DNA of 64,000 nucleotides from Hymenobacter gelipurpurascens (lineage in GTDB: Bacteria > Bacteroidota > Bacteroidia > Cytophagales > Hymenobacteraceae), in NCBI RefSeq assembly GCF_900187375.1, contig NZ_FYEW01000001.1:806001-870000 (forward strand), in the 5' to 3' direction. Each line of letters starts with the position of its first letter. Positions within the stretch are counted from its first letter, which is position 1. Under the pieces are notes generated by a model, which was not told the DNA's origin, did not search any database, and worked only from the letters and a program-made list of their open reading frames with translations. Positions 1 to 64,000 of this stretch are shown here, one piece after another. The position numbers and the translations under genes were made by a program.

Positions 1-43
1 GCCACTGCGCGTGTTACTTTAGCATACCATAAGCCTCAACTCT

Positions 44-220
44 ATGCGTACCAAAGGCCTTTTCAATTTCGGTCCGGTTTTCGGGTATTTCTTTCGTAAG
101 AACGACCCAAATCGCACAAGCAACTTCAATTTGCGCACCATGCACTTCATCAACAAGCTCTCTATGAGCATGTTCCTGGTGGCTTTCATCGTGCTGCTGT
201 ACCGCTGGTTTATCCGCTAG
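44..220 (+). CDS. Small single-pass membrane protein (DUF6728-like)
   Basis: This 58-residue protein starts MRTKGLFNFGPVFGYFF and ends in a hydrophobic stretch (about residues 41-54, MSMFLVAFIVLLYRW) followed by arginine. It therefore looks like a small inner-membrane protein with one C-terminal helix and a basic, aromatic N-terminal half. I recall short conserved Bacteroidota proteins of this type (DUF6728), but that match is from memory. The ATG at 44 is the first in frame, and a terminator-like hairpin follows at 245-280. No function can be assigned. Confidence 0.7.
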   Translation: MRTKGLFNFGPVFGYFFRKNDPNRTSNFNLRTMHFINKLSMSMFLVAFIVLLYRWFIR

Positions 221-244
221 GCTCTAGCGTTTTTCAATAGAATA

Positions 245-280
245 CCGTCATGCTCCCTTCCCGGGTATGGCGGTTTTTTT
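245..280 (+). terminator. Rho-independent terminator after the small membrane protein
   Basis: CCGTCAT pairs with ATGGCGG across a 15-base loop (one G-T pair) and is followed by seven T residues. It lies 25 bp after the stop of the small membrane protein and just before the MmcQ/YjbR gene. Confidence 0.6.
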
Positions 281-303
281 ATGTATAGCGTTACTTCGCT
301 CTT

Positions 304-672
304 ATGAACATCGAAGAATTCCGCGACTACTGCCTGCTGAAAGCCGGCGTAACTGAAGAAACGCCCTTCGGCCCCGAAACGCTGGTGTTTAAGGTTGGCG
401 GCAAAGTATTCGCCCTCACCGACATCGATACGTTCGGCAGCATCAACCTCAAATGCGACCCGGAGCGCGCCCAGGAACTGCGCGAGCAATACGACTACGT
501 ACTACCCGGCTACCACATGAACAAGAAGCACTGGAACACGGTGCTCATCGGGACGGGCGCATCCGTAGGCCTCTTGCGCGAGCTGATTGACCATTCCTAT
601 GACCTCGTGCGGGCTTCGTTGCCCAGAAAGCAGCGGGAAGAGCTGGCCGAAGCCGAAAACCAGGCAGAATAA
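304..672 (+). CDS. MmcQ/YjbR family DNA-binding protein
   Basis: The 122-residue product has the MmcQ/YjbR fold sequence pattern: an N-terminal helix (MNIEEFRDYCLLKAGVTEE), the TPFGPETLVFKVGGKVFAL strand pair, a NLKCDPERAQELRE segment and the YHMNKKHWNTV signature, ending in a helix (LIDHSYDLVRASLP). Members resemble the CyaY-like DNA-binding fold, but the cellular role is unknown. Length is normal for the family. It is probably monocistronic, lying between a terminator upstream and the convergent bestrophin gene downstream. Confidence 0.85.
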   Translation: MNIEEFRDYCLLKAGVTEETPFGPETLVFKVGGKVFALTDIDTFGSINLKCDPERAQELREQYDYVLPGYHMNKKHWNTVLIGTGASVGLLRELIDHSYDLVRASLPRKQREELAEAENQAE

Positions 673-698
673 AGCTGGGATGCTGGCCTAGTGCGTTG

Positions 699-1637
699 TT
701 AGTCAACGACGTATCCGGTGCGGGCGGGAGGCCAGGCAGGGGTGGGCTGGTCGGCCATTTCCAGAAGGGTGGTTTCTATCATTTGACTCATGGTGTTCAG
801 GGCCAGGTCGTTGGGCTCGGTGCCAAAAGGCTCTTCAATTTCCCCGATAATGGCATCCAGCGCCATAAACGTGTAGCCAATAAATACTACAATCAGTGGT
901 GTGGCCCAGCTGATGCTTTCCACCAACCCAAATGGCAACAGGAAGCAGTAGAGGTACACGGTGCGGTGTAGCAGCACGCTGTACGTGTAGGGCACGGGGG
1001 TGCTGGCCAGCCGTTCGCACCCGCCCACAATGTCGGAGAGCTGGTTGAGGTTGCGGTCGAAGGCCAGTTGGGTGTTGGTATCGAGGTGGCCGGTTTCGCG
1101 GGCTTGCTGTAGCCAGCGGCCCATTTCGCGCAGCAACAGCATGGGCCGGAAATGGGCCTGCTGAACCGTGTAGGCCAGCTCCGGCGGCAGCAGACGCTGC
1201 AGATCGGCCGCCGGATCAGTGTGGCGGAGCTGGTGGCGCAGGGTGTGGGTGAAGGCAATGAGTAGCCGCACAAACTGCGTAACCGGCGCCGAGCTAGCGG
1301 GGTAGCCGCTCATGGTGAGGGCCTGCCGCGCCAAGGAACGGGTATCGTTGAGCAAGGCGCCCCAAAGTTTGCGGCCTTCCCAGTATCTGTCGTAGCTCAC
1401 GTTGTTGTAGAAGCCAAGGAAAATGGCCAGCGCTACGCCAAATAGCGTAAATGGCGCGGCCGTAAGCGGCACTCGGTGCTGAAAAATGGTGCCGTGGAAG
1501 TACGTTACGCCCAACGATACCACAAACAAAATCAAGAGGCGCGGCAACACCTGCGGCAGCACGGAGCCCTGCCACACAAACAGCATGCGAAACCAGTTGT
1601 ATCTCGGTCGGATAATCATAGGCCCGCTTACGGACAA
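699..1637 (-). CDS. Bestrophin family anion channel (YneE-like)
   Basis: The product has 312 residues, or 306 if the second ATG (1619, MIIRPRYNWFRMLF) is used. That second start matches how bacterial bestrophins usually begin and is my preference. Features seen are the RPRYNWFRMLF amphipathic start, hydrophobic helices near residues 29-45, 58-75 and 220-260, the YNNVSYDRYWEGRKLWG region and the C-terminal IGEIEEPFGTEPNDL segment, which is the bestrophin hallmark. The family forms pentameric anion or cation channels in the inner membrane. The gene lies downstream of leuS on the same strand, but a hairpin at 1734-1770 separates them, so it is likely transcribed on its own. Confidence 0.88.
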   Translation of the reverse strand: MSVSGPMIIRPRYNWFRMLFVWQGSVLPQVLPRLLILFVVSLGVTYFHGTIFQHRVPLTAAPFTLFGVALAIFLGFYNNVSYDRYWEGRKLWGALLNDTRSLARQALTMSGYPASSAPVTQFVRLLIAFTHTLRHQLRHTDPAADLQRLLPPELAYTVQQAHFRPMLLLREMGRWLQQARETGHLDTNTQLAFDRNLNQLSDIVGGCERLASTPVPYTYSVLLHRTVYLYCFLLPFGLVESISWATPLIVVFIGYTFMALDAIIGEIEEPFGTEPNDLALNTMSQMIETTLLEMADQPTPAWPPARTGYVVD

Positions 1638-1733
1638 CGGGCCAACTTGGCCGGTGCTTTTCTGGAGGTGCCTTGCTTCGGCAGCTCGCCCGGCATAGCC
1701 AAGCAGAACGGTTTTGAAGAAGGTAGTAGAAAG

Positions 1734-1770
1734 AAAAAGGCTCGGCAGACGAATCCGACGAGCCTTTTTT
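1734..1770 (-). terminator. Terminator after leuS
   Basis: AGGCTCG and CGAGCCT form a stem flanked by an A-run on the left and a T-run on the right. It can end transcription on either strand and sits 24 bp past the leuS stop. Confidence 0.75.
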
Positions 1771-1793
1771 CTAAAACGACTGGCCTAGGCCAC

Positions 1794-4571
1794 TTACACG
1801 ACCACGTTCACCATGCGGCCGGGCACTACAATGATTTTCTTGGCCTCTTTGCCTTCGGCGAAGCGGGCCAGAATATCGGTAGCACGCACGGCGGCCTCGA
1901 TTTCGGCGGCGGTGGCAGTAGCCGGGAACTGCAGCTGCTCGCGCACCTTGCCGTTGATGGCTACTGGGTAGTTCACGGTGTCTTCCACCAGATATTCCTC
2001 CTTGAACTCGGGGTAGCTGGCCGTGCTGATGCTGCCAGCCGGGTGGCCTAGCAGCTGCCACAGCTCCTCCGCTAGGTGCGGCGCATACGGCGACACCAGT
2101 ACCACCAGCGGCTCCAGAATGGCGCGGTTATGCGTGTTCAGGGCCGTCAGCTCGTTTACCGTAATCATCAGGGCGCTGACGGTGGTGTTGAACGAGAACT
2201 TCTCGATGTCCTCTTCCACCTTCCGAATGGCCTTGTGCAGGGCCTTCAGCTCGGCGGGCTTGGGAGCCTCGTCGGTTACCCCGAAGTCGCCATCCTGGGG
2301 GTGGTAGAGACGCCAGAGCTTCTTAAGGAAGCCCGCCACGCCGCTCATGCCGTTGGTGTTCCATGGCTTGTATTGCTCCAGCGGCCCGAGGAACATCTCA
2401 TACAAACGTAGCGCGTCGGCTCCATACTGATCTACAAGTACGTCAGGGCTTACCACGTTGAACTTGCCCTTCGACATCTTCTCGACTTCCCAACCACTTA
2501 CATAACGGCCATCATCTTCGAGAATAAACTCAGCCGAAGCGTAGTCAGGGCGCCACTTCTTGAAGGCTTCGGTGTCCAGAACATCGTTATTCACAATGTT
2601 CACATCGACGTGCAAAGCGGTGGTTTCATGCTGGTCTTTCTTGCCAAGTGTAACGAACGTGTTGGTGCCGTTGATACGGTACACGAAGTTCGAGCGGCCC
2701 AGGATCATGCCCTGGTTGATGAGCTTCTGGAAGGGCTCAGCGGCCGTTACCAGGCCTAGATCTTTGAGGAAGAGATGCCAAAAGCGGGAGTAGAGCAAGT
2801 GGCCCGTAGCGTGCTCTGCACCACCGAGATATAAGTCTACATTCTGCCAATACTGCTCGGCTTCCTGGCCTACAAAACGCTCGTTGTTTTGTGGGTCCAT
2901 GTAGCGCAGGTAGTACCACGAGGAGCCGGCCCAGCCGGGCATGGTGCTCAGCTCGTACTCGTACTGGCCTTTGTACTTCCAGTCTTTGGCGCGGCCCAGG
3001 GGTGGCTCGCCGGTTTCGGTGGGCTTGTACTCATCGATTTCCGGGAGCACCAGCGGAAGGTCGGCTTCAGCTACGCCGTAGGCCACTCCATCCTTATAGT
3101 AAATCGGGATAGGCTCACCCCAGTAGCGCTGGCGGCCAAAGATGGCGTCGCGGATACGGAAGTTGGTTTTGCCCTTTCCAATGCCGCGCTGCTCCAGCTC
3201 CTGAATCAGGATTTGGGTAGCCTCTTTGTAACCTTTGCCTTCGATGAGGCCGTGCAGGTAGGTGCCTTCCTTGGTCGGGTCGGCCTGTTCCTCGATTTGC
3301 TGCTGATCTACCACCTGCACGATGGGCAAGTCGAAGTGCTTGGCAAATACGTAGTCGCGCTGGTCGCCGGAGGGTACGGCCATTACGGCGCCGGTGCCGT
3401 AGCCCGCCAGCACGTAGTCAGCAATCCAGATCTGAATGGGCTCCCCGCTGAACGGGTTGAGGCCGTAGCTGCCAGTGAAAGCACCCGAAACGGTTTTGGT
3501 ATCGGCCATCCGGTCGCGCTCCGAGCGGCGCTTGGTGGCATCAATGTATTCCTGAATAGTTTCCTGCTGCTCCGGCGTCGTCAGCTCTTTCACCAGCTCG
3601 TGCTCCGGGGCCAGCACCAGGAACGTAGCGCCGTAAATAGTGTCCACGCGGGTGGTGTAGACCTTGATTTGGGCGCTTTCGTGGCCTTGCACCGAGAAGG
3701 TCACTTCGGCCCCAATAGACTTGCCAATCCAGTTACGCTGCATCTCCTTCACCGCCTCGGGCCAATCGATAGTGTCGAGGCCTTGCAGGAGGCGGTCGGC
3801 GTAGGCAGTGATGCGCAGGTTCCACTGCGGCATCAACCGACGTTCCACGGGGAACCCTCCGCGCTCGGAGAGGCCATCTTTCACCTCATCATTCGAGAGC
3901 ACCGTGCCTAGGCCCGCGCACCAGTTCACGTAGGTGTCTGACTGGTAGGCCAGTCGGTAGGGGTGCACGGCCAATAAGCGCTGCTTTTCGCTCATCATCT
4001 GCCACTGGCCCGCCGTGAAATCGTGGCGCTCTTCCTCGTCGCCGGCGGCGCGCAAGCCCCGGCTACCACCTTCGGCGAACTTGTCGAGGAGGGTTTTCAG
4101 CGGCTCGGCGCGGTCGGTATCGAGGTTGTACCAACTATTGAACAGCTTTAGGAAGATCCATTGCGTCCATTTGTAGTAGCTGGGGTCGGAGGTACGCACT
4201 TCGCGGCTCCAGTCGTAGCTAAAGCCCAGCGAGCTAAGCTGTTCGATGTAGCGGGCAATGTTCTCGCGGGTGGTTTTCTCAGGGTGCTGGCCGGTCTGGA
4301 TGGCGTACTGCTCGGCGGGAAGGCCAAACGAGTCGAAACCCATGGGGTGCAGCACGTTAAAGCCCTGCAGCCGCTTGTAGCGCGTGACAATATCGGAGGC
4401 GATGTAGCCGAGGGGGTGGCCTACGTGCAAGCCCGCGCCGCTGGGGTACGGGAACATGTCCAGCACGTAGTATTTGGGCTTCTCGGAGGCGTTATCGGCC
4501 TTGAAGGTGTTGTGCTCTTTCCAGTGGGCTTGCCACTTCTTCTCGATATCCTGGGGATGGTAGCCGGGCAT
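1794..4571 (-). CDS. leuS: Leucine--tRNA ligase
   Basis: This 925-residue class I aminoacyl-tRNA synthetase charges tRNA-Leu with leucine in the cytoplasm. The HIGH signature appears as HVGH (residues 49-52, inside [16 protein letters not shown]) and KMSKG lies near residues 696-700. The editing (CP1) domain sits between them, with [19 protein letters not shown] and the [16 protein letters not shown] loop. The anticodon-binding domain follows ([20 protein letters not shown], then [17 protein letters not shown]). The length is long, as usual for Bacteroidota LeuRS, which carry insertions before KMSKS. The ATG at 4571 gives [14 protein letters not shown], a normal start. A TAATTTCG box on the minus strand (4604-4611) is a possible promoter -7 element. 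Confidence 0.98.
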
Positions 4572-4933
4572 GGGCAGTCGGTAATACGATGGTTCGGAAC
4601 GGGCGAAATTACGGAAAAACAGGCGCGACTGGGCTTTTTTGTATAAGTATGGGGCCGTAAGAAGTAAAAGACGGGCCCGTAGCGTATAGCCGAAACAGCA
4701 TACAGAAGAAATTACTGATGCTGAACGGTATAGAGACGCAACATCCTGCGTCTTCGTGTAGAACGATAATCAGAACAACTGCCCCAGTCCGATTCGAGGT
4801 ACATACCTTCTGCAACGCCTGTACGCCACAAGTGCGTCTCTACACCATTTACCATACGCAGCCTCTGCTAGCACAAGCCAACACTGGCCTAGCTCAGCCG
4901 TAAGGAATGAGACCCACTTAAACCCTGCTGCTG
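4572..4933. other. Intergenic region with degenerate AGAGACGCAA repeats
   Basis: No gene is seen in these 362 bp between leuS and the divergent DUF389 gene. Positions 4730-4756 hold a decayed copy of the hairpin AGAGACGCAA-catc-TTGCGTCTCT that is intact at 16076-16099, and a half copy (GTGCGTCTCTAC) lies at 4832-4843. A copy of the over-represented motif ACTGGCCTAG is at 4883-4892. Confidence 0.5.
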
Positions 4934-6361
4934 TTGCATTATATCACTATTCTGCTCCGCTTCCTGCGTCAACGGTTTGATCTGCTAGATGACACCGCCG
5001 AGCCGCACGTAATTGAGGAAAGCGTTGAGTCGAGCACTTCGTTCAAGGGGACCAATCTGTGGGTGCTCATCTTCGCCATCTTGATTGCCTCGGTGGGGCT
5101 GAACGTAAACTCGACGGCCGTCATCATCGGGGCCATGCTGATTTCGCCGCTCATGGGGCCGCTCGTGACGCTGGGCTACAGCGCAGCTACCAACAACCCC
5201 GATTTGCTGCGTCGGGCCATCCGAAACCTGGGGCTGGCCATTGGTATCAGCCTGCTCACGTCCACGCTCTACTTCCTGCTGACGCCTCTGGAAGGGGCAC
5301 AGTCGGAGCTGCTGGCCCGCACCGAGCCCACCATCTGGGACGTGCTTATAGCCTTATTTGGTGGCCTAGCCGGCGCCGTAGGCCTCACGCGCCGTGAGAA
5401 AAGCAACGTCATTCCGGGTGTGGCTATTGCCACCGCCCTCATGCCGCCGCTGTGCACTACGGGCTACGGCCTAGCCTCGGGGCACTGGCAATATGCCTTG
5501 GGAGCGTTCTACCTGTTTTCCATTAACTGCGTGTTTATCACGCTGGCTTCGTTTCTGGTGATGCGCCTGCTGCGCCTGCCGCCGCACCGCTTTCAGCACG
5601 AGCAACAGGCCAAGCGGGTGCGCCGGCTTATGCTGCTGGCAGCAGTAGTGGTGGCGGCGCCCAGTGTGTGGCTAGGCTACCGGATTGTGCAGCGCTCGGT
5701 GTATGAGCACGCCGCCGAGGATTTCGTGCGGGAGCAGCTTAATTTCCCGGGTACCTATGTGGTGACGCGCCAGATTGATGCCCGCCGCCGCCGCATCAAT
5801 GTGCTGCTGGTGGGGCCCACCGTCGATTCGGCACGCCTGGGCATGGCCAGCCGTCAACTGGCCCGGTACCGCCTGACGCCCACCAACCTCACCATCCGGC
5901 AGGGCCTACAGGCCTACGACTCGCTGGATGCGCAGGCCTTGCGCCAAAACCTGCTGGAAGATGTGCGCGCCCGCCAGAACCAGTCGCAGCTAAGGTCGGA
6001 GGCGGAAATAGCGCATCTCCAGCAGCTGGTGGCCACGGCTCAAACGGTGCTGCCCGCTTCCGAGGCGCTGCTGCGCGAAGTAAGGGTAGAGCACCCCGCA
6101 GTACGCCGGTTGGCGCTGGGCCAGCTGCTGCGTCCCGCTATTCAGCCCGATTCCTTGCCCGCAGATACGGTGCTGGTAGTTAGTGTAGAAGCGCGGGTTC
6201 CCGTGCCTGCTACGGAGCAGGAGCGGCTGGTGCAGTGGCTCCGGGCGCGCACCAACCGCAGCCAAGTAGAACTGCTGGTACTGCCGCCTGCCCCTGTTCG
6301 GAAGCTAGCGCCGCTGCAGCCCCGCGCCAGCGGTCAGGTGGCCCCGGTGCCAAAGAAATAA
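4934..6361 (+). CDS. DUF389 family membrane protein
   Basis: The 475-residue protein matches the DUF389 pattern. It has five to six hydrophobic segments between about residues 40 and 250, with the conserved motifs NSTAVIIGAMLISPLMGP, GLTRREKSNVIPGVAIATAL and MPPLCTTGYGLASG. A soluble C-terminal half follows that is rich in Gln and Arg and contains VSVEARVPVPATEQERL. The family is widespread, probably a transporter or channel of unknown substrate. The start at 4934 gives a short cytoplasmic N-terminus (MHYITILLRFLRQRFD). It is monocistronic and convergent with the CrtA-like gene, with only 23 bp between their stops. Confidence 0.88.
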   Translation: MHYITILLRFLRQRFDLLDDTAEPHVIEESVESSTSFKGTNLWVLIFAILIASVGLNVNSTAVIIGAMLISPLMGPLVTLGYSAATNNPDLLRRAIRNLGLAIGISLLTSTLYFLLTPLEGAQSELLARTEPTIWDVLIALFGGLAGAVGLTRREKSNVIPGVAIATALMPPLCTTGYGLASGHWQYALGAFYLFSINCVFITLASFLVMRLLRLPPHRFQHEQQAKRVRRLMLLAAVVVAAPSVWLGYRIVQRSVYEHAAEDFVREQLNFPGTYVVTRQIDARRRRINVLLVGPTVDSARLGMASRQLARYRLTPTNLTIRQGLQAYDSLDAQALRQNLLEDVRARQNQSQLRSEAEIAHLQQLVATAQTVLPASEALLREVRVEHPAVRRLALGQLLRPAIQPDSLPADTVLVVSVEARVPVPATEQERLVQWLRARTNRSQVELLVLPPAPVRKLAPLQPRASGQVAPVPKK

Positions 6362-6384
6362 GCTGCTCCGGACTAGGTATGAAC

Positions 6385-7077
6385 TTACGTACTCAGCAAG
6401 GTGCGGCCGTCCCAGGTACCCTCGGTGCTCAGCACCCGGAAGCGGGCAAACAGTTCCTCGCCGTACCATTTCTCCTGGCGAGTGAGCCGGATAACTTCCT
6501 TGTGCTTCTCGCTGCGGTAAGCGTAGTCTTGCATAGCCTGTGCCGATTCCCAGAGGCTCACGGTGGCCTGCCGCACCACGGGCAACTCGCCTAGGCCTAT
6601 AGCGGCCCGCACGCCGGGCGCATCGGCTATGGTAGCGCTGGTGGGGGCCACATAGCGCCAGAAGCGGGGCGTTTTCTGCCACCGGATGGAGGCGCGGGTG
6701 AGTACGGCCACGGGCCCGCCCTCCGGACTCAAGTCTTCAGAGGCGTAGTCGAACGGATTAACCCCATCCCACAGCCCATGCGACTTAATAGGAGCCAGTT
6801 GGGCAGTCCAGATTTCCTGGGTGCGCTCCAGATACTGCTGCCACAGCGGATGGGTGGTGAAAAACGCCTCGGCGGCATCAGCGGAGTCCCATACGGCCAT
6901 GAAGCCGTAGCGGTGCAGGTTGGGCAGGGCGCCAAAGCCGCCCGCGCCGCTACCCAGCAGCTTCTGGAAGCGCAACCCAGGTACCCGCTGCAGTGGCCGT
7001 TGCGCGGTACCCATCTGAGCCAGTCCCCACCGAACGTTGCCCGGCTTCAGCGTAAGAATAGAAAGAGTTGTAAGCAA
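6385..7077 (-). CDS. CrtA-like (spheroidene monooxygenase-type) protein
   Basis: The C-terminal half carries the CrtA signature: RFWRYVAPTSATI, then VRQATVSLWESAQAMQDYAY, then WYGEELFARFRV. The N-terminal half has a heme-oxygenase-like ferredoxin fold pattern (RYGFMAVWDSADAAEAFF). Characterised CrtA oxygenates acyclic carotenoids, and the role here is inferred only. An upstream ATG at 7188 would add an Arg/Ser-rich 37-residue tail. I prefer the TTG at 7077, which gives MLTTLSILTLKPGNVRWGLAQMG and 230 residues. No other carotenoid gene lies nearby. Confidence 0.72.
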   Translation of the reverse strand: MLTTLSILTLKPGNVRWGLAQMGTAQRPLQRVPGLRFQKLLGSGAGGFGALPNLHRYGFMAVWDSADAAEAFFTTHPLWQQYLERTQEIWTAQLAPIKSHGLWDGVNPFDYASEDLSPEGGPVAVLTRASIRWQKTPRFWRYVAPTSATIADAPGVRAAIGLGELPVVRQATVSLWESAQAMQDYAYRSEKHKEVIRLTRQEKWYGEELFARFRVLSTEGTWDGRTLLST

Positions 7078-7183
7078 CTGAACAAGAGTTAAAAAAGAAC
7101 GGCTCAGCACCCTCCGTGAAAAACAGGGGCTTCTGCGGGAACCGTCGTCAGCACGAAGTAAGGAACTATCACCCGCCCGTAAC

Positions 7184-7216
7184 AACAAAAAAGGGCCGGA
7201 ATTGCTTCCGACCCTT
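7184..7216 (-). terminator. Terminator after the PNPOx-like gene
   Basis: AAGGGCCGGAA and TTCCGACCCTT pair with one mismatch around a 4-base loop. On the minus strand the hairpin ends in a run of T, 25 bp past the stop at 7241. Confidence 0.8.
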
Positions 7217-7240
7217 ACACTTGTGTCGAGTGGCCTAGGG

Positions 7241-7753
7241 CTACTTTACATTCACTTTAGCGTGCTCATTTACGTCATCCGACGTAGCCCGCTCCCCAGT
7301 GGCTAGGGCTTTCACGTAGGCCACGGCCTGGGTAAGCATGCTGCTGGGGGTATCCCAATACTCGCCTTTTTCAATTTCCACTTTCAGGATCATGATGTTG
7401 GGGTCGTCTTTGCCTTTCGCGAACCAAGCGCGCATCGGCTCACTCCAGAGCTTGTCGATTTCGGCCTGGTCGCGGTAGGCGTTGGCGCGGCCCGATACCG
7501 ACACGTACACATTGTCTTCGGGCTTGCCGTAGCTCAGGTTTACGTGGCTGTCTTTCTTGACTTCGTATACCTTGGCTGAGTCTTTATCGGTCAGGAACAC
7601 GAGGGCGCTGCTGCCGTCGGGCTTTTGGGTATACATGGGGCGGCTGCGCAGGCTGCCGTCGTTGTCCTGGGTCGTGAGCATAGCGATGCGCACATCCTTA
7701 ATCTTATCGAGCAGTTTGGACAGGTCGTTTGTTACGGGCGATGAAGAAGACAT
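7241..7753 (-). CDS. Pyridoxamine 5'-phosphate oxidase-fold protein (general stress protein 26-like)
   Basis: This 170-residue protein has the split-barrel flavin-binding fold seen in general stress protein 26: DVRIAMLTTQDNDGSLRSRPM, then ALVFLTDKDSAKVYEVKKD, then HVNLSYGKPEDNVYVSVSG. The tail has MILKVEIEKGEYWDTP and an Ala-rich helix. Such proteins bind FMN or FAD and are often stress-induced, but the substrate is unknown. The ATG at 7753 gives MSSSSPVTNDLSKLLDKIKD. The gene stands alone, with a strong terminator downstream. Confidence 0.85.
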   Translation of the reverse strand: MSSSSPVTNDLSKLLDKIKDVRIAMLTTQDNDGSLRSRPMYTQKPDGSSALVFLTDKDSAKVYEVKKDSHVNLSYGKPEDNVYVSVSGRANAYRDQAEIDKLWSEPMRAWFAKGKDDPNIMILKVEIEKGEYWDTPSSMLTQAVAYVKALATGERATSDDVNEHAKVNVK

Positions 7754-7907
7754 AGTTGGGGTGTTTTGAAGGAACAGAAAGGATAGCAGGCGGCCGTTAC
7801 GATAACTGAGTAGGGCCGTTGACTTGTTTCCTTTACGGTTGAGCCCCGCCTCGGGTTGGCACTACGGTTGAGCCTCTGCCTCAATTTTGCCGTACTTTCC
7901 GCTACCC

Positions 7908-8531
7908 ATGAATTTCCTCGCCCACCTGTTGCTCTCCGGCTCGCCGGCCACCACGCCCGATTACGATGATATCGTGGTCGGCAACTTTGCCGCCGAAGCC
8001 GTGCGCGGCCAGGCCGGACTACTGGCCTACACGCCCGCCGTGCAGCGCGGCATCCGGCTCCACCGCTTCATCGATACTTTCACCGACAGCCACCCCGTAG
8101 TACGGCGCACGACTGCCCGCCTGCGCGAAGCCGGACTCGGCAAGTGGGCCGGCGTGGTATCCGATGTGGCCTACGACCACCTGCTGGCCCGCGACTTCTC
8201 CCAGTACCACTACGATGCCGCCGAACCACTCCCGGCCTTCGCCCAACGCCAATACGCCCTGCTGCACGCCCGCCGCCACGAGCTGCCGGAGCGCCTGCAA
8301 CAGATGTTGCACTATATGCGCCAGGGCGACTGGCTCACCGGTTACGCCCACCCAACTGGCCTAGAGCAAGCCTTGTTAGGCCTCTCGCGCCGCGTACCCG
8401 CCGCCACGGTGCTAGCCTCCGGAGCAGCGGCGTTTCTGAAGGAACTGCCAGCGTATGAGGCGGATTTCGCGGAGTTTTGGCCGGAGTTGAGGGCGGCAGT
8501 TCTATTGCATGTTGGGCAGAATTTTAAATAA
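7908..8531 (+). CDS. Acyl carrier protein phosphodiesterase (AcpH/DUF479)
   Basis: The product matches the AcpH family, which removes the phosphopantetheine arm from acyl carrier protein and is distantly related to HD hydrolases. It opens MNFLAHLLLSGSP and continues with DIVVGNFAAEAVRGQ, VQRGIRLHRFIDTFTDSHP and VSDVAYDHLLARDFSQY, the metal-binding H/D pattern of the family. I chose the ATG at 7908 rather than an in-frame TTG 21 bp upstream, because family members begin MNFLAH. The protein is 207 residues, close to the usual size. The end overlaps the longest possible reading of the next gene but not its preferred start. Confidence 0.85.
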   Translation: MNFLAHLLLSGSPATTPDYDDIVVGNFAAEAVRGQAGLLAYTPAVQRGIRLHRFIDTFTDSHPVVRRTTARLREAGLGKWAGVVSDVAYDHLLARDFSQYHYDAAEPLPAFAQRQYALLHARRHELPERLQQMLHYMRQGDWLTGYAHPTGLEQALLGLSRRVPAATVLASGAAAFLKELPAYEADFAEFWPELRAAVLLHVGQNFK

Positions 8532-8541
8532 TTATGTACCA

Positions 8542-9021
8542 ATGAAAAAGAGGCAAAAGGAAATACCGGGCTCAATAGTTAAAGTGGCATTTGACAAAAA
8601 ATATCACATTTATGCTAGGGTGCTCAACTATGGAGATTTAGCTTTCTATGATCGTAGGTTTGATTACGATGCGACTGATTTAGAGGCTGTTATTCGTTGT
8701 CCTATTATATTCAAATCTATAGTTAATGAAGGTGGTGTAAAGCATGGTCGTTGGCCCATAATAGGACTATTGCCATTAGAAGGGAAATTGCAGGAGTCTA
8801 AATACTGTCTCGGAAGGTATAATGCAGATAGTTGTAATACTTATATAAATGGTGTTGTTCACCACAATGTGCCACTTGCTAATTGTAAAGGAATGGATGA
8901 CGGAGGAGTATGGAGCCCTGAATTAATAGAAGAACGTATTAGAGACTTTTATAATGGGACGCCCAATTACTGGGTAGAACGGTACGCTCAGTTGTGGACT
9001 AAATCAGACACCAGTAATTAA
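8542..9021 (+). CDS. Imm26 family-like orphan immunity protein, AT-rich
   Basis: From the ATG at 8542 the product is 159 residues, starting MKKRQKEIPGSIVKVAFDKK. The pattern KxGxIVKVxFDxxYHIYARVLxYGDLAFYD followed by IIFKSIVNEGGVKHGRWPIIG resembles immunity protein 26 of polymorphic toxin systems, such as contact-dependent or Rhs toxins. An ATG 33 bp upstream would run into the preceding gene and is less likely. The base composition is much lower in GC than its neighbours, suggesting recent acquisition. No toxin gene is adjacent, so it may be an orphan that protects against toxins of competitors. The family call is from memory of the motif. Confidence 0.65.
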   Translation: MKKRQKEIPGSIVKVAFDKKYHIYARVLNYGDLAFYDRRFDYDATDLEAVIRCPIIFKSIVNEGGVKHGRWPIIGLLPLEGKLQESKYCLGRYNADSCNTYINGVVHHNVPLANCKGMDDGGVWSPELIEERIRDFYNGTPNYWVERYAQLWTKSDTSN

Positions 9022-9035
9022 CAATTTTGGATAAT

Positions 9036-9063
9036 AAAAACGGGGCCACGTGGCCCCGTTTTT
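9036..9063. terminator. Bidirectional terminator between the Imm26-like gene and slyD
   Basis: AAAACGGGGCCAC pairs perfectly with GTGGCCCCGTTTT, giving a 13-bp palindrome with A- and T-runs on either side. It lies between two convergent genes and can serve both. Confidence 0.85.
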
Positions 9064-9088
9064 ATTAGCTAAGTAAAGCAACGTCAGC

Positions 9089-9604
9089 CTAGTGCTGGTG
9101 GCCGCCTTCGCCGTGTACGTGGCCGTGGTCTAGCTCTTCGCGGGTGGCTTCACGTACTTCGGCTACTTTGCCGTCGAAGTGCATGACCATGCCGGCGAGG
9201 GGGTGGTTGAAGTCCATTTTGATGGTATCGGCACCGATATCCACGATTTTGCCTTGCATGTGGTGGCCCTGGTTGTCGGCCATGGGCAGGAAGTTGCCTA
9301 CCTGCACCATCTCGTCGTCGATTTTGCCGTCGATTTCGAATACGTTTTTCGGGATGTCCACCACGGCCTGCTGGTCGTAGTCGCCGTAGGCCTGCTCGGG
9401 GGTGAGGGAGAAGTTGAACGCGTCGCCGGCCTGCTTGCCGTCGAGCTGTCGCTCAAACTCTTCGGGTAGGCCACTCTGGCCGAACAAGAACACCATCGGC
9501 GCATCTTCTTCGGCCGATTCTACGAGAACTTTCTCCTGGTTTTCGTCGGTCACACTTAGGTCGTAGGTGATGGTGACGACTTTGTTGGGGCTGATCTGGG
9601 CCAT
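9089..9604 (-). CDS. slyD: FKBP-type peptidyl-prolyl isomerase, SlyD type
   Basis: This 171-residue protein opens MAQISPNKVVTITYDLSVTD and has the split FKBP domain with the SlyD insert-in-flap: LFGQSGLPEEFERQLDG, then YGDYDQQAVVDIPKNVF, then NHPLAGMVMHFDGKVAEVRE. It ends in a His-rich tail (HGHVHGEGGHQH), the usual metal-binding tail of SlyD proteins. It catalyses proline isomerisation and acts as a folding chaperone in the cytoplasm, with possible nickel delivery. It is monocistronic. Gene-name confidence is moderate because Bacteroidota have several SlyD paralogs. Confidence 0.9.
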   Translation of the reverse strand: MAQISPNKVVTITYDLSVTDENQEKVLVESAEEDAPMVFLFGQSGLPEEFERQLDGKQAGDAFNFSLTPEQAYGDYDQQAVVDIPKNVFEIDGKIDDEMVQVGNFLPMADNQGHHMQGKIVDIGADTIKMDFNHPLAGMVMHFDGKVAEVREATREELDHGHVHGEGGHQH

Positions 9605-9844
9605 AATACTGGAAAGGACGCGGGCGTCCGGGGGATGGGTGAGAAATAGGTTCGGCTGGCTAGTTACGGAAATGACCGCTAAAAACGAGCCTCGAACCCC
9701 TTGTCATACTTGAACCCGGCCGGGGGAGTTGTGGCTATGCAAAATTTTGGCATTGCCTAACAGGGTTATTCGCTGGCCGTTAAGCTCAGGAATACCTCTG
9801 TATATATCACGTACGGCCTTATTGGCCCTTCCCTCGGCTTTCTT

Positions 9845-10981
9845 ATGAAAAATTTCCTTCCTGCCCTCCTGATGGGCGGCGTGCTACTGGCCGGCTGCCA
9901 GTCCAACTCCTCCAACACCGAGAACAGCACCCCGGCCACCCCGCCCGGCGACTCCACCGCCACCGTGCCCGCCACCACCGATACCGTGGCAACCATCGGT
10001 AGCCCGAAGCTGCTGCACACCCTCGATGAGGCCCAAAACACCCCCGATGGCCTGGCGGTGGCGCCCAACGGCAGCCTGATTTTGTCGGTGCCCAACCTGG
10101 CCAACAACTCCTACCCGGCGGTGCTAATGGAGATGACCGATACCAGCCTCAAGCCCTACCTCACCAACCTGCCCGTGGAGCCCACCACCAAAAAGGCCGC
10201 GCCCATGGACCTGGCATTCGGGCCCGATGGCAACCTCTACTATGCCGAAAACCAGTACGAAAACAGCAAAGATTTCAAATCTCGGCTGATGCGGGTGCGG
10301 GTGCAGAACGGCAAGCCTGGCAAAGTGGAAACGGTGGTCGATAACTTCGCCCTGGCCAATGCGGTGCTCTGGAAAGGCAACACGCTCTACGTGACCGACA
10401 GCCAGTGGGACATGCCCGACAACGACAAGGGCAGCGCCATTCTGCACTTCACGCTGGCCGAGCTCAGCAAAGGCCCCATTCACCTCAAGCCCAAAACCAA
10501 AGACCCGCACGTGCTGGCCATGTTCACGACCACCGTCAACGAAACCGGCGTGGATAATGGCGCCGATGGCCTCGACTACGACAGCCAGGGCCGCCTCTAC
10601 ACCGGCTCCTTCGGCGACGGTAAGTTCTACCGCGTCACCCTCAAGCCTGATGGCAGCCTAGATAAGCAGGAAACCCTCACGCTCACCGGCAAGCAAATCC
10701 CCTGCATCGACGGCCTGATCATCGACCGCAAAACCGATAAGGCCTACGTGTGCAACTCCCGCGAAAACGCCATTGAAGTAATCAACCTCAACGATAATTC
10801 CGTAACCACCCTCGCCCAAAACGGCGACACCGACGGGTCAGGTGGCCTACTAGACCAGCCTGCCGAAGTGCTGCTGAAAGGCAACCGCCTCTACATCTCC
10901 GACTTCGACAAACCAGAGAAGAATTTCATCAACAGGAAGTCCGACGCCCCGCACACTATGTCGGTGATTGACTTTAAGTAG
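9845..10981 (+). CDS. SMP-30/gluconolactonase-like beta-propeller lipoprotein
   Basis: The 378-residue product starts with a lipoprotein signal (MKNFLPALLMGGVLLAGC, lipobox LAGC) followed by a Ser/Thr/Pro-rich linker. The rest is a beta-propeller with repeated DGLAVAPNGSLILSV, MDLAFGPDGNLYYAEN, GLDYDSQGRLYTGSFGDG and GLIIDRKTDKAYVCNSREN blades. This resembles SMP-30 lactonases and NHL proteins. It is probably anchored in the outer or inner membrane facing the periplasm. The substrate is unknown. The start fits the lipoprotein signal exactly, and a long inverted repeat follows 31 bp after the stop. Confidence 0.8.
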   Translation: MKNFLPALLMGGVLLAGCQSNSSNTENSTPATPPGDSTATVPATTDTVATIGSPKLLHTLDEAQNTPDGLAVAPNGSLILSVPNLANNSYPAVLMEMTDTSLKPYLTNLPVEPTTKKAAPMDLAFGPDGNLYYAENQYENSKDFKSRLMRVRVQNGKPGKVETVVDNFALANAVLWKGNTLYVTDSQWDMPDNDKGSAILHFTLAELSKGPIHLKPKTKDPHVLAMFTTTVNETGVDNGADGLDYDSQGRLYTGSFGDGKFYRVTLKPDGSLDKQETLTLTGKQIPCIDGLIIDRKTDKAYVCNSRENAIEVINLNDNSVTTLAQNGDTDGSGGLLDQPAEVLLKGNRLYISDFDKPEKNFINRKSDAPHTMSVIDFK

Positions 10982-11011
10982 GAGAGTAGCAAGTAAGAAC
11001 ACCAAATAAAA

Positions 11012-11116
11012 AAGAACGTCATCCTGAGTGCAGCGAAGGATCTTGCGTGCTGATGTTGAGTTACCATTACAACACCAGCACGCAAGATCCTTCGCTGCAC
11101 TCAGGATGACGTTCTT
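11012..11116. repeat. Long inverted repeat, GTCATCCTGAG family, copy 1
   Basis: Two 41-bp arms (11012-11052 and 11076-11116) are perfect reverse complements. Each contains CGTCATCCTGAG, a variable segment TGCAG and CGAAGGATCTT. The pairing continues five bases further with one mismatch. There is no T-run, so it is not a classic terminator. It lies between convergent genes. See copies at 15839, 29049, 37080, 38734 and 47902. Confidence 0.95.
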
Positions 11117-11176
11117 GTAAAGCTCGCGACATACTTTGACGCCGCTCAGCCTGACTGCTCTATTTTAGGCCTAGGC

Positions 11177-12097
11177 CTATTTATCCAGCTCCTCGCGCCA
11201 TACGGCTACGAATGGCTCTTCATCCTCGATGCGGTAGGCGCAGCGCATCACGTTGGTATTGCTCTCGATTGCTATGTTGCCATCCGTATCAATAGCAATG
11301 AAGCCTTTATCGCCCTTGAGGTCTTCTGCGCGGAGCTGCACGGCTTCTTTGCAGGCCTCCTGCACGCTCAGGCCTTTATATTTGACGAGGGCATAGACTT
11401 CATGAGCCAGAGCACCGCGGAGTAGCACTTCACCATCGCCGGTGCAGGACACGGCGCAGGCTTCGTTGGCAGCGTAGGAGCCTCCGCCAATTACGGGGCT
11501 GTCGCCGACGCGGCCTTTGCGTTGGCCTTCAATACCCCCTGTGCTGGTGGCCACGGCAAGGTTGCCATCCTGGTCGAGGGCTACGGCGCCTACGGTGTCT
11601 TTTTGGGGCACTTTGGCTTCATCCATCACTATTTCCAGCCATTCTTGGCGGGTTTTTTCCGTCTCAAAATAATGCACGGCCTCCATGGTCAGGCCATGCT
11701 CCAGAGCAAACTCAATGGCGCCATCGCCGGAGAGATACACATGCTCGCATTTCTCCATTACGGTACGCGCTAGGGTAACGGGGTTTTTGACATAGCGCAC
11801 GCTATTTACGGCGCCAGCTTGCAGCGTACGGCCATCCATGATGGAGGCGTCCATCTGCACTTCGCCCTGTAGATTGAGGCTGCTGCCTCGGCCCGAGTTG
11901 AAGTTCTCGTTGTTTTCGAGGCTGTTCACCGTAGCCTCCACAGCATCCAGCGCGCTACCCCCGCGATGCAAAATTTTCCACCCGGCCTTCAGAGCCGCCT
12001 GAAGGCCTTCGCGCAGGGCGGCTTCCTTCTCTGGGGAAATACTACTGGGGTCCATAGTGACGGCGCCACCGTGCAGTACTAAGGCATATTTCGGCAT
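11177..12097 (-). CDS. Isoaspartyl peptidase / L-asparaginase (Ntn hydrolase)
   Basis: The product belongs to the plant-type asparaginase family, which cleaves itself before a Thr that becomes the N-terminal nucleophile. It hydrolyses beta-aspartyl dipeptides and asparagine. I start it at the ATG at 12097 (MPKYALVLHGGAVTMD), because the HGG motif must lie near the N-terminus; a longer frame to 12160 lacks support. GSALDAVEATVNSLENN and NSGRGSSLN are typical. The nucleophile is T168 in KDTVGAVALDQDGN, where the residue before Thr is Asp instead of the usual Gly. The substrate-binding GRVGDSPVIGGG and CTGDGE motifs follow. Its length is 306 residues. A cytoplasmic location is likely, because no signal peptide is seen. 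Confidence 0.92.
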   Translation of the reverse strand: MPKYALVLHGGAVTMDPSSISPEKEAALREGLQAALKAGWKILHRGGSALDAVEATVNSLENNENFNSGRGSSLNLQGEVQMDASIMDGRTLQAGAVNSVRYVKNPVTLARTVMEKCEHVYLSGDGAIEFALEHGLTMEAVHYFETEKTRQEWLEIVMDEAKVPQKDTVGAVALDQDGNLAVATSTGGIEGQRKGRVGDSPVIGGGSYAANEACAVSCTGDGEVLLRGALAHEVYALVKYKGLSVQEACKEAVQLRAEDLKGDKGFIAIDTDGNIAIESNTNVMRCAYRIEDEEPFVAVWREELDK

Positions 12098-12140
12098 GAC
12101 TAGGACAGTTTTTAGAGAATAATATGCCGTCCTTACGCAC

Positions 12141-12175
12141 AAAAAAAAAGCCCCGTTCACAATGACAGGGCTTTT
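12141..12175 (-). terminator. Terminator after the helicase gene
   Basis: AAAAGCCC and GGGCTTTT form a stem. On the minus strand it ends in nine T residues. It lies about 120 bp past the helicase stop and just upstream of the asparaginase start. Confidence 0.75.
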
Positions 12176-12295
12176 CAGTGTAAGTACGAAGAGAAATCTG
12201 AACGTCCGAATAAATACGGAGCGACAGTGAAGTTGTAAAGTTGTGAGTTGAACGTTTGAGTGGGCTTAGGCCACCTCGCGCAACACTTACTATAC

Positions 12296-14323
12296 TTATT
12301 GCAGCTCCCAGGCGGTGCGGTAGGCCCCGATGCTTTCTACATAGTCGAGGAAGGCTTTGTAGAAGGGGTGGGAGCCGAGGGTGCTGGAGTCGCCCACAAG
12401 GAGGAGCTTGCGGCGGGCGCGGGTCATGCCTACGTTCATGCGGCGGATATCGGAGAGGAAGCCGATTTCACCCTGGGTGTTGCTGCGCGTGAGGCTGATG
12501 GCAATGATGTCGCGTTCCTGGCCCTGGAAGGAATCGACGGTGCCAACACTGAGCATTCGGTGCTCCATGAGGCCCGCCAGCTCGTCGTTTTCCTCTACCG
12601 CATCCTTCAAATAATTGATTTGGGCGCGGTAGGGGGCAATTACACCGATGGTGAGCAGGTCCTCGGTGTGGTCGGCCTGGTCGTAGGGTTCTAGCAGTTG
12701 CGCGAGGCGCTTCAGGAGTAGGTCGGCTTCCTCGGGGTTGGCGGTGGAGCGGCTGTCTTCGATGGTGATTTCCTGGAAGCCGAAGCCGGCCGTATCCAGA
12801 AATTCCACGGCCATGTCGGGGGCGAAGCGCAGGTCGTAGTCAGGCAGGTCGGCGTGGGCCACGCTGGGCGCGGCTTTCAGGCGGCCTTCGTAAAACTGCT
12901 CCGAGCTAAACGCCATAATCTGCTCGTGCATGCGGTATTGCACTTCCAGCATGCGGGCCGTGTTGGGCTGGCGCTTGATGCACTTCTCGAACAACGTTTC
13001 GCGTAGGCCACCCTGAGCGGCTTTCTCGCTCTTCACCGTCGGGGGCAGCTGCTGATGGTCGCCGGCCAGCACTACGCGGTTCGCCTTCGTGATAGGAATC
13101 CAGCAGCCGGGCTCCAGGGCCTGAGCAGCTTCATCAATGAAGACGGTTTCGTAAGTGAGGTGGCGGATGGCGCGGTTGGAGGCGCCTACCAAGGTGCACG
13201 TAATCACCTGCACCTGCTCCAGGAGGTCCTCCGTGATGTAGCGCTCCAGCTGGTCCGACTCCTGCAGCAGCAAGTGCGCCTGCTCCTTCAGGTGGCGGCG
13301 CTGCTCACGCTCCTCCCAGCCAAAGTGGCGCTTGAATTTGCTGGCCTGCTCGCGGTACTGCTCCGCGGTCTGACGCATGCTTTTCAGCTCGGCGTAGCTC
13401 TTGTGGTTCATGATCTGGGCATCCAGCGTGTGCTGGAGCAGCAGGTCAGACACCCGCGAGGGGTTACCCATCCGAATTACGTTTACGCCGCGTTCGGCCA
13501 GCTTTTCCGTCAGCAAATCCACGGCCGTGTTGCTGGGGGCGCACACCAGCACCCGCCGCTCGCGCCGAATGGTTTCCAGAATGGCCTGCACCAGCGTAGT
13601 GGTTTTGCCGGTGCCGGGAGGGCCGTGGATGATAGCCACATCCTGAGCCGCCAGCACGTGACGCACGGCGGCAATCTGGGAGTCGTTGAGCGGGCTGGGA
13701 TAGTAGGGCTGTACTTCGCTTTCGGGCTTGTACCGGGCGGGTTTGGCACCCAGCAGCACGTCGCGCAGCTCGGCAATGCGGCCCTCGTAGGCACCCATCA
13801 CTTTGCCCAGGGCGTACTCCATCTCGCGGTAGCTCACCTCATCGAAGGTCAGATCTACGCCCAGCTTGCCTTCTTCCACCCAATCCGGAAGGTCTTCCTT
13901 GGTGGTGGCCAGCAGGATTTTATTGCGCTTTACGCTGGTAATAACGCCGTTAAGCGTAGGCCTGTCTGAGCCCGAGCGGCCGGGAATGTTGCCGAACAGC
14001 GCAGCGTTTTTGCCTACTTGGAACAGGTGTAGGCCACCCAAATTAGCGGGGCGTTCCAGCTCCAGCACAAGCTTGCCGCCGAAGCCGATGTCTTCCTTGG
14101 TTATTTTGACGGGGTACCACGTCAGGCCGCGCTGCTGGCGCTCCGCAATGGAAGCCTTAGCGCTCTTGATTTTGAATTGTTCGAGGTCCTCCTGCTGCTC
14201 CAGCTTCATGAGGGCCTCTACCTTGCGCAGCTCTTTTTCCAGCGCGTAAGGGTCGGTAAATGTAGGTTGTTCAGACAAAAGAAGGGGTATTTGGAGATTC
14301 GTTGATAACAACGAAACAGGCAA
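12296..14323 (-). CDS. Upf1-like SF1B DNA/RNA helicase (IGHMBP2/SMUBP-2 type)
   Basis: The 675-residue protein has all superfamily 1 helicase motifs in order. These are Walker A GPPGTGKTT (about 232-240), VCAPSNTAVDLL, Walker B FIDEAAQAL (about 393-401), AGDHQQLPPTV, VQYRMHEQIMAF, IGVIAPYRAQ, VGTVDSFQGQERDIIAIS and VGMTRARRKLLLVGD. The N-terminal 200 residues form the beta-barrel and stalk region of the IGHMBP2 type. It should unwind nucleic acid 5' to 3' using ATP. The start is uncertain: the ATG at 14323 is used here, but a TTG at 14278 (giving M-SEQPTFTDP) would fit family N-termini better. It is probably monocistronic. Confidence 0.92.
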   Translation of the reverse strand: MPVSLLSTNLQIPLLLSEQPTFTDPYALEKELRKVEALMKLEQQEDLEQFKIKSAKASIAERQQRGLTWYPVKITKEDIGFGGKLVLELERPANLGGLHLFQVGKNAALFGNIPGRSGSDRPTLNGVITSVKRNKILLATTKEDLPDWVEEGKLGVDLTFDEVSYREMEYALGKVMGAYEGRIAELRDVLLGAKPARYKPESEVQPYYPSPLNDSQIAAVRHVLAAQDVAIIHGPPGTGKTTTLVQAILETIRRERRVLVCAPSNTAVDLLTEKLAERGVNVIRMGNPSRVSDLLLQHTLDAQIMNHKSYAELKSMRQTAEQYREQASKFKRHFGWEEREQRRHLKEQAHLLLQESDQLERYITEDLLEQVQVITCTLVGASNRAIRHLTYETVFIDEAAQALEPGCWIPITKANRVVLAGDHQQLPPTVKSEKAAQGGLRETLFEKCIKRQPNTARMLEVQYRMHEQIMAFSSEQFYEGRLKAAPSVAHADLPDYDLRFAPDMAVEFLDTAGFGFQEITIEDSRSTANPEEADLLLKRLAQLLEPYDQADHTEDLLTIGVIAPYRAQINYLKDAVEENDELAGLMEHRMLSVGTVDSFQGQERDIIAISLTRSNTQGEIGFLSDIRRMNVGMTRARRKLLLVGDSSTLGSHPFYKAFLDYVESIGAYRTAWELQ

Positions 14324-14375
14324 AAGAGTGGCCGAAGGTCGGAGGGATTTTTGGAAGTAGGAGTGATGCAGGTAT

Positions 14376-14912
14376 TTAGTTATAGCTCAAGCTTCGAGTA
14401 TAACACCTTTGCACTCTGCCATCACGATCAAAGAAAAGTAAGTACAGTACTGACTTGTCAAAATCGGAAATAATGTTTCGTCGGGCCAATGGATATGCTT
14501 CTATATCACTCACCTCTGCTAGCAGAACATCATTGTCCAACTGGGAGAACATAACGGCTAAACAGCCTTTTTCAGCACCGGGAAGCTTTGTTAGGTTAGT
14601 ACTGAAAGGGAAGTGAGTAGCCCTGTGAGGTGTAGCTTGCTCTAATGTGATTAAAGAATCTAATAACAGCCGTTCCTTTTGGTAGCTTGAGTAACCCCAT
14701 CGTTTGGCAAGCTGTTCAGTGAAAATACTTTGGGGAAACGATACAAGGCTATCAAATACTATGACACATGGTTGGTTCCACTCTTTTATCTCCGGACTGT
14801 TTATAATGTGCAGAAAAGCCGTTTTATAGAGTTTTTCTGGGGTAGAAGGACCTGTCTGCCCGTAACTAAACAGCGGAAGTATGCCCAGCGTGAAAATCAG
14901 AAGTCGCTTCAT
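14376..14912 (-). CDS. Secreted hypothetical protein
   Basis: I do not recognise this 178-residue protein. It starts with a clear signal peptide (MKRLLIFTLGILPLFSYGQ, cleavage after SYG or GQ). The mature part is mixed alpha/beta with no repeated motif and two cysteines, in WNQPCVIVFDS and EKGCLAVMFS. It ends CYTRSLSYN. Base composition is lower in GC than the flanking helicase and rpiA, so it could be an acquired or fast-evolving gene. It lies 53 bp upstream of the helicase on the same strand, which might allow co-transcription. Confidence 0.6.
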   Translation of the reverse strand: MKRLLIFTLGILPLFSYGQTGPSTPEKLYKTAFLHIINSPEIKEWNQPCVIVFDSLVSFPQSIFTEQLAKRWGYSSYQKERLLLDSLITLEQATPHRATHFPFSTNLTKLPGAEKGCLAVMFSQLDNDVLLAEVSDIEAYPLARRNIISDFDKSVLYLLFFDRDGRVQRCYTRSLSYN

Positions 14913-15060
14913 GATAAAACTCTGAGCTTAATACAGCACTCTTATACAAGCCGAAGTTATTAAAGCTATAACGTATACTCTACACTGCATCTGCTAAGCA
15001 TAGAATTAAAGACTGAAGTCTTATGGCACTTCAGCTATTCTCGGTAACCCACACAATACT

Positions 15061-15807
15061 ATGCAACCATCCACCCAAGAGCAAACCGATAAAGAGAAAC
15101 AACTTGCGGCTACCGCGGCCATGCGCTGGGTGCGCGATGGTATGGTGATAGGCCTAGGAAGCGGCAGTACAGCCGCGCAGTTCATCACGCTGCTAGGGCA
15201 GGAACTGCGCGATGGCAAACTGCGCATACAAGCCACCGCTACGTCCGTGGCAAGCGAAACGCTGGCGCGCAGCTTCGGAATTCCGCTGCTGGAGCCACGG
15301 CGGGGGCTTCGGTTTGATCTGACCGTTGACGGAGCCGATGAGCTTGACGACCAGCTGCGCCTTATCAAAGGCGGGGGCGGGGCGCTGCTGCGGGAAAAGG
15401 TACTGGCCACAGCTTCCGACTACCTGCTGATTATTGCCGACTCCTCTAAGCTGGTGCCGCAGCTAGGCCAGTTTCCGTTGCCGCTGGAAGTGGTGCCATT
15501 TGCGCTGCCTTGGGTGCTGGATGCGGTGGACGCGCTGGGCGGCGCGCCTACAGTGCGTCCGGATAAACAGAACAACCAGGAAATGGCGCGCACCGACCAA
15601 GGCAACCTGCTGGTGGACTGTCATTTCAAGGCACTGGCAGACCCCGAGCAGCTGGCGCTCCAACTGCAGGCTATTCCCGGCATCGTAGAGCACGGCCTGT
15701 TTCTGGGCCTAGCAAGTGCCGTGCTGATAGGAAAGGGTGAGCAGGTCGTAGTCAGAAAAAGAGGAGCAGAGCCTGTAAATGCCATGCAATTCACTGAGCT
15801 TCCCTAA
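15061..15807 (+). CDS. rpiA: Ribose-5-phosphate isomerase A
   Basis: This 248-residue enzyme interconverts ribose 5-phosphate and ribulose 5-phosphate in the pentose phosphate pathway. The phosphate-binding loop GLGSGSTAAQF (about residues 31-41), the catalytic TVDGADELD segment and LIKGGGGALLREKV are all present. Later motifs include IIADSSKLV and the GLFLGLAS ending of the family. The length is normal for RpiA. It is encoded opposite to the gnd-zwf-pgl run that starts 350 bp downstream, which together form a pentose phosphate neighbourhood. The start MQPSTQEQTDKEKQLAATAA fits the family. Confidence 0.97.
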   Translation: MQPSTQEQTDKEKQLAATAAMRWVRDGMVIGLGSGSTAAQFITLLGQELRDGKLRIQATATSVASETLARSFGIPLLEPRRGLRFDLTVDGADELDDQLRLIKGGGGALLREKVLATASDYLLIIADSSKLVPQLGQFPLPLEVVPFALPWVLDAVDALGGAPTVRPDKQNNQEMARTDQGNLLVDCHFKALADPEQLALQLQAIPGIVEHGLFLGLASAVLIGKGEQVVVRKRGAEPVNAMQFTELP

Positions 15808-15838
15808 GCTGGCATGGATAGTTAGTTGCCACATAAAA

Positions 15839-15942
15839 CATCATGCTGAGCCGTAGACGAAGCATCTCTACCGCTTCATTGCAGAGGCCTAGGCCATTTG
15901 ATTAGTCAGAGGTAGAGATGCTTCGACAAGCTCAGCATGACG
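15839..15942. repeat. Long inverted repeat, CATGCTGAG/GCATCTCTACC type, copy 2
   Basis: Arms 15839-15872 and 15911-15942 share CATGCTGAGC and CGAAGCATCTCTACC, but the middle segment differs (CCGTAGA against TTGT), so this copy has an internal bulge. The loop holds AGGCCTAGGCC. A half element (GAGATGCTTCGC with CTGCATGACGTTCTTG) follows at 15966-16002. Confidence 0.9.
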
Positions 15943-16075
15943 GTTATTTTGACAAAGTCAGCAGGCGAGATGCTTCGCTTGCGGCTCTGCATGACGTTCT
16001 TGTGGCAACTGTCCGCTCTGTAACAGCAAATAACAACCGACTAGAACGACTCTTGGTAAACAACATCAGCAAATG

Positions 16076-16099
16076 AGAGACGCAACATCTTGCGTCTCT
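16076..16099. repeat. AGAGACGCAA inverted repeat
   Basis: AGAGACGCAA and TTGCGTCTCT are perfect reverse complements with a 4-base loop (catc). A degenerate copy sits at 4730-4756. With the repeats at 15839-16002 it fills most of the 346-bp gap between rpiA and pgl, which otherwise holds no gene. Confidence 0.8.
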
Positions 16100-16153
16100 A
16101 CAACTGAGTTGGCGCGACGATTTGCTAGGCCACCTTTCTGCCTACATCAAGAA

Positions 16154-16879
16154 CTACTTCGGCAGCTTGGACGCGGCTGATTCATCCAAAAACCAATGCA
16201 GCTCACCCGTGGTGGGAACAATGAGTTGCGCGGGAAATTCTTCGATGTTCGGTGCCTCGGTCAGGACGCGCTGCACGGCGGCGGCTTTGTCGGGGCCATA
16301 CACCAGGAAGGCCACGGCTCGCGCCTGATTGAGTAGGGGAGCTGTGAGAGTGATGCGGTATACCTGTTTGTCTTCCAGAAACACTTCCCGGGCGCCCACG
16401 CTGGTATCATGCAATACGGGCGTGTGTGGGAACAGCGAAGCTGTGTGGGAGTTGTCGCCGAGGCCCAGCAGCACGAGGTCAAGCTGTACGCTTTCATCGC
16501 CAAAAAAACGCTCGATAGTCTGCGTGTAGTTTGCCGCCGCTTCGGCCGGTGAGAGGATCGTATCGATAGCAAACACCTGCTCGGGCGCTATGAGCAGCGG
16601 GTCGAGCAGCGTCAGTCGGGCCATGCGGTAGTTGCTTTCCGCGTCGGTATGCGGCACGTAGCGCTCATCGCCGAAGAAGAAGAAGACTTGTTGCCAGTTT
16701 ACCTGGTCGCGGTAGGCAGGGGAGGCAAGCAGCTCGTAAAGCTTCTTGGGGGAGCTGCCGCCTGATAAGGCCACTGTAAACTTGCCCCGGGCCGCAATGG
16801 CCTGGCGGGCTACTTGCACGAAGTAGTCGGCTAAGTGGCCCAGGACTTCATCGGCTAAAGAAAATATGTGCAGCTGCAT
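16154..16879 (-). CDS. pgl: 6-phosphogluconolactonase
   Basis: The 241-residue protein hydrolyses 6-phosphogluconolactone to 6-phosphogluconate, the step between zwf and gnd products. Seen are FTVALSGGSSPKKLYELL, FFFGDERYVPHTDAESNYRMA and LVLLGLGDNSHTASLFPHT, all standard for this SugarP-isomerase-fold family. The ATG at 16879 (MQLHIFSLADEVLGH) is chosen. A longer frame would start inside zwf. Only 4 bp separate it from the zwf stop, so translation is probably coupled in one operon, with gnd upstream. Confidence 0.96.
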   Translation of the reverse strand: MQLHIFSLADEVLGHLADYFVQVARQAIAARGKFTVALSGGSSPKKLYELLASPAYRDQVNWQQVFFFFGDERYVPHTDAESNYRMARLTLLDPLLIAPEQVFAIDTILSPAEAAANYTQTIERFFGDESVQLDLVLLGLGDNSHTASLFPHTPVLHDTSVGAREVFLEDKQVYRITLTAPLLNQARAVAFLVYGPDKAAAVQRVLTEAPNIEEFPAQLIVPTTGELHWFLDESAASKLPK

Positions 16880-16883
16880 AGGC

Positions 16884-18404
16884 CTAGTGCTTGCCGTTGA
16901 GAGGGAGCGTGAACCAGTGGAAACCGTCGCGGGCAATGAGGGCTTCGGCTACTTCCGGCCCCCAGGAGTCGGCGGAGTAGTTGGGGAAGCTCTGGCTGGC
17001 CCGGCCCTGCCACGAGTTGAGGATGGGCATAATCAGGTCCCAGGCCGCTTCTACCTGGTCGCCGCGCATGAACAGGGTTTGGTCGCCGAGCATGGTATCG
17101 AGCAGCAGAGTTTCGTAGGCCTCCGGCGCCTGGCTGGTGTAAGTGCCTTTGTAGTCGAAGACCATGTCCACGGTGTTCAGCATCATGTCTAGGCCAGGGC
17201 GCTTGGCCTGCACCTGCAGCCGGATGCTCATCTCGGGTTGAATGCTGATAATGAGGCGGTTTTGCTGCCAGCTCTCGGCGGTTTCGGCCGGGAAAATGCA
17301 GTGCGGCACGTCTTTGAACTGCACGGTGATGATAGACGCCGAGCGGTGCAAACGCTTGCCGGTGCGCACATAAAACGGCACACCCTGCCAGCGCCAGTTG
17401 TCCACGAAAAACTTGACGGCCGCAAAGGTTTCGGTGTTGGAGGTAGGGTTGGCACCGGGCTCCTCGCGGTAGCCAGGTACTTGCTTGCCTTCCATCCAGC
17501 CATCACCGTATTGGCCCCGCACCGCCGATTCGCGCACATCTTCGGGGGCAAACCGGCGCATGGCCCGCAGCACATCTACCTTGCGGTTGCGCACCTCATC
17601 GGCAGTGAAATCAACGGGTGGCTCCATGGCCACCAGGCACAGCAGCTGCAGCAGGTGGTTCTGGATCATATCGCGCAGGGCGCCGGCGCCGTCGTAGTAG
17701 CCGCTCCGCTCGCCCACGCCTAACTGCTCGGTCACGGAAATTTGCACGTGGTCGATGTAGTTGCGGTTCCAGAGCGGCTCGAACAGGGCATTGGCGAAGC
17801 GGAAAGCCATGATATTCTGCACGGTTTCCTTGCCCAGGTAATGGTCGATTCGGTAAATCTGACGCTCGGTGAAAATCTGGCCTAGCAGTTTGTTCAGCTC
17901 CCGCGACGACTCCAAATCATGCCCGAATGGCTTTTCGATGACGATGCGCGTGCGTTCGGCATCAGCGGTCAGGCTGCTTTTGGCCAGATTGCCGGCAATA
18001 ACAGGAAAAAACTCCGGCGCCACAGCCAGGTAGTAAATCACATTGGCCTCTGTATCCCAGTCCTTCTCGTAGCCTTTTATGCGCTTGCTAAACTGCTGAT
18101 AGGTAGTAGCTTCCTGTACATCCGAAGCCTGATAGACCATATGTTCGGCGAAGTCAGACCACGCCTTTTTGTCGGCTTTGCCTGTGCGCGAAAACTGGTT
18201 GATGCCGTCCAGCAACCGGGTGCGGAACTGCTCATCGGAGAGGGGCGTGCGGCCCGTCCCGATGATGGCAAACTGTTCGGGCAGCTGCCCATCCAGAAAT
18301 AAGTGGTAAAGTGCAGGCGTCAGCTTGCGGGCATTCAGGTCGCCGGTGCCGCCAAAAATGACGAAAATAGTCGGCTGGACTTTCTTATTCGGGCTCATGC
18401 GCAC
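16884..18404 (-). CDS. zwf: Glucose-6-phosphate 1-dehydrogenase
   Basis: This 506-residue enzyme oxidises glucose 6-phosphate to 6-phosphogluconolactone with NADP+. The N-terminal Rossmann motif is FVIFGGTGDLNARKLTPAL, and the substrate-binding signature is RIDHYLGKETVQN. Also present are EKPFGHDLESSRELN and RTGKRLHRSASIITVQFK. The length and order match the family. The ATG at 18404 gives MRMSPNKKVQPT; another ATG follows two codons later and either could serve. It is flanked by gnd (37 bp upstream) and pgl (4 bp downstream) on the same strand, forming an oxidative pentose phosphate operon. Confidence 0.98.
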   Translation of the reverse strand: MRMSPNKKVQPTIFVIFGGTGDLNARKLTPALYHLFLDGQLPEQFAIIGTGRTPLSDEQFRTRLLDGINQFSRTGKADKKAWSDFAEHMVYQASDVQEATTYQQFSKRIKGYEKDWDTEANVIYYLAVAPEFFPVIAGNLAKSSLTADAERTRIVIEKPFGHDLESSRELNKLLGQIFTERQIYRIDHYLGKETVQNIMAFRFANALFEPLWNRNYIDHVQISVTEQLGVGERSGYYDGAGALRDMIQNHLLQLLCLVAMEPPVDFTADEVRNRKVDVLRAMRRFAPEDVRESAVRGQYGDGWMEGKQVPGYREEPGANPTSNTETFAAVKFFVDNWRWQGVPFYVRTGKRLHRSASIITVQFKDVPHCIFPAETAESWQQNRLIISIQPEMSIRLQVQAKRPGLDMMLNTVDMVFDYKGTYTSQAPEAYETLLLDTMLGDQTLFMRGDQVEAAWDLIMPILNSWQGRASQSFPNYSADSWGPEVAEALIARDGFHWFTLPLNGKH

Positions 18405-18441
18405 GTAGGATGTAGCTGATGATAAAGTAACGGCGGGCAGC

Positions 18442-19944
18442 CTACTTGTTCGGAATTACGGGCTGCTCCTGCGTATTGTCGGGACCGACCGGCGTGTCTT
18501 TCTTGTTGGCCGCGTCCTCGTGCGAAGGCGTCCATTGGGTGTGGAACACGCCTTCGTGGCCGATGAGCTCATAGGTATGCGCCCCGAAGTAGTCGCGCTG
18601 GGCCTGGATGAGGTTTGAGGGTAGGCGGGCGGTCCGGAACGAGTCGAAATAGCTCACGGAAGCCGCGTAGGCCGGTAGGGCCAAGCCCGCCGTAATGGCC
18701 GCGGCTACTATCGTGCGGGCACCCGGCACCGCCTCCTGAATCAGGGCTGTCACCTGGGCATCCAGCAGCAAGTGTTCCACCGCCGGGTCCTGCTGATAGG
18801 CATTGAAAATATCGTTGAGGAAGCTGGAGCGAATAATGCAGCCGCCGCGCCATATTTTGGCAATTTCGGCCAGCTGCAAGCCGTAGCCATACTCCTGCGA
18901 AGCCTTCTCGAGCAGGTGCATTCCCTGCGCATACGTTACGACCATGCTGAAGTAAAACGCCTGCTCCAGGCTGCTCAGCAGAGCCTCTTTATCTCCGGCA
19001 AGCGCAACAGAAGTGGGGCCATACTGGGCTGCCAGCTTCTCGCGGAGGGCTTTGTACTTGGATAAGTCGCGCAGGGCCACGGCCATATCTACGGTGGGCA
19101 GGGGCATTTCCAGGTCCATGGCTACCTGCGAGGTCCACTTGCCGGTGCCCTTGGAGCGGGCTTCATCCTTGATATCGTCGAGCAGTAGATGATCGGTGCC
19201 GGGCGCCTTAAACGTGAAGATATCCTTGGTGATATCCAGCAGAAACGACTGCAGCCGGCCTTCATTCCACTGCGCAAACACCTTCCCGATAGCGGCATTA
19301 TCCAGCCCTAGGCCGTGCTTGAGTACTTCGTAGGTTTCGGCAATAAGCTGCATCAGGCCGTACTCAATGCCGTTGTGCACCATCTTCACGAAGTGGCCCG
19401 CGGCGCCCGGCCCAATGTAGGTCACGCACGGCTCGCCGTTCACTTTGGCCGCAATGGCCTCAAACATGGGCTGCATGACCTGGTAGGCCTGTTTGTCGCC
19501 GCCGGGCATCATGCTGGGGCCGAAACGGGCGCCTTCTTCACCGCCCGAAATGCCCATCCCGAAGAAGTGCAGGCCCGCCGCTTCCAGCGCGGCCGCCCGG
19601 CGGTTGGTATCGGTGAAGTGGGAGTTGCCGCCATCAATGATAATGTCTCCCTGGGCAAGTAGCGGCTGTAATTCGGCAATTACGCTGTCCACGATTTTGC
19701 CCGCCGGCACCAGCAGCATAATGGAGCGGGGCGTTTGCAGGCTTTGCACAAAGGCTTGTATCTGAGAAAATCCTTGGACGGGCAGGCCGGCGCCTTCTTC
19801 GGCCAACAGGCCTAGCTTGCTGCTGTCTTTATCGTAGCCTGCCACTCCAAAGCCGTGGTCGGCCAGGTTGAGAAGCAGGTTGCGGCCCATGGTGCCCAGG
19901 CCAATCATGCCAAACGAAGTAGTTGTAGGCGTGTCGCTCATCAT
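18442..19944 (-). CDS. gnd: 6-phosphogluconate dehydrogenase (decarboxylating)
   Basis: The 500-residue enzyme turns 6-phosphogluconate into ribulose 5-phosphate, making NADPH and CO2. It has the nucleotide-binding GLGTMGRNLLLNLADHGF near the start, then IIDGGNSHFTDTNRR, the GISGGEEGARFGPSMMPGG substrate loop and KMVHNGIEYGLMQLIAE with the catalytic Lys. The C-terminal domain has WRGGCIIRSSFLNDI and a hydrophilic tail (SHEDAANKKDTPVGP) of about 25 residues beyond the usual end. It is the first gene of gnd-zwf-pgl. The start at 19944 (MMSDTPTTTSFGMIGLG) is reasonable. Confidence 0.97.
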   Translation of the reverse strand: MMSDTPTTTSFGMIGLGTMGRNLLLNLADHGFGVAGYDKDSSKLGLLAEEGAGLPVQGFSQIQAFVQSLQTPRSIMLLVPAGKIVDSVIAELQPLLAQGDIIIDGGNSHFTDTNRRAAALEAAGLHFFGMGISGGEEGARFGPSMMPGGDKQAYQVMQPMFEAIAAKVNGEPCVTYIGPGAAGHFVKMVHNGIEYGLMQLIAETYEVLKHGLGLDNAAIGKVFAQWNEGRLQSFLLDITKDIFTFKAPGTDHLLLDDIKDEARSKGTGKWTSQVAMDLEMPLPTVDMAVALRDLSKYKALREKLAAQYGPTSVALAGDKEALLSSLEQAFYFSMVVTYAQGMHLLEKASQEYGYGLQLAEIAKIWRGGCIIRSSFLNDIFNAYQQDPAVEHLLLDAQVTALIQEAVPGARTIVAAAITAGLALPAYAASVSYFDSFRTARLPSNLIQAQRDYFGAHTYELIGHEGVFHTQWTPSHEDAANKKDTPVGPDNTQEQPVIPNK

Positions 19945-20356
19945 ATAGTGTTTTCTTGGTGTGATAGTGGCCTAGGAAGGCAGAAGTGGCGGCGAAAAGC
20001 TAGTAAATGTTTATTAACGGGAGGGAAGCCCGCCCGAAAGTACCCAAGCCCCAGGAGCTGAACGGTAGCCTGGGGTGTAGCGGACCGAAACCTGTGAAAG
20101 CGTACTCCGGATGCTCTTACGTATGGAGAGGGAATGGGGCCAGCACAACAGCAGGAATCTCAGCAAAACCCTGGAATAGTACCGGTCAGGCCTATCGGGG
20201 AGGCGCTTGCTGAAGTCCCAAAATGGCTGCTGATTGCTTCCTGAGAAGTAGGATAGCTGGCCGAGAACCTGCACCTTGGAGTGCCTTGCCTGGAGCTGCG
20301 GCAACCTGCCGAGGCGTACGTGCGTCTCAAGCATCTGCCCACTTTTCCTGTGCTCT
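19945..20356. other. Intergenic region without a recognised gene
   Basis: These 412 bp lie between the divergent gnd and aldo/keto reductase genes and must hold both promoters. No plausible coding frame is seen. Two GC-rich hairpins can be drawn near 20020-20080: GGGAGGG/CCCGCCC, and GCCCCAGG pairing with CCTGGGGT. One copy of AGTGGCCTAG lies at 19966-19975. An unannotated leader or small RNA is possible but unproven. Confidence 0.4.
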
Positions 20357-21346
20357 ATGCCCTACCAACCAAACCCAGCCCGCTATTCCTCCATGCTCTA
20401 CCGGCGCTGCGGCCGCAGTGGCCTACAACTGCCGGCCGTGTCGCTAGGCCTCTGGCACAACTTCGGCGACGTAGATGTGCTCAGTAACTTCCGCGCCATC
20501 CTGCACCGGGCCTTCGATAGCGGCGTCACGCACTTCGATTTAGCCAACAACTACGGTCCGCCGCCCGGCTCCGCCGAAACCAACTTCGGCCGTATTCTGA
20601 AGGAGGACTTCCGGGGCTACCGCGACGAGCTCATCATCTCCACCAAAGCCGGCTACCACATGTGGGAAGGCCCGTACGGGGAGTGGGGCTCCCGCAAATA
20701 CCTCATCTCCAGCCTCGACCAGAGCCTCCGGCGCATGAAGCTGGAGTACGTGGATATCTTCTACTCGCACCGCCCCGACCCCGATACGCCCCTAGAAGAA
20801 ACCATGGGCGCCCTCGACCAGGTGGTGCGCCAGGGCAAGGCCTTGTACGTGGGTATCAGCAACTACCAGCCCGCCGAGGCGGCCCGTGCCCAAGAAATTC
20901 TGCGGGAGCTGGGCACGCCCTGTCTGATTCATCAGCCCAAGTACTCGATGTTTGAGCGGTGGGTAGAAGGTGGCCTACTGGATTTGCTAGGCCAGGAAGG
21001 CGTGGGCTGCATCCCATTTTCGCCCCTGGCCCAGGGCCTGCTCACCGACAAATACCTCCGCGGCATCCCCGACGATTCGCGCGTGGCGAAAGGCGTGGGC
21101 TTCCTCACCGAAACCCAGCTGACGCCCGAACGCTTGAGCCAGATTCAGCAGTTGAACACGCTGGCCCAGGAACGCAGCCAAAGCCTGGCCCAGATGGCGC
21201 TATCCTGGATTCTGCGCGATGAGCGCGTGACGTCGGTGCTCATCGGGGCCAGCAAGCCGGAGCAGCTCACGGATTCGCTGAAGTGCCTGGAGAACATCCA
21301 GTTCAGTGAGGAAGAGTTGGGCCGAATAGAACAAATTCTGAAGTAG
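20357..21346 (+). CDS. Aldo/keto reductase (YghZ / L-glyceraldehyde 3-phosphate reductase-like)
   Basis: The 329-residue protein is an NADPH-dependent TIM-barrel reductase. It closely follows the E. coli YghZ pattern: MLYRRCGRSGLQLPAVSLG, LWHNFGDVDV, HFDLANNYGPPPGSAETNFG, ELIISTKAGYHMW and YVDIFYSHRPDPDTPLEET. The catalytic Asp, Tyr, Lys and His are in DLANNYG, STKAGY and YSHRPD. YghZ-type enzymes reduce glyceraldehyde 3-phosphate and methylglyoxal. I start at the ATG at 20357 (MPYQPNPARYSSMLYRRCG), since the frame upstream reads as non-coding. The NADPH-binding VLIGASKPEQL lies near the end. Confidence 0.93.
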   Translation: MPYQPNPARYSSMLYRRCGRSGLQLPAVSLGLWHNFGDVDVLSNFRAILHRAFDSGVTHFDLANNYGPPPGSAETNFGRILKEDFRGYRDELIISTKAGYHMWEGPYGEWGSRKYLISSLDQSLRRMKLEYVDIFYSHRPDPDTPLEETMGALDQVVRQGKALYVGISNYQPAEAARAQEILRELGTPCLIHQPKYSMFERWVEGGLLDLLGQEGVGCIPFSPLAQGLLTDKYLRGIPDDSRVAKGVGFLTETQLTPERLSQIQQLNTLAQERSQSLAQMALSWILRDERVTSVLIGASKPEQLTDSLKCLENIQFSEEELGRIEQILK

Positions 21347-21358
21347 CAATCAGTAGAA

Positions 21359-21437
21359 AAGTGGCCTAGGCCTATCCCGGCGTGTCATGCATTTGCAACT
21401 GCAAGGGATAATACGTCTGGATAGGCATAGGCCACTT
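21359..21437. repeat. Inverted repeat after the aldo/keto reductase
   Basis: Two 19-bp arms, starting AAGTGGCCTAGGCCTATCC at 21359-21377 and ending at 21437, match with one mismatch around a 41-bp loop. The arms contain the over-represented GGCCTAG motif. It lies between two convergent genes (stops at 21346 and 21459) and may help end transcription, though the T-run is short. Confidence 0.75.
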
Positions 21438-21458
21438 TTGCGCAAAAATCAGACTCCG

Positions 21459-23867
21459 TTAGCGGGTTTCCAGCCCAACCGATGCAGCCGGCAGCCCGGC
21501 CGCTGTAGCTCGTAGAGTCATTTTGCCGGCTTTGCCCGTTGATTTCACAATGACGAGTGCGCGGCCCTGCCAGGCGTTGCGCTGGGGGCTTTGGTAACTT
21601 TCCAGGCTTCGCGGATTTGCATTGCCGACGCCTACTATGGTGCCAGGGCCCGTCAGCTCAAATTCTAGGGCATTTTCGGCTTTGGGATGTCGTACGCCTT
21701 TGCTATCCACCAACTCCACCGTTATGTAGCTCAGGTCCTGGCCATCGGCGCGCAGGGTAGCGCGGTCCGGTGTCAGAGTCAGGCGGCTAGGTTGCGCTGC
21801 TGATTGCAGAATGGCCGTACTGACAGATTTTTTGTTGGAATATCCAATGGCCTTTAGCTCGCCGGGCTGGTAAGGCACGCTCCAATTAGCAGTGTATTGG
21901 GTGGCGCGGGTGGTGGGCTTGCGGCCCAGGCTTTTGCCATTGAGCAGTAGCTCCACTTCCTCGCACGAGGAATAGACCTCCACCGTAAGCGGCTTGTTTT
22001 CCTGGCCTGGCCAGGTCCAGTCGGCCAGCACATCGTGCCATTCCCACTTGCTCCAGTCTTCCTTGTTAGGGTTCAGCGCGAAAGAAGGGGTAGGGGGCTT
22101 CACGAACAGCGAAACCTGGCTTTCCTTCCAGAGTGCATCGCGGTAATACGACTGCGGGCGTTTCCAGCCGCAGATGTCAATGTCGCCGCAAAAAGCCAGG
22201 TTCCAGGGGTAGAACTCCTGCTTCTGCCAGTAGCCCAGCCACCCAATGCTAGCCTCGCCGATGTAGTCAACCGCCGTCCAGACAAAGTCGCCGATTACGT
22301 AGGGATGGTCCTGCACCTCCATCCAGCTGCCAAACGCCTCCAATGGGTACGACTCCGAGCCGAACATCACGCGCTGGGGCAGCCGGGCGTGGTCCTGGGC
22401 ATAAATATCCGGCTGATGATGGTCGCCGCCGGCCGCATAGTTGTAGCCGGCCACATCCAGCACCCCGAAGTATGGGTCTTTGTCGGGCGCGAGGCCATTT
22501 ACACCCGCCGTGACGGGCCGTGTGGCATCGAGCGTACGGATGTAGTTGGTCATTTCCTGGGCCGTTTTCACGCCGGCCGGGGTACCGCGTTCCGGAATTT
22601 CATTGCCAATGCTCCAAAAGATGATGCTGGGGTGGTTTCGGTCGCGAAGCACCATGCTGGCCACGTCCTGCTGCCACCACTGGTCGAAGTAGAGGTGATA
22701 ATCGAAAGAATTTTTGCTTTCGCGCCAGCTGTCAAACGCTTCGTCGATAACCAGCATCCCGATCCGGTCGCAGGCCGCGAGCAGGGCCGGGGAGGGTGGG
22801 TTGTGGGAGCACCGGATGGCATTGTAGCCGCAGGCTTTCAGCAACTCAATTTTGCGTTCCTCGGCCCGGTCGTAGGCTTTGGCGCCCAGCGGGCCGTTGT
22901 CGTGATGAATGCAGCCGCCTTTCAGCTTCAGCGGCTGTCCGTTCAGCTGAAATCCGCGGGTCGCGTCTACCGCAATGGTGCGGATGCCAAACGGCGTTTC
23001 TACCTGATCTACCAGTTTTCGGTCCTGATAAACTTCCGTTACGGCCGTGTACAACGTAGGCCTGTCAACGGACCATATGGCGGGTGATTTCACCGACAGA
23101 AGTTGGTCAACCGTGGCAGTTTCGCCCGCGGCTACTGTTTGTTTTGATTCCGTACGTGCGGCGGGTTGGCCTTTGGGTCCGCGCAGGCTGGTAACCACCG
23201 TAAACTGGGTGGCTTGTCCGCTCTGGTTTACCACCTGGGTTTGCGCCTTCACCTGGGCGCCGTTGGTTGTTACTTCGGGGGTAGTGAGGTACGTGCCCCA
23301 CGGTGCCACGTGGAGTGGTGCCTGCACCGTAAGCCACACATGCCGGTAGATGCCCGAGCCGGAATACCAACGGCTGTTCTGGCCTTCATTTCGGACCTGC
23401 ACGGCTAGCACGTTTCGGGCCCCGAGCTTTACCTTGTCGGTGACATCATACCAAAAGCTGGTGTAGCCATACGGGTGGGTGCCCAGCAGCTCGCCGTTCA
23501 GCCACACTTCGGCGTTCATATACACGCCATCAAACTGCAGCTGGATATGCTTGCCTTTCTGTGCAATTGGCAGGTCAAACGTTTTGCGGTACCACCCCGT
23601 GCCGCCCGTCGTGAAGCCGCCATTGGCCTGGCTGATGGCTTCGGGGCTGAAGGGGGAGCTAGTGCCGAGCAGATCTTCAATGCTCCAGTCGTGGGGCAGG
23701 TCGAGCGGACGCCACTTGCTGTCGTTGAAATCGAGCTTCTCAGCGCCTTGCGCTCCGCCGCGGTGAAAGCGCCACCCGGCATCAAACAGGGTAGTTTTGT
23801 TGGCCAGCGTTTGGGCTTGCACAGCAGAGGTCAGAAAAGCCAGCGCCAGAGTCAGGAGAGGTTTCAT
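21459..23867 (-). CDS. Glycoside hydrolase family 2 (beta-galactosidase-like), secreted
   Basis: The 802-residue enzyme has a signal peptide (MKPLLTLALAFLTSAVQAQ), so it works in the periplasm or outside. A jelly-roll sugar-binding domain (GTGWYRKTF, VYMNAEVWLNG) is followed by an Ig-like domain, the TIM barrel, and C-terminal DUF4982 and Ig-like domains. The acid/base Glu is in FWSIGNEIPERG (about E422) and the nucleophile is in FGSESYP (about E505). NAIRCSHNPPSP is a family signature. Specificity could be beta-galactoside, glucuronide or other. No SusCD pair or sensor is adjacent, so it is not in a typical polysaccharide utilisation locus. Confidence 0.93.
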   Translation of the reverse strand: MKPLLTLALAFLTSAVQAQTLANKTTLFDAGWRFHRGGAQGAEKLDFNDSKWRPLDLPHDWSIEDLLGTSSPFSPEAISQANGGFTTGGTGWYRKTFDLPIAQKGKHIQLQFDGVYMNAEVWLNGELLGTHPYGYTSFWYDVTDKVKLGARNVLAVQVRNEGQNSRWYSGSGIYRHVWLTVQAPLHVAPWGTYLTTPEVTTNGAQVKAQTQVVNQSGQATQFTVVTSLRGPKGQPAARTESKQTVAAGETATVDQLLSVKSPAIWSVDRPTLYTAVTEVYQDRKLVDQVETPFGIRTIAVDATRGFQLNGQPLKLKGGCIHHDNGPLGAKAYDRAEERKIELLKACGYNAIRCSHNPPSPALLAACDRIGMLVIDEAFDSWRESKNSFDYHLYFDQWWQQDVASMVLRDRNHPSIIFWSIGNEIPERGTPAGVKTAQEMTNYIRTLDATRPVTAGVNGLAPDKDPYFGVLDVAGYNYAAGGDHHQPDIYAQDHARLPQRVMFGSESYPLEAFGSWMEVQDHPYVIGDFVWTAVDYIGEASIGWLGYWQKQEFYPWNLAFCGDIDICGWKRPQSYYRDALWKESQVSLFVKPPTPSFALNPNKEDWSKWEWHDVLADWTWPGQENKPLTVEVYSSCEEVELLLNGKSLGRKPTTRATQYTANWSVPYQPGELKAIGYSNKKSVSTAILQSAAQPSRLTLTPDRATLRADGQDLSYITVELVDSKGVRHPKAENALEFELTGPGTIVGVGNANPRSLESYQSPQRNAWQGRALVIVKSTGKAGKMTLRATAAGLPAASVGLETR

Positions 23868-24166
23868 AGAATAGCAGGGAAGGTTGGCCTTCTGGCTAGG
23901 CGTTGTTACGATGAACAGATGCAGGTCATCTGGATTGGTAGCGTGCTACCCACGTAGGCCAGTCAGATCAGGTAGCGAAGCTAAGAATTCTGATAGGTAG
24001 ATGAGGCTAGGCCACCTAGGCCAGTCTGGAAGTGGCCTACGCTCCACTGAGCCAGCCAATGCTTTAGTGAGCAACCTCGTGGGGTGTGCCGTAAAAACTT
24101 CCTGCACCGGTGGCTACATAAACCGCCGCAGTTTCTACCTTATGACGATTTCACTTGTCTCCCTGC

Positions 24167-26602
24167 ATGAAAAAAATCTACTACCTACTGGTTGGCTCTC
24201 TGCTGGTCAGCTCGCACCTCGCCTCAGCCCAAACCCTGGCTGAAAAAACGAAAGGAATGCAGAAGTTCTCGGGCTTCTTTCCGTTTTACTGGGATGAGAA
24301 AGGCGGCCGCATCCTGCTGGAAATCGATAAGCTCGACAAAGAAATTCTCTACGTCAGTACGCTGCCCAATGGGGTGGGCTCCAACGACCTAGGCCTCGAT
24401 CGGGGCCAGATTGGGCAGACGCGCGTGGTGAAATTTGTGAAGAGCGGCCCCAAGATTCTGCTCCTGCAGCCCAACTACGATTTCCGGGCCGTGAGCCAGA
24501 ATGCCGATGAGCGCAAATCGGTGGAACAGGCCTTTGCGCAGTCGGTTATCTGGGGTTTCAAGGCCGAGGCGCAGGAAGGAGGCAAGGTGCTGGTTGACCT
24601 GACGCCCTTCCTGATGCGCGATTCGCACCAGATTGGCGACAAGCTGGAAGACCTGAAGCAGGGGGCCTACAAGGCCGATGAAAGCCGCTCGGCGGTGTTC
24701 ATGCCCAACACCAAAGCCTTCCCCGAAAACTCAGAGTTTGAAGCCGTGATTACACTCACGGGCAAAGCCAAAGGCCGCGAAATCAGCTCCGTAACGCCCG
24801 ATCCGAACGCCGTGACGGTGCACATGCACCACTCGTTCATTCAACTCCCCGACGATAAGTACCAACCCCGCGCCTTCGACCCGCGCGCCGGCTACTACGC
24901 CAACGAGTACATGGACTACGCCACGCCCATCGATCAGCCCATCATGAAGCGGCAGCTCGTGCGGCACCGGCTCCAAAAGAAAGACCCCACGGCATCCGTC
25001 AGCGACCCGGTAGAGCCCATCATCTACTACCTCGACCGTGGCGCGCCCGAGCCCGTGCGCTCGGCCCTGATGGAAGGCGCCGCGTGGTGGAACCAGGCCT
25101 ATGAGGCGGCCGGCTACCGCAACGCATTTCAGGTTAAGCTCTTGCCCGAAGATGCCGACCCCATGGACATCCGCTACAACCTCATTCAGTGGGTACACCG
25201 CTCTACCCGGGGCTGGTCGTACGGCGCCAGCATCACCGACCCGCGCACCGGCGAAATCATCAAGGGGCAGGTGTCATTAGGCTCGTTGCGCGTACGCCAG
25301 GATTTCCTGATTGCGGAAGGCCTGCTGCAACCCTATGAAGATGGCAAACCCACCAGCCCCGAAATGCTGCAAATGGGCGTAGCGCGCCTGCGCCAGCTGG
25401 CTGCCCACGAGGTAGGCCACACGCTAGGCCTCTACCACAACTACTCGGCCAGCACCAAAGACCGCTCCTCCGTGATGGACTACCCCATGCCCCGCATCAA
25501 AATGCGTTCCGATGGCTCCATCGACCTGAGTGAGGCCTACGGCGTGGGTATCGGCACGTGGGACAAGCGCGCCATTCTGTACGGCTACCAGGATTTCGGC
25601 CCGAAAGCCGATGAAGTGGCCGGCCTGAAGGCGATTATGCAGCAGACCTTAGCCGATGGCTACGTATTCATCTCGGATGCCGATGCCCGCGCTGCCGGGG
25701 GCGCCCACCCGTACGCCCACCTCTGGGACGAAGGCGCTAACGCAGCCGATGAGCTCAACCGCCTGATGGATGTGCGCAAGCAGCTGCTAGCTCGCTTCTC
25801 TGAAAAAGCCCTGGCCCCCGGTCAGCCCATGGCTATGCTGGAAGAAGTGCTGGTGCCCATGTACCTGCTGCAGCGCTACCAGGTAGAAGCAGCGTCCAAG
25901 GAAATTGGCGGCCTTTACTATACCTATGCCGTGAAAGGCGACGGCCAGACTATCACCAAATTCGTGGAGCCCGCCGAGCAGTGGAAGGCCTTTGATGCCC
26001 TTATGCGCACGATTTCGCCTCGGGAATTGGCCCTCTCCGAAGAGCTGCTGACTAAGATTCCGCCGCGCCCCGTGAACTACGGCCGCTCCCGCGAAACCTT
26101 CCCCAGCCGCACCGGCCTCACCTTCGACCCCACCAGCGCCGCCGAATCGGCGGCAGCTACTACCCTGGAGTTCCTGCTGAACCCTCAGCGCGCCGCCCGC
26201 CTCGAAGAGTACCACGCCCGCCATACGGAGCAACCTGGACTAGCCGCCGTGCTCGACAAACTGCTGGATCAAACCTGGCGCAGCAAGCCGGAAGCCGGCT
26301 ACTCGGGGGAGCTGCAGCGCCTGGTAAACACCCTCACCCTGCAGAAACTGCTGGCCCTGGCCGCAGCCTCACAAGCCCCTGTGAATGTGAAAGCCTTGGC
26401 TGCTTTGAAAGTAGAAGAGCTGAAAAAGCAGCTGCAGAAAGAGCAAAAGTCAGGCAAAGACGAAGGCCGCAAAGCCACCGCCTTCGCCGCGGTACGCATG
26501 ATTGAGCAGTTCGAAGCCACCCCCGAGAAATTCCAAGCCGCCCCCGCTCTGCCCATGCCCGACGGCGCCCCAATTGGGGATGATGGATGTGAGGGGTTTT
26601 AG
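24167..26602 (+). CDS. Zinc-dependent metalloprotease, secreted (DUF5117/DUF4953 type)
   Basis: The 811-residue protein starts with a signal peptide (MKKIYYLLVGSLLVSSHLASAQ) at the ATG at 24167; a TTG four codons upstream is less likely. An N-terminal region (FFPFYWDEKGGRILLEI) precedes a metzincin-like site, HEVGHTLGLYH, at H414, E415, H418 and H424. Downstream come SSVMDYPMPRI, a likely Met-turn, and a long helical C-terminal region. This arrangement matches Bacteroidota DUF5117-DUF4953 proteins. It should hydrolyse peptides outside the cytoplasm, but the substrate is unknown. It is monocistronic, convergent with the Imm51-like gene. Confidence 0.9.
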   Translation: MKKIYYLLVGSLLVSSHLASAQTLAEKTKGMQKFSGFFPFYWDEKGGRILLEIDKLDKEILYVSTLPNGVGSNDLGLDRGQIGQTRVVKFVKSGPKILLLQPNYDFRAVSQNADERKSVEQAFAQSVIWGFKAEAQEGGKVLVDLTPFLMRDSHQIGDKLEDLKQGAYKADESRSAVFMPNTKAFPENSEFEAVITLTGKAKGREISSVTPDPNAVTVHMHHSFIQLPDDKYQPRAFDPRAGYYANEYMDYATPIDQPIMKRQLVRHRLQKKDPTASVSDPVEPIIYYLDRGAPEPVRSALMEGAAWWNQAYEAAGYRNAFQVKLLPEDADPMDIRYNLIQWVHRSTRGWSYGASITDPRTGEIIKGQVSLGSLRVRQDFLIAEGLLQPYEDGKPTSPEMLQMGVARLRQLAAHEVGHTLGLYHNYSASTKDRSSVMDYPMPRIKMRSDGSIDLSEAYGVGIGTWDKRAILYGYQDFGPKADEVAGLKAIMQQTLADGYVFISDADARAAGGAHPYAHLWDEGANAADELNRLMDVRKQLLARFSEKALAPGQPMAMLEEVLVPMYLLQRYQVEAASKEIGGLYYTYAVKGDGQTITKFVEPAEQWKAFDALMRTISPRELALSEELLTKIPPRPVNYGRSRETFPSRTGLTFDPTSAAESAAATTLEFLLNPQRAARLEEYHARHTEQPGLAAVLDKLLDQTWRSKPEAGYSGELQRLVNTLTLQKLLALAAASQAPVNVKALAALKVEELKKQLQKEQKSGKDEGRKATAFAAVRMIEQFEATPEKFQAAPALPMPDGAPIGDDGCEGF

Positions 26603-26640
26603 ATAGTATAGTGGCCTAGAAGATTGCTTTAAGTATAGAT

Positions 26641-26677
26641 AGAAAGACCTGCTGAGCGAAGCTTGGCAGGTCTTTCT
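26641..26677. terminator. Bidirectional terminator between the metalloprotease and Imm51-like genes
   Basis: AGAAAGACCTGC pairs perfectly with GCAGGTCTTTCT across a 13-base loop, between the convergent stops at 26602 and 26701. The T-rich ends are short. Confidence 0.75.
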
Positions 26678-26700
26678 ATGTAAGGTCTGACTTGATTGTT

Positions 26701-27063
26701 TTATTCAAAAAAGTCGCCCGGGTCGGCTTGGCTCAGGTACTTGCTTAGGCTGCCCAAGTCGGCAAAGATGGGGTGAACGAGGCCTAGCAGTTGCTGGGCA
26801 CTGGCGCGGCTATCGGTGTAGGCCCGGAAGATTTCGCCTTCGCCCGCTAGCTCGATGTGGTCCAGCAGCTCGGGGGCGTGTTCTTCCACAATGGTTTCAA
26901 TGTGCTCAGCCCAGGAAGCCCCGCTGCCGCTGAAGCCGTACCGCTCGAATACCGTGTAGTAGTCGTCCATGTCGGACAAATCCACCACGATGCGGTACTG
27001 GCGCTCAGGCGTAGTTTGCTCTTGCAGGTCGTAAACAACGAAAGGGTGATAGATATTAGCCAT
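26701..27063 (-). CDS. Imm51 family-like immunity protein
   Basis: From the ATG at 27063 the product is 120 residues (MANIYHPFVVYDLQEQ). A longer frame reaching 27111 is possible but lacks support. The sequence IVVDLSDMDDYYTVFERYGFSGSGASW, then a helix with LLDHIELAGEGEIFRAYT, then LGSLSKYLSQADP, resembles immunity protein 51, found next to polymorphic toxins. Here no toxin gene is adjacent. The base composition is like the host, so this orphan has been retained or is native. The family name is assigned by eye. Confidence 0.65.
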   Translation of the reverse strand: MANIYHPFVVYDLQEQTTPERQYRIVVDLSDMDDYYTVFERYGFSGSGASWAEHIETIVEEHAPELLDHIELAGEGEIFRAYTDSRASAQQLLGLVHPIFADLGSLSKYLSQADPGDFFE

Positions 27064-27202
27064 TGGCCCAAAGGTACTCGAAGCGACCTGAAGCATCTCG
27101 TACGCACTCACAAGCTTTCATTCTAAACCTGCAAACTGAAAGCAGGCATAATCAGGCTTTAGTCGTGTGAATAGGTTGCGCTAGGTCACTTTTCACACGT
27201 GA

Positions 27203-27233
27203 AAGGTCCTTCCTTCGTCAGGATGACGTGCGG
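27203..27233. repeat. Half copy of the GTCATCCTGAG repeat family
   Basis: AAGGTCCTTCCTTCGTCAGGATGACGTGCGG resembles one arm of the long inverted repeats, here without a partner arm. Just before it, TTTCAC and GTGAAA (27190-27203) form a small imperfect palindrome upstream of the Imm51-like gene. Confidence 0.55.
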
Positions 27234-27272
27234 TAGTGGTTCAAATACTTACTGAATCCCAATCTCACCATT

Positions 27273-27812
27273 TCACTTTTGCGCATACGGGCTGCCGGCG
27301 CGGTGCTGGCGCTCAAATTCTTCGCGGGAGCAGAGCGATTTTACATCAACCATGCGGTCGATGGACAGGATGCCGTCGAGGTGGTCGATTTCGTGCTGGA
27401 GCAGTTCGGCGAGGTCGTCTTCGGCGCCGGCGTGAGTTTCGTGCCACTGGCCTAGCAGGTCCTGGTAGCGTACCGTAATCCATTCGTATCGTTCTACCTG
27501 CATGAAGATGGAGAGGAACGATAAGCAGGCATCCCACACCACCATCTTCTCGGGACTGTGGGCCACAATGCTAGGGTTGATTAGGGGCCAAACCGGCTTA
27601 CCCGGTAGCCGGAGCAGTACCACGCGGTGCAACTCCCCAATCTGGGGCGCCGCAATGGCGCGGCCGTAGCCGGTGGTTTCGCGCCAGTGGCCTACGGTGT
27701 CCGTAAGATCATCGACGAGGGCCGCAATGGCGGGCGTGGTGGGGTCGGGAACGGGCAGAGCCACAGCACGGAGCGTGGGGTGGCCTAGCTGTAAGATTTC
27801 ACGGATGGGCAT
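27273..27812 (-). CDS. Divergent peptide deformylase family protein
   Basis: The 179-residue protein has three deformylase motifs. Motif I is GYGRAIAAPQIG (usually GxGLAAxQ). Motif III is HEIDH (H140, E141, H144), which holds two metal ligands. Motif II is the unusual one: the usual EGCLS is WDACLS here, with C96 kept but Glu-Gly replaced by Asp-Ala. Canonical enzymes remove the formyl group from nascent proteins. This one may be a paralog with altered substrate. The main def gene is probably elsewhere. It is divergent from the LLM oxidoreductase, with a shared 136-bp region. Confidence 0.78.
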   Translation of the reverse strand: MPIREILQLGHPTLRAVALPVPDPTTPAIAALVDDLTDTVGHWRETTGYGRAIAAPQIGELHRVVLLRLPGKPVWPLINPSIVAHSPEKMVVWDACLSFLSIFMQVERYEWITVRYQDLLGQWHETHAGAEDDLAELLQHEIDHLDGILSIDRMVDVKSLCSREEFERQHRAGSPYAQK

Positions 27813-27855
27813 AGGAAGGCTGATGGCAGAGCATAATTTACTTAATGTATAAACT

Positions 27856-27867
27856 ATGTACGTACAT
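27856..27867. promoter_or_regulatory. Perfect 12-bp palindrome, candidate operator
   Basis: ATGTACGTACAT is a perfect palindrome in the 136-bp region between the divergent deformylase-like gene and the LLM oxidoreductase. A wider pair, TTAATGT and ACATTAA, overlaps it. It lies 81 bp before the LLM start. A repressor site is plausible, but no regulator gene is adjacent. Confidence 0.4.
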
Positions 27868-27948
27868 TAATTGTATCTTTACTGTTGTGGCTAGCTACAT
27901 AGACGGCTTCGCCACGGAAAGCTGTATTCGTTCGTTGATCAATGGATT

Positions 27949-28980
27949 ATGGAAATTGGAATAGATAGTTTCGCAGCCGCGCTGCTCGATAATGGCACCG
28001 GAAAAACACCTAGTGGCCTAGAGGCCATGAGCGAACTGCTGGAGCGGATTGAGCGGGCCGATCAGGTGGGCCTCGATGTATTTGGCATGGGCGAGCATCA
28101 CCGCCCCGAATACCTCGATTCGGCCCCGGCCGTGATTCTGGCCGCAGCCGCGGCCCGCACCAAGCGCATTCGCCTCACCAGCGCCGTAACGGTGCTGAGC
28201 GCAGCCGACCCGGTACGGGTATTTCAGGAGTACGCCACGCTGGATTTGGTGTCGCAGGGCCGGGCCGAAATGGTTGTAGGCCGGGGCTCTTCTATTGAAG
28301 CGTTTCCGCTGTTTGGGTTCGACCTCGACGACTATGATGAGCTGTTTGCCGAAAAGCTAGAGCTGCTGCTTAAAGTTCGGGACCAGGAGCGGGTGCAGTG
28401 GTCGGGTAAGTTCCGGCCGGCTCTCACGGGGCAGGGTATTTACCCTAGGCCAGTGCAGCCCCAGTTGCCCATCTGGTTGGGGGTAGGCGGCACGCCACAG
28501 TCGTTTGCGCGGGCGGGCATGCTGGGCCTGCCATTGATGGTGGCCATCATCGGGGGCGACACGCACCGTTTCCGACCGCTCATAGATCTGTACCGGGAAT
28601 CCGGCCGTCGGGCTGGCTACGCACCAGAACAGTTGAAAGTAGGCTTGCACTCGTTAGGCTATGTAGCCGAAACCACCCAACAGGCGCAGGAGGAGTTCTT
28701 TCCAGGGTACGCCCGCACCTTCAGCAGCCGGGCCCGGGAGCGGGGTGGTTCGCCCGTCACGCGGACGCAATTTGATATGCAAGCCGGCCCCTTAGGAGCC
28801 CTTTTGGTGGGCAGCCCCGAGGAAGTGGCGGCCAAAATCCTGCGTCACAGTGAGGCGCTGGGCGGTATTTCTCGGGTAACGTTTCAGAAGGATGTGGCCA
28901 CGCTGCCCCACGCTAAAATCATGCGGTCCATTGAACTGCTTGGTACCCGTGTAGCACCGCTGTTGCACGCGGCTGGCTAA
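27949..28980 (+). CDS. Luciferase-like (LLM) flavin-dependent oxidoreductase
   Basis: The 343-residue protein is a flavin-dependent TIM-barrel monooxygenase or reductase. It has MEIGIDSFAAALLDN, then GLDVFGMGEHHRPEYLDSAP, the TSAVTVLSAADPVRVFQEYATL region and GRAEMVVGRGSSIEAFPLFGFDL. This matches proteins of the class A LLM subgroup often annotated as alkanal or nitroalkane oxidising. The substrate is unknown. The ATG at 27949 is the first in frame and fits the family. It stands alone on the plus strand and ends 68 bp before an inverted repeat. Confidence 0.88.
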   Translation: MEIGIDSFAAALLDNGTGKTPSGLEAMSELLERIERADQVGLDVFGMGEHHRPEYLDSAPAVILAAAAARTKRIRLTSAVTVLSAADPVRVFQEYATLDLVSQGRAEMVVGRGSSIEAFPLFGFDLDDYDELFAEKLELLLKVRDQERVQWSGKFRPALTGQGIYPRPVQPQLPIWLGVGGTPQSFARAGMLGLPLMVAIIGGDTHRFRPLIDLYRESGRRAGYAPEQLKVGLHSLGYVAETTQQAQEEFFPGYARTFSSRARERGGSPVTRTQFDMQAGPLGALLVGSPEEVAAKILRHSEALGGISRVTFQKDVATLPHAKIMRSIELLGTRVAPLLHAAG

Positions 28981-29048
28981 CTCCAAGAGTTGCCAGTAAG
29001 GTTGCAATTGCTATAATGAACAAGGGGTATAGATAAAAAGCAAAAGCC

Positions 29049-29140
29049 CGTCCTGCTGAGCGCAGTCGAAGTATCTCTACCGCTGTCTAACTCATTTGAT
29101 TATTCACGGTAGAGATACTTCGACTGCGCTCAGCAGGACG
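29049..29140. repeat. Long inverted repeat, CTGCTGAG/TATCTCTACC type, copy 3
   Basis: Two 34-bp arms (29049-29082 and 29107-29140) are perfect reverse complements. They read CGTCCTGCTGAG, a variable CGCAGT and CGAAGTATCTCTACCG. There is a 24-base A/T-rich loop and no T-run. It lies between convergent genes. Confidence 0.95.
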
Positions 29141-29174
29141 ATTTAGCGTATTCAACCCAGAGTAAATCACTGGC

Positions 29175-30611
29175 CTAGCGGTGCTTAATGGCCTGAAGCT
29201 GTTGGCGCAAATCGGAGGCAGTGTACACCCGGCCGCGCGTAATGACGGTGTTGATGTGGCGCAGGTTGCGGATGTTTTCCAGTGGGTTCTGATCCAGTAA
29301 CACCAGGTCGGCGTCTTTGCCCTGCCGGATGGTGCCGGAGTGCTGGTCGGCTTTCAAGAAGCGGGCGCCGTTGATGGTGGCCGTTTGCAAGGCCTGAGCC
29401 GGCGTGAGGCCAGCTTGCACCATAAGTTCCAGCTCGCCGAGCAGGGATGTACCGGGGTACACGTAGGAGTTGGATGCACCGCTGTCGGAGCCAGCCAGCA
29501 GCGTTACCCCCGCCTTCTGCATGGCCGGAACTAAGGTCATAAACTTCGCGCCGAGCTGCTTATTAAAGGCTTGGGTTGCGGCAGATTGGCGGCGGGCCCC
29601 GTTCAGACGGCCTGCATAGGTGCGCTGAATTTTTGGATCGATGTAGGCCAGTAGCGTGTCCTGGGAGTGGTCAGTTACGGGCAGTTCGGCCAGTAGCTTC
29701 TGAATGTAGAGCGTGGGCACCACGGCCGTTTTATTTTTCACTAGTGTGCGGTAGATACTCGCTTCCGCATCGGCATCGAAGGTGCGGTAGATGGCAGGTA
29801 GTACCGCAAACAGGCCTAGTGGCTTGGCTGTGCCAAGGCTGCGCTGCACCGCCGTCGTGATACTGTCTTCCTTACTGGAGCAAGCCTTAAACACATAGTA
29901 CAAGTGCTCCGAGGCATCCAGGCCCCGGTCTGAGGCTTCGCGGAGCGTGGCGGTGTAGGGCATGTGGCCCGTGGTCAGCATGCCGCGTTTTTCAGCCGAG
30001 GTCACCGTATTCAGGAAGGCATCCCGCGAAATAGTGCTTTCATAAATCTTAACGTAATCGACTTTCAAAGCTTGCAGAGAGTCAAGCGCTTTGTCGATAT
30101 CGGCCTGATTTTCTACCGCTAACGAGCCCGCCCAGGTAGGTTTCGGACCATCGATTTTGGGGCCGGAGGTGTAAATAGTTGGTCCCGCCAGTTGCCCGGC
30201 CCGAATCTGTTTGCGCCACTCAAAAACGGCTGGGGTCAGGTCGCCTCCCGCATCGCGGACCGTAGTGATGCCGTGGGCCAGATAAAGTGGAAGAAGGTTG
30301 CGGTTGGCGGTAATGAGCGAGTCGCCACCCCGGAAGTGCACGTGCATATCCCAAAGGCCCGGAATCAGGTATTTGCCTTGGGCATCAAGGGTTTGCTTAG
30401 CCGATAGTGGACGGGCCCCTGTCTTTTCCAGTCGCCGAATCTGGCCATCAGTTATAGCCAGCGTTTGGTCTGGTTGAACCTGGCCGGTTTCTACATCCAC
30501 CACGTTAGCGTGCGTTATGACAAGGTCGTAGGCCTGTTGGGGCGGATGTGTCGCGCAACCTGCGGCGAGGAAAGGCAGAGATACGGCAAATAGGGGGAAG
30601 AGGGGATGCAT
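29175..30611 (-). CDS. Amidohydrolase family lipoprotein (imidazolonepropionase-like)
   Basis: The 478-residue product has a lipoprotein signal (MHPLFPLFAVSLPFLAAGC, lipobox AAGC) and the amidohydrolase metal sites. The first is PGLWDMHVHFRGGDS (H-x-H). KIYESTISRDAF holds the likely bridging Lys region, then TGHMPY and ASEHLYYVFK each give a His, and LLAGSDSGASN the Asp. The pattern is that of imidazolonepropionase-like prolidases. It should hydrolyse cyclic amides or dipeptides in the periplasm, but the substrate is not predictable. The start at 30611 fits the signal peptide. Confidence 0.88.
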   Translation of the reverse strand: MHPLFPLFAVSLPFLAAGCATHPPQQAYDLVITHANVVDVETGQVQPDQTLAITDGQIRRLEKTGARPLSAKQTLDAQGKYLIPGLWDMHVHFRGGDSLITANRNLLPLYLAHGITTVRDAGGDLTPAVFEWRKQIRAGQLAGPTIYTSGPKIDGPKPTWAGSLAVENQADIDKALDSLQALKVDYVKIYESTISRDAFLNTVTSAEKRGMLTTGHMPYTATLREASDRGLDASEHLYYVFKACSSKEDSITTAVQRSLGTAKPLGLFAVLPAIYRTFDADAEASIYRTLVKNKTAVVPTLYIQKLLAELPVTDHSQDTLLAYIDPKIQRTYAGRLNGARRQSAATQAFNKQLGAKFMTLVPAMQKAGVTLLAGSDSGASNSYVYPGTSLLGELELMVQAGLTPAQALQTATINGARFLKADQHSGTIRQGKDADLVLLDQNPLENIRNLRHINTVITRGRVYTASDLRQQLQAIKHR

Positions 30612-30696
30612 TAGCTGCTTGTATGGAAGACTAAAACTAGCCCGACACTTTCCTTCGCAGATAAGGAAGGAGAGTGTCGGGCTACACTTGAAATGG

Positions 30697-31893
30697 CTAC
30701 CCCCTAAACAACGCGGCCAGTTGCTGCAACAGTACCGTACCGCTCATCCACGTCATGATGAGTACTACTAGGCCGCCAAAAAGCGCAAGCCACAGCGGGT
30801 GGCGGTACGTGGTGCCGACGACGCTGGGGCGGTAGGCGGCTACGAGCAGGGTTCCTAGGGTAATGGGCAGGATAAACCCATTCAGGGCCCCGGCCCATAC
30901 GAGTAGGCTTACGGGTTTGCCAATCGTGACAAATACTAGGGTCGATAAGACGATAAAACCAATAATCCAGCGGTTTTCGTGCGCGGCCACGCTCGGCAGC
31001 ATCGACTTGAGAAAGGAAATGGAGGTGTAAGCCGAGCCGATGATCGACGTAATGGCCGCCGCAAACATCACCACGCCAAACAGTTTGTAGCCCACTTGGC
31101 CCGCCGCCAGCTGAAACACCGACGCGGGCGGATTCTCGGTGCCAATAGCTAGGCCCCGACTCACGACGCCTAGTGTGGCCAGAAACAAAAACACCCGAAT
31201 GAGGGAGGCGACGGAAACCCCCATGATGGCGCTTTGCGTCACCTGGGGCAGTGCCGAGGGGCCTTTGATGCCGGCATCGAGCAGGCGGTGGCCTCCAGAA
31301 AACGTGATGTAGCCGCCCACGGTGCCGCCCACTAGGGTAATAATGGCCGTAAGGTCGATGCGCGATGGCGCGATGGTGCGCAAGGCTGCTTCCGCAACGG
31401 GTGGGTGTGTCGTGACGGCTACGTAAATGATTATCAGAATCATTACTAGCCCCATGAATTGCGCAAAGCGGTCCATGACTGGGCCGGCCTCGCGCACGAC
31501 AAATACCAGCAGGGCCAAAGCCGCAGCCACCACGGCACAGAGCGTAACGGGTAAGCCGGTCAGCACCTGTAGGCCCAGGCCAGCACCGCCCACGTTACCG
31601 ATGTTGAACGCCAGGCCACCCAGCACAATCAGGGCCGAGATAAAGCCGCCCAGGCCCGGCAGCACGCGGTTGGCAATATCCGGGGCCCGCATTTCCGACA
31701 CGGCGATGACCCGCCAAATGTTGAGCTGCACCCCAATATCAATCAGGATAGAGGTAAGAATCACAAAGCCGAAGCTGGCCCCCAGTGATTGAGTGAAAAC
31801 GGTAGTTTGGGTCAGGAAGCCGGGGCCAACAGCCGAGGTAGCCATCAGGAAGGCCGCCCCAATCAGGACGCCCCAGTTGCGCGCCGGCCTCAC
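30697..31893 (-). CDS. NRAMP-family transporter of the 5-oxoprolinase operon
   Basis: The 398-residue protein has about eleven hydrophobic helices, with [21 protein letters not shown] near the start. In metal-carrying NRAMPs the first helix has DPGN; here it reads AVGPGFLT, so it probably does not carry divalent metal. NRAMP-like YcsG proteins sit beside PxpABC in other bacteria, so 5-oxoproline uptake is inferred. I start it at the GTG at 31893, which overlaps the pxpA stop as GTGA. A longer frame to 31998 overlaps pxpA heavily and is unlikely. Confidence 0.85.
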
Positions 31894-32669
31894 GCGGAAA
31901 CCGACTGATGGGCCCGCACCGCAATATCTTCCTCGCGCAGCGCGACCCGAATCTGCTGGGCAAACTCCAGGGCGTGGGCGCCGTCCCCATGCAGGCACAC
32001 GGTATCCGCCTGAATCGTTACATCCTCACCGGAAAGCGCCCGCACCCGGCCTTCTTTCACCATACGCACCACCTGCGCTATGGAAGCGGAGGCTTCCGTA
32101 ATCAGGGCGTTGGGCTGGCGGCGCGGCGTGAGCGTGCCATTGGGTTGGTAGGTGCGGTCGGCGAAAACCTCGTGGGCAACGGACAGGCCTAGCTTCTGGC
32201 CGGCACTGATTATGGCACTGCCGGCCAGCCCATAGAGGCAGGCTTCGGGCTGCACGCGGTACACGGCTTCGGCAATGGCTTCGGCAAGGCCAGGATTCAC
32301 GGCAGCCATGTTATAGAGCGCGCCGTGTGGTTTTACGTGGTGTACGTTGCCTCCTTCTGCCCGCACGAAAGCCGCCAGGGCACCCAGTTGGTACACGGTC
32401 ATGTCGTAGGCCTCTTCTGGGGAAATGGCCATTTCGCGGCGGCCAAACCCCACCAGGTCGGGTAGGCCAGGGTGGGCGCCGATGGCGACGTCGTGTTGCA
32501 AGGCCAGGCGCACAGTGCGCTTCATAACGGCCGGGTCGCCGGCGTGGTAGCCGCAGGCAATATTGGCGGAGGTAACAAACGGCAGGATGGCTTCGTCGTG
32601 GCCCAGGGAGTAGGCGCCGAAGCTTTCCCCCATGTCGCAGTTCAGGTCGACGGAGTAGGGTGGGTTCAT
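31890..32669 (-). CDS. pxpA: 5-oxoprolinase subunit PxpA (LamB/YcsF)
   Basis: This 259-residue protein has the LamB/YcsF signature: [22 protein letters not shown], then [47 protein letters not shown] and [17 protein letters not shown]. PxpA joins PxpB and PxpC to open 5-oxoproline (pyroglutamate) to glutamate with ATP. The start at 32669 overlaps the pxpC stop by 4 bases (ATGA), and its stop overlaps the transporter start by 4 bases, showing translational coupling in one operon. Confidence 0.96.
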
Positions 32670-33673
32670 CGAAAGTGAAATAGGGCAAGGCCCCGTTGGA
32701 GTTGCTGAAGAGCTTGTTCCTGGTGCAGATACCAGTATTGGGCATCGGAAAGGCTGATTTCCTGAAAGCGCAGGCGTCCGCCGGGCGGCACCTGGGCTAG
32801 GCGCGGCAAGTCGGCCGTCATCACCTGCGCCAGGCGCGGATAGCCGCCCGTGGTTTGATGGTCGGCCATGAGCACGATGGGTTCACCTGCGGCCGGCACC
32901 TGCACCGTGCCGAAGGTAACGGCCGTGGAGAGAATTTCCAGCTCGTTTTGCAGCTGCAGAACCGGGCCAGCCAACCGGAAACCCATGCGGTCGGAGTTCG
33001 GTGTAACGGTGAATTCTTCCTGCCAAAAGGCCTGCTGACTTTCCTCCGTGAACAGCGCATATTCCGGCCCCCGCATGGCCCGGATTATAGGACTGTTGCT
33101 GGGTACGGGCGTCAGCTGCGGGTCAGGATACCAGGTGCTGGCGGCCCAATCCTGGCCTGAGGAGTGGCCTAGCAGCTGCTGGTGGAGGCGTTTCCCAGCA
33201 GGAGTGGGGCCGGGGGCGGGCAGCACGTCGCCGGCGCGCAAGGCCCGCCCTTCTAGGCCACCCAGGCCTGCCCGCAGATACGTAGACTGACTTCCTAGCA
33301 CTGCCGGTACCTCAAACCCGCCCGACACGGCCAGGTAGGCGCGGCAGCCCATACGCGCTGAGCCAAACGCCAGCTCACAGCCCCGCCTCACGGCCACTGC
33401 GCGGTTGAGCGGTACGGGCTTGCCATCGAGCTTGGCCGATAGGTTTGCGCCCGTGAGAGCTATCAGGTGGTCAGCTTCGAATCGGATTTTGGGTCCGAGT
33501 AGTGTTATTTCCAATGCTGCCGCGCCACCATGATTGCCGACCAGCAGGTTGGCCACCCGCAGCGCCCGCGCATCCATAGGGCCACTCACAATAACGCCCA
33601 CCTGCTGATAGCCGAAGCGGCCGGCATCTTGCAGGGTAGTGAGCAGGCCAGGGCGAAGAATGCTACAACTCAT
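32666..33673 (-). CDS. pxpC: 5-oxoprolinase subunit PxpC (biotin-dependent carboxyltransferase-like)
   Basis: From the ATG at 33673 ([19 protein letters not shown]) the product is 335 residues, carrying [29 protein letters not shown] and [13 protein letters not shown], the family core. PxpC is the KipA/AHS2-type subunit of 5-oxoprolinase. The ATG overlaps the pxpB stop by 11 bases. A longer frame to 33706 would overlap further and is not supported by the family N-terminus ([10 protein letters not shown] close to the start). Confidence 0.95.
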
Positions 33674-34397
33674 ACTGCTGGTATTGCTCCGCTGAAATGG
33701 ATACAAACCTCAGCCGCTGGCCCGCGTGCAGCAAACTCGGCGATGCTGCTTCGGGCGTGAACAGCCGCAGCGGCGTGCGCCCAATCAGCTGCCAGCCGCC
33801 CGGGGTAGGCAACGAGTACACGCCCGTTTGGCCACCGGCAATGCCCACCGAACCGGCCGGCACGAGGGCGCGTGGCTGGGTTTTGCGGGGCGTAGTCAGC
33901 TGCTCATTCATGCCGCCCAAGTACGGGAAACCCGGCGCAAAGCCAATCATATACACCAGGTAGTCTGGCGCAGTGTGCAGGGCAATTACCTCGGCGGGCG
34001 CTAGGCCAGTGTGGCGGGCTACTAGCTCCAGATCAGGCCCAAACCGCCCGCCGTAGCACACCGGAATTTCTACTACTTCAGTTGCCGTTTCAGGCGCCGC
34101 CGTGGGGGCTTTCTGGAGCAACTGCTGCAAGGCACTAGCCACGCTTTTGTAGGGATCTTGCTGGCCGGCCCGGCTGACCACCCAGGGGTCGTAGTACACC
34201 GTGAGGGTAGTGAAGGCCGGCACATATTCGAGAAATCCCGGAAACGGATGGTGCTCCAGGTAGAGGCCTAGGGCCTGAATGGTACGGTGCGTGGCCTCCT
34301 CAATGGTTGTGCCGAACTGCACCACAATGGCGGCATCGCCGAGCGGGTACAGCTGCACGGGCGACTGCTCTGAGTTTCTCCGCAAAGGCTGGGCCAT
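33663..34397 (-). CDS. pxpB: 5-oxoprolinase subunit PxpB (KipI/AHS1)
   Basis: The 244-residue protein belongs to the allophanate hydrolase subunit 1/KipI family: YPLGDAAIVVQFG, EYVPAFTTLTVYYDP, VEIPVCYGGRFGPDLELVA, YMIGFAPGFPYLGGM and GSVGIAGGQTGVYSLPTPGGWQLIG. It is the first gene of pxpBCA-transporter. The ATG at 34397 gives MAQPLRRNSEQSPVQL. The gene is divergent from the M1 peptidase, 49 bp away from its likely start, so both share a short promoter region. Confidence 0.95.
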   Translation of the reverse strand: MAQPLRRNSEQSPVQLYPLGDAAIVVQFGTTIEEATHRTIQALGLYLEHHPFPGFLEYVPAFTTLTVYYDPWVVSRAGQQDPYKSVASALQQLLQKAPTAAPETATEVVEIPVCYGGRFGPDLELVARHTGLAPAEVIALHTAPDYLVYMIGFAPGFPYLGGMNEQLTTPRKTQPRALVPAGSVGIAGGQTGVYSLPTPGGWQLIGRTPLRLFTPEAASPSLLHAGQRLRFVSISAEQYQQYEL

Positions 34398-34446
34398 CGG
34401 CTGGTTTGCTTTACCTTGGGTCTTCGACCTGATGGAATTTTCTGGA

Positions 34447-37053
34447 ATGAAGCTTCAATATACTACTAGTGTGCGCACAAGCGCGCTGCTGCTTGCCCTA
34501 GGCCTGTTATCCTGCTCTAAAAAGCTGATGGTTTCTGATGCTGCCCCGTCCGCAACGCCGGTAGCCGTGGTGCCCGGCGTAAGCCAGCAACTGGCGGAAG
34601 ACCGTGCCCGCCGTCTTTCACGCCTGGGCTATGACCTACAGCTATTCGTGCCGTCGCGCAAAGACCAGCCTATTGCGGCTACCGAAACCGTCCGGTTTCA
34701 CCTCACGGATGCCAGCCAGCCTGTGCAGCTCGATTTTAAGGAGCAGGCCGACCATCTGAAAAGCTTGAAGGTGAATGGCAAGCCAGTAACGATTGACTTC
34801 CGGCAGGAGCACTTGGTACTACCCCCCCAAAGCCTAAAAACCGGCCCGAACGAAGTTCAGATTGAGTTTACGGCCGGCAATCAGAGCCTCAACCGCAACG
34901 AGGATTTTCTCTACACGCTGCTCGTGCCCGACCGCGCCCGCACCGTGTTTCCGGTCTTCGACCAGCCTAATCTGAAGGCATCCTTTCAGCTCACGCTCAC
35001 GATGCCGCCCGAGTGGCAGGCCTTAGCCAACGGCCCGCTGCTCGATTCCACCACCACGGCCACGAGCAAAACCCTGCGCTTCGCGCCCTCCGACACCATT
35101 AGCACCTACTTGTTCTCGTTTGCGGCGGGGAAGTTCACGCGGGTTTCGCGCACGCTGGGGGGTAGGGACATGCAGTTTCTGCACCGGGAAACGGACCAGG
35201 ACAAGTTGCGCCTGAGCCTGGACCCCATCTTCCAGATTCATGCCGACGCGCTGAAGTTTCTAGAGGCCTACACTGCCATTCCGTACCCATTCCGCAAGTT
35301 CGATTTTGTAGCCCTGCCCGATTTCCAGTACGGCGGCATGGAGCACGTGGGCGCCATCGACTACAAAGCCAGCACGCTGTTTCTGGATGAAGGCGCCACC
35401 CAGGATCAGAAAATCAGTCGTTCTAACCTTATTGCCCACGAAACTGCCCACATGTGGTTCGGCGACCTAGTGACCATGCAGTGGTTCAACGACGTGTGGA
35501 TGAAGGAGGTGTTTGCCAACTTCATGGCCGACAAAATCACGCAGGTGGCCGTAGCTAATTCCAACTACGACCTCAAGTTTGTCATCGACCACTACCCGGC
35601 GGCCTACGGCGTCGACCGTACTACCGGCGCCAATCCTATTCGGCAGGAGCTAGACAACCTGAAGGATGCCGGCTCGCTCTACGGCAACATCATCTACCAC
35701 AAAGCGCCCATTATGATGCGGCAGCTGGAGCGCCTGATGGGAGAGGAGCCCTTCCGCCTAGGCCTGCAGGAGTACCTCAAAAAGTACAGCTTCGGCAATG
35801 CCACCTGGCCCGACCTCATTCAGATCCTCGATGCCCGTACCCCCGCCGACCTCCAAGCTTGGAACCAGGTGTGGGTGAACCAGCCCGGCCGCCCCATCTT
35901 CGACTACGACCTGAAAACCAGCAACGGCAAGATTGCCAGTCTACAGCTCACCCAGCAAGCCGAGGATAAGTCGGATAGGCTGTGGCCCCAATTGTTTGAG
36001 GTGCTGCTGGTGTACCCCGGCGGCCAGGTAAAGGAGCTGACCGTGAACATGAACCAGCGCCAGGTTGCGTTATCCCAGGCGGAAGGAGATGCAGCCCCAG
36101 CCTTTATTCTCTTTAATTCTACTGGCCTAGGCTACGGCGTGTTCCCGCTTGATAAGCAGCTGACGACTGGCCTAGCCCAGCTGCAGAACCCGGTTGCTAG
36201 GGCTTCGGCCTACGTGAACCTCTATGAGAACATGCTCAACGGCCGCAGCATTGCACCGCGGCAGCTGCTGGAGGTGTATCGGCAGGCGCTGCCAAAGGAG
36301 AAAGAAGAGCTAAACATTAAGCTGCTGACCGGCCAGCTCACCGATATCTACTGGAAGCTTCTGAAGCCGGCGGAGCGTCTGGCGCTGGCGCCCACGCTGG
36401 AAAAGGAGCTGTGGCAGACCATGCAGCAAAACCCGGCGGCCAATTCCAAGAAGCTGTTGTTCAAAGCGTATCAATCTCTTGCCCTGAGCAAAGAAGCCCA
36501 AACGCGCCTCTACCAGATCTGGGATAAGCAGCAGGCTCCTACGGGCGTGAAACTCACCGAAGACGACTACACCGCCCTGGCCTTAGCCCTGGCCGTCCGG
36601 GACTACCCCGCCGCCACGCCCATCCTGCCCAAGCAGCTCACCCGCATCCAAAACCCCGACCGCAAAAAGCGCATGGAGTTCCTGATGCCCGCCCTCTCGC
36701 CCGATGTACAAACCCGCGACACCTTCTTTGCCTCGCTTTCCGACGAGAAAAACCGCGAAAAAGAGGCCTGGGTAACGGCAGCACTGGCCTACCTGCACCA
36801 CCCGCTGCGGGCCGCTACCTCCGAGAAGTACCTGCCCCAAAGCCTGGCGCTGCTCGAAGAAATACAGCAAACCGGTGACATTTTCTTTCCGGCATCCTGG
36901 CTACAGGCCACGCTAGGTTCCTATCAAACGCCCACCGCCGCCCGCACCGTCCGTGACTTTCTGGCGGCGCACCCGAACTACAACCCGAAGCTGCGCGCCA
37001 AGCTCCTGCAAGCCGCTGATGATGTGTTTAGAGCCGAAAAACTAATGATGTAA
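34447..37053 (+). CDS. M1 family aminopeptidase, lipoprotein
   Basis: The 868-residue protein starts with a lipoprotein signal (MKLQYTTSVRTSALLLALGL followed by LSC); an ATG 15 bp upstream is also possible. The gluzincin site is HETAH (H331, E332, H335) with the third ligand at E354 (WMKEVFANF). The exopeptidase motif usually written GAMEN is GGMEH here (about 296-300), a departure. A long C-terminal ERAP1-like helical domain follows. It should remove N-terminal amino acids from peptides outside the cytoplasm. Confidence 0.92.
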   Translation: MKLQYTTSVRTSALLLALGLLSCSKKLMVSDAAPSATPVAVVPGVSQQLAEDRARRLSRLGYDLQLFVPSRKDQPIAATETVRFHLTDASQPVQLDFKEQADHLKSLKVNGKPVTIDFRQEHLVLPPQSLKTGPNEVQIEFTAGNQSLNRNEDFLYTLLVPDRARTVFPVFDQPNLKASFQLTLTMPPEWQALANGPLLDSTTTATSKTLRFAPSDTISTYLFSFAAGKFTRVSRTLGGRDMQFLHRETDQDKLRLSLDPIFQIHADALKFLEAYTAIPYPFRKFDFVALPDFQYGGMEHVGAIDYKASTLFLDEGATQDQKISRSNLIAHETAHMWFGDLVTMQWFNDVWMKEVFANFMADKITQVAVANSNYDLKFVIDHYPAAYGVDRTTGANPIRQELDNLKDAGSLYGNIIYHKAPIMMRQLERLMGEEPFRLGLQEYLKKYSFGNATWPDLIQILDARTPADLQAWNQVWVNQPGRPIFDYDLKTSNGKIASLQLTQQAEDKSDRLWPQLFEVLLVYPGGQVKELTVNMNQRQVALSQAEGDAAPAFILFNSTGLGYGVFPLDKQLTTGLAQLQNPVARASAYVNLYENMLNGRSIAPRQLLEVYRQALPKEKEELNIKLLTGQLTDIYWKLLKPAERLALAPTLEKELWQTMQQNPAANSKKLLFKAYQSLALSKEAQTRLYQIWDKQQAPTGVKLTEDDYTALALALAVRDYPAATPILPKQLTRIQNPDRKKRMEFLMPALSPDVQTRDTFFASLSDEKNREKEAWVTAALAYLHHPLRAATSEKYLPQSLALLEEIQQTGDIFFPASWLQATLGSYQTPTAARTVRDFLAAHPNYNPKLRAKLLQAADDVFRAEKLMM

Positions 37054-37079
37054 AGATGTCCTAGTACCAACAGAACCCC

Positions 37080-37195
37080 CACACCGCACGTCATCCTGAG
37101 TGCAACGAAGGATCTTGTCACGCCTAAACGACTGGCCTAGCGCCTTGTGCTGACGTGACAAGATCCTTCGCAAGCTCAGGATGACGTGCGGTGTG
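37080..37195. repeat. Long inverted repeat, GTCATCCTGAG/GGATCTTG type, copy 4
   Basis: Arms near 37080-37122 and 37154-37195 share CACACCGCACGTCATCCTGAG, a mismatched middle (TGCAA against CTTG) and CGAAGGATCTTGTCACG. The loop contains AACGACTGGCCTAGCGCC, almost the same sequence as in the loop of the 47902 copy in opposite orientation. Confidence 0.93.
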
Positions 37196-37203
37196 AAACT
37201 GCC

Positions 37204-37554
37204 TTACACCGGAAACTCAGCCCCGCAATGGGGGCAGCTATGCAGGTTGGTGCCGGCGTAGTACAGGCGTTTCCACCACGCAGCGTTGGATACGGGAGCC
37301 GGGTCGGGGGTGCCGCACTTGGGGCAGCGGACTACTGACCTAGCGGTACGCTGCTGCTCAAACTCCTCTACTGTAGCCTGGGCGTTGGCAGTATCTTCTT
37401 CCTCAATGAGCAGCTGAAAATACATGCCGTCGCCGAAGGGAAAGGTAGGTGGGCCACATGTTTTTACCAGCGCTGCCACCTCAGCTTCCTGAAGTAGCTG
37501 GTACAACTCCACCGCTTCAGAGTAAGTCAGAAATTGAGCAGCCGGAATAAACAT
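37204..37554 (-). CDS. DUF2007-like protein with C-terminal zinc ribbon
   Basis: The 116-residue protein has an N-terminal alpha/beta part (TYSEAVELYQLLQEAEVAAL then FQLLIEEEDTANAQATVEEF) that resembles the DUF2007 signal-transducing fold. The C-terminal part has two Cys pairs, RCPKCGTPDP and SCPHCGAEFPV, which should bind one zinc. No function is known. The gene is single, cytoplasmic and close to an inverted repeat. Start codon ATG at 37554. Confidence 0.7.
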   Translation of the reverse strand: MFIPAAQFLTYSEAVELYQLLQEAEVAALVKTCGPPTFPFGDGMYFQLLIEEEDTANAQATVEEFEQQRTARSVVRCPKCGTPDPAPVSNAAWWKRLYYAGTNLHSCPHCGAEFPV

Positions 37555-37886
37555 TTTTTTATCTTCTGTGACGTCACAATTCCTCCGCTAAAGTGACAGA
37601 GTCGTAACCGGGCGGGTACTGCCAGCAACCTGCAAGACATAGCCAACCGGTACAGAAAAGGCCTTGGGATACTTGTGGGTCAGCGTGTAAAGGCAACCTA
37701 GAAGGGCGTGCAAAACGTGTCACAAACAAGCGTCTAGCTTCCTTTCGTCGTGTCCTTAAAATTTGTCTCTTTGAGAAGAGTAGTTACCTTCTTGAAATGT
37801 GTGGCTGGCAGACTGGCTTGGTAAGCAGATTCTTTACATTCGCACCCCTCTGGATAACCTAACTGAGTGATTGGGTTTCCTTTGGA
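37555..37886. other. Intergenic region upstream of a hairpin
   Basis: About 330 bp between the DUF2007-like gene and the terminator at 37887-37918. No coding frame is convincing. It holds the promoter for the minus-strand DUF2007-like gene on its left side. On its right side a TACATTCG box at 37835-37842 is a weak match to the Bacteroidota -7 consensus TAnnTTTG. Confidence 0.4.
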
Positions 37887-37918
37887 AAGAGCCTCCTGCT
37901 GCAACAGGAGGCTCTTTT
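37848..37918 (+). ncRNA. Candidate small RNA ending in a strong hairpin
   Basis: Between the TACATTCG box (37835-37842) and the hairpin at 37887-37918 lies about 70 bp without a coding frame. On the plus strand no gene precedes the terminator, so the hairpin must serve either a small RNA or the convergent minus-strand gene at 37945. It is a guess. Confidence 0.2.
37887..37918. terminator. Terminator hairpin, GAGCCTCCTG/CAGGAGGCTC
   Basis: AAAGAGCCTCCTG and CAGGAGGCTCTTT pair perfectly with a 6-base loop, and TTTT follows on the plus strand. It lies 27 bp past the stop of the minus-strand gene at 37945 and could stop transcription on either strand. Confidence 0.75.
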
Positions 37919-37944
37919 AGTTATGAGCTCTTATAACCAGTTTC

Positions 37945-38529
37945 CTATTTGCGGCGGCGCGCTGGCGTGGCTAGGCGGCTACGCAGCTTCAGCACGTAGG
38001 CCAGTAGGCCTATCGAAAGCACGGCCAGGCCGGCGGCCAGCAGTTCGCGGCTGGTGCGGGCCTGGGTGGCCTCGGCTTCGGCGGCCTGCAAGTCCTGCAG
38101 CTTCTTTTCGCGCTGTTTATCGCGGAGCTGGAGGTTGGCAATCTGGTTTTCGAGGTCGTAGAAGCGCTGGCGGGTGCTGCTCTGGTCGGTTTCGGCTACG
38201 GTTACCTGCTGCTTGGCCTGCTGGTTTTCGGCCACTACGGCGGCGGTGCGGCGTTGGGTAGCGTCCTGCACCGCCCGGATGAGCTCAGTGTCTTTGCGGA
38301 TAATACCTTTGAGGGCATCCACCACTTCCTGCAGGTCTTTCTTGCTGGGCTTGTTGGCCAGGAAGGCGTTGCGCTGGGCATTGGCGTCTTCGTATTGGCG
38401 CACCAAGGTTTCCCGCTCCTTAATCAGGCGAGGCAATGGGTCGGCCACCGGCGCCAGGGCGGGTGTTTGGGCAAAGCTAAAAAGCGGCAGGAAAAGGAGG
38501 GCGGCGGTAAGCGAACGGGAAAGCATCAT
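37945..38529 (-). CDS. Periplasmic coiled-coil protein with C-terminal membrane helix
   Basis: I do not recognise this 194-residue protein. It has a signal peptide (MMLSRSLTAALLFLPLFSFAQ), a long coiled coil of charged heptads (about residues 30-155, rich in Gln, Glu, Lys and Arg), a hydrophobic helix (LLAAGLAVLSIGLLAYVLKL) and a basic tail (RSRLATPARRRK). The topology suggests a periplasmic coiled coil anchored at its C-terminus. It is monocistronic. Start ATG at 38529. Confidence 0.7.
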   Translation of the reverse strand: MMLSRSLTAALLFLPLFSFAQTPALAPVADPLPRLIKERETLVRQYEDANAQRNAFLANKPSKKDLQEVVDALKGIIRKDTELIRAVQDATQRRTAAVVAENQQAKQQVTVAETDQSSTRQRFYDLENQIANLQLRDKQREKKLQDLQAAEAEATQARTSRELLAAGLAVLSIGLLAYVLKLRSRLATPARRRK

Positions 38530-38996
38530 AGTCGCAAAGAAACGACGAACTGGCCTAGAAGGATATATTCTGGCGGAAACGCCTGCTTGTGCTACCTCTG
38601 GGGTACTAGAGTGGCAACGACTTCTGTGGCCAATACAATTGCACTGCTAACCTGGCCTAGGTATCTGACGTGCTAACGAAAGGCCGTCATTTCAAGCGTA
38701 ATAAGTTAATGTGAAGCTGATCAAAAAATCAACAGAACGTCATGCTGAGCGGAGTCGAAGCATCTCTACCGCTTCGTTAGCTATACTTCAACGAAGCGGT
38801 AGAGATGCTTCGACTCCGCTCAACATGACGTTCTTGTGAGTTCGGTATGATTTTCTGAACTGCGTATATAGTAGCAGTCTTAGTACGCGAGATTATCCAA
38901 CAAGCTCAGAATTAGGGGCTTCCCTTTTGCTGTATAACATTCACATGCGCTAGGCCAGTCGAGCAACCGTAAACGCGAGGTTGCTTACTTGATATC
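38530..38996. other. Repeat-filled intergenic region
   Basis: No gene is seen in these 467 bp between the coiled-coil gene and the RND gene. It contains the long inverted repeat at 38734-38834 and two copies of the over-represented 10-mer, at 38549-38558 and 38950-38959. The remaining sequence has no coding frame or recognised RNA. Confidence 0.5.
38734..38834. repeat. Long inverted repeat, CATGCTGAG/GCATCTCTACC type, copy 5
   Basis: Two 45-bp arms (38734-38778 and 38790-38834) match with one mismatch. They read AGAACGTCATGCTGAG, variable CGGAGT, CGAAGCATCTCTACC and GCTTCGTT. The loop is 11 bases. Confidence 0.95.
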
Positions 38997-41297
38997 CTAT
39001 CCGCCCAGCGCTGGCACCGGCTGCCGGATTTCCTTGGGGCGGTGCTTGTAGAACGCTAGAATCAGGATGGGCAGCAACGTCAGCTCGGCGACTACGCCGA
39101 ACAGCAGCGTAAGGCCAATGAGCAGGCCTACGTAGAAGGTGCCGTCGAAGGAAGAAAAGATGAGCGTGGAAAAGCCGCCGACGAGAATAAGGGAGGTGAC
39201 GATAACGGCTTTGCCAGCCATCAGGTAGGTTTTACGGACGGCCTTGAACAGGCTACGCTCCTTGAGCAAAACCAGCTTGAGCTTGCTGATAAAGTGAATA
39301 GTGTCATCGACAGCTATTCCAAAAGCAATGGTGAAGATAATGCTGGTGCTCACCTTCATGTGCACGCCGGCCAGCCCCATTACGCCCGCCACAATGAGAA
39401 TGGGCACCAAGTTCGGGATGAGTACGACCAGCGTCATGCGCACGCTCCGAAACAGCACCAGCACGATAAGCGTGACCATCACGATATCGATGCTCATGCC
39501 CGTTATCATGTTCAGGGTGAGGTTTTCGTTGTTTTTATCAATGAGGTTAGCCGAGCCGGTGAGGCGGGTTTGCAGCACAGTGGCGTCGGTGTGCTCGGCC
39601 AGATACTGGCGCAGGTCGGCGTTGAGCTTATCGGCCCGGATGCTGCCTACGTCGGGCATTCGGCCGGTCATGCGGCCTTCGGAGGCATCGGGCAGCACCA
39701 ACGCCCGGAACTCCGGCTTCTTGCGGAAGACCTTGATCTTTGATACCAACCGCTGTAGCTCAGCATCGGAATCAGGGAGGCGGTATTCTTCCAGTAGGCC
39801 ACCGTTCACGGCTTTGCGCACCGATTTTACCAGTGTAACCGGTGAAGCCACGAAGTTAAGGCCGTACTCTTTAAGCAGGTAATTCTCAATCTGCTCAGTC
39901 TGGCGCAGCACGGGCAGGTCGTAGATAGTGCGGCCGGGGCCGGGCTTCAGGTCCAGCTCGAAGGGGCGCACACCGGCAAACTGCCGCTCAAAAAACCGGA
40001 AATCCAGCTTCACGGGGTCGTTTTTGGAGAGGTCGTCGAGCAGAGCGGAGTTGATGCGGATGCGCGAGGCCGAAGCCACGGACCCAATCAGGAGCAGGGC
40101 GCTGATGGCCACCACCCACTGCCGACGCGCCAGCACCGTCCGAAACATGCGGCCCAGCACGCCGTCCCAACTATGGCCCTCCTGGCGCGGAATGCGCAGC
40201 TGGGGCTTGCGCAGCAGCATGAGCATAGCCGGCAGCAAGGTAAACGACAGCACGAAGGTGAGCAGCACCGCAATACCCGTAAACAACCCGAAGTTGTAAA
40301 TCGGGCGGATGGTGCTGGTCATCAGGGTAAAGAAGCCGATGCTGGTGGTAAGCGCCGAAAGCCCCGAGCCAAACCCCGATTCCTTGAGCGTAATCAGCAG
40401 AGATTCGCGCTTGGAAGTGCCGTAGCCGAGTTCCGTGACGTAGCGCGTAATGATGTGGATGGTATCGGACATGCCCACCACAAACAGCATCACGGGCAGC
40501 AGAGCCGTCATCAGATCAATGCTCACGCCAAAGGCCGACATCACGCCCAGGCCCCACAGAATGGAGCCCAGCACCACTACCAGCGGCAGCACCACGCCCC
40601 ACCACGTCCGGAACGTAAACCACAGCAACCCCGTCACGAGTACCACCGAGAGCGACATAAACACCATCAGCTCCCGCTGCAGACGGTCTACGAAAATCGA
40701 CTGCGCCACCAGTTTGCCGGCCAGGTGGTAATCGGCCTCCGCGAAGCCCTGGCGGCTCAGCTCGGTGCGCACGGCCGCCAAAAGGGAGTCGCCGGGGGGC
40801 TTGCTGAGGTTGGGGGAAGTCTGTAGCAGAATCGTGACGGCGCGGGCATCCTTGGAAATCAGGTTGCCGATGAGGCCCGGCGTGCGGTACACCAGCGCCG
40901 AATCCTGGGCGCGGCGGGCGGGCTCCTCGGGGTGGAGGTAGGGCACGTTGAACACGCCCAGGCCCTCCAGCACCGGGTTGGTGGCGTTGGTCGGCGACGT
41001 GACGTGCACCACATGTGGCCTACGCTGGATAAAGCGCGTAAGGGAATCTACGCGGGTCAGGAACTGTGGCTCAAACACGGTGCGGCCGGCCGGCGCTTCG
41101 AGGCCCAGCAGCACGTAGTCGTTGTCGTTGCCGAAGCGTCCGGAGTATTGCTGGTAGTAATCCAGGTCGGGGTCGCCGGCGGGGTAGAAGTCGTTGAAGT
41201 TGTAGTTGAAGCGCAGCTGCGCCACGAAATACACGCTCACGGCCGAAAGCAGGGCCAAGACAAGCAGAACACTATAACTGAGTTTGCGGAGGGGCAT
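38997..41297 (-). CDS. RND/MMPL family transporter
   Basis: The 766-residue protein has the two-fold layout of RND transporters: a first hydrophobic helix, a large periplasmic loop (about 35-200), five helices, a second loop, then five more. Typical stretches are VLGSILWGLGVMSAFGVSIDL, LLPVMLFVVGMSDTIHIITR and SIIFTIAFGIAVDDTIHFISK, with the repeated D-T-I-H proton-relay pattern. It resembles MMPL/HpnN-type exporters of lipids or hydrophobic compounds. There is no adjacent adaptor or TolC gene. ATG at 41297. Confidence 0.92.
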   Translation of the reverse strand: MPLRKLSYSVLLVLALLSAVSVYFVAQLRFNYNFNDFYPAGDPDLDYYQQYSGRFGNDNDYVLLGLEAPAGRTVFEPQFLTRVDSLTRFIQRRPHVVHVTSPTNATNPVLEGLGVFNVPYLHPEEPARRAQDSALVYRTPGLIGNLISKDARAVTILLQTSPNLSKPPGDSLLAAVRTELSRQGFAEADYHLAGKLVAQSIFVDRLQRELMVFMSLSVVLVTGLLWFTFRTWWGVVLPLVVVLGSILWGLGVMSAFGVSIDLMTALLPVMLFVVGMSDTIHIITRYVTELGYGTSKRESLLITLKESGFGSGLSALTTSIGFFTLMTSTIRPIYNFGLFTGIAVLLTFVLSFTLLPAMLMLLRKPQLRIPRQEGHSWDGVLGRMFRTVLARRQWVVAISALLLIGSVASASRIRINSALLDDLSKNDPVKLDFRFFERQFAGVRPFELDLKPGPGRTIYDLPVLRQTEQIENYLLKEYGLNFVASPVTLVKSVRKAVNGGLLEEYRLPDSDAELQRLVSKIKVFRKKPEFRALVLPDASEGRMTGRMPDVGSIRADKLNADLRQYLAEHTDATVLQTRLTGSANLIDKNNENLTLNMITGMSIDIVMVTLIVLVLFRSVRMTLVVLIPNLVPILIVAGVMGLAGVHMKVSTSIIFTIAFGIAVDDTIHFISKLKLVLLKERSLFKAVRKTYLMAGKAVIVTSLILVGGFSTLIFSSFDGTFYVGLLIGLTLLFGVVAELTLLPILILAFYKHRPKEIRQPVPALGG

Positions 41298-41487
41298 AAG
41301 CGGTAGCGCGAACCCAGCGGTGCGCGCAGCAGAGGAAAAGGTGGCCTAGGCCAAGTACAAAAGCCAAAACAAAGCAACTGCATCCCGCCGATATACTTTC
41401 GGAGTGGCCTACAGTTGCTATCTTAGGGTCGGCGGTAAGCCAACCGTCATTTTCCGGCTTTTGTTTCCCTTTTACCTCTTCGCTGTC

Positions 41488-41727
41488 ATGAAAAACGCCC
41501 TGCTCGCCCTTGCTCTGTTCTCTTTCGTTGGTACTGCCGTTGCGCATGAGGGCCACAACGACGATAAAGCCAAAAAGGGCAAGAAGGAAGCCTGCACTCC
41601 AGCCATGCAAGCCAGCTGTGCCCCCGGCAAAAAAATGGCCTCGGGCGGCTCCTGCTGCATGAAGAAAGGCGCCAAAACTGCTGCTGTTACGCCCGCACCA
41701 GCGGCAGCGGCCGTGAAGTCGCTGTAG
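41488..41727 (+). CDS. Small Cys/His-containing secreted protein
   Basis: From the ATG at 41488 the product is 79 residues with a signal peptide (MKNALLALALFSFVGTAVA). The mature part starts HEGHNDDKAKKGKK and has CTPAMQASCAPGKK and GGSCCMKK, giving four Cys and two His in about 50 residues, then an Ala-rich tail. This looks like a periplasmic metal-binding or redox protein. I do not recognise the family. A longer frame to 41404 is not supported because the signal peptide starts at 41488. The terminator at 41749 follows closely. Confidence 0.65.
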   Translation: MKNALLALALFSFVGTAVAHEGHNDDKAKKGKKEACTPAMQASCAPGKKMASGGSCCMKKGAKTAAVTPAPAAAAVKSL

Positions 41728-41748
41728 AAATTAATCCTGTTCGCTTAG

Positions 41749-41787
41749 AAAACCTCGACATAGAAATGTGTTGAGGTTTTATTTTTT
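41749..41787 (+). terminator. Terminator after the small Cys-rich gene
   Basis: AAAACCTCGACA and TGTTGAGGTTTT pair with a G-T and are followed by ATTTTTTG. It lies 22 bp past the stop. Confidence 0.8.
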
Positions 41788-41843
41788 GTAGAAATAGAAG
41801 ATACTTATAGCTTTAGCAAATATTAATTAACCCTAAAAACATA

Positions 41844-42962
41844 ATGGAGCTTATCGATCAACTTACCAATCTAGCCTCGCGGGCACAGAAGCAAATTTCC
41901 CACATCCAAACGGAAGAAGCTACCAAGAATGCGCTTGTAATGCCATTCATCAATGCACTTGGGTACAATGTCTTTGACCCCACAGAAGTAGTGCCTGAGT
42001 TTATCTGTGATATAGGCACGAAAAAGGGCGAAAAGATTGATTACGCCATCATGCGCGATGGTAAGCCTATTATTCTAGTAGAGTGCAAACACGCTGGCGG
42101 CGACTTGAATATCAATCATGCAAGCCAGCTGTTTCGATATTTTCATGTCACAGAAGCGCGTATTGCAGTACTTACAAATGGCATCACTTATAAGCTGTTC
42201 ACGGATTTAGAACAGCCTAACAAAATGGATGAGCGTCCATTCATGGAATTTGACTTATTCAACTTTCACGAAAACGACGTCGCCGAAATAAAGAAATTAA
42301 GCAAAGCGTCGTTCAATATCGAAGACATGCTGTTTGCCGCATACAATCTGAAGTATATGCGGGCTTTCAAAAAGTACTTCGATGAACAGTTTACACAGCC
42401 ATCTGCTGATTTCATTCACTTCATATCTAAGCAGATTTACGATGGGGTCCTGACACCCAAACTAAAAGAGCAGTTCAGCATATTGGTGCATCGTTCATTT
42501 CACCAGTTTCTAAATGATAAGATAGCCATGCGCTTACGCTCGGCAATGGCCGACACAAGTAGTCAAGGTATCTTGGCAGTTGATATTCCGATGCCACAAG
42601 TTCCTGATCTGACACCAACAGAAGTAAATCTGGAAAACAAGGACAAGGATATTGAAACGACTGTTGAAGAAACCGAAGGATTTATGATTGTGCGAGCTAT
42701 TCTGCGCAAATCAGTACCGGTTCATCGGGTGGTAATGCGGGATGTTCAATCCTATTGCGGCATTCTACTTGACGACAATAACAGGAAACCAATCTGCCGA
42801 TTGCATTTCAACGGCAGTAAAAAATACGTGACGTTATTTGATGTTGAAGGCGGGGAGCGAGTTGATATAAACTCCCTGGACGATCTATATGGCTTGGCCT
42901 CCCGGATTCGTACAGCTGTACAACGCCATGAAACAAAAGTGCCGGAAGCTCCCACAGTGTAA
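41844..42962 (+). CDS. Solitary HsdR-like PD-(D/E)XK nuclease-domain protein (COG4748 type)
   Basis: The 372-residue protein has the type I restriction HsdR N-terminal fold without the helicase: KNALVMPFINALGYNVFDPTEV, GEKIDYAIMRDGKPIILVECK (D66, E80, K82) and ASQLFRYFHVTEARIAVLTNG. It also has a helical middle and a C-terminal domain ending in RLHFNGSKKYVTLFDVEGGE. COG4748 proteins are found in prophages, plasmids and mobile regions. No methylase, specificity subunit or helicase is nearby. GC content is lower than the neighbours, and it is closed by a perfect terminator, suggesting a one-gene acquired cargo. Its role in defence is only inferred. Confidence 0.82.
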   Translation: MELIDQLTNLASRAQKQISHIQTEEATKNALVMPFINALGYNVFDPTEVVPEFICDIGTKKGEKIDYAIMRDGKPIILVECKHAGGDLNINHASQLFRYFHVTEARIAVLTNGITYKLFTDLEQPNKMDERPFMEFDLFNFHENDVAEIKKLSKASFNIEDMLFAAYNLKYMRAFKKYFDEQFTQPSADFIHFISKQIYDGVLTPKLKEQFSILVHRSFHQFLNDKIAMRLRSAMADTSSQGILAVDIPMPQVPDLTPTEVNLENKDKDIETTVEETEGFMIVRAILRKSVPVHRVVMRDVQSYCGILLDDNNRKPICRLHFNGSKKYVTLFDVEGGERVDINSLDDLYGLASRIRTAVQRHETKVPEAPTV

Positions 42963-42980
42963 AAGCTGGTACCTGCTCTT

Positions 42981-43026
42981 TTACAAAAGAAGCCCTCCTG
43001 TATTATCAGGAGGGCTTCTTTTGTAA
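42981..43026. terminator. Perfect 20-bp hairpin between the nuclease and HD genes
   Basis: TTACAAAAGAAGCCCTCCTG pairs perfectly with its reverse complement across a 6-base loop, between the stops at 42962 and 43046. A- and T-runs allow use on both strands. Confidence 0.9.
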
Positions 43027-43045
43027 ATAAAACTCAATCATTAAC

Positions 43046-43648
43046 TCACCCGTTTCCACTCAACTGCTCCAGCCGCACCTTCACCTCGGCCAGCCGTGCC
43101 TGCTTTTCCGTTTCGCGGCGGGCAATGGCAGTGCGGGTCCAGTAGTGGTGGGCACCGAGAAATTTTACCTGAATCTGATACCAATCCTGCTCATCGGGCA
43201 CCATATCGCGGGCTTGCCACTCCTCGAAGAGCGTCTGGCTGGTCGACCAGAAATCGGGGCGGCCCAGGTAGTCGAGGTCGGCGTCGCATAGGATTTGGGC
43301 CAGATGCAGATGGTCGGGGGCTTGGGGAAGCTGAGTGGCCATAATCATGCGGCAAATCAGCTCTACCTGGCTGGGCGAATAGGCCATACCGGGCAGCACC
43401 CGGCACACCAGCTCGCAGCTGGCGGCTTCGTGGCCCTTGTAGGTGGTCAGAAAGCCAGAATCGTGATACAAAGCTGCCGTGCGGAGCAGCGTGAGGTCGT
43501 CGGGGTTGGTGATGCCTTCGGCTGCGGCCAAGGACGCCGATTGCTCTACCACATCGAGGGTATGGTGCAGGCCATGGTAGAGCAAAGAAGCTGGCAATTG
43601 CTGACGCAGCAGGTTCAGCACATAAGTTTCAGCGCGTAGGTGATCCAT
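43046..43648 (-). CDS. HD domain protein (phosphohydrolase-like)
   Basis: The 200-residue protein is an HD-domain metal-dependent phosphohydrolase: LYHGLHHTLDVVEQ, then LRTAALYHDSGFLTTYKGHE (the HD pair), then LCDADLDYLGRPDF (the final Asp). The substrate is unknown. I start it at the ATG at 43648 (MDHLRAETYVLNLLRQQ), the first natural helix. A longer frame reaching 43735 adds a Cys-rich tail that is probably not translated. It shares a 164-bp divergent region with the next gene. Confidence 0.82.
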   Translation of the reverse strand: MDHLRAETYVLNLLRQQLPASLLYHGLHHTLDVVEQSASLAAAEGITNPDDLTLLRTAALYHDSGFLTTYKGHEAASCELVCRVLPGMAYSPSQVELICRMIMATQLPQAPDHLHLAQILCDADLDYLGRPDFWSTSQTLFEEWQARDMVPDEQDWYQIQVKFLGAHHYWTRTAIARRETEKQARLAEVKVRLEQLSGNG

Positions 43649-43738
43649 CGGGCAGGCGGGCAGGGATAAAGTACTGTAATAACAGGAAAAAACCGGTGTC
43701 ATGCCGCGCCAGGCCGTTATCTTGCGGCATCTCATTTC

Positions 43739-43803
43739 GGTTGCCAGTTGCCAATGTCGTTCTGACTAACAACTGGTAACTGGCAACCCGCAACTGGTAA
43801 CTG
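43739..43803. repeat. Short mixed repeat cluster upstream of the transporter fusion
   Basis: GGTTGCCAGTT (43739-43749) is inverted as AACTGGCAACC (43778-43788), and AACTGGTAACTG is repeated directly at 43771-43782 and 43792-43803. It ends 10 bp before the ATG at 43813, so it occupies the 5' leader. Confidence 0.75.
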
Positions 43804-43812
43804 AAGCCAAGA

Positions 43813-46536
43813 ATGACACTACTTGAACGCTGGCAGCAATTGCTGGGGATTCGGCCCGATGAAGGGCGCACGGTGGGGCTGTTCTTCCTGCACAACTTTC
43901 TGCTGGGCATCGGCACCATTCTGGTGTACGTGTCGGCCAACGTGATTCTGCTCGAAAATAACCCCGAGCGAAACCTGCCCCTGGCCTACGGGGTGGCGGC
44001 GCTGTTGATGATTGCGTCCGGCAAAATATATGCCCATTTTGAGCATCACCTGGGGCTGCAGCGCGTGGCTGTGCGGGTGCTGCTGGCTGTGGTTATGCTG
44101 ACGGGCGTGCTGGGCGTGTTGGTGGCCGTAGGCCACTCGGTAGCGGCCGCCGTGGTTATTATGGCGGGCTACCGCGTCATTTATCTGCTCACCAACCTGG
44201 AGTTCTGGGGCGTGTCGGCGGTGGTGTTTGATGTGCGCCAAAGCCGGCGCCTGTTCAGCGTCATCAGCTCCGGCGACATGCCCGCCAAGGCCCTGGGTGC
44301 CGTGCTGGCCATCCTGATTCATCATCATACGGAGCTGCTGTGGCTGCTCCTGACGGCGTTTGCCGCCTATATATGTGCCCTGCTGGTGTTGCAGGCTACC
44401 GGCCGCCTGCACGTGGTAGAAGCCCGCTCGGCCGCCCGCGCCCAGCGCACAGAAGCCGTGACACCTGGCCTACAGCGCTGGTTTGGGAGCAGCCGTCTGG
44501 TGCTGGCCATGTGCCTGAGCATGCTGGCCATTGCGGCCGTTACCACTGGCATTGAGTATTCGTTTTTCGTCAACGTCAAGCACCGCTTCCATGATCAATC
44601 GGTGGTGATGCGCTACGTGGGGGGCGTGCTGGCTCTCACCTACTTGCTGGCGCTGGTGTTTAAGCTGCTGCTTACCAGCCAAACGCTCGATCGGGTGGGG
44701 TTCCGGGGTACGTTGCTGGCGCTGCCGGGCACGGTGCTGGTGGGGCTAGGTCTGTACGGGGTGCTGCACCTGACGGGAGGGGCTGAAGAGAATCTGATGC
44801 TGTATTTCTGCGGGCTGTTTCTGGCCCTGGAAGTGCTGCGTAGAGCTGTGTTTGATCCGGTTTTCCTGATTCTGTTTCAGCCGCTGCCCGCCACGGAGCG
44901 GCTGCAGGCGCACACGCTGGCAAAAGGCGTGTATGAGCCACTGGGCATGGGCCTGGCCGGGGTGTTGCTCTTCGCTTTTCATGCGCAGCCAGCACTAAGT
45001 CAGGTGCTTACGTTTGGCTGGATGACGCTCCTGGCGCTGGCCGCTCTGGCGCTGCTGTACCGTGCATATGGCCACTATCTGGCCGAGCTGCAGCACGCCG
45101 TGAGCCGCCGGTTTGCGCCTTCGGAAGAGGGTTTCTTCGCCTCGAACGGGACTGGAGTTGCCAGTGGCCTAGCCAACGGGACGGTGCCTGATTCTGCGAC
45201 TATTCAGGCCCTGATTATGGCCCTCACGGATAAGAATACGCGCGCCGCTGCCACCGATCAGCTGGTGCAGCTCGGCGAAGCAGCTTTGCCTGAACTGACC
45301 GAAACCCTGCACACAAGCACCGACGAGGCCCTAATCCGGCGTGTAGCCCAGCTGCTGGGGCATGTACGCCGCCCCGCCAGCCGCCAAGCGCTGGTGGAAC
45401 TGGCCCGGCAGCCCAACCTTTTCCGGCGAGAGGCCGCGCTACGGGCGTTGCGCAGTTTTGAGCCGGTAATTGCCGATGCTCCCATTTTTCAGGGGCTGGT
45501 GCAGCAGGAGCTGCGCCTGGCTCATCAGTTGCTTCTAGGCCAGCTGAGCACGGCCAATGGCCCGTTGCAATCCAGCCTCGACTATGAGCTGCTACGCGTG
45601 CAGCAGCGACTATTCGGCCTGCTGTTACAGCTCTATCCGCCCCAGATCATTGCTGATGCCCAGCGCGGCGTGGCGCATGCTGCCCGCGAGCGGCAGGCCA
45701 ACGCCCTCGAAATGCTGGACAACCTGATTCCCAGGCCAGTATATCAGGGGCTGCAGGCGCTGCTGGATGTAGTGCCAGTGGCGGAAAAGGTCCGCCGGTT
45801 CAACGCATTGTTAAGCGCAAATGGGGCCGCTATGTCCATCGTGCCTGGCATTGTGGAGCGCGGCGAAGTGGCCTACACCGACTGGACGGTAAGCATGGCG
45901 CTTAGCCAGTGGCACCCCACGCCCTACACCGTAGGCCAGGCCTTGCCCCATTTGCACAGCACTAACCTACTGATTCAGCAAAGTGCGGTGGCCGTTCTAG
46001 ACCGCTTCGCGCATGCTGCCCCCGAAGATTACCAGCACTTGCTGGAAGCCCATCCTCACTTAGTATCCTTGCTCATGAGCCACCACGCCACCACATCCCG
46101 CATCTCGGCTACGGAGCTGGTTGCCCTGCTCAAAAACACGGCGCTCTTCTCCGAAACCCCTGAAAACGTACTCAGCAGCATCGTGCCCATCATGAAGGAG
46201 GTGACCTTCCGGGAAGGGGAGCAAATCTTCGCCAAAGGCGACCTGGGCACGTCCTTGTTCATTGTGCAGGAAGGGGAGGTAAACATCCTCAGCGGCACGC
46301 AGCAGCTGGCCACTTTCCGCCCCGGCGACTTCTTTGGCGAGCTGGCCTTGCTGGATGCCGAGCCGCGCTCTGCCTCGGCCGTGGCTCACGGCTCGGTGGT
46401 AGCCTTCCGCCTCGATCAGGAAGATTTCTACGACGTGATGGAGGAGCGGGGCGAGGTATTGCGCAATATCATGCGCGTGCTCTGCCAGCGCCTCCGCCGC
46501 CAAAACGAGAAAATGCAGGTGCCGGAGGTGAAATAG
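43813..46536 (+). CDS. Npt-like nucleotide transporter with HEAT-like repeats and cNMP-binding domain
   Basis: The 907-residue protein has three parts. Residues 1-430 have about ten to twelve hydrophobic helices with the NTT (ADP/ATP translocase) look, including FFLHNFLLGIGTILVYVSAN and SGDMPAKALGAVLAIL. Residues 455-560 have HEAT-like repeats (GEAALPELTETLHTS, ASRQALVELARQP). Residues 770-890 form a cyclic-nucleotide-binding domain: FREGEQIFAKGDLGTSLFIV, then FFGELALLDAEPRSASAVA. Transport activity may be gated by cAMP or cGMP. Substrate and direction are unknown. It could instead be a non-transporting sensor. Confidence 0.82.
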   Translation: MTLLERWQQLLGIRPDEGRTVGLFFLHNFLLGIGTILVYVSANVILLENNPERNLPLAYGVAALLMIASGKIYAHFEHHLGLQRVAVRVLLAVVMLTGVLGVLVAVGHSVAAAVVIMAGYRVIYLLTNLEFWGVSAVVFDVRQSRRLFSVISSGDMPAKALGAVLAILIHHHTELLWLLLTAFAAYICALLVLQATGRLHVVEARSAARAQRTEAVTPGLQRWFGSSRLVLAMCLSMLAIAAVTTGIEYSFFVNVKHRFHDQSVVMRYVGGVLALTYLLALVFKLLLTSQTLDRVGFRGTLLALPGTVLVGLGLYGVLHLTGGAEENLMLYFCGLFLALEVLRRAVFDPVFLILFQPLPATERLQAHTLAKGVYEPLGMGLAGVLLFAFHAQPALSQVLTFGWMTLLALAALALLYRAYGHYLAELQHAVSRRFAPSEEGFFASNGTGVASGLANGTVPDSATIQALIMALTDKNTRAAATDQLVQLGEAALPELTETLHTSTDEALIRRVAQLLGHVRRPASRQALVELARQPNLFRREAALRALRSFEPVIADAPIFQGLVQQELRLAHQLLLGQLSTANGPLQSSLDYELLRVQQRLFGLLLQLYPPQIIADAQRGVAHAARERQANALEMLDNLIPRPVYQGLQALLDVVPVAEKVRRFNALLSANGAAMSIVPGIVERGEVAYTDWTVSMALSQWHPTPYTVGQALPHLHSTNLLIQQSAVAVLDRFAHAAPEDYQHLLEAHPHLVSLLMSHHATTSRISATELVALLKNTALFSETPENVLSSIVPIMKEVTFREGEQIFAKGDLGTSLFIVQEGEVNILSGTQQLATFRPGDFFGELALLDAEPRSASAVAHGSVVAFRLDQEDFYDVMEERGEVLRNIMRVLCQRLRRQNEKMQVPEVK

Positions 46537-46651
46537 TGAGTTTGACGTTCCGCATTAATAAAAATCAGAGCAAAAGCCTGATAGTCAAAGGTAAATGCCA
46601 GGCAGTGTAGCGTCTGCCACGTGGGTATTCGTGTAGCTGGTAGTACATTCG

Positions 46652-46686
46652 GAAGCGGCAGCCACTAAACATGTGGCTGCCGCTTC
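46652..46686. terminator. Hairpin after the Npt-like gene
   Basis: GAAGCGGCAGCCAC pairs perfectly with GTGGCTGCCGCTTC across a 7-base loop, about 116 bp after the stop. It lacks a strong T-run, so it may be a terminator or a processing site. Confidence 0.5.
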
Positions 46687-46792
46687 TGTGTTTACCGTAA
46701 AACCTGGCTTCCGGACTACTGCTAGGCCTATCTAATGGGGTAGGTTATCAGCCGAAGGAATTCAACAAGAAAATACGTGTAAGTAGAGTAGT

Positions 46793-47860
46793 ATGGATAA
46801 GATTGCATTAGTAGTAGGGGCAAGCGGCATCATTGGCAGCAACCTGGCCCAAGAGCTACTCGCGAATGGCTGGACAACGTATGGCCTGGCCCGCAAGCCC
46901 AACACTGAAATAGCCGGCCTACAGCCCGTAGCTGCCGATTTGCTCAACGAAACTGGCCTAGAGACTGCCCTGGCCGATGTAGCACCCACACACGTGTTCA
47001 TCACCAGCTGGATGCGTAATGACACAGAGGCGGAGAACATCCGCGTGAACAGCGCTATGGTGCGCAATCTGCTCTCGGTACTCTCACCCAAAAAATCGGT
47101 GCAGCATGTGGCGCTTGTTACGGGCCTGAAGCATTATCTGGGGCCATTTGAGGCCTACGCGAAGGAAGGCGTACTGCCGCCCACGCCTTTGCGGGAGGAG
47201 CAGCCCCGTCTGCCCATCGAGAACTTCTATTATGCTCAGGAAGATGAGGTGTATGCCGCCGCCGAGCGCGACGGGTTTACTTGGAGCATTCACCGCCCGC
47301 ACACCATCATCGGCAAAGCCGTTGGCAACCAGATGAATATGGGTACCACCCTGGCCGTGTATGCCACCCTCTGCAAGGAAACCGGCCGGCCCTTCCGCTG
47401 GCCTGGCTCCAAGGCGCAGTGGGAAGGCCTCTCCGACGTAACCGATGCCCGCGTGATAGCCAAACAGCTAATCTGGGCCGCCACCACGGAAGAGGCAAAG
47501 AACGAGGCCTACAACGTGGTGAATGGTGATGTATTCCGCTGGAGCTGGCTCTGGGGCCGGATTGCCGACTGGTTTGGAGTAGAAGCGGTGGGCTTCGATG
47601 GCACCATCCATCCGCTGGAAAGAGAGGAAACCTTTGATCAGACTTTATGGGGACTTATCAGACGCCGTTCTAATCTGGTTGAAGCCGACCTCAACCGTCT
47701 GGTCTCGCCCTGGCACACCGACCTGGACCTAGGCCGCCCCATTGAAGTCATGACCGATATGAAGAATAGTCGGAAACGGGGCTTCACCGTGTTCCAGAGC
47801 ACGGAAGACTCTTTTTTCGACCTCTTTAAGCAGCTGCGAGAAGACCGCCTGATTCCATAA
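46793..47860 (+). CDS. PRISE-like short-chain dehydrogenase (5-beta-reductase family)
   Basis: The 355-residue protein has the NADPH-binding motif VVGASGIIGSNLAQELL at residues 7-23. The PRISE pattern TGLKHYLGPFEAY (catalytic Lys) and ENFYYAQEDEV (catalytic Tyr) is followed by WSIHRPHTIIGKAVGN. Plant members reduce enones such as progesterone or iridoid precursors. Bacterial members' substrates are mostly unknown. The start at 46793 fits the Rossmann fold. A long inverted repeat follows 42 bp after the stop. Confidence 0.88.
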   Translation: MDKIALVVGASGIIGSNLAQELLANGWTTYGLARKPNTEIAGLQPVAADLLNETGLETALADVAPTHVFITSWMRNDTEAENIRVNSAMVRNLLSVLSPKKSVQHVALVTGLKHYLGPFEAYAKEGVLPPTPLREEQPRLPIENFYYAQEDEVYAAAERDGFTWSIHRPHTIIGKAVGNQMNMGTTLAVYATLCKETGRPFRWPGSKAQWEGLSDVTDARVIAKQLIWAATTEEAKNEAYNVVNGDVFRWSWLWGRIADWFGVEAVGFDGTIHPLEREETFDQTLWGLIRRRSNLVEADLNRLVSPWHTDLDLGRPIEVMTDMKNSRKRGFTVFQSTEDSFFDLFKQLREDRLIP

Positions 47861-47901
47861 AATCGGCAAGCTCTCGGAACCAAGTACAATAATCATCCAA
47901 T

Positions 47902-48022
47902 ACAAAAGGCACGTCATCCTGAGCCTAAGCGAAGGATCTTCTTAGGTTAGCACGAGGCGCTAGGCCAGTCGTTCAATCGTAAGAAGATCCTTCGCTTAGG
48001 CTCAGGATGACGTGCCTTTTGT
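47902..48022. repeat. Long inverted repeat, GTCATCCTGAG/GGATCTTCTTA type, copy 6
   Basis: Two 43-bp arms (47902-47944 and 47980-48022) are perfect reverse complements. They read ACAAAAGGCACGTCATCCTG, AGCCTAAG and CGAAGGATCTTCTTA. The loop holds GCGCTAGGCCAGTCGTT, the inverse of the loop in the 37080 copy. Confidence 0.97.
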
Positions 48023-48046
48023 TCTTGCTAAATCTCCACTTCGCCG

Positions 48047-49093
48047 CTAGGCCACTACTTCGTAGATCATCACGGGCTGGGCCTTGTTTTTGAGCGTCAC
48101 TTCCTTGATTGGCCGGCACTGAAACGACTCTTTCACGCGCTGGTAAGTGGCTTCCGTGATGATGATCTGGCCGGGGAGAGCTGCGGATTGCAGGCGCTGG
48201 CTTACGTTCACGGTGTCTCCGATAACGGTGTAATCCAGCCTTTTGAGGGAGGCCGAGCCGATGTTGCCCGACACCATTTCGCCGGTATTGATGCCGATGC
48301 TGACCTGCGGGTGGTACGGCTGACCATCGGGCAGCGTGTCTTGGTTAGCCTGCACCACGGCGCGGGCAGCCAGGGCGGCATCCATGGCGCGGTCGAGGTG
48401 GTATTCGCCCCGGAACACGGCCATCACGGCGTCGCCCATAAACTTATCTACGTAGCCGCCCTGCGCAATGATCTCCTTCACCATCTGGTCGAAGTAGGTG
48501 TTGAGCATCGACACAATGTTGGCCGGTGGCAGGACCTCCGAAAGCGACGTGAAGCCGCAGATATCAATGAAGGCCACGGTGGCTTCCACGGTTTCGCTGG
48601 CCATCAGCTTGTTCTCGAAGCCCGGCCGGCCCATGAAGTTGAGCACCGTCTCATCCACGTACATGCGCAGTATGTTGTTCTCCTGGATGGCCTGCAGGGT
48701 TTCGCGCAGCTGCCGCACCTGCTGGGCGGTTTTCTCCATCGTCAGCTCCAGATCCTGAAAATCCACGGGCTTGCACACGAAGTCGAAGGCGCCGCGGTTC
48801 ATGGCCGTCCGGATGTTCTCCATATCGCCATACGCCGAAACCATTACGGTTTTGATGATGGGGTTGGCTTCTGGCATCTTGCTGAGCAGCGTCAGGCCAT
48901 CCATCACCGGCATATTGATGTCGGAGAGGATGATGTCCAAGTCGGGGTGGGTGCGCACCGTATCCAGGGCCTCCTGGCCGTTGCTGGCAAACACGAACTC
49001 GTACACGTTTTCCCGGATTTTGCGCCGGAATTTCTGCTTGATGAGCAGCTCTAAGTCTGCTTCATCATCTACTACCAGTATTTTAGTTTTCAT
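48047..49093 (-). CDS. Response regulator fused to class III adenylate/guanylate cyclase
   Basis: The 348-residue protein has an N-terminal receiver domain (ILVVDDEADLELL, LSDINMPVMDGLTLL with the phospho-Asp, KPVDFQDLEL). A helical linker (about 125-165) leads to a class III cyclase domain: VAFIDICGFTSLSEVL (metal Asp), YVDKFMGDAVMAVF and LDYTVIGDTVNVSQRLQ. The Lys in DKFMGDA and the Asp in LDYTVIGD suggest ATP as substrate, so cAMP is the likely product. Phosphorylation by the nearby histidine kinase should control it. The start at 49093 overlaps the upstream regulator by 11 bases. Confidence 0.92.
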   Translation of the reverse strand: MKTKILVVDDEADLELLIKQKFRRKIRENVYEFVFASNGQEALDTVRTHPDLDIILSDINMPVMDGLTLLSKMPEANPIIKTVMVSAYGDMENIRTAMNRGAFDFVCKPVDFQDLELTMEKTAQQVRQLRETLQAIQENNILRMYVDETVLNFMGRPGFENKLMASETVEATVAFIDICGFTSLSEVLPPANIVSMLNTYFDQMVKEIIAQGGYVDKFMGDAVMAVFRGEYHLDRAMDAALAARAVVQANQDTLPDGQPYHPQVSIGINTGEMVSGNIGSASLKRLDYTVIGDTVNVSQRLQSAALPGQIIITEATYQRVKESFQCRPIKEVTLKNKAQPVMIYEVVA

Positions 49094-49478
49094 GGCTCGC
49101 GAGCAAGGTCAGTTTTTCTTTCAGGGCCGCGAAGTCAACCGGTTTGGTCAGGAAATCATTGGCTCCTAGCTGCATAGCCTCTTTGTAGCTGTCGTCGTCG
49201 CTGTAGGCCGTAATCATCATCACCTGGGGCGGGGTGGGCGGCGGAGCTAGGTACTGCTGCTTGATGTGCTTGAGCAGCTCTAGGCCACTCATGCCGGGCA
49301 TATTAATGTCGGACAATATCAGGACTACCTCGGAGGCATGCTCACGCAGATACGCTAGAGCTTCTTCGCCCGAGTACGCAAAAGAAAAGGAAAATAAGCC
49401 ACTGCGAATTTCCCGGCGGAAGCGTTGCTCAAAGAGTGTGCGCACATCCATCTCGTCGTCTACTACCAGTATCTTCAT
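49083..49478 (-). CDS. Single-domain response regulator
   Basis: From the ATG at 49478 (MKILVVDDEMDVRTLFEQR) the product is 131 residues, a stand-alone receiver. The acidic pair DDE, the phospho-Asp in LILSDINMPGMSGLELL, the Thr in MMITAYSDDDSYKE and the Lys in FLTKPVDFAALKE are all present. It ends with MALASHEN-like residues overlapping the cyclase start by 11 bases, so both are made from one message. It may shuttle phosphate or control kinase activity. A start three codons upstream (MHPMKIL) is possible. Confidence 0.9.
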   Translation of the reverse strand: MKILVVDDEMDVRTLFEQRFRREIRSGLFSFSFAYSGEEALAYLREHASEVVLILSDINMPGMSGLELLKHIKQQYLAPPPTPPQVMMITAYSDDDSYKEAMQLGANDFLTKPVDFAALKEKLTLLASHEN

Positions 49479-49680
49479 CGGGTGCAAAGCTAGTTGAAAT
49501 AGGATTTGTGGTAGGAAAAATGGTGAAAGGTGAAGTTGGAAGGAGAGTCCTTCGCTTGCCTCGCAGCCAGAGCAGAGTGAGAAAATGGCCCGTATAGCTG
49601 GTAGCTAGGCCAGCCATACGCCCGAGAGTATCCTTTTATTAACACATCGAGCAGGGGCATAGCTGCAGCCCAAGCGCATG

Positions 49681-51084
49681 TTATTTTGTTCTTTCCGCCA
49701 CTCCATCACTCGGGGGCAGTGTAATGATGAATTCGGTGCCTTCTCCTTCGTTGGTTTCCAGCGTGAGCGTGCCGCCGTGGCCTTTCGTGATGATGTCATA
49801 GCTCAACGAGAGGCCTAGGCCAGTTCCCTCACCGGTCGGCTTCGTGGTGAAAAACGGCTGAAAGATTTTCTGCTGTACCCCCACTGGGATGCCGGTGCCG
49901 TTGTCGCGCACCCGCACCTCCACCTCCCCCGATGGGATATGGCGCGTACTCACGCTAACGGTGGGCGTGTAGCCCTGCGGACAGCATTCCTTTTTCTTTT
50001 GCACGGCATAAAAGGCGTTGGTAAACAGGTTCAGGAGCACCCGCCCCAGGTCCTGCGAAACCGCTTCCACCTTGCCCAGGTTGAGGTCGAAATCCGTGAC
50101 GAGCGTAGCGTTGAAGGACTTGTCTTTGGCGCGCAAGCCGTGGTAGGCCAGGCGCAAATATTCATCGGCCAGCGTATTGAGGTCTACTTCCTGCCGCTCC
50201 CCGGTACTGGCACGGCTGTGCTCCAGCATGCCCCGCACAATGCTGGCGGCCCGCTGCCCATGATGGGTAATTTTCTGGAGGTTCTTTTTCAGATCGTTGA
50301 GCAGTTCTGCTTCTAGCTCGGGGTCGCGGGTGGGGCTTTGCCGTTCGTCATCAAGCTCATCGATCAGCTCTGCTGATACATCGGAGAAGTTCGTGACAAA
50401 GTTGAGCGGGTTCTGAATCTCGTGGGCAATGCCCGCCGTGAGCTCACCCAGGGAGGCCATTTTCTCACTCTGGATCAGTTGGTTTTGCGTGATTTTCAGC
50501 TCCGTAAGAGCCTCGCGCAGTTCTTCGGCTTGTTTGGTAAGCGTAGCTGTGCGCTCACCTACCAAGCGTTCTAGCTCGGCGTTTTGGGCTTCTATCAGGC
50601 GCTTGGCTTTCTCTTCCTCTTCGCGTTCCAGGCGTTCTTTTTCCAGCTGTTTCTTCTGGTTGCGGGCAATCAGAACGAAGGTGAAAAGCCAGATAAGGGC
50701 AAACCCCTTGGACGTGTCGAAGGCGTCGTCGTACTCTTTCAGGAAGTGGCCGCCCGTAAGCTCCAGTTCCAGCTCAATGGCCGAGTACAGCACGTAGGGT
50801 ACCATGGCCAGCAGGAGCGTGCGCGCCGGGCGGTAGGTTTGCAGCCGAAGCAGCACGGCCAGCACCACCATAAATACCAGCAGCAGGTACATCTCGTCCA
50901 ACTGATCGGTTTTCCACCGAAACACGACGGCGATGCCATAGAGCAACGCTCCTGGCAGCCAGATCCAGGAGAGCAGCCCGTTCCAGCGTGGCATGCGGGT
51001 TGGGAGGTCGAAAAACCGGCGCAACGCCCGCACAATCAGCAGCGCAACCGGTATAACGAACAAGATGGAGGTATTGACGCTCAT
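49681..51084 (-). CDS. Membrane sensor histidine kinase
   Basis: From the ATG at 51084 (MSVNTSILFVIPVALLIV) the product is 467 residues. There are about five hydrophobic helices in the first 145 residues with no extracytoplasmic sensor domain, then a coiled coil (KKQLEKERLEREEEEKAKR). HisKA follows with MASLGELTAGIAHEIQNPLN (H221), and the ATPase domain has LLNLFTNAFYAVQKK, VRDNGTGIP and PFFTTKPTGEGTGLGLSLSY. It probably senses membrane state or a small ligand and phosphorylates the two regulators 193 bp downstream. A longer frame to 51144 is less likely. Confidence 0.92.
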   Translation of the reverse strand: MSVNTSILFVIPVALLIVRALRRFFDLPTRMPRWNGLLSWIWLPGALLYGIAVVFRWKTDQLDEMYLLLVFMVVLAVLLRLQTYRPARTLLLAMVPYVLYSAIELELELTGGHFLKEYDDAFDTSKGFALIWLFTFVLIARNQKKQLEKERLEREEEEKAKRLIEAQNAELERLVGERTATLTKQAEELREALTELKITQNQLIQSEKMASLGELTAGIAHEIQNPLNFVTNFSDVSAELIDELDDERQSPTRDPELEAELLNDLKKNLQKITHHGQRAASIVRGMLEHSRASTGERQEVDLNTLADEYLRLAYHGLRAKDKSFNATLVTDFDLNLGKVEAVSQDLGRVLLNLFTNAFYAVQKKKECCPQGYTPTVSVSTRHIPSGEVEVRVRDNGTGIPVGVQQKIFQPFFTTKPTGEGTGLGLSLSYDIITKGHGGTLTLETNEGEGTEFIITLPPSDGVAERTK

Positions 51085-51201
51085 GAGCAAAACCTGGTCA
51101 GATGCAGCGGGAAAGGGATTGGGAAGGCGAAGCAGGTGTGGCAACGGATGAGCTGGAGCGGTTACTGATGGGCACGGAAGGCGAAATTTTACTGGAATAA
51201 G

Positions 51202-51510
51202 TTACTTCTTTTCCTCCCCAGCTGTGGCCTTCTTCGAGCCCCAGCCTTTGGGCAAATCCACCGTGAACTCAACCACGGGGTTGCTGGTGCGGGAGCCTTT
51301 GCCGGTTAGGGTCTTGCGCTGGCCTTTGTTGCGGGAGAATATGGTTTGCGCGTAGTCGCTGAGCTGCGCTACAACCGTCGGTAGCGTGACGCTCACAGTC
51401 ATTTGCTGCTGGGTGTTGGCCGGGTTTTCAACCGACCGGCCCTGAGCTAAGCCGCTTTTGCTGCCCAGCTGTAGGAGTAAAAACAGAATAATTGGTTTAG
51501 AAATAGCCAT
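51202..51510 (-). CDS. Small secreted hypothetical protein
   Basis: The 102-residue product has a signal peptide (MAISKPIILFLLLQLGSKSGLAQ). The mature part has TVSVTLPTVVAQLSDYAQ and a basic tail (GWGSKKATAGEEKK). I do not recognise it. It lies 117 bp upstream of the histidine kinase on the same strand and could be co-transcribed, perhaps supplying or tuning the signal, but this is only a guess. Confidence 0.6.
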   Translation of the reverse strand: MAISKPIILFLLLQLGSKSGLAQGRSVENPANTQQQMTVSVTLPTVVAQLSDYAQTIFSRNKGQRKTLTGKGSRTSNPVVEFTVDLPKGWGSKKATAGEEKK

Positions 51511-51730
51511 CGGAAGTATATTGATGACCTAAAGATGCTATTATAAAGTAGTTTCTGCCAAGCTTTTTGCTCTACTGCTGCAAGGCTTACGGTTGAGGTG
51601 GCCTAGCCTTACGGAATTGGTGGGCCTACCTTATAGGTAACTAGCTGAGAAAAAGGCGCTGGGAAAAATAAACGCCAGAAACCGGATCAGTACCTGCGAA
51701 TAAGAGCGTGTGCTGGGTCGAAGGATTTCC

Positions 51731-51755
51731 TAATTTTGGATGCTGCGTAGCATCC
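51731..51755 (+). promoter_or_regulatory. Candidate thyA promoter and leader hairpin
   Basis: TAATTTTG (51731-51738) matches the Bacteroidota -7 consensus TAnnTTTG. Just after it GGATGCT-gcgt-AGCATCC (51738-51755) forms a 7-bp stem with a 4-base loop, at about the expected transcript start. The -33 TTG element is not clear. The ATG is 57 bp past the box. Confidence 0.5.
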
Positions 51756-51794
51756 ACTTGCTTTCCGCAGTACCTGCTATAACCTCCTCCGACC

Positions 51795-52589
51795 ATGCGC
51801 CAGTACCTCGACCTCGTTCGCCACATCCTCGACCACGGAACCCGTAAAACCGACCGCACGGGCACGGGTACGCTGTCCGTATTCGGATACCAGATGCGGT
51901 TTGATTTACAGCAGGGTTTCCCGCTCGTCACAACCAAAAAGGTGCATCTGCGCAGCATCATTCATGAGTTGCTGTGGTTTCTGCGCGGCGACACGAATAT
52001 TGCCTACCTCAAGGAGCATGGCGTGAGCATCTGGGATGAGTGGGCAGATGCAAACGGCGAGCTGGGTCCCGTATATGGCAAGCAGTGGCGCGCCTGGCCC
52101 GATGGGAATGGCGGCACCATCGACCAGATCAGTGAAGTGGTGCGCCAGTTGCGGGAGCAGCCCGATTCGCGCCGCATTGTCATCTCCGCCTGGAACGTTG
52201 CCGATTTGCCGCTGATGAAATTGCAGCCCTGCCACGCGTTGGTGCAGTTCTACGTGGCCGATGGGCGCCTATCGTGCCAGCTCTACCAGCGCTCCGCCGA
52301 TGTATTTCTGGGCGTGCCGTTCAACATTGCCAGCTACGCTCTGCTGACGTTGATGCTGGCGCAAGTGAGTGGCCTAGAGCCTGGCGAATTCGTTTGGACC
52401 GGCGGCGACACCCATCTCTACAGCAACCATTTGGAGCAAGCACGTCTGCAGCTCACGCGGGAGCCCCGTATGCTCCCAAAAATGCGCCTCAACCCCGATG
52501 TGAAGGATATTTTTGGTTTCCAGTTCGATGATTTTAAGCTGGAAAACTACGACCCGTATCCTGCTATCAAGGCCCCAGTAGCCGTATAG
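51795..52589 (+). CDS. thyA: Thymidylate synthase
   Basis: The 264-residue enzyme methylates dUMP to dTMP using methylene-tetrahydrofolate. The length equals E. coli ThyA, and the nucleophile is C146 in [12 protein letters not shown]. Other signatures are [54 protein letters not shown] and [16 protein letters not shown]. It is transcribed alone. No dihydrofolate reductase gene follows, unlike in many bacteria. The ATG at 51795 fits the family. Confidence 0.98.
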
Positions 52590-53060
52590 CAGCTGCCTTT
52601 AGGAATGCAGGAAAGCGGTGGCGCATTTACCTCCATAATCGTGTGGGCTACCATACCACGCACCGGATCCTATGGGGGCCGGCCAGCTAAAAAAACCGAT
52701 CAGGTCTGCCTTAAGTAAAACCTAGGCCTATGTCCTGATCAAAGCAGCATTGTGCTTATCTGCCTGGCTTACAGATATTCGTGTCTTTTTTGTCTTTTTC
52801 CATGGCTTGCTCAGGCCTGCCCTGGAATATGGGGCCGTATTTAGGCTGTGAATGATTCTATAGAAGTGGCTTTAGATTTAATTGAAGAGGACAGAAGAAT
52901 GTTATAGTTGTATTCTTGAAAAATAATTTATCAAAATCACATCAACTTTATTTTTGTAAAATATTGATTTGAAGTGATTTGTGTTATAAAGCGAAAATTA
53001 CGGCAAAATTAAATATTCCAGATAAAATCTAATTTAGACAGAAGCGTCGTATATATCGGT
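52590..53060. other. AT-rich intergenic region
   Basis: These 471 bp hold no convincing coding frame. The last 200 bp are A/T-rich, a marked shift from the host composition, with TATTTTTG-type boxes that resemble the -7 promoter element (for example near 52950). It probably holds the promoter of the small gene at 53061. The first part has a CCTAGGCC site but no full copy of the 10-mer. Confidence 0.4.
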
Positions 53061-53258
53061 ATGAATGCCGTTGCTCCTGTTTCTACTACCACTCCCCAAC
53101 TGTCGCTCCGACATAGGGCCTGGGTGGCGCTCTACTCTATTGCAAACTGCCCAAATAGCCGGGCAGAAATTCTTCGCATTAACAACGTCACTGAAAACGA
53201 TCTGGCGGAATACGAGGACAGCTGGTTGCGAATGCGCCGCCGCCAACCGCCCGGCTAA
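53061..53258 (+). CDS. Small hypothetical protein
   Basis: This 65-residue protein is MNAVAPVSTTTPQLSLRHR followed by AWVALYSIANCPNSRAEIL and ITENDLAEYEDSWLRMRR-like residues. It has no signal peptide and one Cys, and reads as two helices that might form a DNA-binding or interaction module. I do not recognise it. It stands between a large AT-rich gap and a perfect terminator, which supports it as a real transcription unit. Confidence 0.55.
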   Translation: MNAVAPVSTTTPQLSLRHRAWVALYSIANCPNSRAEILRINNVTENDLAEYEDSWLRMRRRQPPG

Positions 53259-53283
53259 ACCACCTCATGAACCTTGTAAATTC

Positions 53284-53320
53284 AAAAAAGCGTCAATCAT
53301 TTGCTGATTGACGCTTTTTT
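53284..53320. terminator. Bidirectional terminator, AAAAAAGCGTCAATCA hairpin
   Basis: AAAAAAGCGTCAATCA pairs perfectly with TGATTGACGCTTTTTT across five bases. It serves the small gene at 53061 and the convergent aminotransferase whose stop is at 53319. Confidence 0.9.
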
Positions 53321-54155
53321 ATGTTGTGATATCGGCCTGGCGAAGCTGTAGGAAAAGTGGATGTTCTGCCGAGGAGAATGTGCTGTCAGCTACCTGCCGT
53401 ACCGGACGTATGCCCGCAATATTGGCCGTAAAGACTGCTTCCGCCGCCAGCAATTCCGTAGGCTCATAGAGGCCAGGGCGCCAGGGGAGGCCTAGCGCCT
53501 GGGCCTTCGCCTGTAAATGGGCCAGCCGAACACCTGCCACGCCTCCGGCCTCCAGATCGGGGGTGTAGATGGTGCCCTCACGGATCCAAGCCACTGCAGA
53601 GGAAACGGCCTCGGCTACGTGACCCAGCCCAGACAGCAGAATCAGTTCATCGAGGTGGCGTTGCTCCCGTTCCTGCGCCGCTAGCACGTAGCTAAGCGCA
53701 TTAGGGCCTTTGCAAAAGGAAACCGCCGAAAACTGCGTTTGCACCGTTTGGGCAAAGTCAGAGGAGTGAATAGTAGTGTTAAGCGGAAGAAAGTCCTGAC
53801 AGGTTGCCAGCCAGTCGCAGTGGGTGGTAGTAGGGGTGTAAAGGCCGCCTCCGCTCCGCCACAGATGTAGGCGCACCCGCGCTACCGGAATATTATTGGC
53901 CGAAGCCAACTGGCCTAGAGTTGCGCTCAGAGTGGAGCCCGTAGCTAGCTCAGCCGGAAGGTGCAGGTTAATAGTTGCAGCAGCTCGTTGCAGGCGGTGG
54001 AGATGCTGAGGAAGGTAGCGTAGGCCTGTCTCAGCCCACACCATCGTCTCAAAGAATCCATCGTTGAAAAACAACCCGCGGTTGGGCAGCGGCAGCGCGA
54101 AGTTATCGGCTGGCAGAAGCTGGCTATTGTGCAGAAGCAGGAAGCTTGTGGCCAT
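53319..54155 (-). CDS. Class IV aminotransferase (PLP-dependent)
   Basis: The 278-residue protein is a fold-type IV PLP enzyme: PNRGLFFNDGFFETMVW, the Lys in SFCKGPNALSYVLAAQE and the phosphate-binding ELLAAEAVFTANIAGIRPV. It could be an aminodeoxychorismate lyase (folate synthesis) or a branched-chain/D-amino-acid aminotransferase. The short loop around the active site favours the lyase type, but this is uncertain. It lies just downstream of dprA on the same strand, 52 bp apart, probably in one transcript. Start ATG at 54155. Confidence 0.85.
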   Translation of the reverse strand: MATSFLLLHNSQLLPADNFALPLPNRGLFFNDGFFETMVWAETGLRYLPQHLHRLQRAAATINLHLPAELATGSTLSATLGQLASANNIPVARVRLHLWRSGGGLYTPTTTHCDWLATCQDFLPLNTTIHSSDFAQTVQTQFSAVSFCKGPNALSYVLAAQEREQRHLDELILLSGLGHVAEAVSSAVAWIREGTIYTPDLEAGGVAGVRLAHLQAKAQALGLPWRPGLYEPTELLAAEAVFTANIAGIRPVRQVADSTFSSAEHPLFLQLRQADITT

Positions 54156-54207
54156 AGGACGGTTTTTCGGTGACGTTTTCCAGGTAAAGTGTAGCGTTGG
54201 ACTTGGC

Positions 54208-55341
54208 CTAGTTCAGCTGAAACCGTTTGCCCGGCAACACCTTCACTACGCCCCGAAACTCCAGGCCCAGCAGGAGGGAAGCCACCTGATGCACGGGCAG
54301 TTGCGTTTTCCAGGCTACCGTATCCATGTGCTCCTCCTTCACGGCCTGCAGCACTTCCAGAATCTGGAACTCCTCAGGGCTGAAGTCGGCTGGGTCGTAG
54401 GCCGTAGGGCCTTTGAACTTGCCGTTGAGGTGCAGCGCCGCATCCCAATTAAGAAGCTGCTCTAAGTCCTTGGGCTCGGAGTACAGCGCCGCTTTGTTGG
54501 CTTTGATAAGCTCGTGGCAGCCTTCGGAAGCCGCTGAGCCCAGCGGGCCAGGTATGGCCAGCACGTCGCGGTCGTAGCCATGGGCCAGGTCGGCGGTGAT
54601 GAGGGCGCCGCCTTTGCGGGCAGCTTCCACTACCACCGTGCCGTCGGAAAGGCCCGCAATGATGCGGTTACGGGAGGGAAAGTTGTACTTGTCGGGCTGG
54701 GTGCCGAAGGGGAATTCCGTCAGTAGGCCACCCTGGCTGAGCATTTTCTCGGCGGTTTTGCGGTGGGCCGCCGGGTAGAGGACGTCTAGGCCAGTCGCCA
54801 TGACGCCCACAGTTTCCAGTCCTTCCTGCAGCGCGGCGCGGTGCGCGGCAATATCAATGCCGTAGGCCAGTCCGCTCACTACCAAAGGGAGGTGCGACAC
54901 GAAGCCTTTCACCAGCTTCTCCGTTTGCTCACGGCCGTAGTCGGTAGCCTGGCGCGTGCCCACGATGGCCACCGTTTTCGGGTGGTTGAGGTCGGCGGTA
55001 CCTTGGTAATACAGTATGGTAGGCGCATCCGGAAGCTGCTTGAGCCGCGCGGGAAACTGCTTGCTAGTATAGAACAGAATCTGCACGCCTTCCTTTTCGG
55101 CTTTCCGTAGGCCATCTTCCGCCCGCTTCAGCGCTGTGGTGCGCTCTAGGCCAGTCAGGATAGCCACCGTGGCCGGCCCGATGCCCGGAATCTTGCGCAG
55201 CTTGCCCGGCGGCAGGTGCAGCACATTCTTGGCCGAGCCGCCGTAGCTCATCAGCTGCCGCGTCAGTTGCGGCCCAATATTGGGAAATAAGGTTAGCGCG
55301 ACTTCGTGAAGGAGGGTATCGTCGGGAGTAAAAATAGACAT
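54208..55341 (-). CDS. dprA: DNA processing protein DprA
   Basis: The 377-residue protein protects incoming single-stranded DNA in natural transformation and loads RecA. The Rossmann-like core has VAIVGTRQATDYGREQ, SGLAYGIDIAAHRAAL, FPSRNRIIAGLSDGTVVVEAA and GALITADLAHGYDRDVLAIPG. The N-terminal helix-hairpin-helix (LPPGKLRKIPGIGPATVAIL) and the C-terminal winged-helix DprA domain are both present. The ATG at 55341 gives MSIFTPDDTLLHEVAL. It stands with the aminotransferase. No comEC or other competence genes are nearby. Two copies of the over-represented 10-mer are inside it (54786, 55146). Confidence 0.96.
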   Translation of the reverse strand: MSIFTPDDTLLHEVALTLFPNIGPQLTRQLMSYGGSAKNVLHLPPGKLRKIPGIGPATVAILTGLERTTALKRAEDGLRKAEKEGVQILFYTSKQFPARLKQLPDAPTILYYQGTADLNHPKTVAIVGTRQATDYGREQTEKLVKGFVSHLPLVVSGLAYGIDIAAHRAALQEGLETVGVMATGLDVLYPAAHRKTAEKMLSQGGLLTEFPFGTQPDKYNFPSRNRIIAGLSDGTVVVEAARKGGALITADLAHGYDRDVLAIPGPLGSAASEGCHELIKANKAALYSEPKDLEQLLNWDAALHLNGKFKGPTAYDPADFSPEEFQILEVLQAVKEEHMDTVAWKTQLPVHQVASLLLGLEFRGVVKVLPGKRFQLN

Positions 55342-55419
55342 AGCGAATAATCAATTTAGCACGTCACCCTTCCTGCACCAGTATGACGGATCATGTCAGG
55401 AAGTATGGTCCAGGGGTAT

Positions 55420-55779
55420 CTAGCCCTGCGCCTTCCCAATGGCGTCCAGCTCCTTTTTCATGGTCACGAGGAAGCCGCGCACTTTCTCCAGGCTCTGAAT
55501 CACGTCGATTTTCTCCTTGAGCTGCGGGCCTTTCTGCTTGAGCATGTCGCGGGCGCCGGGAATAGTGTAGCCGCGTTCCTTTACCAGGTGGTAAATGGTG
55601 CGGAACGTGTCGATATCCTGGGGCGTGTAGAGGCGGTTGCCCTTCTTGCTTTTGCGCGGACGCAGCTCCTCAAACTCCGTTTCCCAGAACCGTATCAGCG
55701 AAGGGGCTACATTAAACTGCGCCGCCACTTCGCCAATGGTGAAGTACTGCTTTTCGATATCGCGCTCTTTATAAGGCAT
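55420..55779 (-). CDS. MerR family transcriptional regulator
   Basis: From the ATG at 55779 (MPYKERDIEKQYFTIGEVAA) the product is 119 residues. The MerR helix-turn-helix is YFTIGEVAAQFNVAPSLIRF followed by WETEFEELRPRKSKKGNRLY, then a coiled coil (YTIPGARDMLKQKGPQLKEK). It has no cysteine metal-binding motif, so it is not a metal sensor. This Bacteroidota type is often encoded alone. The longer frame to 55893 adds a Ser/Pro-rich stretch that is unlikely to be real. It is divergent from alaS, 236 bp between starts. Confidence 0.88.
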   Translation of the reverse strand: MPYKERDIEKQYFTIGEVAAQFNVAPSLIRFWETEFEELRPRKSKKGNRLYTPQDIDTFRTIYHLVKERGYTIPGARDMLKQKGPQLKEKIDVIQSLEKVRGFLVTMKKELDAIGKAQG

Positions 55780-55904
55780 GGAGGTGAGCTGTAACACGAG
55801 GCTTCCGCTTCGCATGGTGTAGAAGGGAACCGGGGCGGTGGGCTCTGATGAGAAGCAGAAGCTTCGCGGCGGAGCCCACGTTTCGCTTTCCAAGTTAGGC
55901 CGGC

Positions 55905-55912
55905 TACCTTTG
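55905..55912 (+). promoter_or_regulatory. Candidate alaS promoter -7 box
   Basis: TACCTTTG matches the Bacteroidota -7 consensus TAnnTTTG exactly and lies 103 bp before the alaS ATG chosen here. A TTTC element lies about 20 bp upstream at 55881-55884. Confidence 0.5.
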
Positions 55913-56015
55913 CTGCCGGCCCAATTATCTTTAATTGCGAAAAGTAGCCAAAATACCGGCCGCTGCCAATTTCATCGAACCCTACGCGTCGCGAAGGAAA
56001 ATTCGCGTTACTCCT

Positions 56016-58700
56016 ATGTCACTCCCCACCGCCAGCCACGTCCGCCAGCAATTCCTGGATTTCTTCGCTTCTAAAGGCCACCACATCGTGCCCTCAGCTC
56101 CCATTGTGGTGAAGGACGACCCCACGCTGCTGTTCATCAACTCAGGCATGGCCCCGTTCAAGGACTACTTCCTTGGCAACAAGCCCGCCCCGTTTAAGCG
56201 CATTGCCGACACACAGAAGTGCCTGCGCGTATCGGGCAAGCACAACGACCTGGAAGAGGTAGGCTACGATACCTACCACCACACCATGTTCGAGATGCTC
56301 GGCAACTGGTCGTTTGGTGATTATTTCAAGAAAGACGCCATTGCCTGGGCCTGGGAGCTGCTCACGGAAGTATATAAGCTGCCGAAAGACCGTCTCTACG
56401 TTACCTATTTTGAGGGAGACGCCGGCGACAAACTAGCCGCTGATACCGAGACCCAGGACCTGTGGCGTCAGTACACCACCGACGACCGGATTCTGCCCGG
56501 CAACAAGAAGGACAACTTCTGGGAAATGGGCGACACCGGCCCCTGCGGCCCCTGCACCGAAATCCACATCGATCTGCGCGACGAGGCGGAAGTAGCCCAG
56601 AAATCGGGCCGCGAGCTAGTCAACGCCGACCATCCGCAGGTGGTGGAAGTATGGAACAACGTGTTCATGGAGTTCCAGCGCCTGGCCGACAAGAGCCTCG
56701 TGAAGCTGCCCGCTCAGCACGTAGACACCGGCATGGGCTTCGAGCGCCTGATGATGGCCGTGTCGGGTGTGAAGTCAAACTACGACACCGATGTATTCCA
56801 GCCGCTCATTCAGTTCATTGCCAAGGAGGTAGGCCTGGAGTACCACGGCACGGCCCCGGCCACCGTGAACGACCAGCCCGCCACGGAGAACGAGAAGACG
56901 GATATTGCCATCCGCGTCATTGCCGACCACATCCGCACCATCAGCTTCACCATTGCCGATGGTCAGCTGCCCAGCAACGTGAAAGCCGGGTACGTGATTC
57001 GCCGGATTCTGCGCCGTGCCGTGCGCTACGCATTTTCGTCGCTAGGCCAGAAGCAGCCCTTCCTGTATAAGATTGTGCCGATTCTGGCTGATCAGATGCG
57101 TAACATATTCCCCGAGTTGAAGGCCCAGCAGCAGTTTGTGCAGCGCGTGATTGAGGAGGAAGAAATTGCCTTCCTGAAAACCCTGGAAAACGGCCTGCGC
57201 CGCCTCGAAACGCTGGAAGAAGGCTTCCGCCAGAATGGCAACCGCATCGATGGCAAAACCGCCTTCGAGCTATCGGATACGTTCGGCTTCCCGCTTGACC
57301 TCACCGCCCTTATCGCCCGCGAAAAAGGCCTGACGGTGGACGAGGAAGGCTTCAAGAAAGAGCTGGATGCCCAGAAAAACCGCTCCCGCAATGCCCAGGA
57401 GGCCGAGCAGAGCGACTGGACCATTGTGCGCGAGTCGGAAGAGCAGCCCGCGTTCGTGGGCTACGACCAGGAGGAGGCCCCGGCCCGCATCCTGCGCTAC
57501 CGCCGCACCGATCGCAAAGGCAAAACTGAGTACCAGGTGGTGCTTGATCAGACGCCTTTCTACGCCGAATCGGGCGGACAGATAGGGGACACGGGCTACC
57601 TGGAGTCACCGCTGAGCAAAGTGCGCGTGCTGGACACCAAGAAGGAAAACGACCTCATTGTGCACACGGTTCTGGAACTACCGGAAGATGTAAATGGCGA
57701 GTTCCTGGCTCGCTACGACCACGCCCGCCGTGCCCAGATTCAGCGCAACCACACCGCTACGCACTTGCTGCAGGCCGCTTTGCGCGAAGTAGTGGGTTCG
57801 CACGTAGCTCAGAAAGGCTCGTTGGTGAATGAGAAGCTGCTGCGCTTCGACTTCAGCCACTTCACCAAAGTAACCGACGACCAGCTACGCCAGGTGGAAA
57901 CCCTGGTGAATGCCCGCATCCGCCAGCAAATCCCGCTGGACGAGCGCCGCAACGTGCCCATTGATGACGCCAAAAACCTGGGCGCTACAGCCTTGTTCGG
58001 CGAGAAGTATGGCGAGTTTGTGCGCGTCATTACCTTCGACCGCGACTTCTCCGTGGAGCTGTGCGGCGGCACCCACGTGCGCACCACCGGCGACATTGGC
58101 TTCTTCAAAATCACCTCGGAAAGTGCCGTAGGCGCCGGTGTGCGTCGTATCGAGGCCGTAACCGCTGAGGCCGCCGAAGCCTTCGTGAATCAGCAACTGG
58201 ACCTGCTAGGCCAGGTGCGCGAGGCCCTGGGCAACCCCCAGCATCTCATCCCGAGCATCGAGAAGCAAAACGAGGAAATTGCCAACCTGCGCAAGCAGAT
58301 TGAGCAGTTCGCCCAACAGAGCATCAATCAGCAGAAAGACCAGCTTGTAGGCCAGGTGAAGCCTCTCAACGGCGTAAACTTCCTCGCCGCTCAGGTGCAA
58401 GCTTCCTCAGCTGATGGTCTTAAAACCCTGGCCTTCAACCTGCGCCAGTCGGTTCCGAATTTGGTGGCCGTGCTGGGTGCTGAAATTGATGGCAAGCCCC
58501 AACTGGCCGTGATGCTGGATGACGAGCTGGCCAAAAGCGGCAAACTGAACGCCAGCACGCTGGTACGCGAGCTGGCCAAGGAAATCCAGGGCGGTGGCGG
58601 CGGTCAGCCGTTCTTCGCTACGGCCGGCGGCAAGAACGTAAGTGGCCTAGCGGCGGCCATTGGTAAAGCTGAGGAGCTGATCAGCAAGGATATGGCCTAG
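56016..58700 (+). CDS. alaS: Alanine--tRNA ligase
   Basis: The 894-residue class II synthetase charges tRNA-Ala and edits Ser/Gly mischarging. Catalytic-core motifs include LLFINSGMAPFKDYFLG, TQKCLRVSGKHNDLEEVG and FWEMGDTGPCGPCTEIH. The editing domain has HTATH (about residues 579-583) and CGGTHV. The C-Ala domain ends with GGGGQPFFATAGG. I chose the ATG at 56016 (MSLPTASHVRQQFLDFF), which fits the family; a TTG-started frame at 55935 gives an unlikely extension. The stop codon is the TAG in ATGGCCTAG, part of the over-represented GGCCTAG motif. Confidence 0.98.
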   Translation: MSLPTASHVRQQFLDFFASKGHHIVPSAPIVVKDDPTLLFINSGMAPFKDYFLGNKPAPFKRIADTQKCLRVSGKHNDLEEVGYDTYHHTMFEMLGNWSFGDYFKKDAIAWAWELLTEVYKLPKDRLYVTYFEGDAGDKLAADTETQDLWRQYTTDDRILPGNKKDNFWEMGDTGPCGPCTEIHIDLRDEAEVAQKSGRELVNADHPQVVEVWNNVFMEFQRLADKSLVKLPAQHVDTGMGFERLMMAVSGVKSNYDTDVFQPLIQFIAKEVGLEYHGTAPATVNDQPATENEKTDIAIRVIADHIRTISFTIADGQLPSNVKAGYVIRRILRRAVRYAFSSLGQKQPFLYKIVPILADQMRNIFPELKAQQQFVQRVIEEEEIAFLKTLENGLRRLETLEEGFRQNGNRIDGKTAFELSDTFGFPLDLTALIAREKGLTVDEEGFKKELDAQKNRSRNAQEAEQSDWTIVRESEEQPAFVGYDQEEAPARILRYRRTDRKGKTEYQVVLDQTPFYAESGGQIGDTGYLESPLSKVRVLDTKKENDLIVHTVLELPEDVNGEFLARYDHARRAQIQRNHTATHLLQAALREVVGSHVAQKGSLVNEKLLRFDFSHFTKVTDDQLRQVETLVNARIRQQIPLDERRNVPIDDAKNLGATALFGEKYGEFVRVITFDRDFSVELCGGTHVRTTGDIGFFKITSESAVGAGVRRIEAVTAEAAEAFVNQQLDLLGQVREALGNPQHLIPSIEKQNEEIANLRKQIEQFAQQSINQQKDQLVGQVKPLNGVNFLAAQVQASSADGLKTLAFNLRQSVPNLVAVLGAEIDGKPQLAVMLDDELAKSGKLNASTLVRELAKEIQGGGGGQPFFATAGGKNVSGLAAAIGKAEELISKDMA

Positions 58701-58753
58701 ATTTGTATTTTAAGCGGAAGACGGTATTTTTGGCCGTTCATCCGACCAATGTC

Positions 58754-58804
58754 AACGGGCGTTGTGCGGTAGTGACTCCACTACTGCGCAACGCCCGTTT
58801 TTTT
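58754..58804 (+). terminator. Terminator after alaS
   Basis: AACGGGCGTTGTGCGGTAGTG pairs with CACTACTGCGCAACGCCCGTT (two mismatches) across a 4-base loop, followed by TTTTT, about 53 bp after the stop. Confidence 0.85.
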
Positions 58805-58829
58805 GTTCTTTACTATTCACCAATTTTCC

Positions 58830-59579
58830 GTGAAGTATTCCATTATTGCGCTAGGCCTCTGCTTGGGTGCATATTCTAGTCACGCGCAAGTTCTGCCGGT
58901 TAAGACCAGTTTCTATACAGTATTCCCAGATTCTGCAATTGTTGCAGAAGAAGCAGTTTATCAAGTGAAACGGACGGAAATGCCAGGCCAGTCGCAGCTT
59001 GATAGCATTTTCTATGTGGCCTCTAAGCGCCTAATGAGAGTGCGGGCAACTACCTGGCAACCCGCTGGCGATACCCTAATTACAACTACTGACTGGCGCG
59101 CCAACGGCAAAAGATCGGGCCTAAATATCAGTTCAGGCGTCAAAAAGCACCAAGAGCATCTGGCCTTCGATACCGAAGGAAGGACCAGAAGAAAAACAGT
59201 GTCGGAGAGAGGAAAGGAAATAAGTGCCGAGTGCTACTCCGAAACGGGTGCGTCGGTGCCGTGTGCGGAGTATCAATATGTGGAGAAGATGCCCGTTTAC
59301 CCGGGTGGCCATCAAGCTTTGTTAGCATACATTGGGAGCTCGGTTCGGTACCCAAAAGAAGCGTTGAAAAAAAGGAATTATGGGGTTGTCCATCTAACTT
59401 TCGTGGTAGATGAAACTGGCCATGTGAGCTATGCCCGTGTTAAAAAAGGTGTTTCTCCGGAGCTTGACGCTGAAGCTTTGCGTGTGATAAGTGGGCTAGC
59501 CCGTTTCGAGCCGGGCCAGCAGAACGGCGAGGCGGTTCCGGTTTTTTTCACGGTGCCCGTCACGTTTGCCATTCGTTAA
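58830..59579 (+). CDS. Secreted protein with C-terminal TonB domain
   Basis: The 249-residue product, started at the GTG at 58830 (V-KYSIIALGLCLGAYSSHAQ, a clear signal peptide), has a mid region of MORN-like text and a C-terminal TonB domain. That domain reads MPVYPGGHQALLAYIGSSVR, YPKEALKKRNYGVVHLTFVV and FTVPVTFAIR. It lacks the usual transmembrane anchor and proline-rich linker of TonB, so it may be a periplasmic TonB-like partner of an outer-membrane receptor, common in Bacteroidota. A TTG at 58803 is also possible. Base composition is slightly lower in GC than the neighbours. Confidence 0.78.
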   Translation: MKYSIIALGLCLGAYSSHAQVLPVKTSFYTVFPDSAIVAEEAVYQVKRTEMPGQSQLDSIFYVASKRLMRVRATTWQPAGDTLITTTDWRANGKRSGLNISSGVKKHQEHLAFDTEGRTRRKTVSERGKEISAECYSETGASVPCAEYQYVEKMPVYPGGHQALLAYIGSSVRYPKEALKKRNYGVVHLTFVVDETGHVSYARVKKGVSPELDAEALRVISGLARFEPGQQNGEAVPVFFTVPVTFAIR

Positions 59580-59604
59580 TTTTCTTCACCCATCCCCATA
59601 TTTA

Positions 59605-60573
59605 ATGCGCATTTCTACTTTCCTGATTACCGCTGGCCTGCTCACTGGCCTAGCCACCACCGCTTCGGCACAAACTTTCACGGACCCCGGCGCCTACAAT
59701 AACTTTATCGTGAGTGAGCAGCGGGCTATGCTCAAGAAAAACCTGCGCTACATCAGCAAATCGGCGCACTCAGATAATGAGAAGAAGATTGATGCCAAGC
59801 GCCAGGACCTGATCAAGCAAACGGAAGCTTCTCTGAACAAAGTGGCCAAAATGCCGGCTTTCCAGGACGACAAAGGCTTCAAGGAGCAGACGACAGAAGC
59901 GTTTTACCGGCTGCTGAAAGTGTACTCCGAAGACTACAAGGCCGTGGATATGCTGGCGGCTACCCGCACGGCTACCATCGAGAACATGGAGCAGTACTTC
60001 AAGCTGCAGGAAATTGCTGAAGCCAAGATGCAGGTCGTTAATGACTCCGTGGATGCAGCGCAGAAGCGATTTGCCAAGCGCCACAACATGACTATTTCGG
60101 AGGATCCGGAGGGCAAACGCTTGGCCAACTACATGCGCCAGGTATCGGAAGTGAATACTTATCAGCACAAGGTATATCTGGCACAATTTCGCATTGAGAA
60201 AGCCAATGCCCGACTTACGGATGCGCTAAATGCCCAGGACGCCGCCGCGTTTGAGCAGGCCCGTTTACAGCTGGTGCAGGATGCCCAAACCGCCACCACC
60301 GAGTTAAGCGCCATTGCGCCCTTCCGGGGCAAAGATGCCCAGTACCGGGATGCAGCCCGGAATCTGGTGAAGTTCCACGCCGCTTTCTCTGCCAATCAGG
60401 CTCCCCAGATGAAGGACCTGATGGAGCGTAAAGACCGCCTCACCAAGGCCGATGCCGATAAATTCAACGGCTTCATCAATACCTATAACTCGCAGAACCA
60501 GAAGCTGATTGCGGCCTACAACCAAGCCGGCAATACCTTCCAGGCCACCTACATTCCGGTTTTCAACGATTAG
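59605..60573 (+). CDS. Secreted helical protein (LIC11966 surface-protein-like)
   Basis: The 322-residue product has a signal peptide (MRISTFLITAGLLTGLATTASAQ) at the ATG at 59605. The mature part is almost all helical and charged, with repeated YISKSAHSDNEKKIDAKRQ and VDAAQKRFAKRHNMTI segments, and ends with YIPVFND. It resembles the LIC11966 family surface proteins as I recall them, but this is uncertain and no function is known. It is 25 bp after the TonB-like gene on the same strand and 40 bp before the next small gene. Confidence 0.65.
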   Translation: MRISTFLITAGLLTGLATTASAQTFTDPGAYNNFIVSEQRAMLKKNLRYISKSAHSDNEKKIDAKRQDLIKQTEASLNKVAKMPAFQDDKGFKEQTTEAFYRLLKVYSEDYKAVDMLAATRTATIENMEQYFKLQEIAEAKMQVVNDSVDAAQKRFAKRHNMTISEDPEGKRLANYMRQVSEVNTYQHKVYLAQFRIEKANARLTDALNAQDAAAFEQARLQLVQDAQTATTELSAIAPFRGKDAQYRDAARNLVKFHAAFSANQAPQMKDLMERKDRLTKADADKFNGFINTYNSQNQKLIAAYNQAGNTFQATYIPVFND

Positions 60574-60613
60574 TCTATAATTTGACTTCTAACAACACCT
60601 TAGCGCCCCATCT

Positions 60614-60865
60614 GTGAAAAAGCTTCTCCGCTACTTTATGCCAATTATTGTCGCAGCTACGCTGCTGAGGTTTTTGGCTTATGCTCCCATTGTCTTGGGT
60701 GAATTGACCGGGCCTACCTCCATCTTCAACGGACACTTTACGGCCTATAACCTTGGCCATACCTTGGGTGTAGTGATGCGCTGGATGGCCTTTATCGGTC
60801 TGGCTAAGCTTATGTGGGGCTATAACCGGCAGTGGGCGCAATCAGCAGGGCCCCGGTTGAGCTAA
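60614..60865 (+). CDS. Small membrane protein
   Basis: The 83-residue protein has two hydrophobic helices (IIVAATLLRFLAYAPIVL and MRWMAFIGLAKLMWGY) joined by a polar loop with HFTAYNLGHTLG. It has no recognised domain. It probably belongs to a short transcript with the preceding secreted protein, 40 bp upstream, and ends before an inverted repeat at 60946-61003. Start ATG at 60614. Confidence 0.6.
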   Translation: MKKLLRYFMPIIVAATLLRFLAYAPIVLGELTGPTSIFNGHFTAYNLGHTLGVVMRWMAFIGLAKLMWGYNRQWAQSAGPRLS

Positions 60866-60945
60866 CCTGACCGGAAGGCGGTTGTGGCCTAGTATTATGG
60901 GGTTTAACAACTATGCTCAGGCCGCCTGGTCTAGTGTAGGGCAGG

Positions 60946-61003
60946 AGCGGACCTTTTCATTCCGGCGTACTTGGTGCGCGTGGCTGTGAAAAGGTCCGTT
61001 GCT
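60946..61003. terminator. Inverted repeat, GGACCTTTTCA, between small gene and gatB
   Basis: CGGACCTTTTCA (60948-60959) pairs with TGAAAAGGTCCG (60987-60998). The T-run is weak, so it may act as a transcription boundary or a protein-binding site. Confidence 0.55.
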
Positions 61004-61078
61004 ATGCATGGCAGCAGACTTTTTCTCGGGTAGATAGTTTTATCTTGCAGCCCCGGCGGCCAACCCGCCTACATTTCT

Positions 61079-62539
61079 ATGGACGACAGCATCAAATCGA
61101 AATACCAGCCCGTAATTGGCCTCGAAGTACACGCTCAGCTGCTCACGCGCAGCAAAATGTACTCCTCTGATGAGAATGAGTACGGCGCGCTTCCTAATAA
61201 CAACCTGAGCGTTATCACGCTAGGCCACCCCGGCACGCTACCGCGCGTGAACTACTCGGCGGTAGAGTTTGCCATGAAAATGGGCCTGGCCACCAACTGC
61301 CAGATTCGGCGCGACAACCTGTTTGCGCGCAAAAACTACTTCTATCCCGACCTTCCCAAGGGCTACCAGATTACCCAGGATAAAACCCCGATCTGCACTG
61401 CCGGCCACGTAGATATCCGCCTTTCGGATGGCTCAACGAAGAAAATCGGCATCACCCGCATCCATATGGAAGAGGACGCGGGCAAGTCGATGCACCTGGC
61501 GGGCGAAGTGGAAACGCTGGTAGATCTGAACCGCGCCGGCGTGCCCCTTATTGAAATTGTATCGGAGCCCGACATCCGCAACGCGGAAGAGGCCTACGCC
61601 TACCTGGCTGAAATCAAGAAGCTGGTGGAGTACCTGGGCATCTGCGACGGCAACATGGAGGAAGGCTCTCTGCGTTGCGACGCCAACATCTCGGTGATGC
61701 TGAAGGGCGCCGATAAGTTCGGGGTGAAGGTGGAGGTGAAGAACATGAACTCCTTCCGCAACGTGCAGCGTGCCATTGAGTACGAGATTGAGCGGCAGAT
61801 TCAGATGGTAGAAGCCGGTGAGGTTATCGACAGCGAAACCCGCGGCTTCGATGCCACCACCGGCACCACCAACGGCCAGCGCTCCAAGGAGACCATGAAC
61901 GACTACCGGTATTTCCCGGAGCCGGACCTGCCGCCGGTGGTTATTGATGATGAGTGGCTGCACCGCGTGCAGGCCGAGCTGCCAGCCCTGCCACAGCAGC
62001 TGTACGCGCGTTTCACCGGCGAGCTAGGCCTATCCGACTACGATGCCACCGTGCTGACGGCCGAGAAGGATGTAGCGCTCTACTTTGATGAGTTGACCCG
62101 CCTCACGCCAAACGCCAAGGCCGCCGCCAACTGGGTAACGGGCCCGGTGAAAGCGTTTCTGAATGAGCGCGCCCTCACGCTGGACCAGTTCCCGCTCACG
62201 CCCCAGCACCTAGCCGACATTATTGGGCTCATCGACGAGAACAAGGTAGGCCACTCGGTAGCCAGCAAGCAGCTGTTCCCGCATCTTCTGGAAAACCCCA
62301 CGCAAACTGCCGCCGCCGCGGCCGAAGCGCAGGGCCTGTTGCAGCAGCCCCAGGATGCCGGCGCGCTGGAAGCCATGATTCAGCAAGTGCTGGATGCCAA
62401 CCCCGCCAAAGTAGCCGAATACCGCGCCGGCAAAAAGTCGCTGACTGGAATGTTTATGGGTGAGCTGATGAAGCTCACCGGTGGCAAAGCTGACCCCAAG
62501 ATGGCCAATCAGCTGCTGCGGCAAAAATTAGAGGCCTAG
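61079..62539 (+). CDS. gatB: Aspartyl/glutamyl-tRNA amidotransferase subunit B
   Basis: The 486-residue subunit B binds tRNA in the GatCAB enzyme, which converts Glu-tRNA-Gln to Gln-tRNA-Gln (or Asp to Asn). Signatures are YQPVIGLEVHAQLLT, GHPGTLPRVNYSAVEFAMKMG, LIEIVSEPDIRNAEEAYAYL, VEVKNMNSFRNVQRAIEYEI and ETRGFDATTGTTNGQRSKE. The C-terminal GatB/YqeY domain (residues about 330-486) has GMFMGELMKLTGGKADPKM. The stop codon TAG is within GGCCTAGGCC. The gatA and gatC genes are not in the window. Confidence 0.97.
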   Translation: MDDSIKSKYQPVIGLEVHAQLLTRSKMYSSDENEYGALPNNNLSVITLGHPGTLPRVNYSAVEFAMKMGLATNCQIRRDNLFARKNYFYPDLPKGYQITQDKTPICTAGHVDIRLSDGSTKKIGITRIHMEEDAGKSMHLAGEVETLVDLNRAGVPLIEIVSEPDIRNAEEAYAYLAEIKKLVEYLGICDGNMEEGSLRCDANISVMLKGADKFGVKVEVKNMNSFRNVQRAIEYEIERQIQMVEAGEVIDSETRGFDATTGTTNGQRSKETMNDYRYFPEPDLPPVVIDDEWLHRVQAELPALPQQLYARFTGELGLSDYDATVLTAEKDVALYFDELTRLTPNAKAAANWVTGPVKAFLNERALTLDQFPLTPQHLADIIGLIDENKVGHSVASKQLFPHLLENPTQTAAAAAEAQGLLQQPQDAGALEAMIQQVLDANPAKVAEYRAGKKSLTGMFMGELMKLTGGKADPKMANQLLRQKLEA

Positions 62540-62565
62540 GCCACTAGCGTAGGATAGTTTACCTG

Positions 62566-62594
62566 AAACCACTGGCCCACGGCCGGTGGTTTTG
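62566..62594 (+). terminator. Terminator after gatB
   Basis: AAACCAC and GTGGTTT pair around a G/C-rich loop and are followed by TGTTG. It lies 27 bp past the gatB stop. Confidence 0.55.
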
Positions 62595-62696
62595 TTGTTG
62601 TAGGCCAGTCGGGTTGAGGCAGTTCTGCAACTCCACGTGTTTGTTATCTATTTCTGTTTTACCGCAAACTGGCCTACACCCAGCTCACTTTCTGCC

Positions 62697-63209
62697 ATGG
62701 GCTATCTGTTACTTTATCTCTTGCCTTTGCTAGTGGCCGGCTGCCAGCGCCCAACCACTTCCGTAACGGCAGCTCCGGGTGCGCCCGCTGATTCTGTTAC
62801 CACCGTCAATGCTGGCCTTCGAACGCCGGCAGGAAAGCACTTGCCGCTGAGTAGCCTGCGTGGAAAATATGTAGTGGTAGTGTTCTGGGCTTCCTGGAAT
62901 GAGGCCAGCCGGCAGGAAAGCCCCAACCTGCGGAAAATATATCAGCAGTTTGGTAGCCGTGGCCTCGAAATCTATGGAGTATCGTTGGATACTGACCGTC
63001 GGGAGTGGGTGCGGGCAATACGGGCCGATGCGCTGGTTTGGCCCCAGGTAGCGGCCCTGAACTCCCTGAAAAACACCAGCTTAGAGGCCTACGGCATACC
63101 ATCAGTGCCCTATACTATGTTGCTGGATCCTGAGGGCCGCATCCTGGCCCGCAATCTGTATGGGCGCGCACTGGGGCAGAAAATCTCGGAATATATTCCC
63201 TTGGACTAA
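62697..63209 (+). CDS. Thioredoxin-like lipoprotein lacking the CxxC motif
   Basis: From the ATG at 62697 (MGYLLLYLLPLLVAGC, lipobox VAGC) the product is 170 residues. The thioredoxin fold shows as GKYVVVVFWASWNEASRQES and IPSVPYTMLLDPEGRILARN (cis-Pro). The usual WCxxC is WASWNEA here, with no Cys at the active site, so it cannot act as a disulfide reductase. It could be a chaperone-like or redox-inactive partner. The next gene encodes a TlpA-type lipoprotein. A longer frame to 62637 is unlikely. Confidence 0.8.
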   Translation: MGYLLLYLLPLLVAGCQRPTTSVTAAPGAPADSVTTVNAGLRTPAGKHLPLSSLRGKYVVVVFWASWNEASRQESPNLRKIYQQFGSRGLEIYGVSLDTDRREWVRAIRADALVWPQVAALNSLKNTSLEAYGIPSVPYTMLLDPEGRILARNLYGRALGQKISEYIPLD

Positions 63210-63360
63210 CCCTGGGCCAGGGCAGGAACCCAAGCGTGTAATGAAGTTGTAGTAAGTGTACACAAAGCAGGCGGTCAGGTACAGAATCTGGTCAGTTTCC
63301 GCTGAATACGCGGGAAAATGGCAACTTGCAACCTCAACCTCTGTCTATTGCCAAACGGTA

Positions 63361-63379
63361 CGTCGGCCCGCAGCCGACG
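63361..63379 (+). promoter_or_regulatory. Small hairpin in the leader of the last gene
   Basis: CGTCGGC and GCCGACG form a perfect 7-bp stem with a 5-base loop, 12 bp before an ATG at 63392 and 21 bp before the chosen start at 63401. It may influence translation. It is not followed by a T-run. Confidence 0.3.
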
Positions 63380-63400
63380 CGCACTCCGAAGATGCTAAAA

Positions 63401-64000
63401 ATGAAGAGTTTCCTGTTTATGGGCGCCCTGCTGGGCATGGCTAACGCCTGCAATAAGAACACGACTCCTACCACCAGTGCCGCAGGTGCTACCGCCAGCA
63501 GCTACCAGATAAATGGCCAGTTGCAGAACGCACCCGCTGGTACCAAAGTGTACCTGGCCGAACTAGGCGAAACCCAGTTTGTATCGCGCGATACGGCTAC
63601 GGTAGATGACAAAGGCCAGTTTACGTTTGTGGGCACTGTGCCCGAAGATGGCCTCTACCAGGTGAAAACCACCGACCAAAACCAGGTACTGATTGCCCTG
63701 AAGAACGGTGCCCGCGTAGCGCTGACCGGCGACGCGCAGAAGCTCAGCGACACTTACGCGGTGAAAGGCTCGCCTGACTCGGAGCTACTGCAGCAGATCA
63801 GCCGCCGGATGCAGCAAACCAAAATCCAGACCTCGCGCCTGGAACAGCGCTACAACCAAGCTGGCCAAAGTGGGCGCGCCGACTCTATGAAGCTGATTGA
63901 AAAGCAGTTTTACGCCGTGCAGGCCGCCAATACGGCTCAGCTAAAAGTGGCTGTTCGGCAGAATCCCGGCTCGGTTGTGTCGTCGTTTGTGGTGGCCAGC
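63401..64000 (+). CDS. DUF4369/TlpA-type lipoprotein, truncated by the window end
   Basis: The visible 200 residues start MKSFLFMGALLGMANACNKN (lipoprotein signal, Cys after ANA; an ATG three codons upstream at 63392 is also possible). A Thr/Ala-rich linker leads to SYQINGQLQNAPAGTKVYLA and VDDKGQFTFVGTVPEDGLYQ. This is the beta-sandwich DUF4369 domain common at the N-terminus of Bacteroidota TlpA-like thiol-disulfide proteins. A helical spacer (RRMQQTKIQTSRLEQRYNQA) follows. The thioredoxin domain would lie beyond 64000. Confidence 0.75.
   Translation, partial: MKSFLFMGALLGMANACNKNTTPTTSAAGATASSYQINGQLQNAPAGTKVYLAELGETQFVSRDTATVDDKGQFTFVGTVPEDGLYQVKTTDQNQVLIALKNGARVALTGDAQKLSDTYAVKGSPDSELLQQISRRMQQTKIQTSRLEQRYNQAGQSGRADSMKLIEKQFYAVQAANTAQLKVAVRQNPGSVVSSFVVAS

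Follow-up and report, generated by a model that had tools for sequence, protein, structure and literature searches.

The forces behind words that are repeated genome-wide, such as transfer drive, methylation-linked repair and selection, are an open question, with most work so far on Neisseria, Haemophilus and cyanobacteria. A pilus engine is part of DNA uptake in both Neisseria and Haemophilus, and the Haemophilus uptake signal has flanking AT tracts. Abundance falls steeply from the perfect uptake word to its one-mismatch forms, with values of 92-fold for H. influenzae and 82-fold for N. gonorrhoeae (PMC1939737). Among the Bacteroidota, Riemerella transforms with ComEC, DprA, ComF and RecA together with novel surface proteins, and the available portion of that report describes no uptake sequence for it (PMC8459023). 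In the open-access literature, we found no earlier report of an uptake-type self-recognition signal in Bacteroidota and no paper on the competence of Hymenobacter.

The DNA analysed here, hereafter the window, is a stretch of 64,000 nt from a Hymenobacter genome. A sequence-only reading had singled out a 10-mer as strongly over-represented on both strands, with less than one copy expected by chance. Both statements were borne out, since ASTGGCCTAG (S = C or G) occurs in 34 exact copies (21 forward, 13 reverse) against an expectation of 0.19 and a largest single value of 1 in 100 dinucleotide-preserving shuffles. The 29 copies listed initially all exist, with one start off by one (52368 instead of 52369), and five further copies were found on the reverse strand (at 1785, 15463, 48047, 49280 and 62536). 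The pairs of copies located inside dprA (54786 and 55146) and inside an M1 peptidase gene (34279-37053; 36121 and 36166) are indeed there. The window GC content, given as about 60%, was measured at 57%, and the CTAG core, described as usually rare in bacteria, is only slightly under-represented in the window (169 vs 196 expected). The window has no tRNA and no Rfam match at gathering score. The 34 copies and dprA are as follows:

1779-1788, forward, ACTGGCCTAG, forms an inverted pair with the next copy, at the stop codon of leuS
1785-1794, reverse, AGTGGCCTAG, second half of the inverted pair
4883-4892, forward, ACTGGCCTAG
7229-7238, forward, AGTGGCCTAG
8355-8364, forward, ACTGGCCTAG
15463-15472, reverse, ACTGGCCTAG, orthologues compared
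19966-19975, forward, AGTGGCCTAG
21360-21369, forward, AGTGGCCTAG
24016-24025, reverse, ACTGGCCTAG
26610-26619, forward, AGTGGCCTAG
27446-27455, forward, ACTGGCCTAG, orthologues compared
28012-28021, forward, AGTGGCCTAG
28445-28454, reverse, ACTGGCCTAG, orthologues compared
29169-29178, forward, ACTGGCCTAG
33163-33172, forward, AGTGGCCTAG, orthologues compared
34001-34010, reverse, ACTGGCCTAG, orthologues compared
36121-36130, forward, ACTGGCCTAG, M1 peptidase gene
36166-36175, forward, ACTGGCCTAG, M1 peptidase gene, kept in H. fodinae and H. wooponensis
37131-37140, forward, ACTGGCCTAG, one of the few with a repeated flank
38549-38558, forward, ACTGGCCTAG
38950-38959, reverse, ACTGGCCTAG
45163-45172, forward, AGTGGCCTAG
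46952-46961, forward, ACTGGCCTAG
47960-47969, reverse, ACTGGCCTAG, repeated flank
48047-48056, reverse, AGTGGCCTAG
49280-49289, reverse, AGTGGCCTAG
49815-49824, reverse, ACTGGCCTAG
52368-52377, forward, AGTGGCCTAG
53909-53918, forward, ACTGGCCTAG
54208-55341, reverse, dprA (PF02481, PF17782)
54786-54795, reverse, ACTGGCCTAG, in dprA
55146-55155, reverse, ACTGGCCTAG, in dprA
58641-58650, forward, AGTGGCCTAG, alanyl-tRNA synthetase gene
59644-59653, forward, ACTGGCCTAG
62536-62545, reverse, AGTGGCCTAG

H. latericoloratus carries an inverted pair of its own word at the same place in leuS. At 36121, the final CTAG of the motif reads CTGG in all six aligned relatives, H. fodinae and H. wooponensis included.

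The enrichment extends to the whole genome. The genome-wide count had been set beforehand as the test that could overturn the claim; with complete counts, the 5.06-Mb genome holds 2,630 copies of ASTGGCCTAG (1,313 forward, 1,317 reverse) and only 10 copies (5 + 5) of the reversed pattern. A third-order Markov model applied to a 409-kb sample gave an over-representation of 84-fold for AGTGGCCTAG and 74-fold for ACTGGCCTAG. In chromosomal samples, the density of ASTGGCCTAS is about 0.84 sites per kb, all 18 samples of 20 kb contain sites (8 to 25 each), the strands are evenly used (175 vs 180) and the spacing is close to random (CV 1.10). In the motif logo, hardly any sequence information lies outside the ten positions. 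With simple longest-ORF calls rather than annotation, the density reaches 1.89/kb in intergenic and 0.51/kb in coding DNA and is highest between convergent genes. Genic sites favour the coding strand (119 vs 55), an orientation bias likewise reported for uptake sequences (PMC2346458). Window sequence that did not align with relatives is denser in sites (2.80/kb over 3.9 kb vs 0.62/kb), a difference confounded by poorly aligning intergenic DNA.

As with DNA uptake sequences (DUS), recently acquired DNA is poor in sites, judging from gene content and counts in two regions of this one genome: 20 kb of a prophage contain 0 sites (16.7 expected), and 60 kb from the motif-poor part of contig C4, where conjugation genes lie, contain 1 site (50.2 expected). 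Contig C4 was at one point taken for motif-free plasmid DNA, a view abandoned when more samples revealed a mosaic, with three nearly motif-free samples and another three whose density was some 40% of normal. That mobile DNA is without the motif may only reflect recent arrival.

Among 45 comparison genomes, namely those reached through named loci, ASTGGCCTAG was found in mass only in H. fodinae (2,561 copies) and H. wooponensis (2,335), with at most 61 copies in each of the remaining 43. The 10-mer is a clade-specific dialect, and relatives use other words likewise. ASCTAGST, the sole palindrome, is the word of H. crusticola and H. cavernae; AASTATAR is that of an uncultured Pontibacter and of three genomes from a single genus within the family; and CCTACCCC is a weaker word of a neighbouring clade, over-represented 6- to 7-fold as an 8-mer and 4- to 5-fold as GGGGTAGS. 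ASCTAGST and AASTATAR stand 5- to 8-fold over the third-order Markov expectation, below the longer word of the window, and differ from their reversed controls by more than these folds. As for DUS, the dialects follow phylogeny, according to counts and a LeuRS tree, in which the H. fodinae clade has a support of 100/98, four carriers of CTACCCC and the wordless H. mucosus neighbour it at a fork supported at 98/93, and H. crusticola groups with H. cavernae (100/100). Many other species among those listed have no visible word, in samples of at most 23 kb that miss weak words. Neighbouring clades with different words, or with none visible, are natural cases, among environmental bacteria, for comparing before and after.

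At about 80% DNA identity, orthologous sites were kept within the clade in 20/31 and 19/29 cases (65%), and outside it in 1/26, 0/25 and 0/26 (0-4%); permuted-motif controls in this comparison gave 16/77, 10/77, 20/63, 14/71 and 15/60. Twenty-four of 30 comparisons with a non-carrier lacking the motif were indel-free, and sites arise mainly by substitution, not insertion. Where a site differs from a non-carrier at one to three positions (18 sites), the 36 unpolarised differences are of 11 of the 12 types and hit all ten positions, which disfavours a bias in the repair of a single lesion. The motif overrides codon choice: of 94 occurrences of the tripeptide [ST]-G-L, 62 are written with it (0.7 expected), a force strong enough to set codon choice. 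The words of H. crusticola, H. cavernae and Pontibacter shift codon choice similarly, and the CCTACCCC codon test gave a small shift only. In H. wooponensis, the motif occupies only 3 of 11 [ST]-G-L places, a small sample that we count against our best explanation.

Tolerance to mismatches is low. Over-representation is 46-fold for the full motif and between 0.6- and 3.6-fold for one-mismatch forms at eight of the ten positions, in a Markov model that is itself inflated by the motif; position 10 is tight, and positions 1 and 3 accept variants (5- to 6-fold). Perfect copies lie far above one-mismatch forms, as is the case for DUS. With growing distance from another site, the rate of site completion was 0.47, 0.43, 0.43, 0.36 and 0.47, and the drop near another site that uptake of long fragments would predict is absent, which we also count against our best explanation. 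The one-mismatch Markov test is the better evidence, because a non-carrier control also shows completion (33-93% by position, 14 to 39 cases).

Our best reading, to which we give a probability of about 50%, is that Hymenobacteraceae would have an iterated self-recognition motif, spread by biased transmission, with the 10-mer as its current dialect. A putative sequence-specific reader would give DNA with an intact motif a transmission advantage. This reader would most likely act in a path of DNA uptake or recombination that involves no type IV pilus and ends in ComEC, DprA and RecA. New mutational sites would then spread by copying to further genomes in the population, broken sites would be replaced, and a change in reader specificity would make the whole genome drift to a new word. 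The resemblance to HIP1 or uptake sequences proposed from the letters was right in kind (strand-symmetric, genome-wide, iterated, spread by substitution) and left the choice of role open; the evidence favours, without proving it, a transmission bias of the uptake or recombination type over cytosine methylation. More tentatively, Hymenobacteraceae might possess a pilus-independent recognition of self DNA whose reader switches often, neighbouring clades having rewritten thousands of sites, so that the word would serve as a clade password and a barrier to gene flow. If the reading holds, it is conceivable, at a similarly tentative level, that this is the first such system known in Bacteroidota.

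The gene content bears on this path. From its sequence, dprA is a possible candidate component of a competence path. The statement that no other uptake gene is present may hold in the window, where a Pfam scan covered 30 of 60 ORFs of at least 150 aa, but it fails for the genome, which encodes a full-length ComEC on contig C1 at about 2.07 Mb. ComEC was present in 18/18 genomes tested, carriers and non-carriers, and therefore explains no difference between them. Of the machinery that goes with DUS, the ComEC channel and DprA are present. The type II/IV secretion ATPase PF00437 was over cut-off in none of ten dialect carriers, of which only G097 and G026 had sub-threshold matches; across 17 genomes, it was over cut-off only in Adhaeribacter soli, which carries none of the words in mass. 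Since no pilus ATPase was found in the carriers tested, the motif is not a classical DUS. Missing pili do not exclude uptake here, because Riemerella transforms with surface proteins unlike known machinery (PMC8459023). If the reader proved to be an uptake or recombination protein, it would point to how pilus-less Bacteroidota tell self DNA from foreign. DUF5689 was tried as a marker of Riemerella-type uptake and failed for the window's genome and H. wooponensis, neither of which has a match, nor has G097; of 32 genomes, 20 show at least some match and 17 exceed the cut-off. The seven strongest matches adjoin a putative SusD-like protein, judged from the protein start, and six of them belong to dialect carriers (G059, G065, G026, G081, G082 and G279); as the other carriers have no match of this kind, the lead was set aside.

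The alternative that survives best, though we hold it to be unlikely, is Elhai's model for HIP1, in which a motif-specific methyltransferase and mismatch repair make and keep the words without cell-to-cell transfer. A density near one per kb and spread by substitution agree with it, completion independent of neighbouring sites would fit a local process, and GGCC and CTAG are recognition cores of known methyltransferases. Alternate words in relatives also occur in cyanobacteria (PMC4390886). Against it, the differences extend beyond the positions next to one base; three of the words (that of the window, AASTATAR and CCTACCCC) are non-palindromic; and the model expects sites to saturate near one per 1000 nt (PMC4390886), a trend that is absent from the completion data. 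PF00145 was not found in the window's genome and is present in H. fodinae and H. wooponensis (G059 and G060), in neither of which PF01555 was found; the sole PF01555 of the window's genome is a helicase-methyltransferase protein within the prophage. With neither of these two tested methyltransferase families common to the three carriers, the motif is probably not a standard HIP.

A site for a chromosome-organising or repair protein (nucleoid protein, topoisomerase or SMC loader), with direct selection on every copy, would account for the presence of sites in all 18 chromosomal samples, their absence from mobile DNA and the existence of inverted pairs. It is nonetheless quite improbable, as neighbouring clades, about 80% identical in DNA, have another word in its place, which would require thousands of weakly selected sites to switch jointly; moreover, sites lie inside codons at most places allowing them, with near-random spacing and no overall strand bias.

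Very improbable in our view is a Chi-like hotspot, at which motif-bearing DNA ends would be spared degradation and recombined, driving the motif up. Such a drive needs no uptake receptor, and near all-or-none recognition of 8-10 bases, species specificity and preference for homologous DNA would suit it, as would the strand skew of two of four H. fodinae samples (7/1 and 13/4). Chi is strongly strand-biased and several-fold sparser than the motif, whereas the motif is symmetric overall and mixed within the 20-kb samples, strands being counted without reference to replication direction, and one dialect is palindromic. Finally, an origin as the end of a REP or transposon repeat family, or from odd composition, can be dismissed. 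The genus is rich in intergenic repeats and two of the window copies have repeated flanks, but in a 404-kb sample only 16/338 ASTGGCCTAS sites share a similar flank with another place in that sample, information hardly extends beyond the motif and the reversed control is far rarer; enrichment confined to one repeat family, which had been named as a refuting outcome, is not what we found.

Compared with described systems, the self-recognition motif proposed here shares features with each. It differs from Riemerella in that the DUF5689 marker of the latter is unmatched in the window's genome. It is like cyanobacterial HIP1 and alternate HIPs in occurring genome-wide at about one site per kb, with other words in some relatives; HIPs are, however, palindromes with cognate methyltransferases (PMC4390886), whereas here ASCTAGST alone is palindromic and the carriers of the window's word share no tested methyltransferase family. 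Unlike the Haemophilus uptake signal, its logo is without flanking AT tracts. With the uptake signal sequences of Pasteurellaceae it shares accumulation by point mutation and the steep drop, which in our case leads from 46-fold down to roughly 1- to 4-fold for eight of the ten positions; one-mismatch forms are over-represented there (PMC1939737) and mostly near background here, with expectations computed differently. Unlike DUS, the words of Hymenobacteraceae, known here from sequence alone, occur in carriers with no detected type IV pilus ATPase, are other words than those of DUS, with a C/G wobble and no core common to all, are non-palindromic in three of four cases, and vary or are not visible between neighbouring clades of one genus. 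Like the DUS of Neisseriaceae, they occur in thousands of short copies with dialects that follow phylogeny, lie at core-genome places that are permissive and mostly intergenic, form close inverted pairs, and are highly conserved and missing from foreign DNA (PMC3630211, PMC2397512).

ASTGGCCTAG (S = C or G), which the sequence-only reading had singled out as over-represented on both strands, has 34 copies in the window, 21 of them forward and 13 reverse, versus 0.19 in dinucleotide shuffles. The whole genome (5,060,948 bases, 9 contigs) holds 1,313 copies on the forward strand and 1,317 on the reverse, compared with 10 for the control pattern read backwards. In a 409-kb sample, enrichment over a third-order Markov model was 84-fold for AGTGGCCTAG and 74-fold for ACTGGCCTAG. 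The iteratively built logo was (A/g)-S-(T/a)-G-G-C-C-T-A-S, with flanks carrying little information. In its wider form ASTGGCCTAS, the word has a chromosomal density of 0.84 per kb (355 copies in 424 kb sampled; 175 forward versus 180 reverse). Site spacing is near random (CV 1.10), and density is 1.89/kb between genes versus 0.51/kb inside them, where the coding strand is favoured (119 versus 55). A single repeat family as the source of the word is ruled out, because only 16 of 338 ASTGGCCTAS sites sit beside a flank that recurs in similar form in the same sample.

Other features met in the window are as follows:
about 29046-29156, intergenic REP-like repeat, matched at numerous sites and in both orientations in other Hymenobacter genomes
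about 47890-48030, intergenic REP-like repeat holding one motif copy, likewise matched at numerous sites and in both orientations in other Hymenobacter genomes
41844-42962, protein of 372 aa with a type I restriction HSDR_N domain

Among the relatives, GAGACGC/CGCGTCTCTA and GTAGAGA are strongly over-represented in 23 kb of H. perfusus (sampled locus L097), as well as in loci L020 and L035, and probably represent another intergenic repeat family. GTCCGAC, found 20 times versus 1.7 expected in an H. rigui locus (L028), may belong to a repeat or be a further iterated word. TCGCGCA is in 3- to 5-fold excess in samples of H. caeli, HSC-4F20, H. latericoloratus, H. duratus and genome G020, probably through codon usage, since the H. 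caeli flanks look three-base periodic. Runs of at least nine C were seen in H. latericoloratus (L155-L159 and other samples), with 96 overlapping 9-mers versus 2.1 expected.

The window's genome belongs to Hymenobacter (Bacteroidota), and the closest matches of its leucyl-tRNA synthetase (LeuRS), among the best 80 of 523 loci, were H. fodinae (96%) and H. wooponensis (95%). Among the 45 genomes behind the named loci, only these two have the word in mass (2,561 and 2,335 copies, respectively), the remaining 43 having at most 61 copies each. A search over 58 relatives gave one such genome, with counts equal to those of H. fodinae, and the others had at most 60. Mild excesses occur in H. sediminis (61 versus 3 for the control) and H. 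mucosus (44 versus 1). ASTGGCCTAG is a dialect and not a trait of the genus Hymenobacter. In a LeuRS tree of 43 rows, support was 100/98 for the fodinae group, 98/93 for the fork joining that group to the wordless H. mucosus and the four carriers of CTACCCC, and 100/100 for H. crusticola with H. cavernae.

Word discovery on 16 samples revealed further words. H. crusticola and H. cavernae have AASCTAGST, an uncultured Pontibacter has AASTATAR and genome G026 has CCTACCC. H. sp. HSC-4F20, H. latericoloratus and H. sediminis share CCTACCCC, at 6- to 7-fold enrichment; no comparable word was found in the samples of H. mucosus, H. caeli, H. duratus, G002 and G020. Genome-wide, AASCTAGST occurs 4,249 times in H. 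crusticola (reversed pattern, 58) and 6,051 times in H. cavernae (reversed, 42), and at most 288 times in the other 45 of 47 genomes counted. AASTATAR, counted in 291 genomes of the order, reached 13,794 versus 625 for the reversed pattern in G279, 7,318 versus 748 in G311, 6,420 versus 846 in G238, 1,757 versus 1,081 in G263 and 554 versus 513 in G218. All five genomes belong to a single genus of Hymenobacteraceae, probably Pontibacter, outside which no genome of the 291 exceeded the reversed control more than 2-fold. The wobble position is 73% C in G279 versus 94% G in G311 and 89% G in G238, a one-base dialect difference within one genus.

Five relatives, each about 80% identical over 32-41 kb, were aligned to the window. 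The motif was retained at 20/31 and 19/29 aligned sites in two carriers, and at 1/26, 0/25 and 0/26 in three non-carriers; permuted-motif controls in the same five alignments gave 16/77, 10/77, 20/63, 14/71 and 15/60. Against a motif-less non-carrier, 24 of 30 sites were without an indel and six with one. Eighteen sites with one to three differences yielded 36 unpolarised differences, covering 11 of 12 types and all ten positions. The window's inverted pair of the word at the leuS stop codon (1779, 1785) is matched in H. latericoloratus by an inverted pair of that species' own word.

The word also imprints on codon choice. Where [Ser/Thr]-Gly-Leu precedes C or G in coding sequence, the motif is used at 62 of 94 places versus 0.7 expected from codon usage; the same test gave 17/31 in H. 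fodinae, 3/11 in H. wooponensis and 0/23 in HSC-4F20. For Leu CTN after [Ser/Thr]-GGC and before C/G, CTA is chosen in 90% of 72 cases versus 11% elsewhere. In contexts fitting their own words, CTA reaches 94% of 79 in H. crusticola (19% elsewhere) and 90% of 82 in H. cavernae (12%), and ATA 97% of 117 in the Pontibacter genome (38%). The tripeptide is found at 0.89, 0.96 and 0.91 per 1000 codons in the three carriers versus 0.27 to 0.76 in 11 other samples; the force behind the word may also shift protein sequence.

Enrichment over Markov expectation is 46-fold for the full word. For one-mismatch forms it ranges from 0.6- to 3.6-fold at eight positions, whereas positions 1 and 3, which tolerate variants, show 5- to 6-fold. 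Recognition thus appears nearly all-or-none, and the genome would be near mutation-drive balance; taking the natural log of the enrichment, the scaled advantage would be about 4. Site completion is independent of the distance to the next site.

Some of the genome is poor in the motif. A 20-kb stretch 18 kb before the window (L295; contig C1, 768,001-788,000) has 0 sites versus 16.7 expected. On contig C4, three 20-kb samples (L016, L211, L017) have 1 site altogether versus 50.2, and three further samples have 20 versus 50.2; the small contigs have 2 versus 16.9. L295 is prophage-like, encoding large and small terminase subunits, HNH nucleases, a helicase loader, a phage repressor, a PAPS-reductase-like gene and a helicase-methyltransferase protein. 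L016 carries conjugation genes (TraM, DUF4138 domain), L211 KdpA, a K+ transporter and a UmuC-like polymerase, and L017 defence-like genes, among them those for a McrB-like AAA protein, TPR-S proteins and a protein with a caspase domain; the three appear to be parts of one element. Recent arrival accounts for such regions under every hypothesis, and they therefore support slow acquisition of the word, not one mechanism.

Searches for machinery covered uptake and methylation. Of 17 genomes searched for PF00437 (PilB/PilT/secretion ATPases), only Adhaeribacter soli gave a match over the cut-off; the 10 dialect carriers tested, genomes with this or another of the words, gave none over it. The methyltransferase family PF00145 matched in 9 of 17 genomes, including H. 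fodinae and H. wooponensis, with no match in the window's genome. PF01555, a second methyltransferase family, matched in 12 of 18, with none in H. fodinae, H. wooponensis, H. crusticola and H. cavernae; its sole match in the window's genome is the prophage's helicase-methyltransferase protein. ComEC is present in all 18 genomes tested, and DprA is encoded within the window. In the window's genome, the ComEC stretch holds 18 ORFs of at least 100 aa, and no known competence protein was found among the ComEC neighbours in the nine proteins scanned, ComEC included. A TonB-plug protein with carboxypeptidase-regulatory domains, a type common in Bacteroidota, lies 5.7 kb from that comEC (L289:16395-18836). 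Compact DUF5689 proteins adjoining a SusD-like neighbour were seen in six dialect carriers (G081, G082, G279, G065, G059 and G026; L231-L236), which with one other genome gave the seven strongest DUF5689 hits; other carriers are without such proteins.

The anatomy of the word fits one favoured in transmission, because it is clade-specific, symmetric, substitution-borne, kept, nearly all-or-none and absent from newcomers. The strongest argument against uptake of long fragments is that site completion is independent of neighbouring sites, a pattern better suited to short tracts or to conversion acting locally. About even odds (roughly 0.5) are given to a drive behind the word that is linked to uptake or recombination. 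A Riemerella study indicates that Bacteroidota can transform using their own machinery; in Riemerella, transformation requires an outer-membrane protein with a carboxypeptidase-regulatory-type domain (PMC8459023). The word is not filed as a DNA uptake sequence (DUS), because a pilus engine was looked for and not found, nor as a highly iterated palindrome (HIP), because it is non-palindromic and neither of the two methyltransferase families is common to its carriers. It nevertheless behaves as uptake sequences do in the portions of PMC2397512 and PMC1939737 that describe them, and works like both DUS and HIP.
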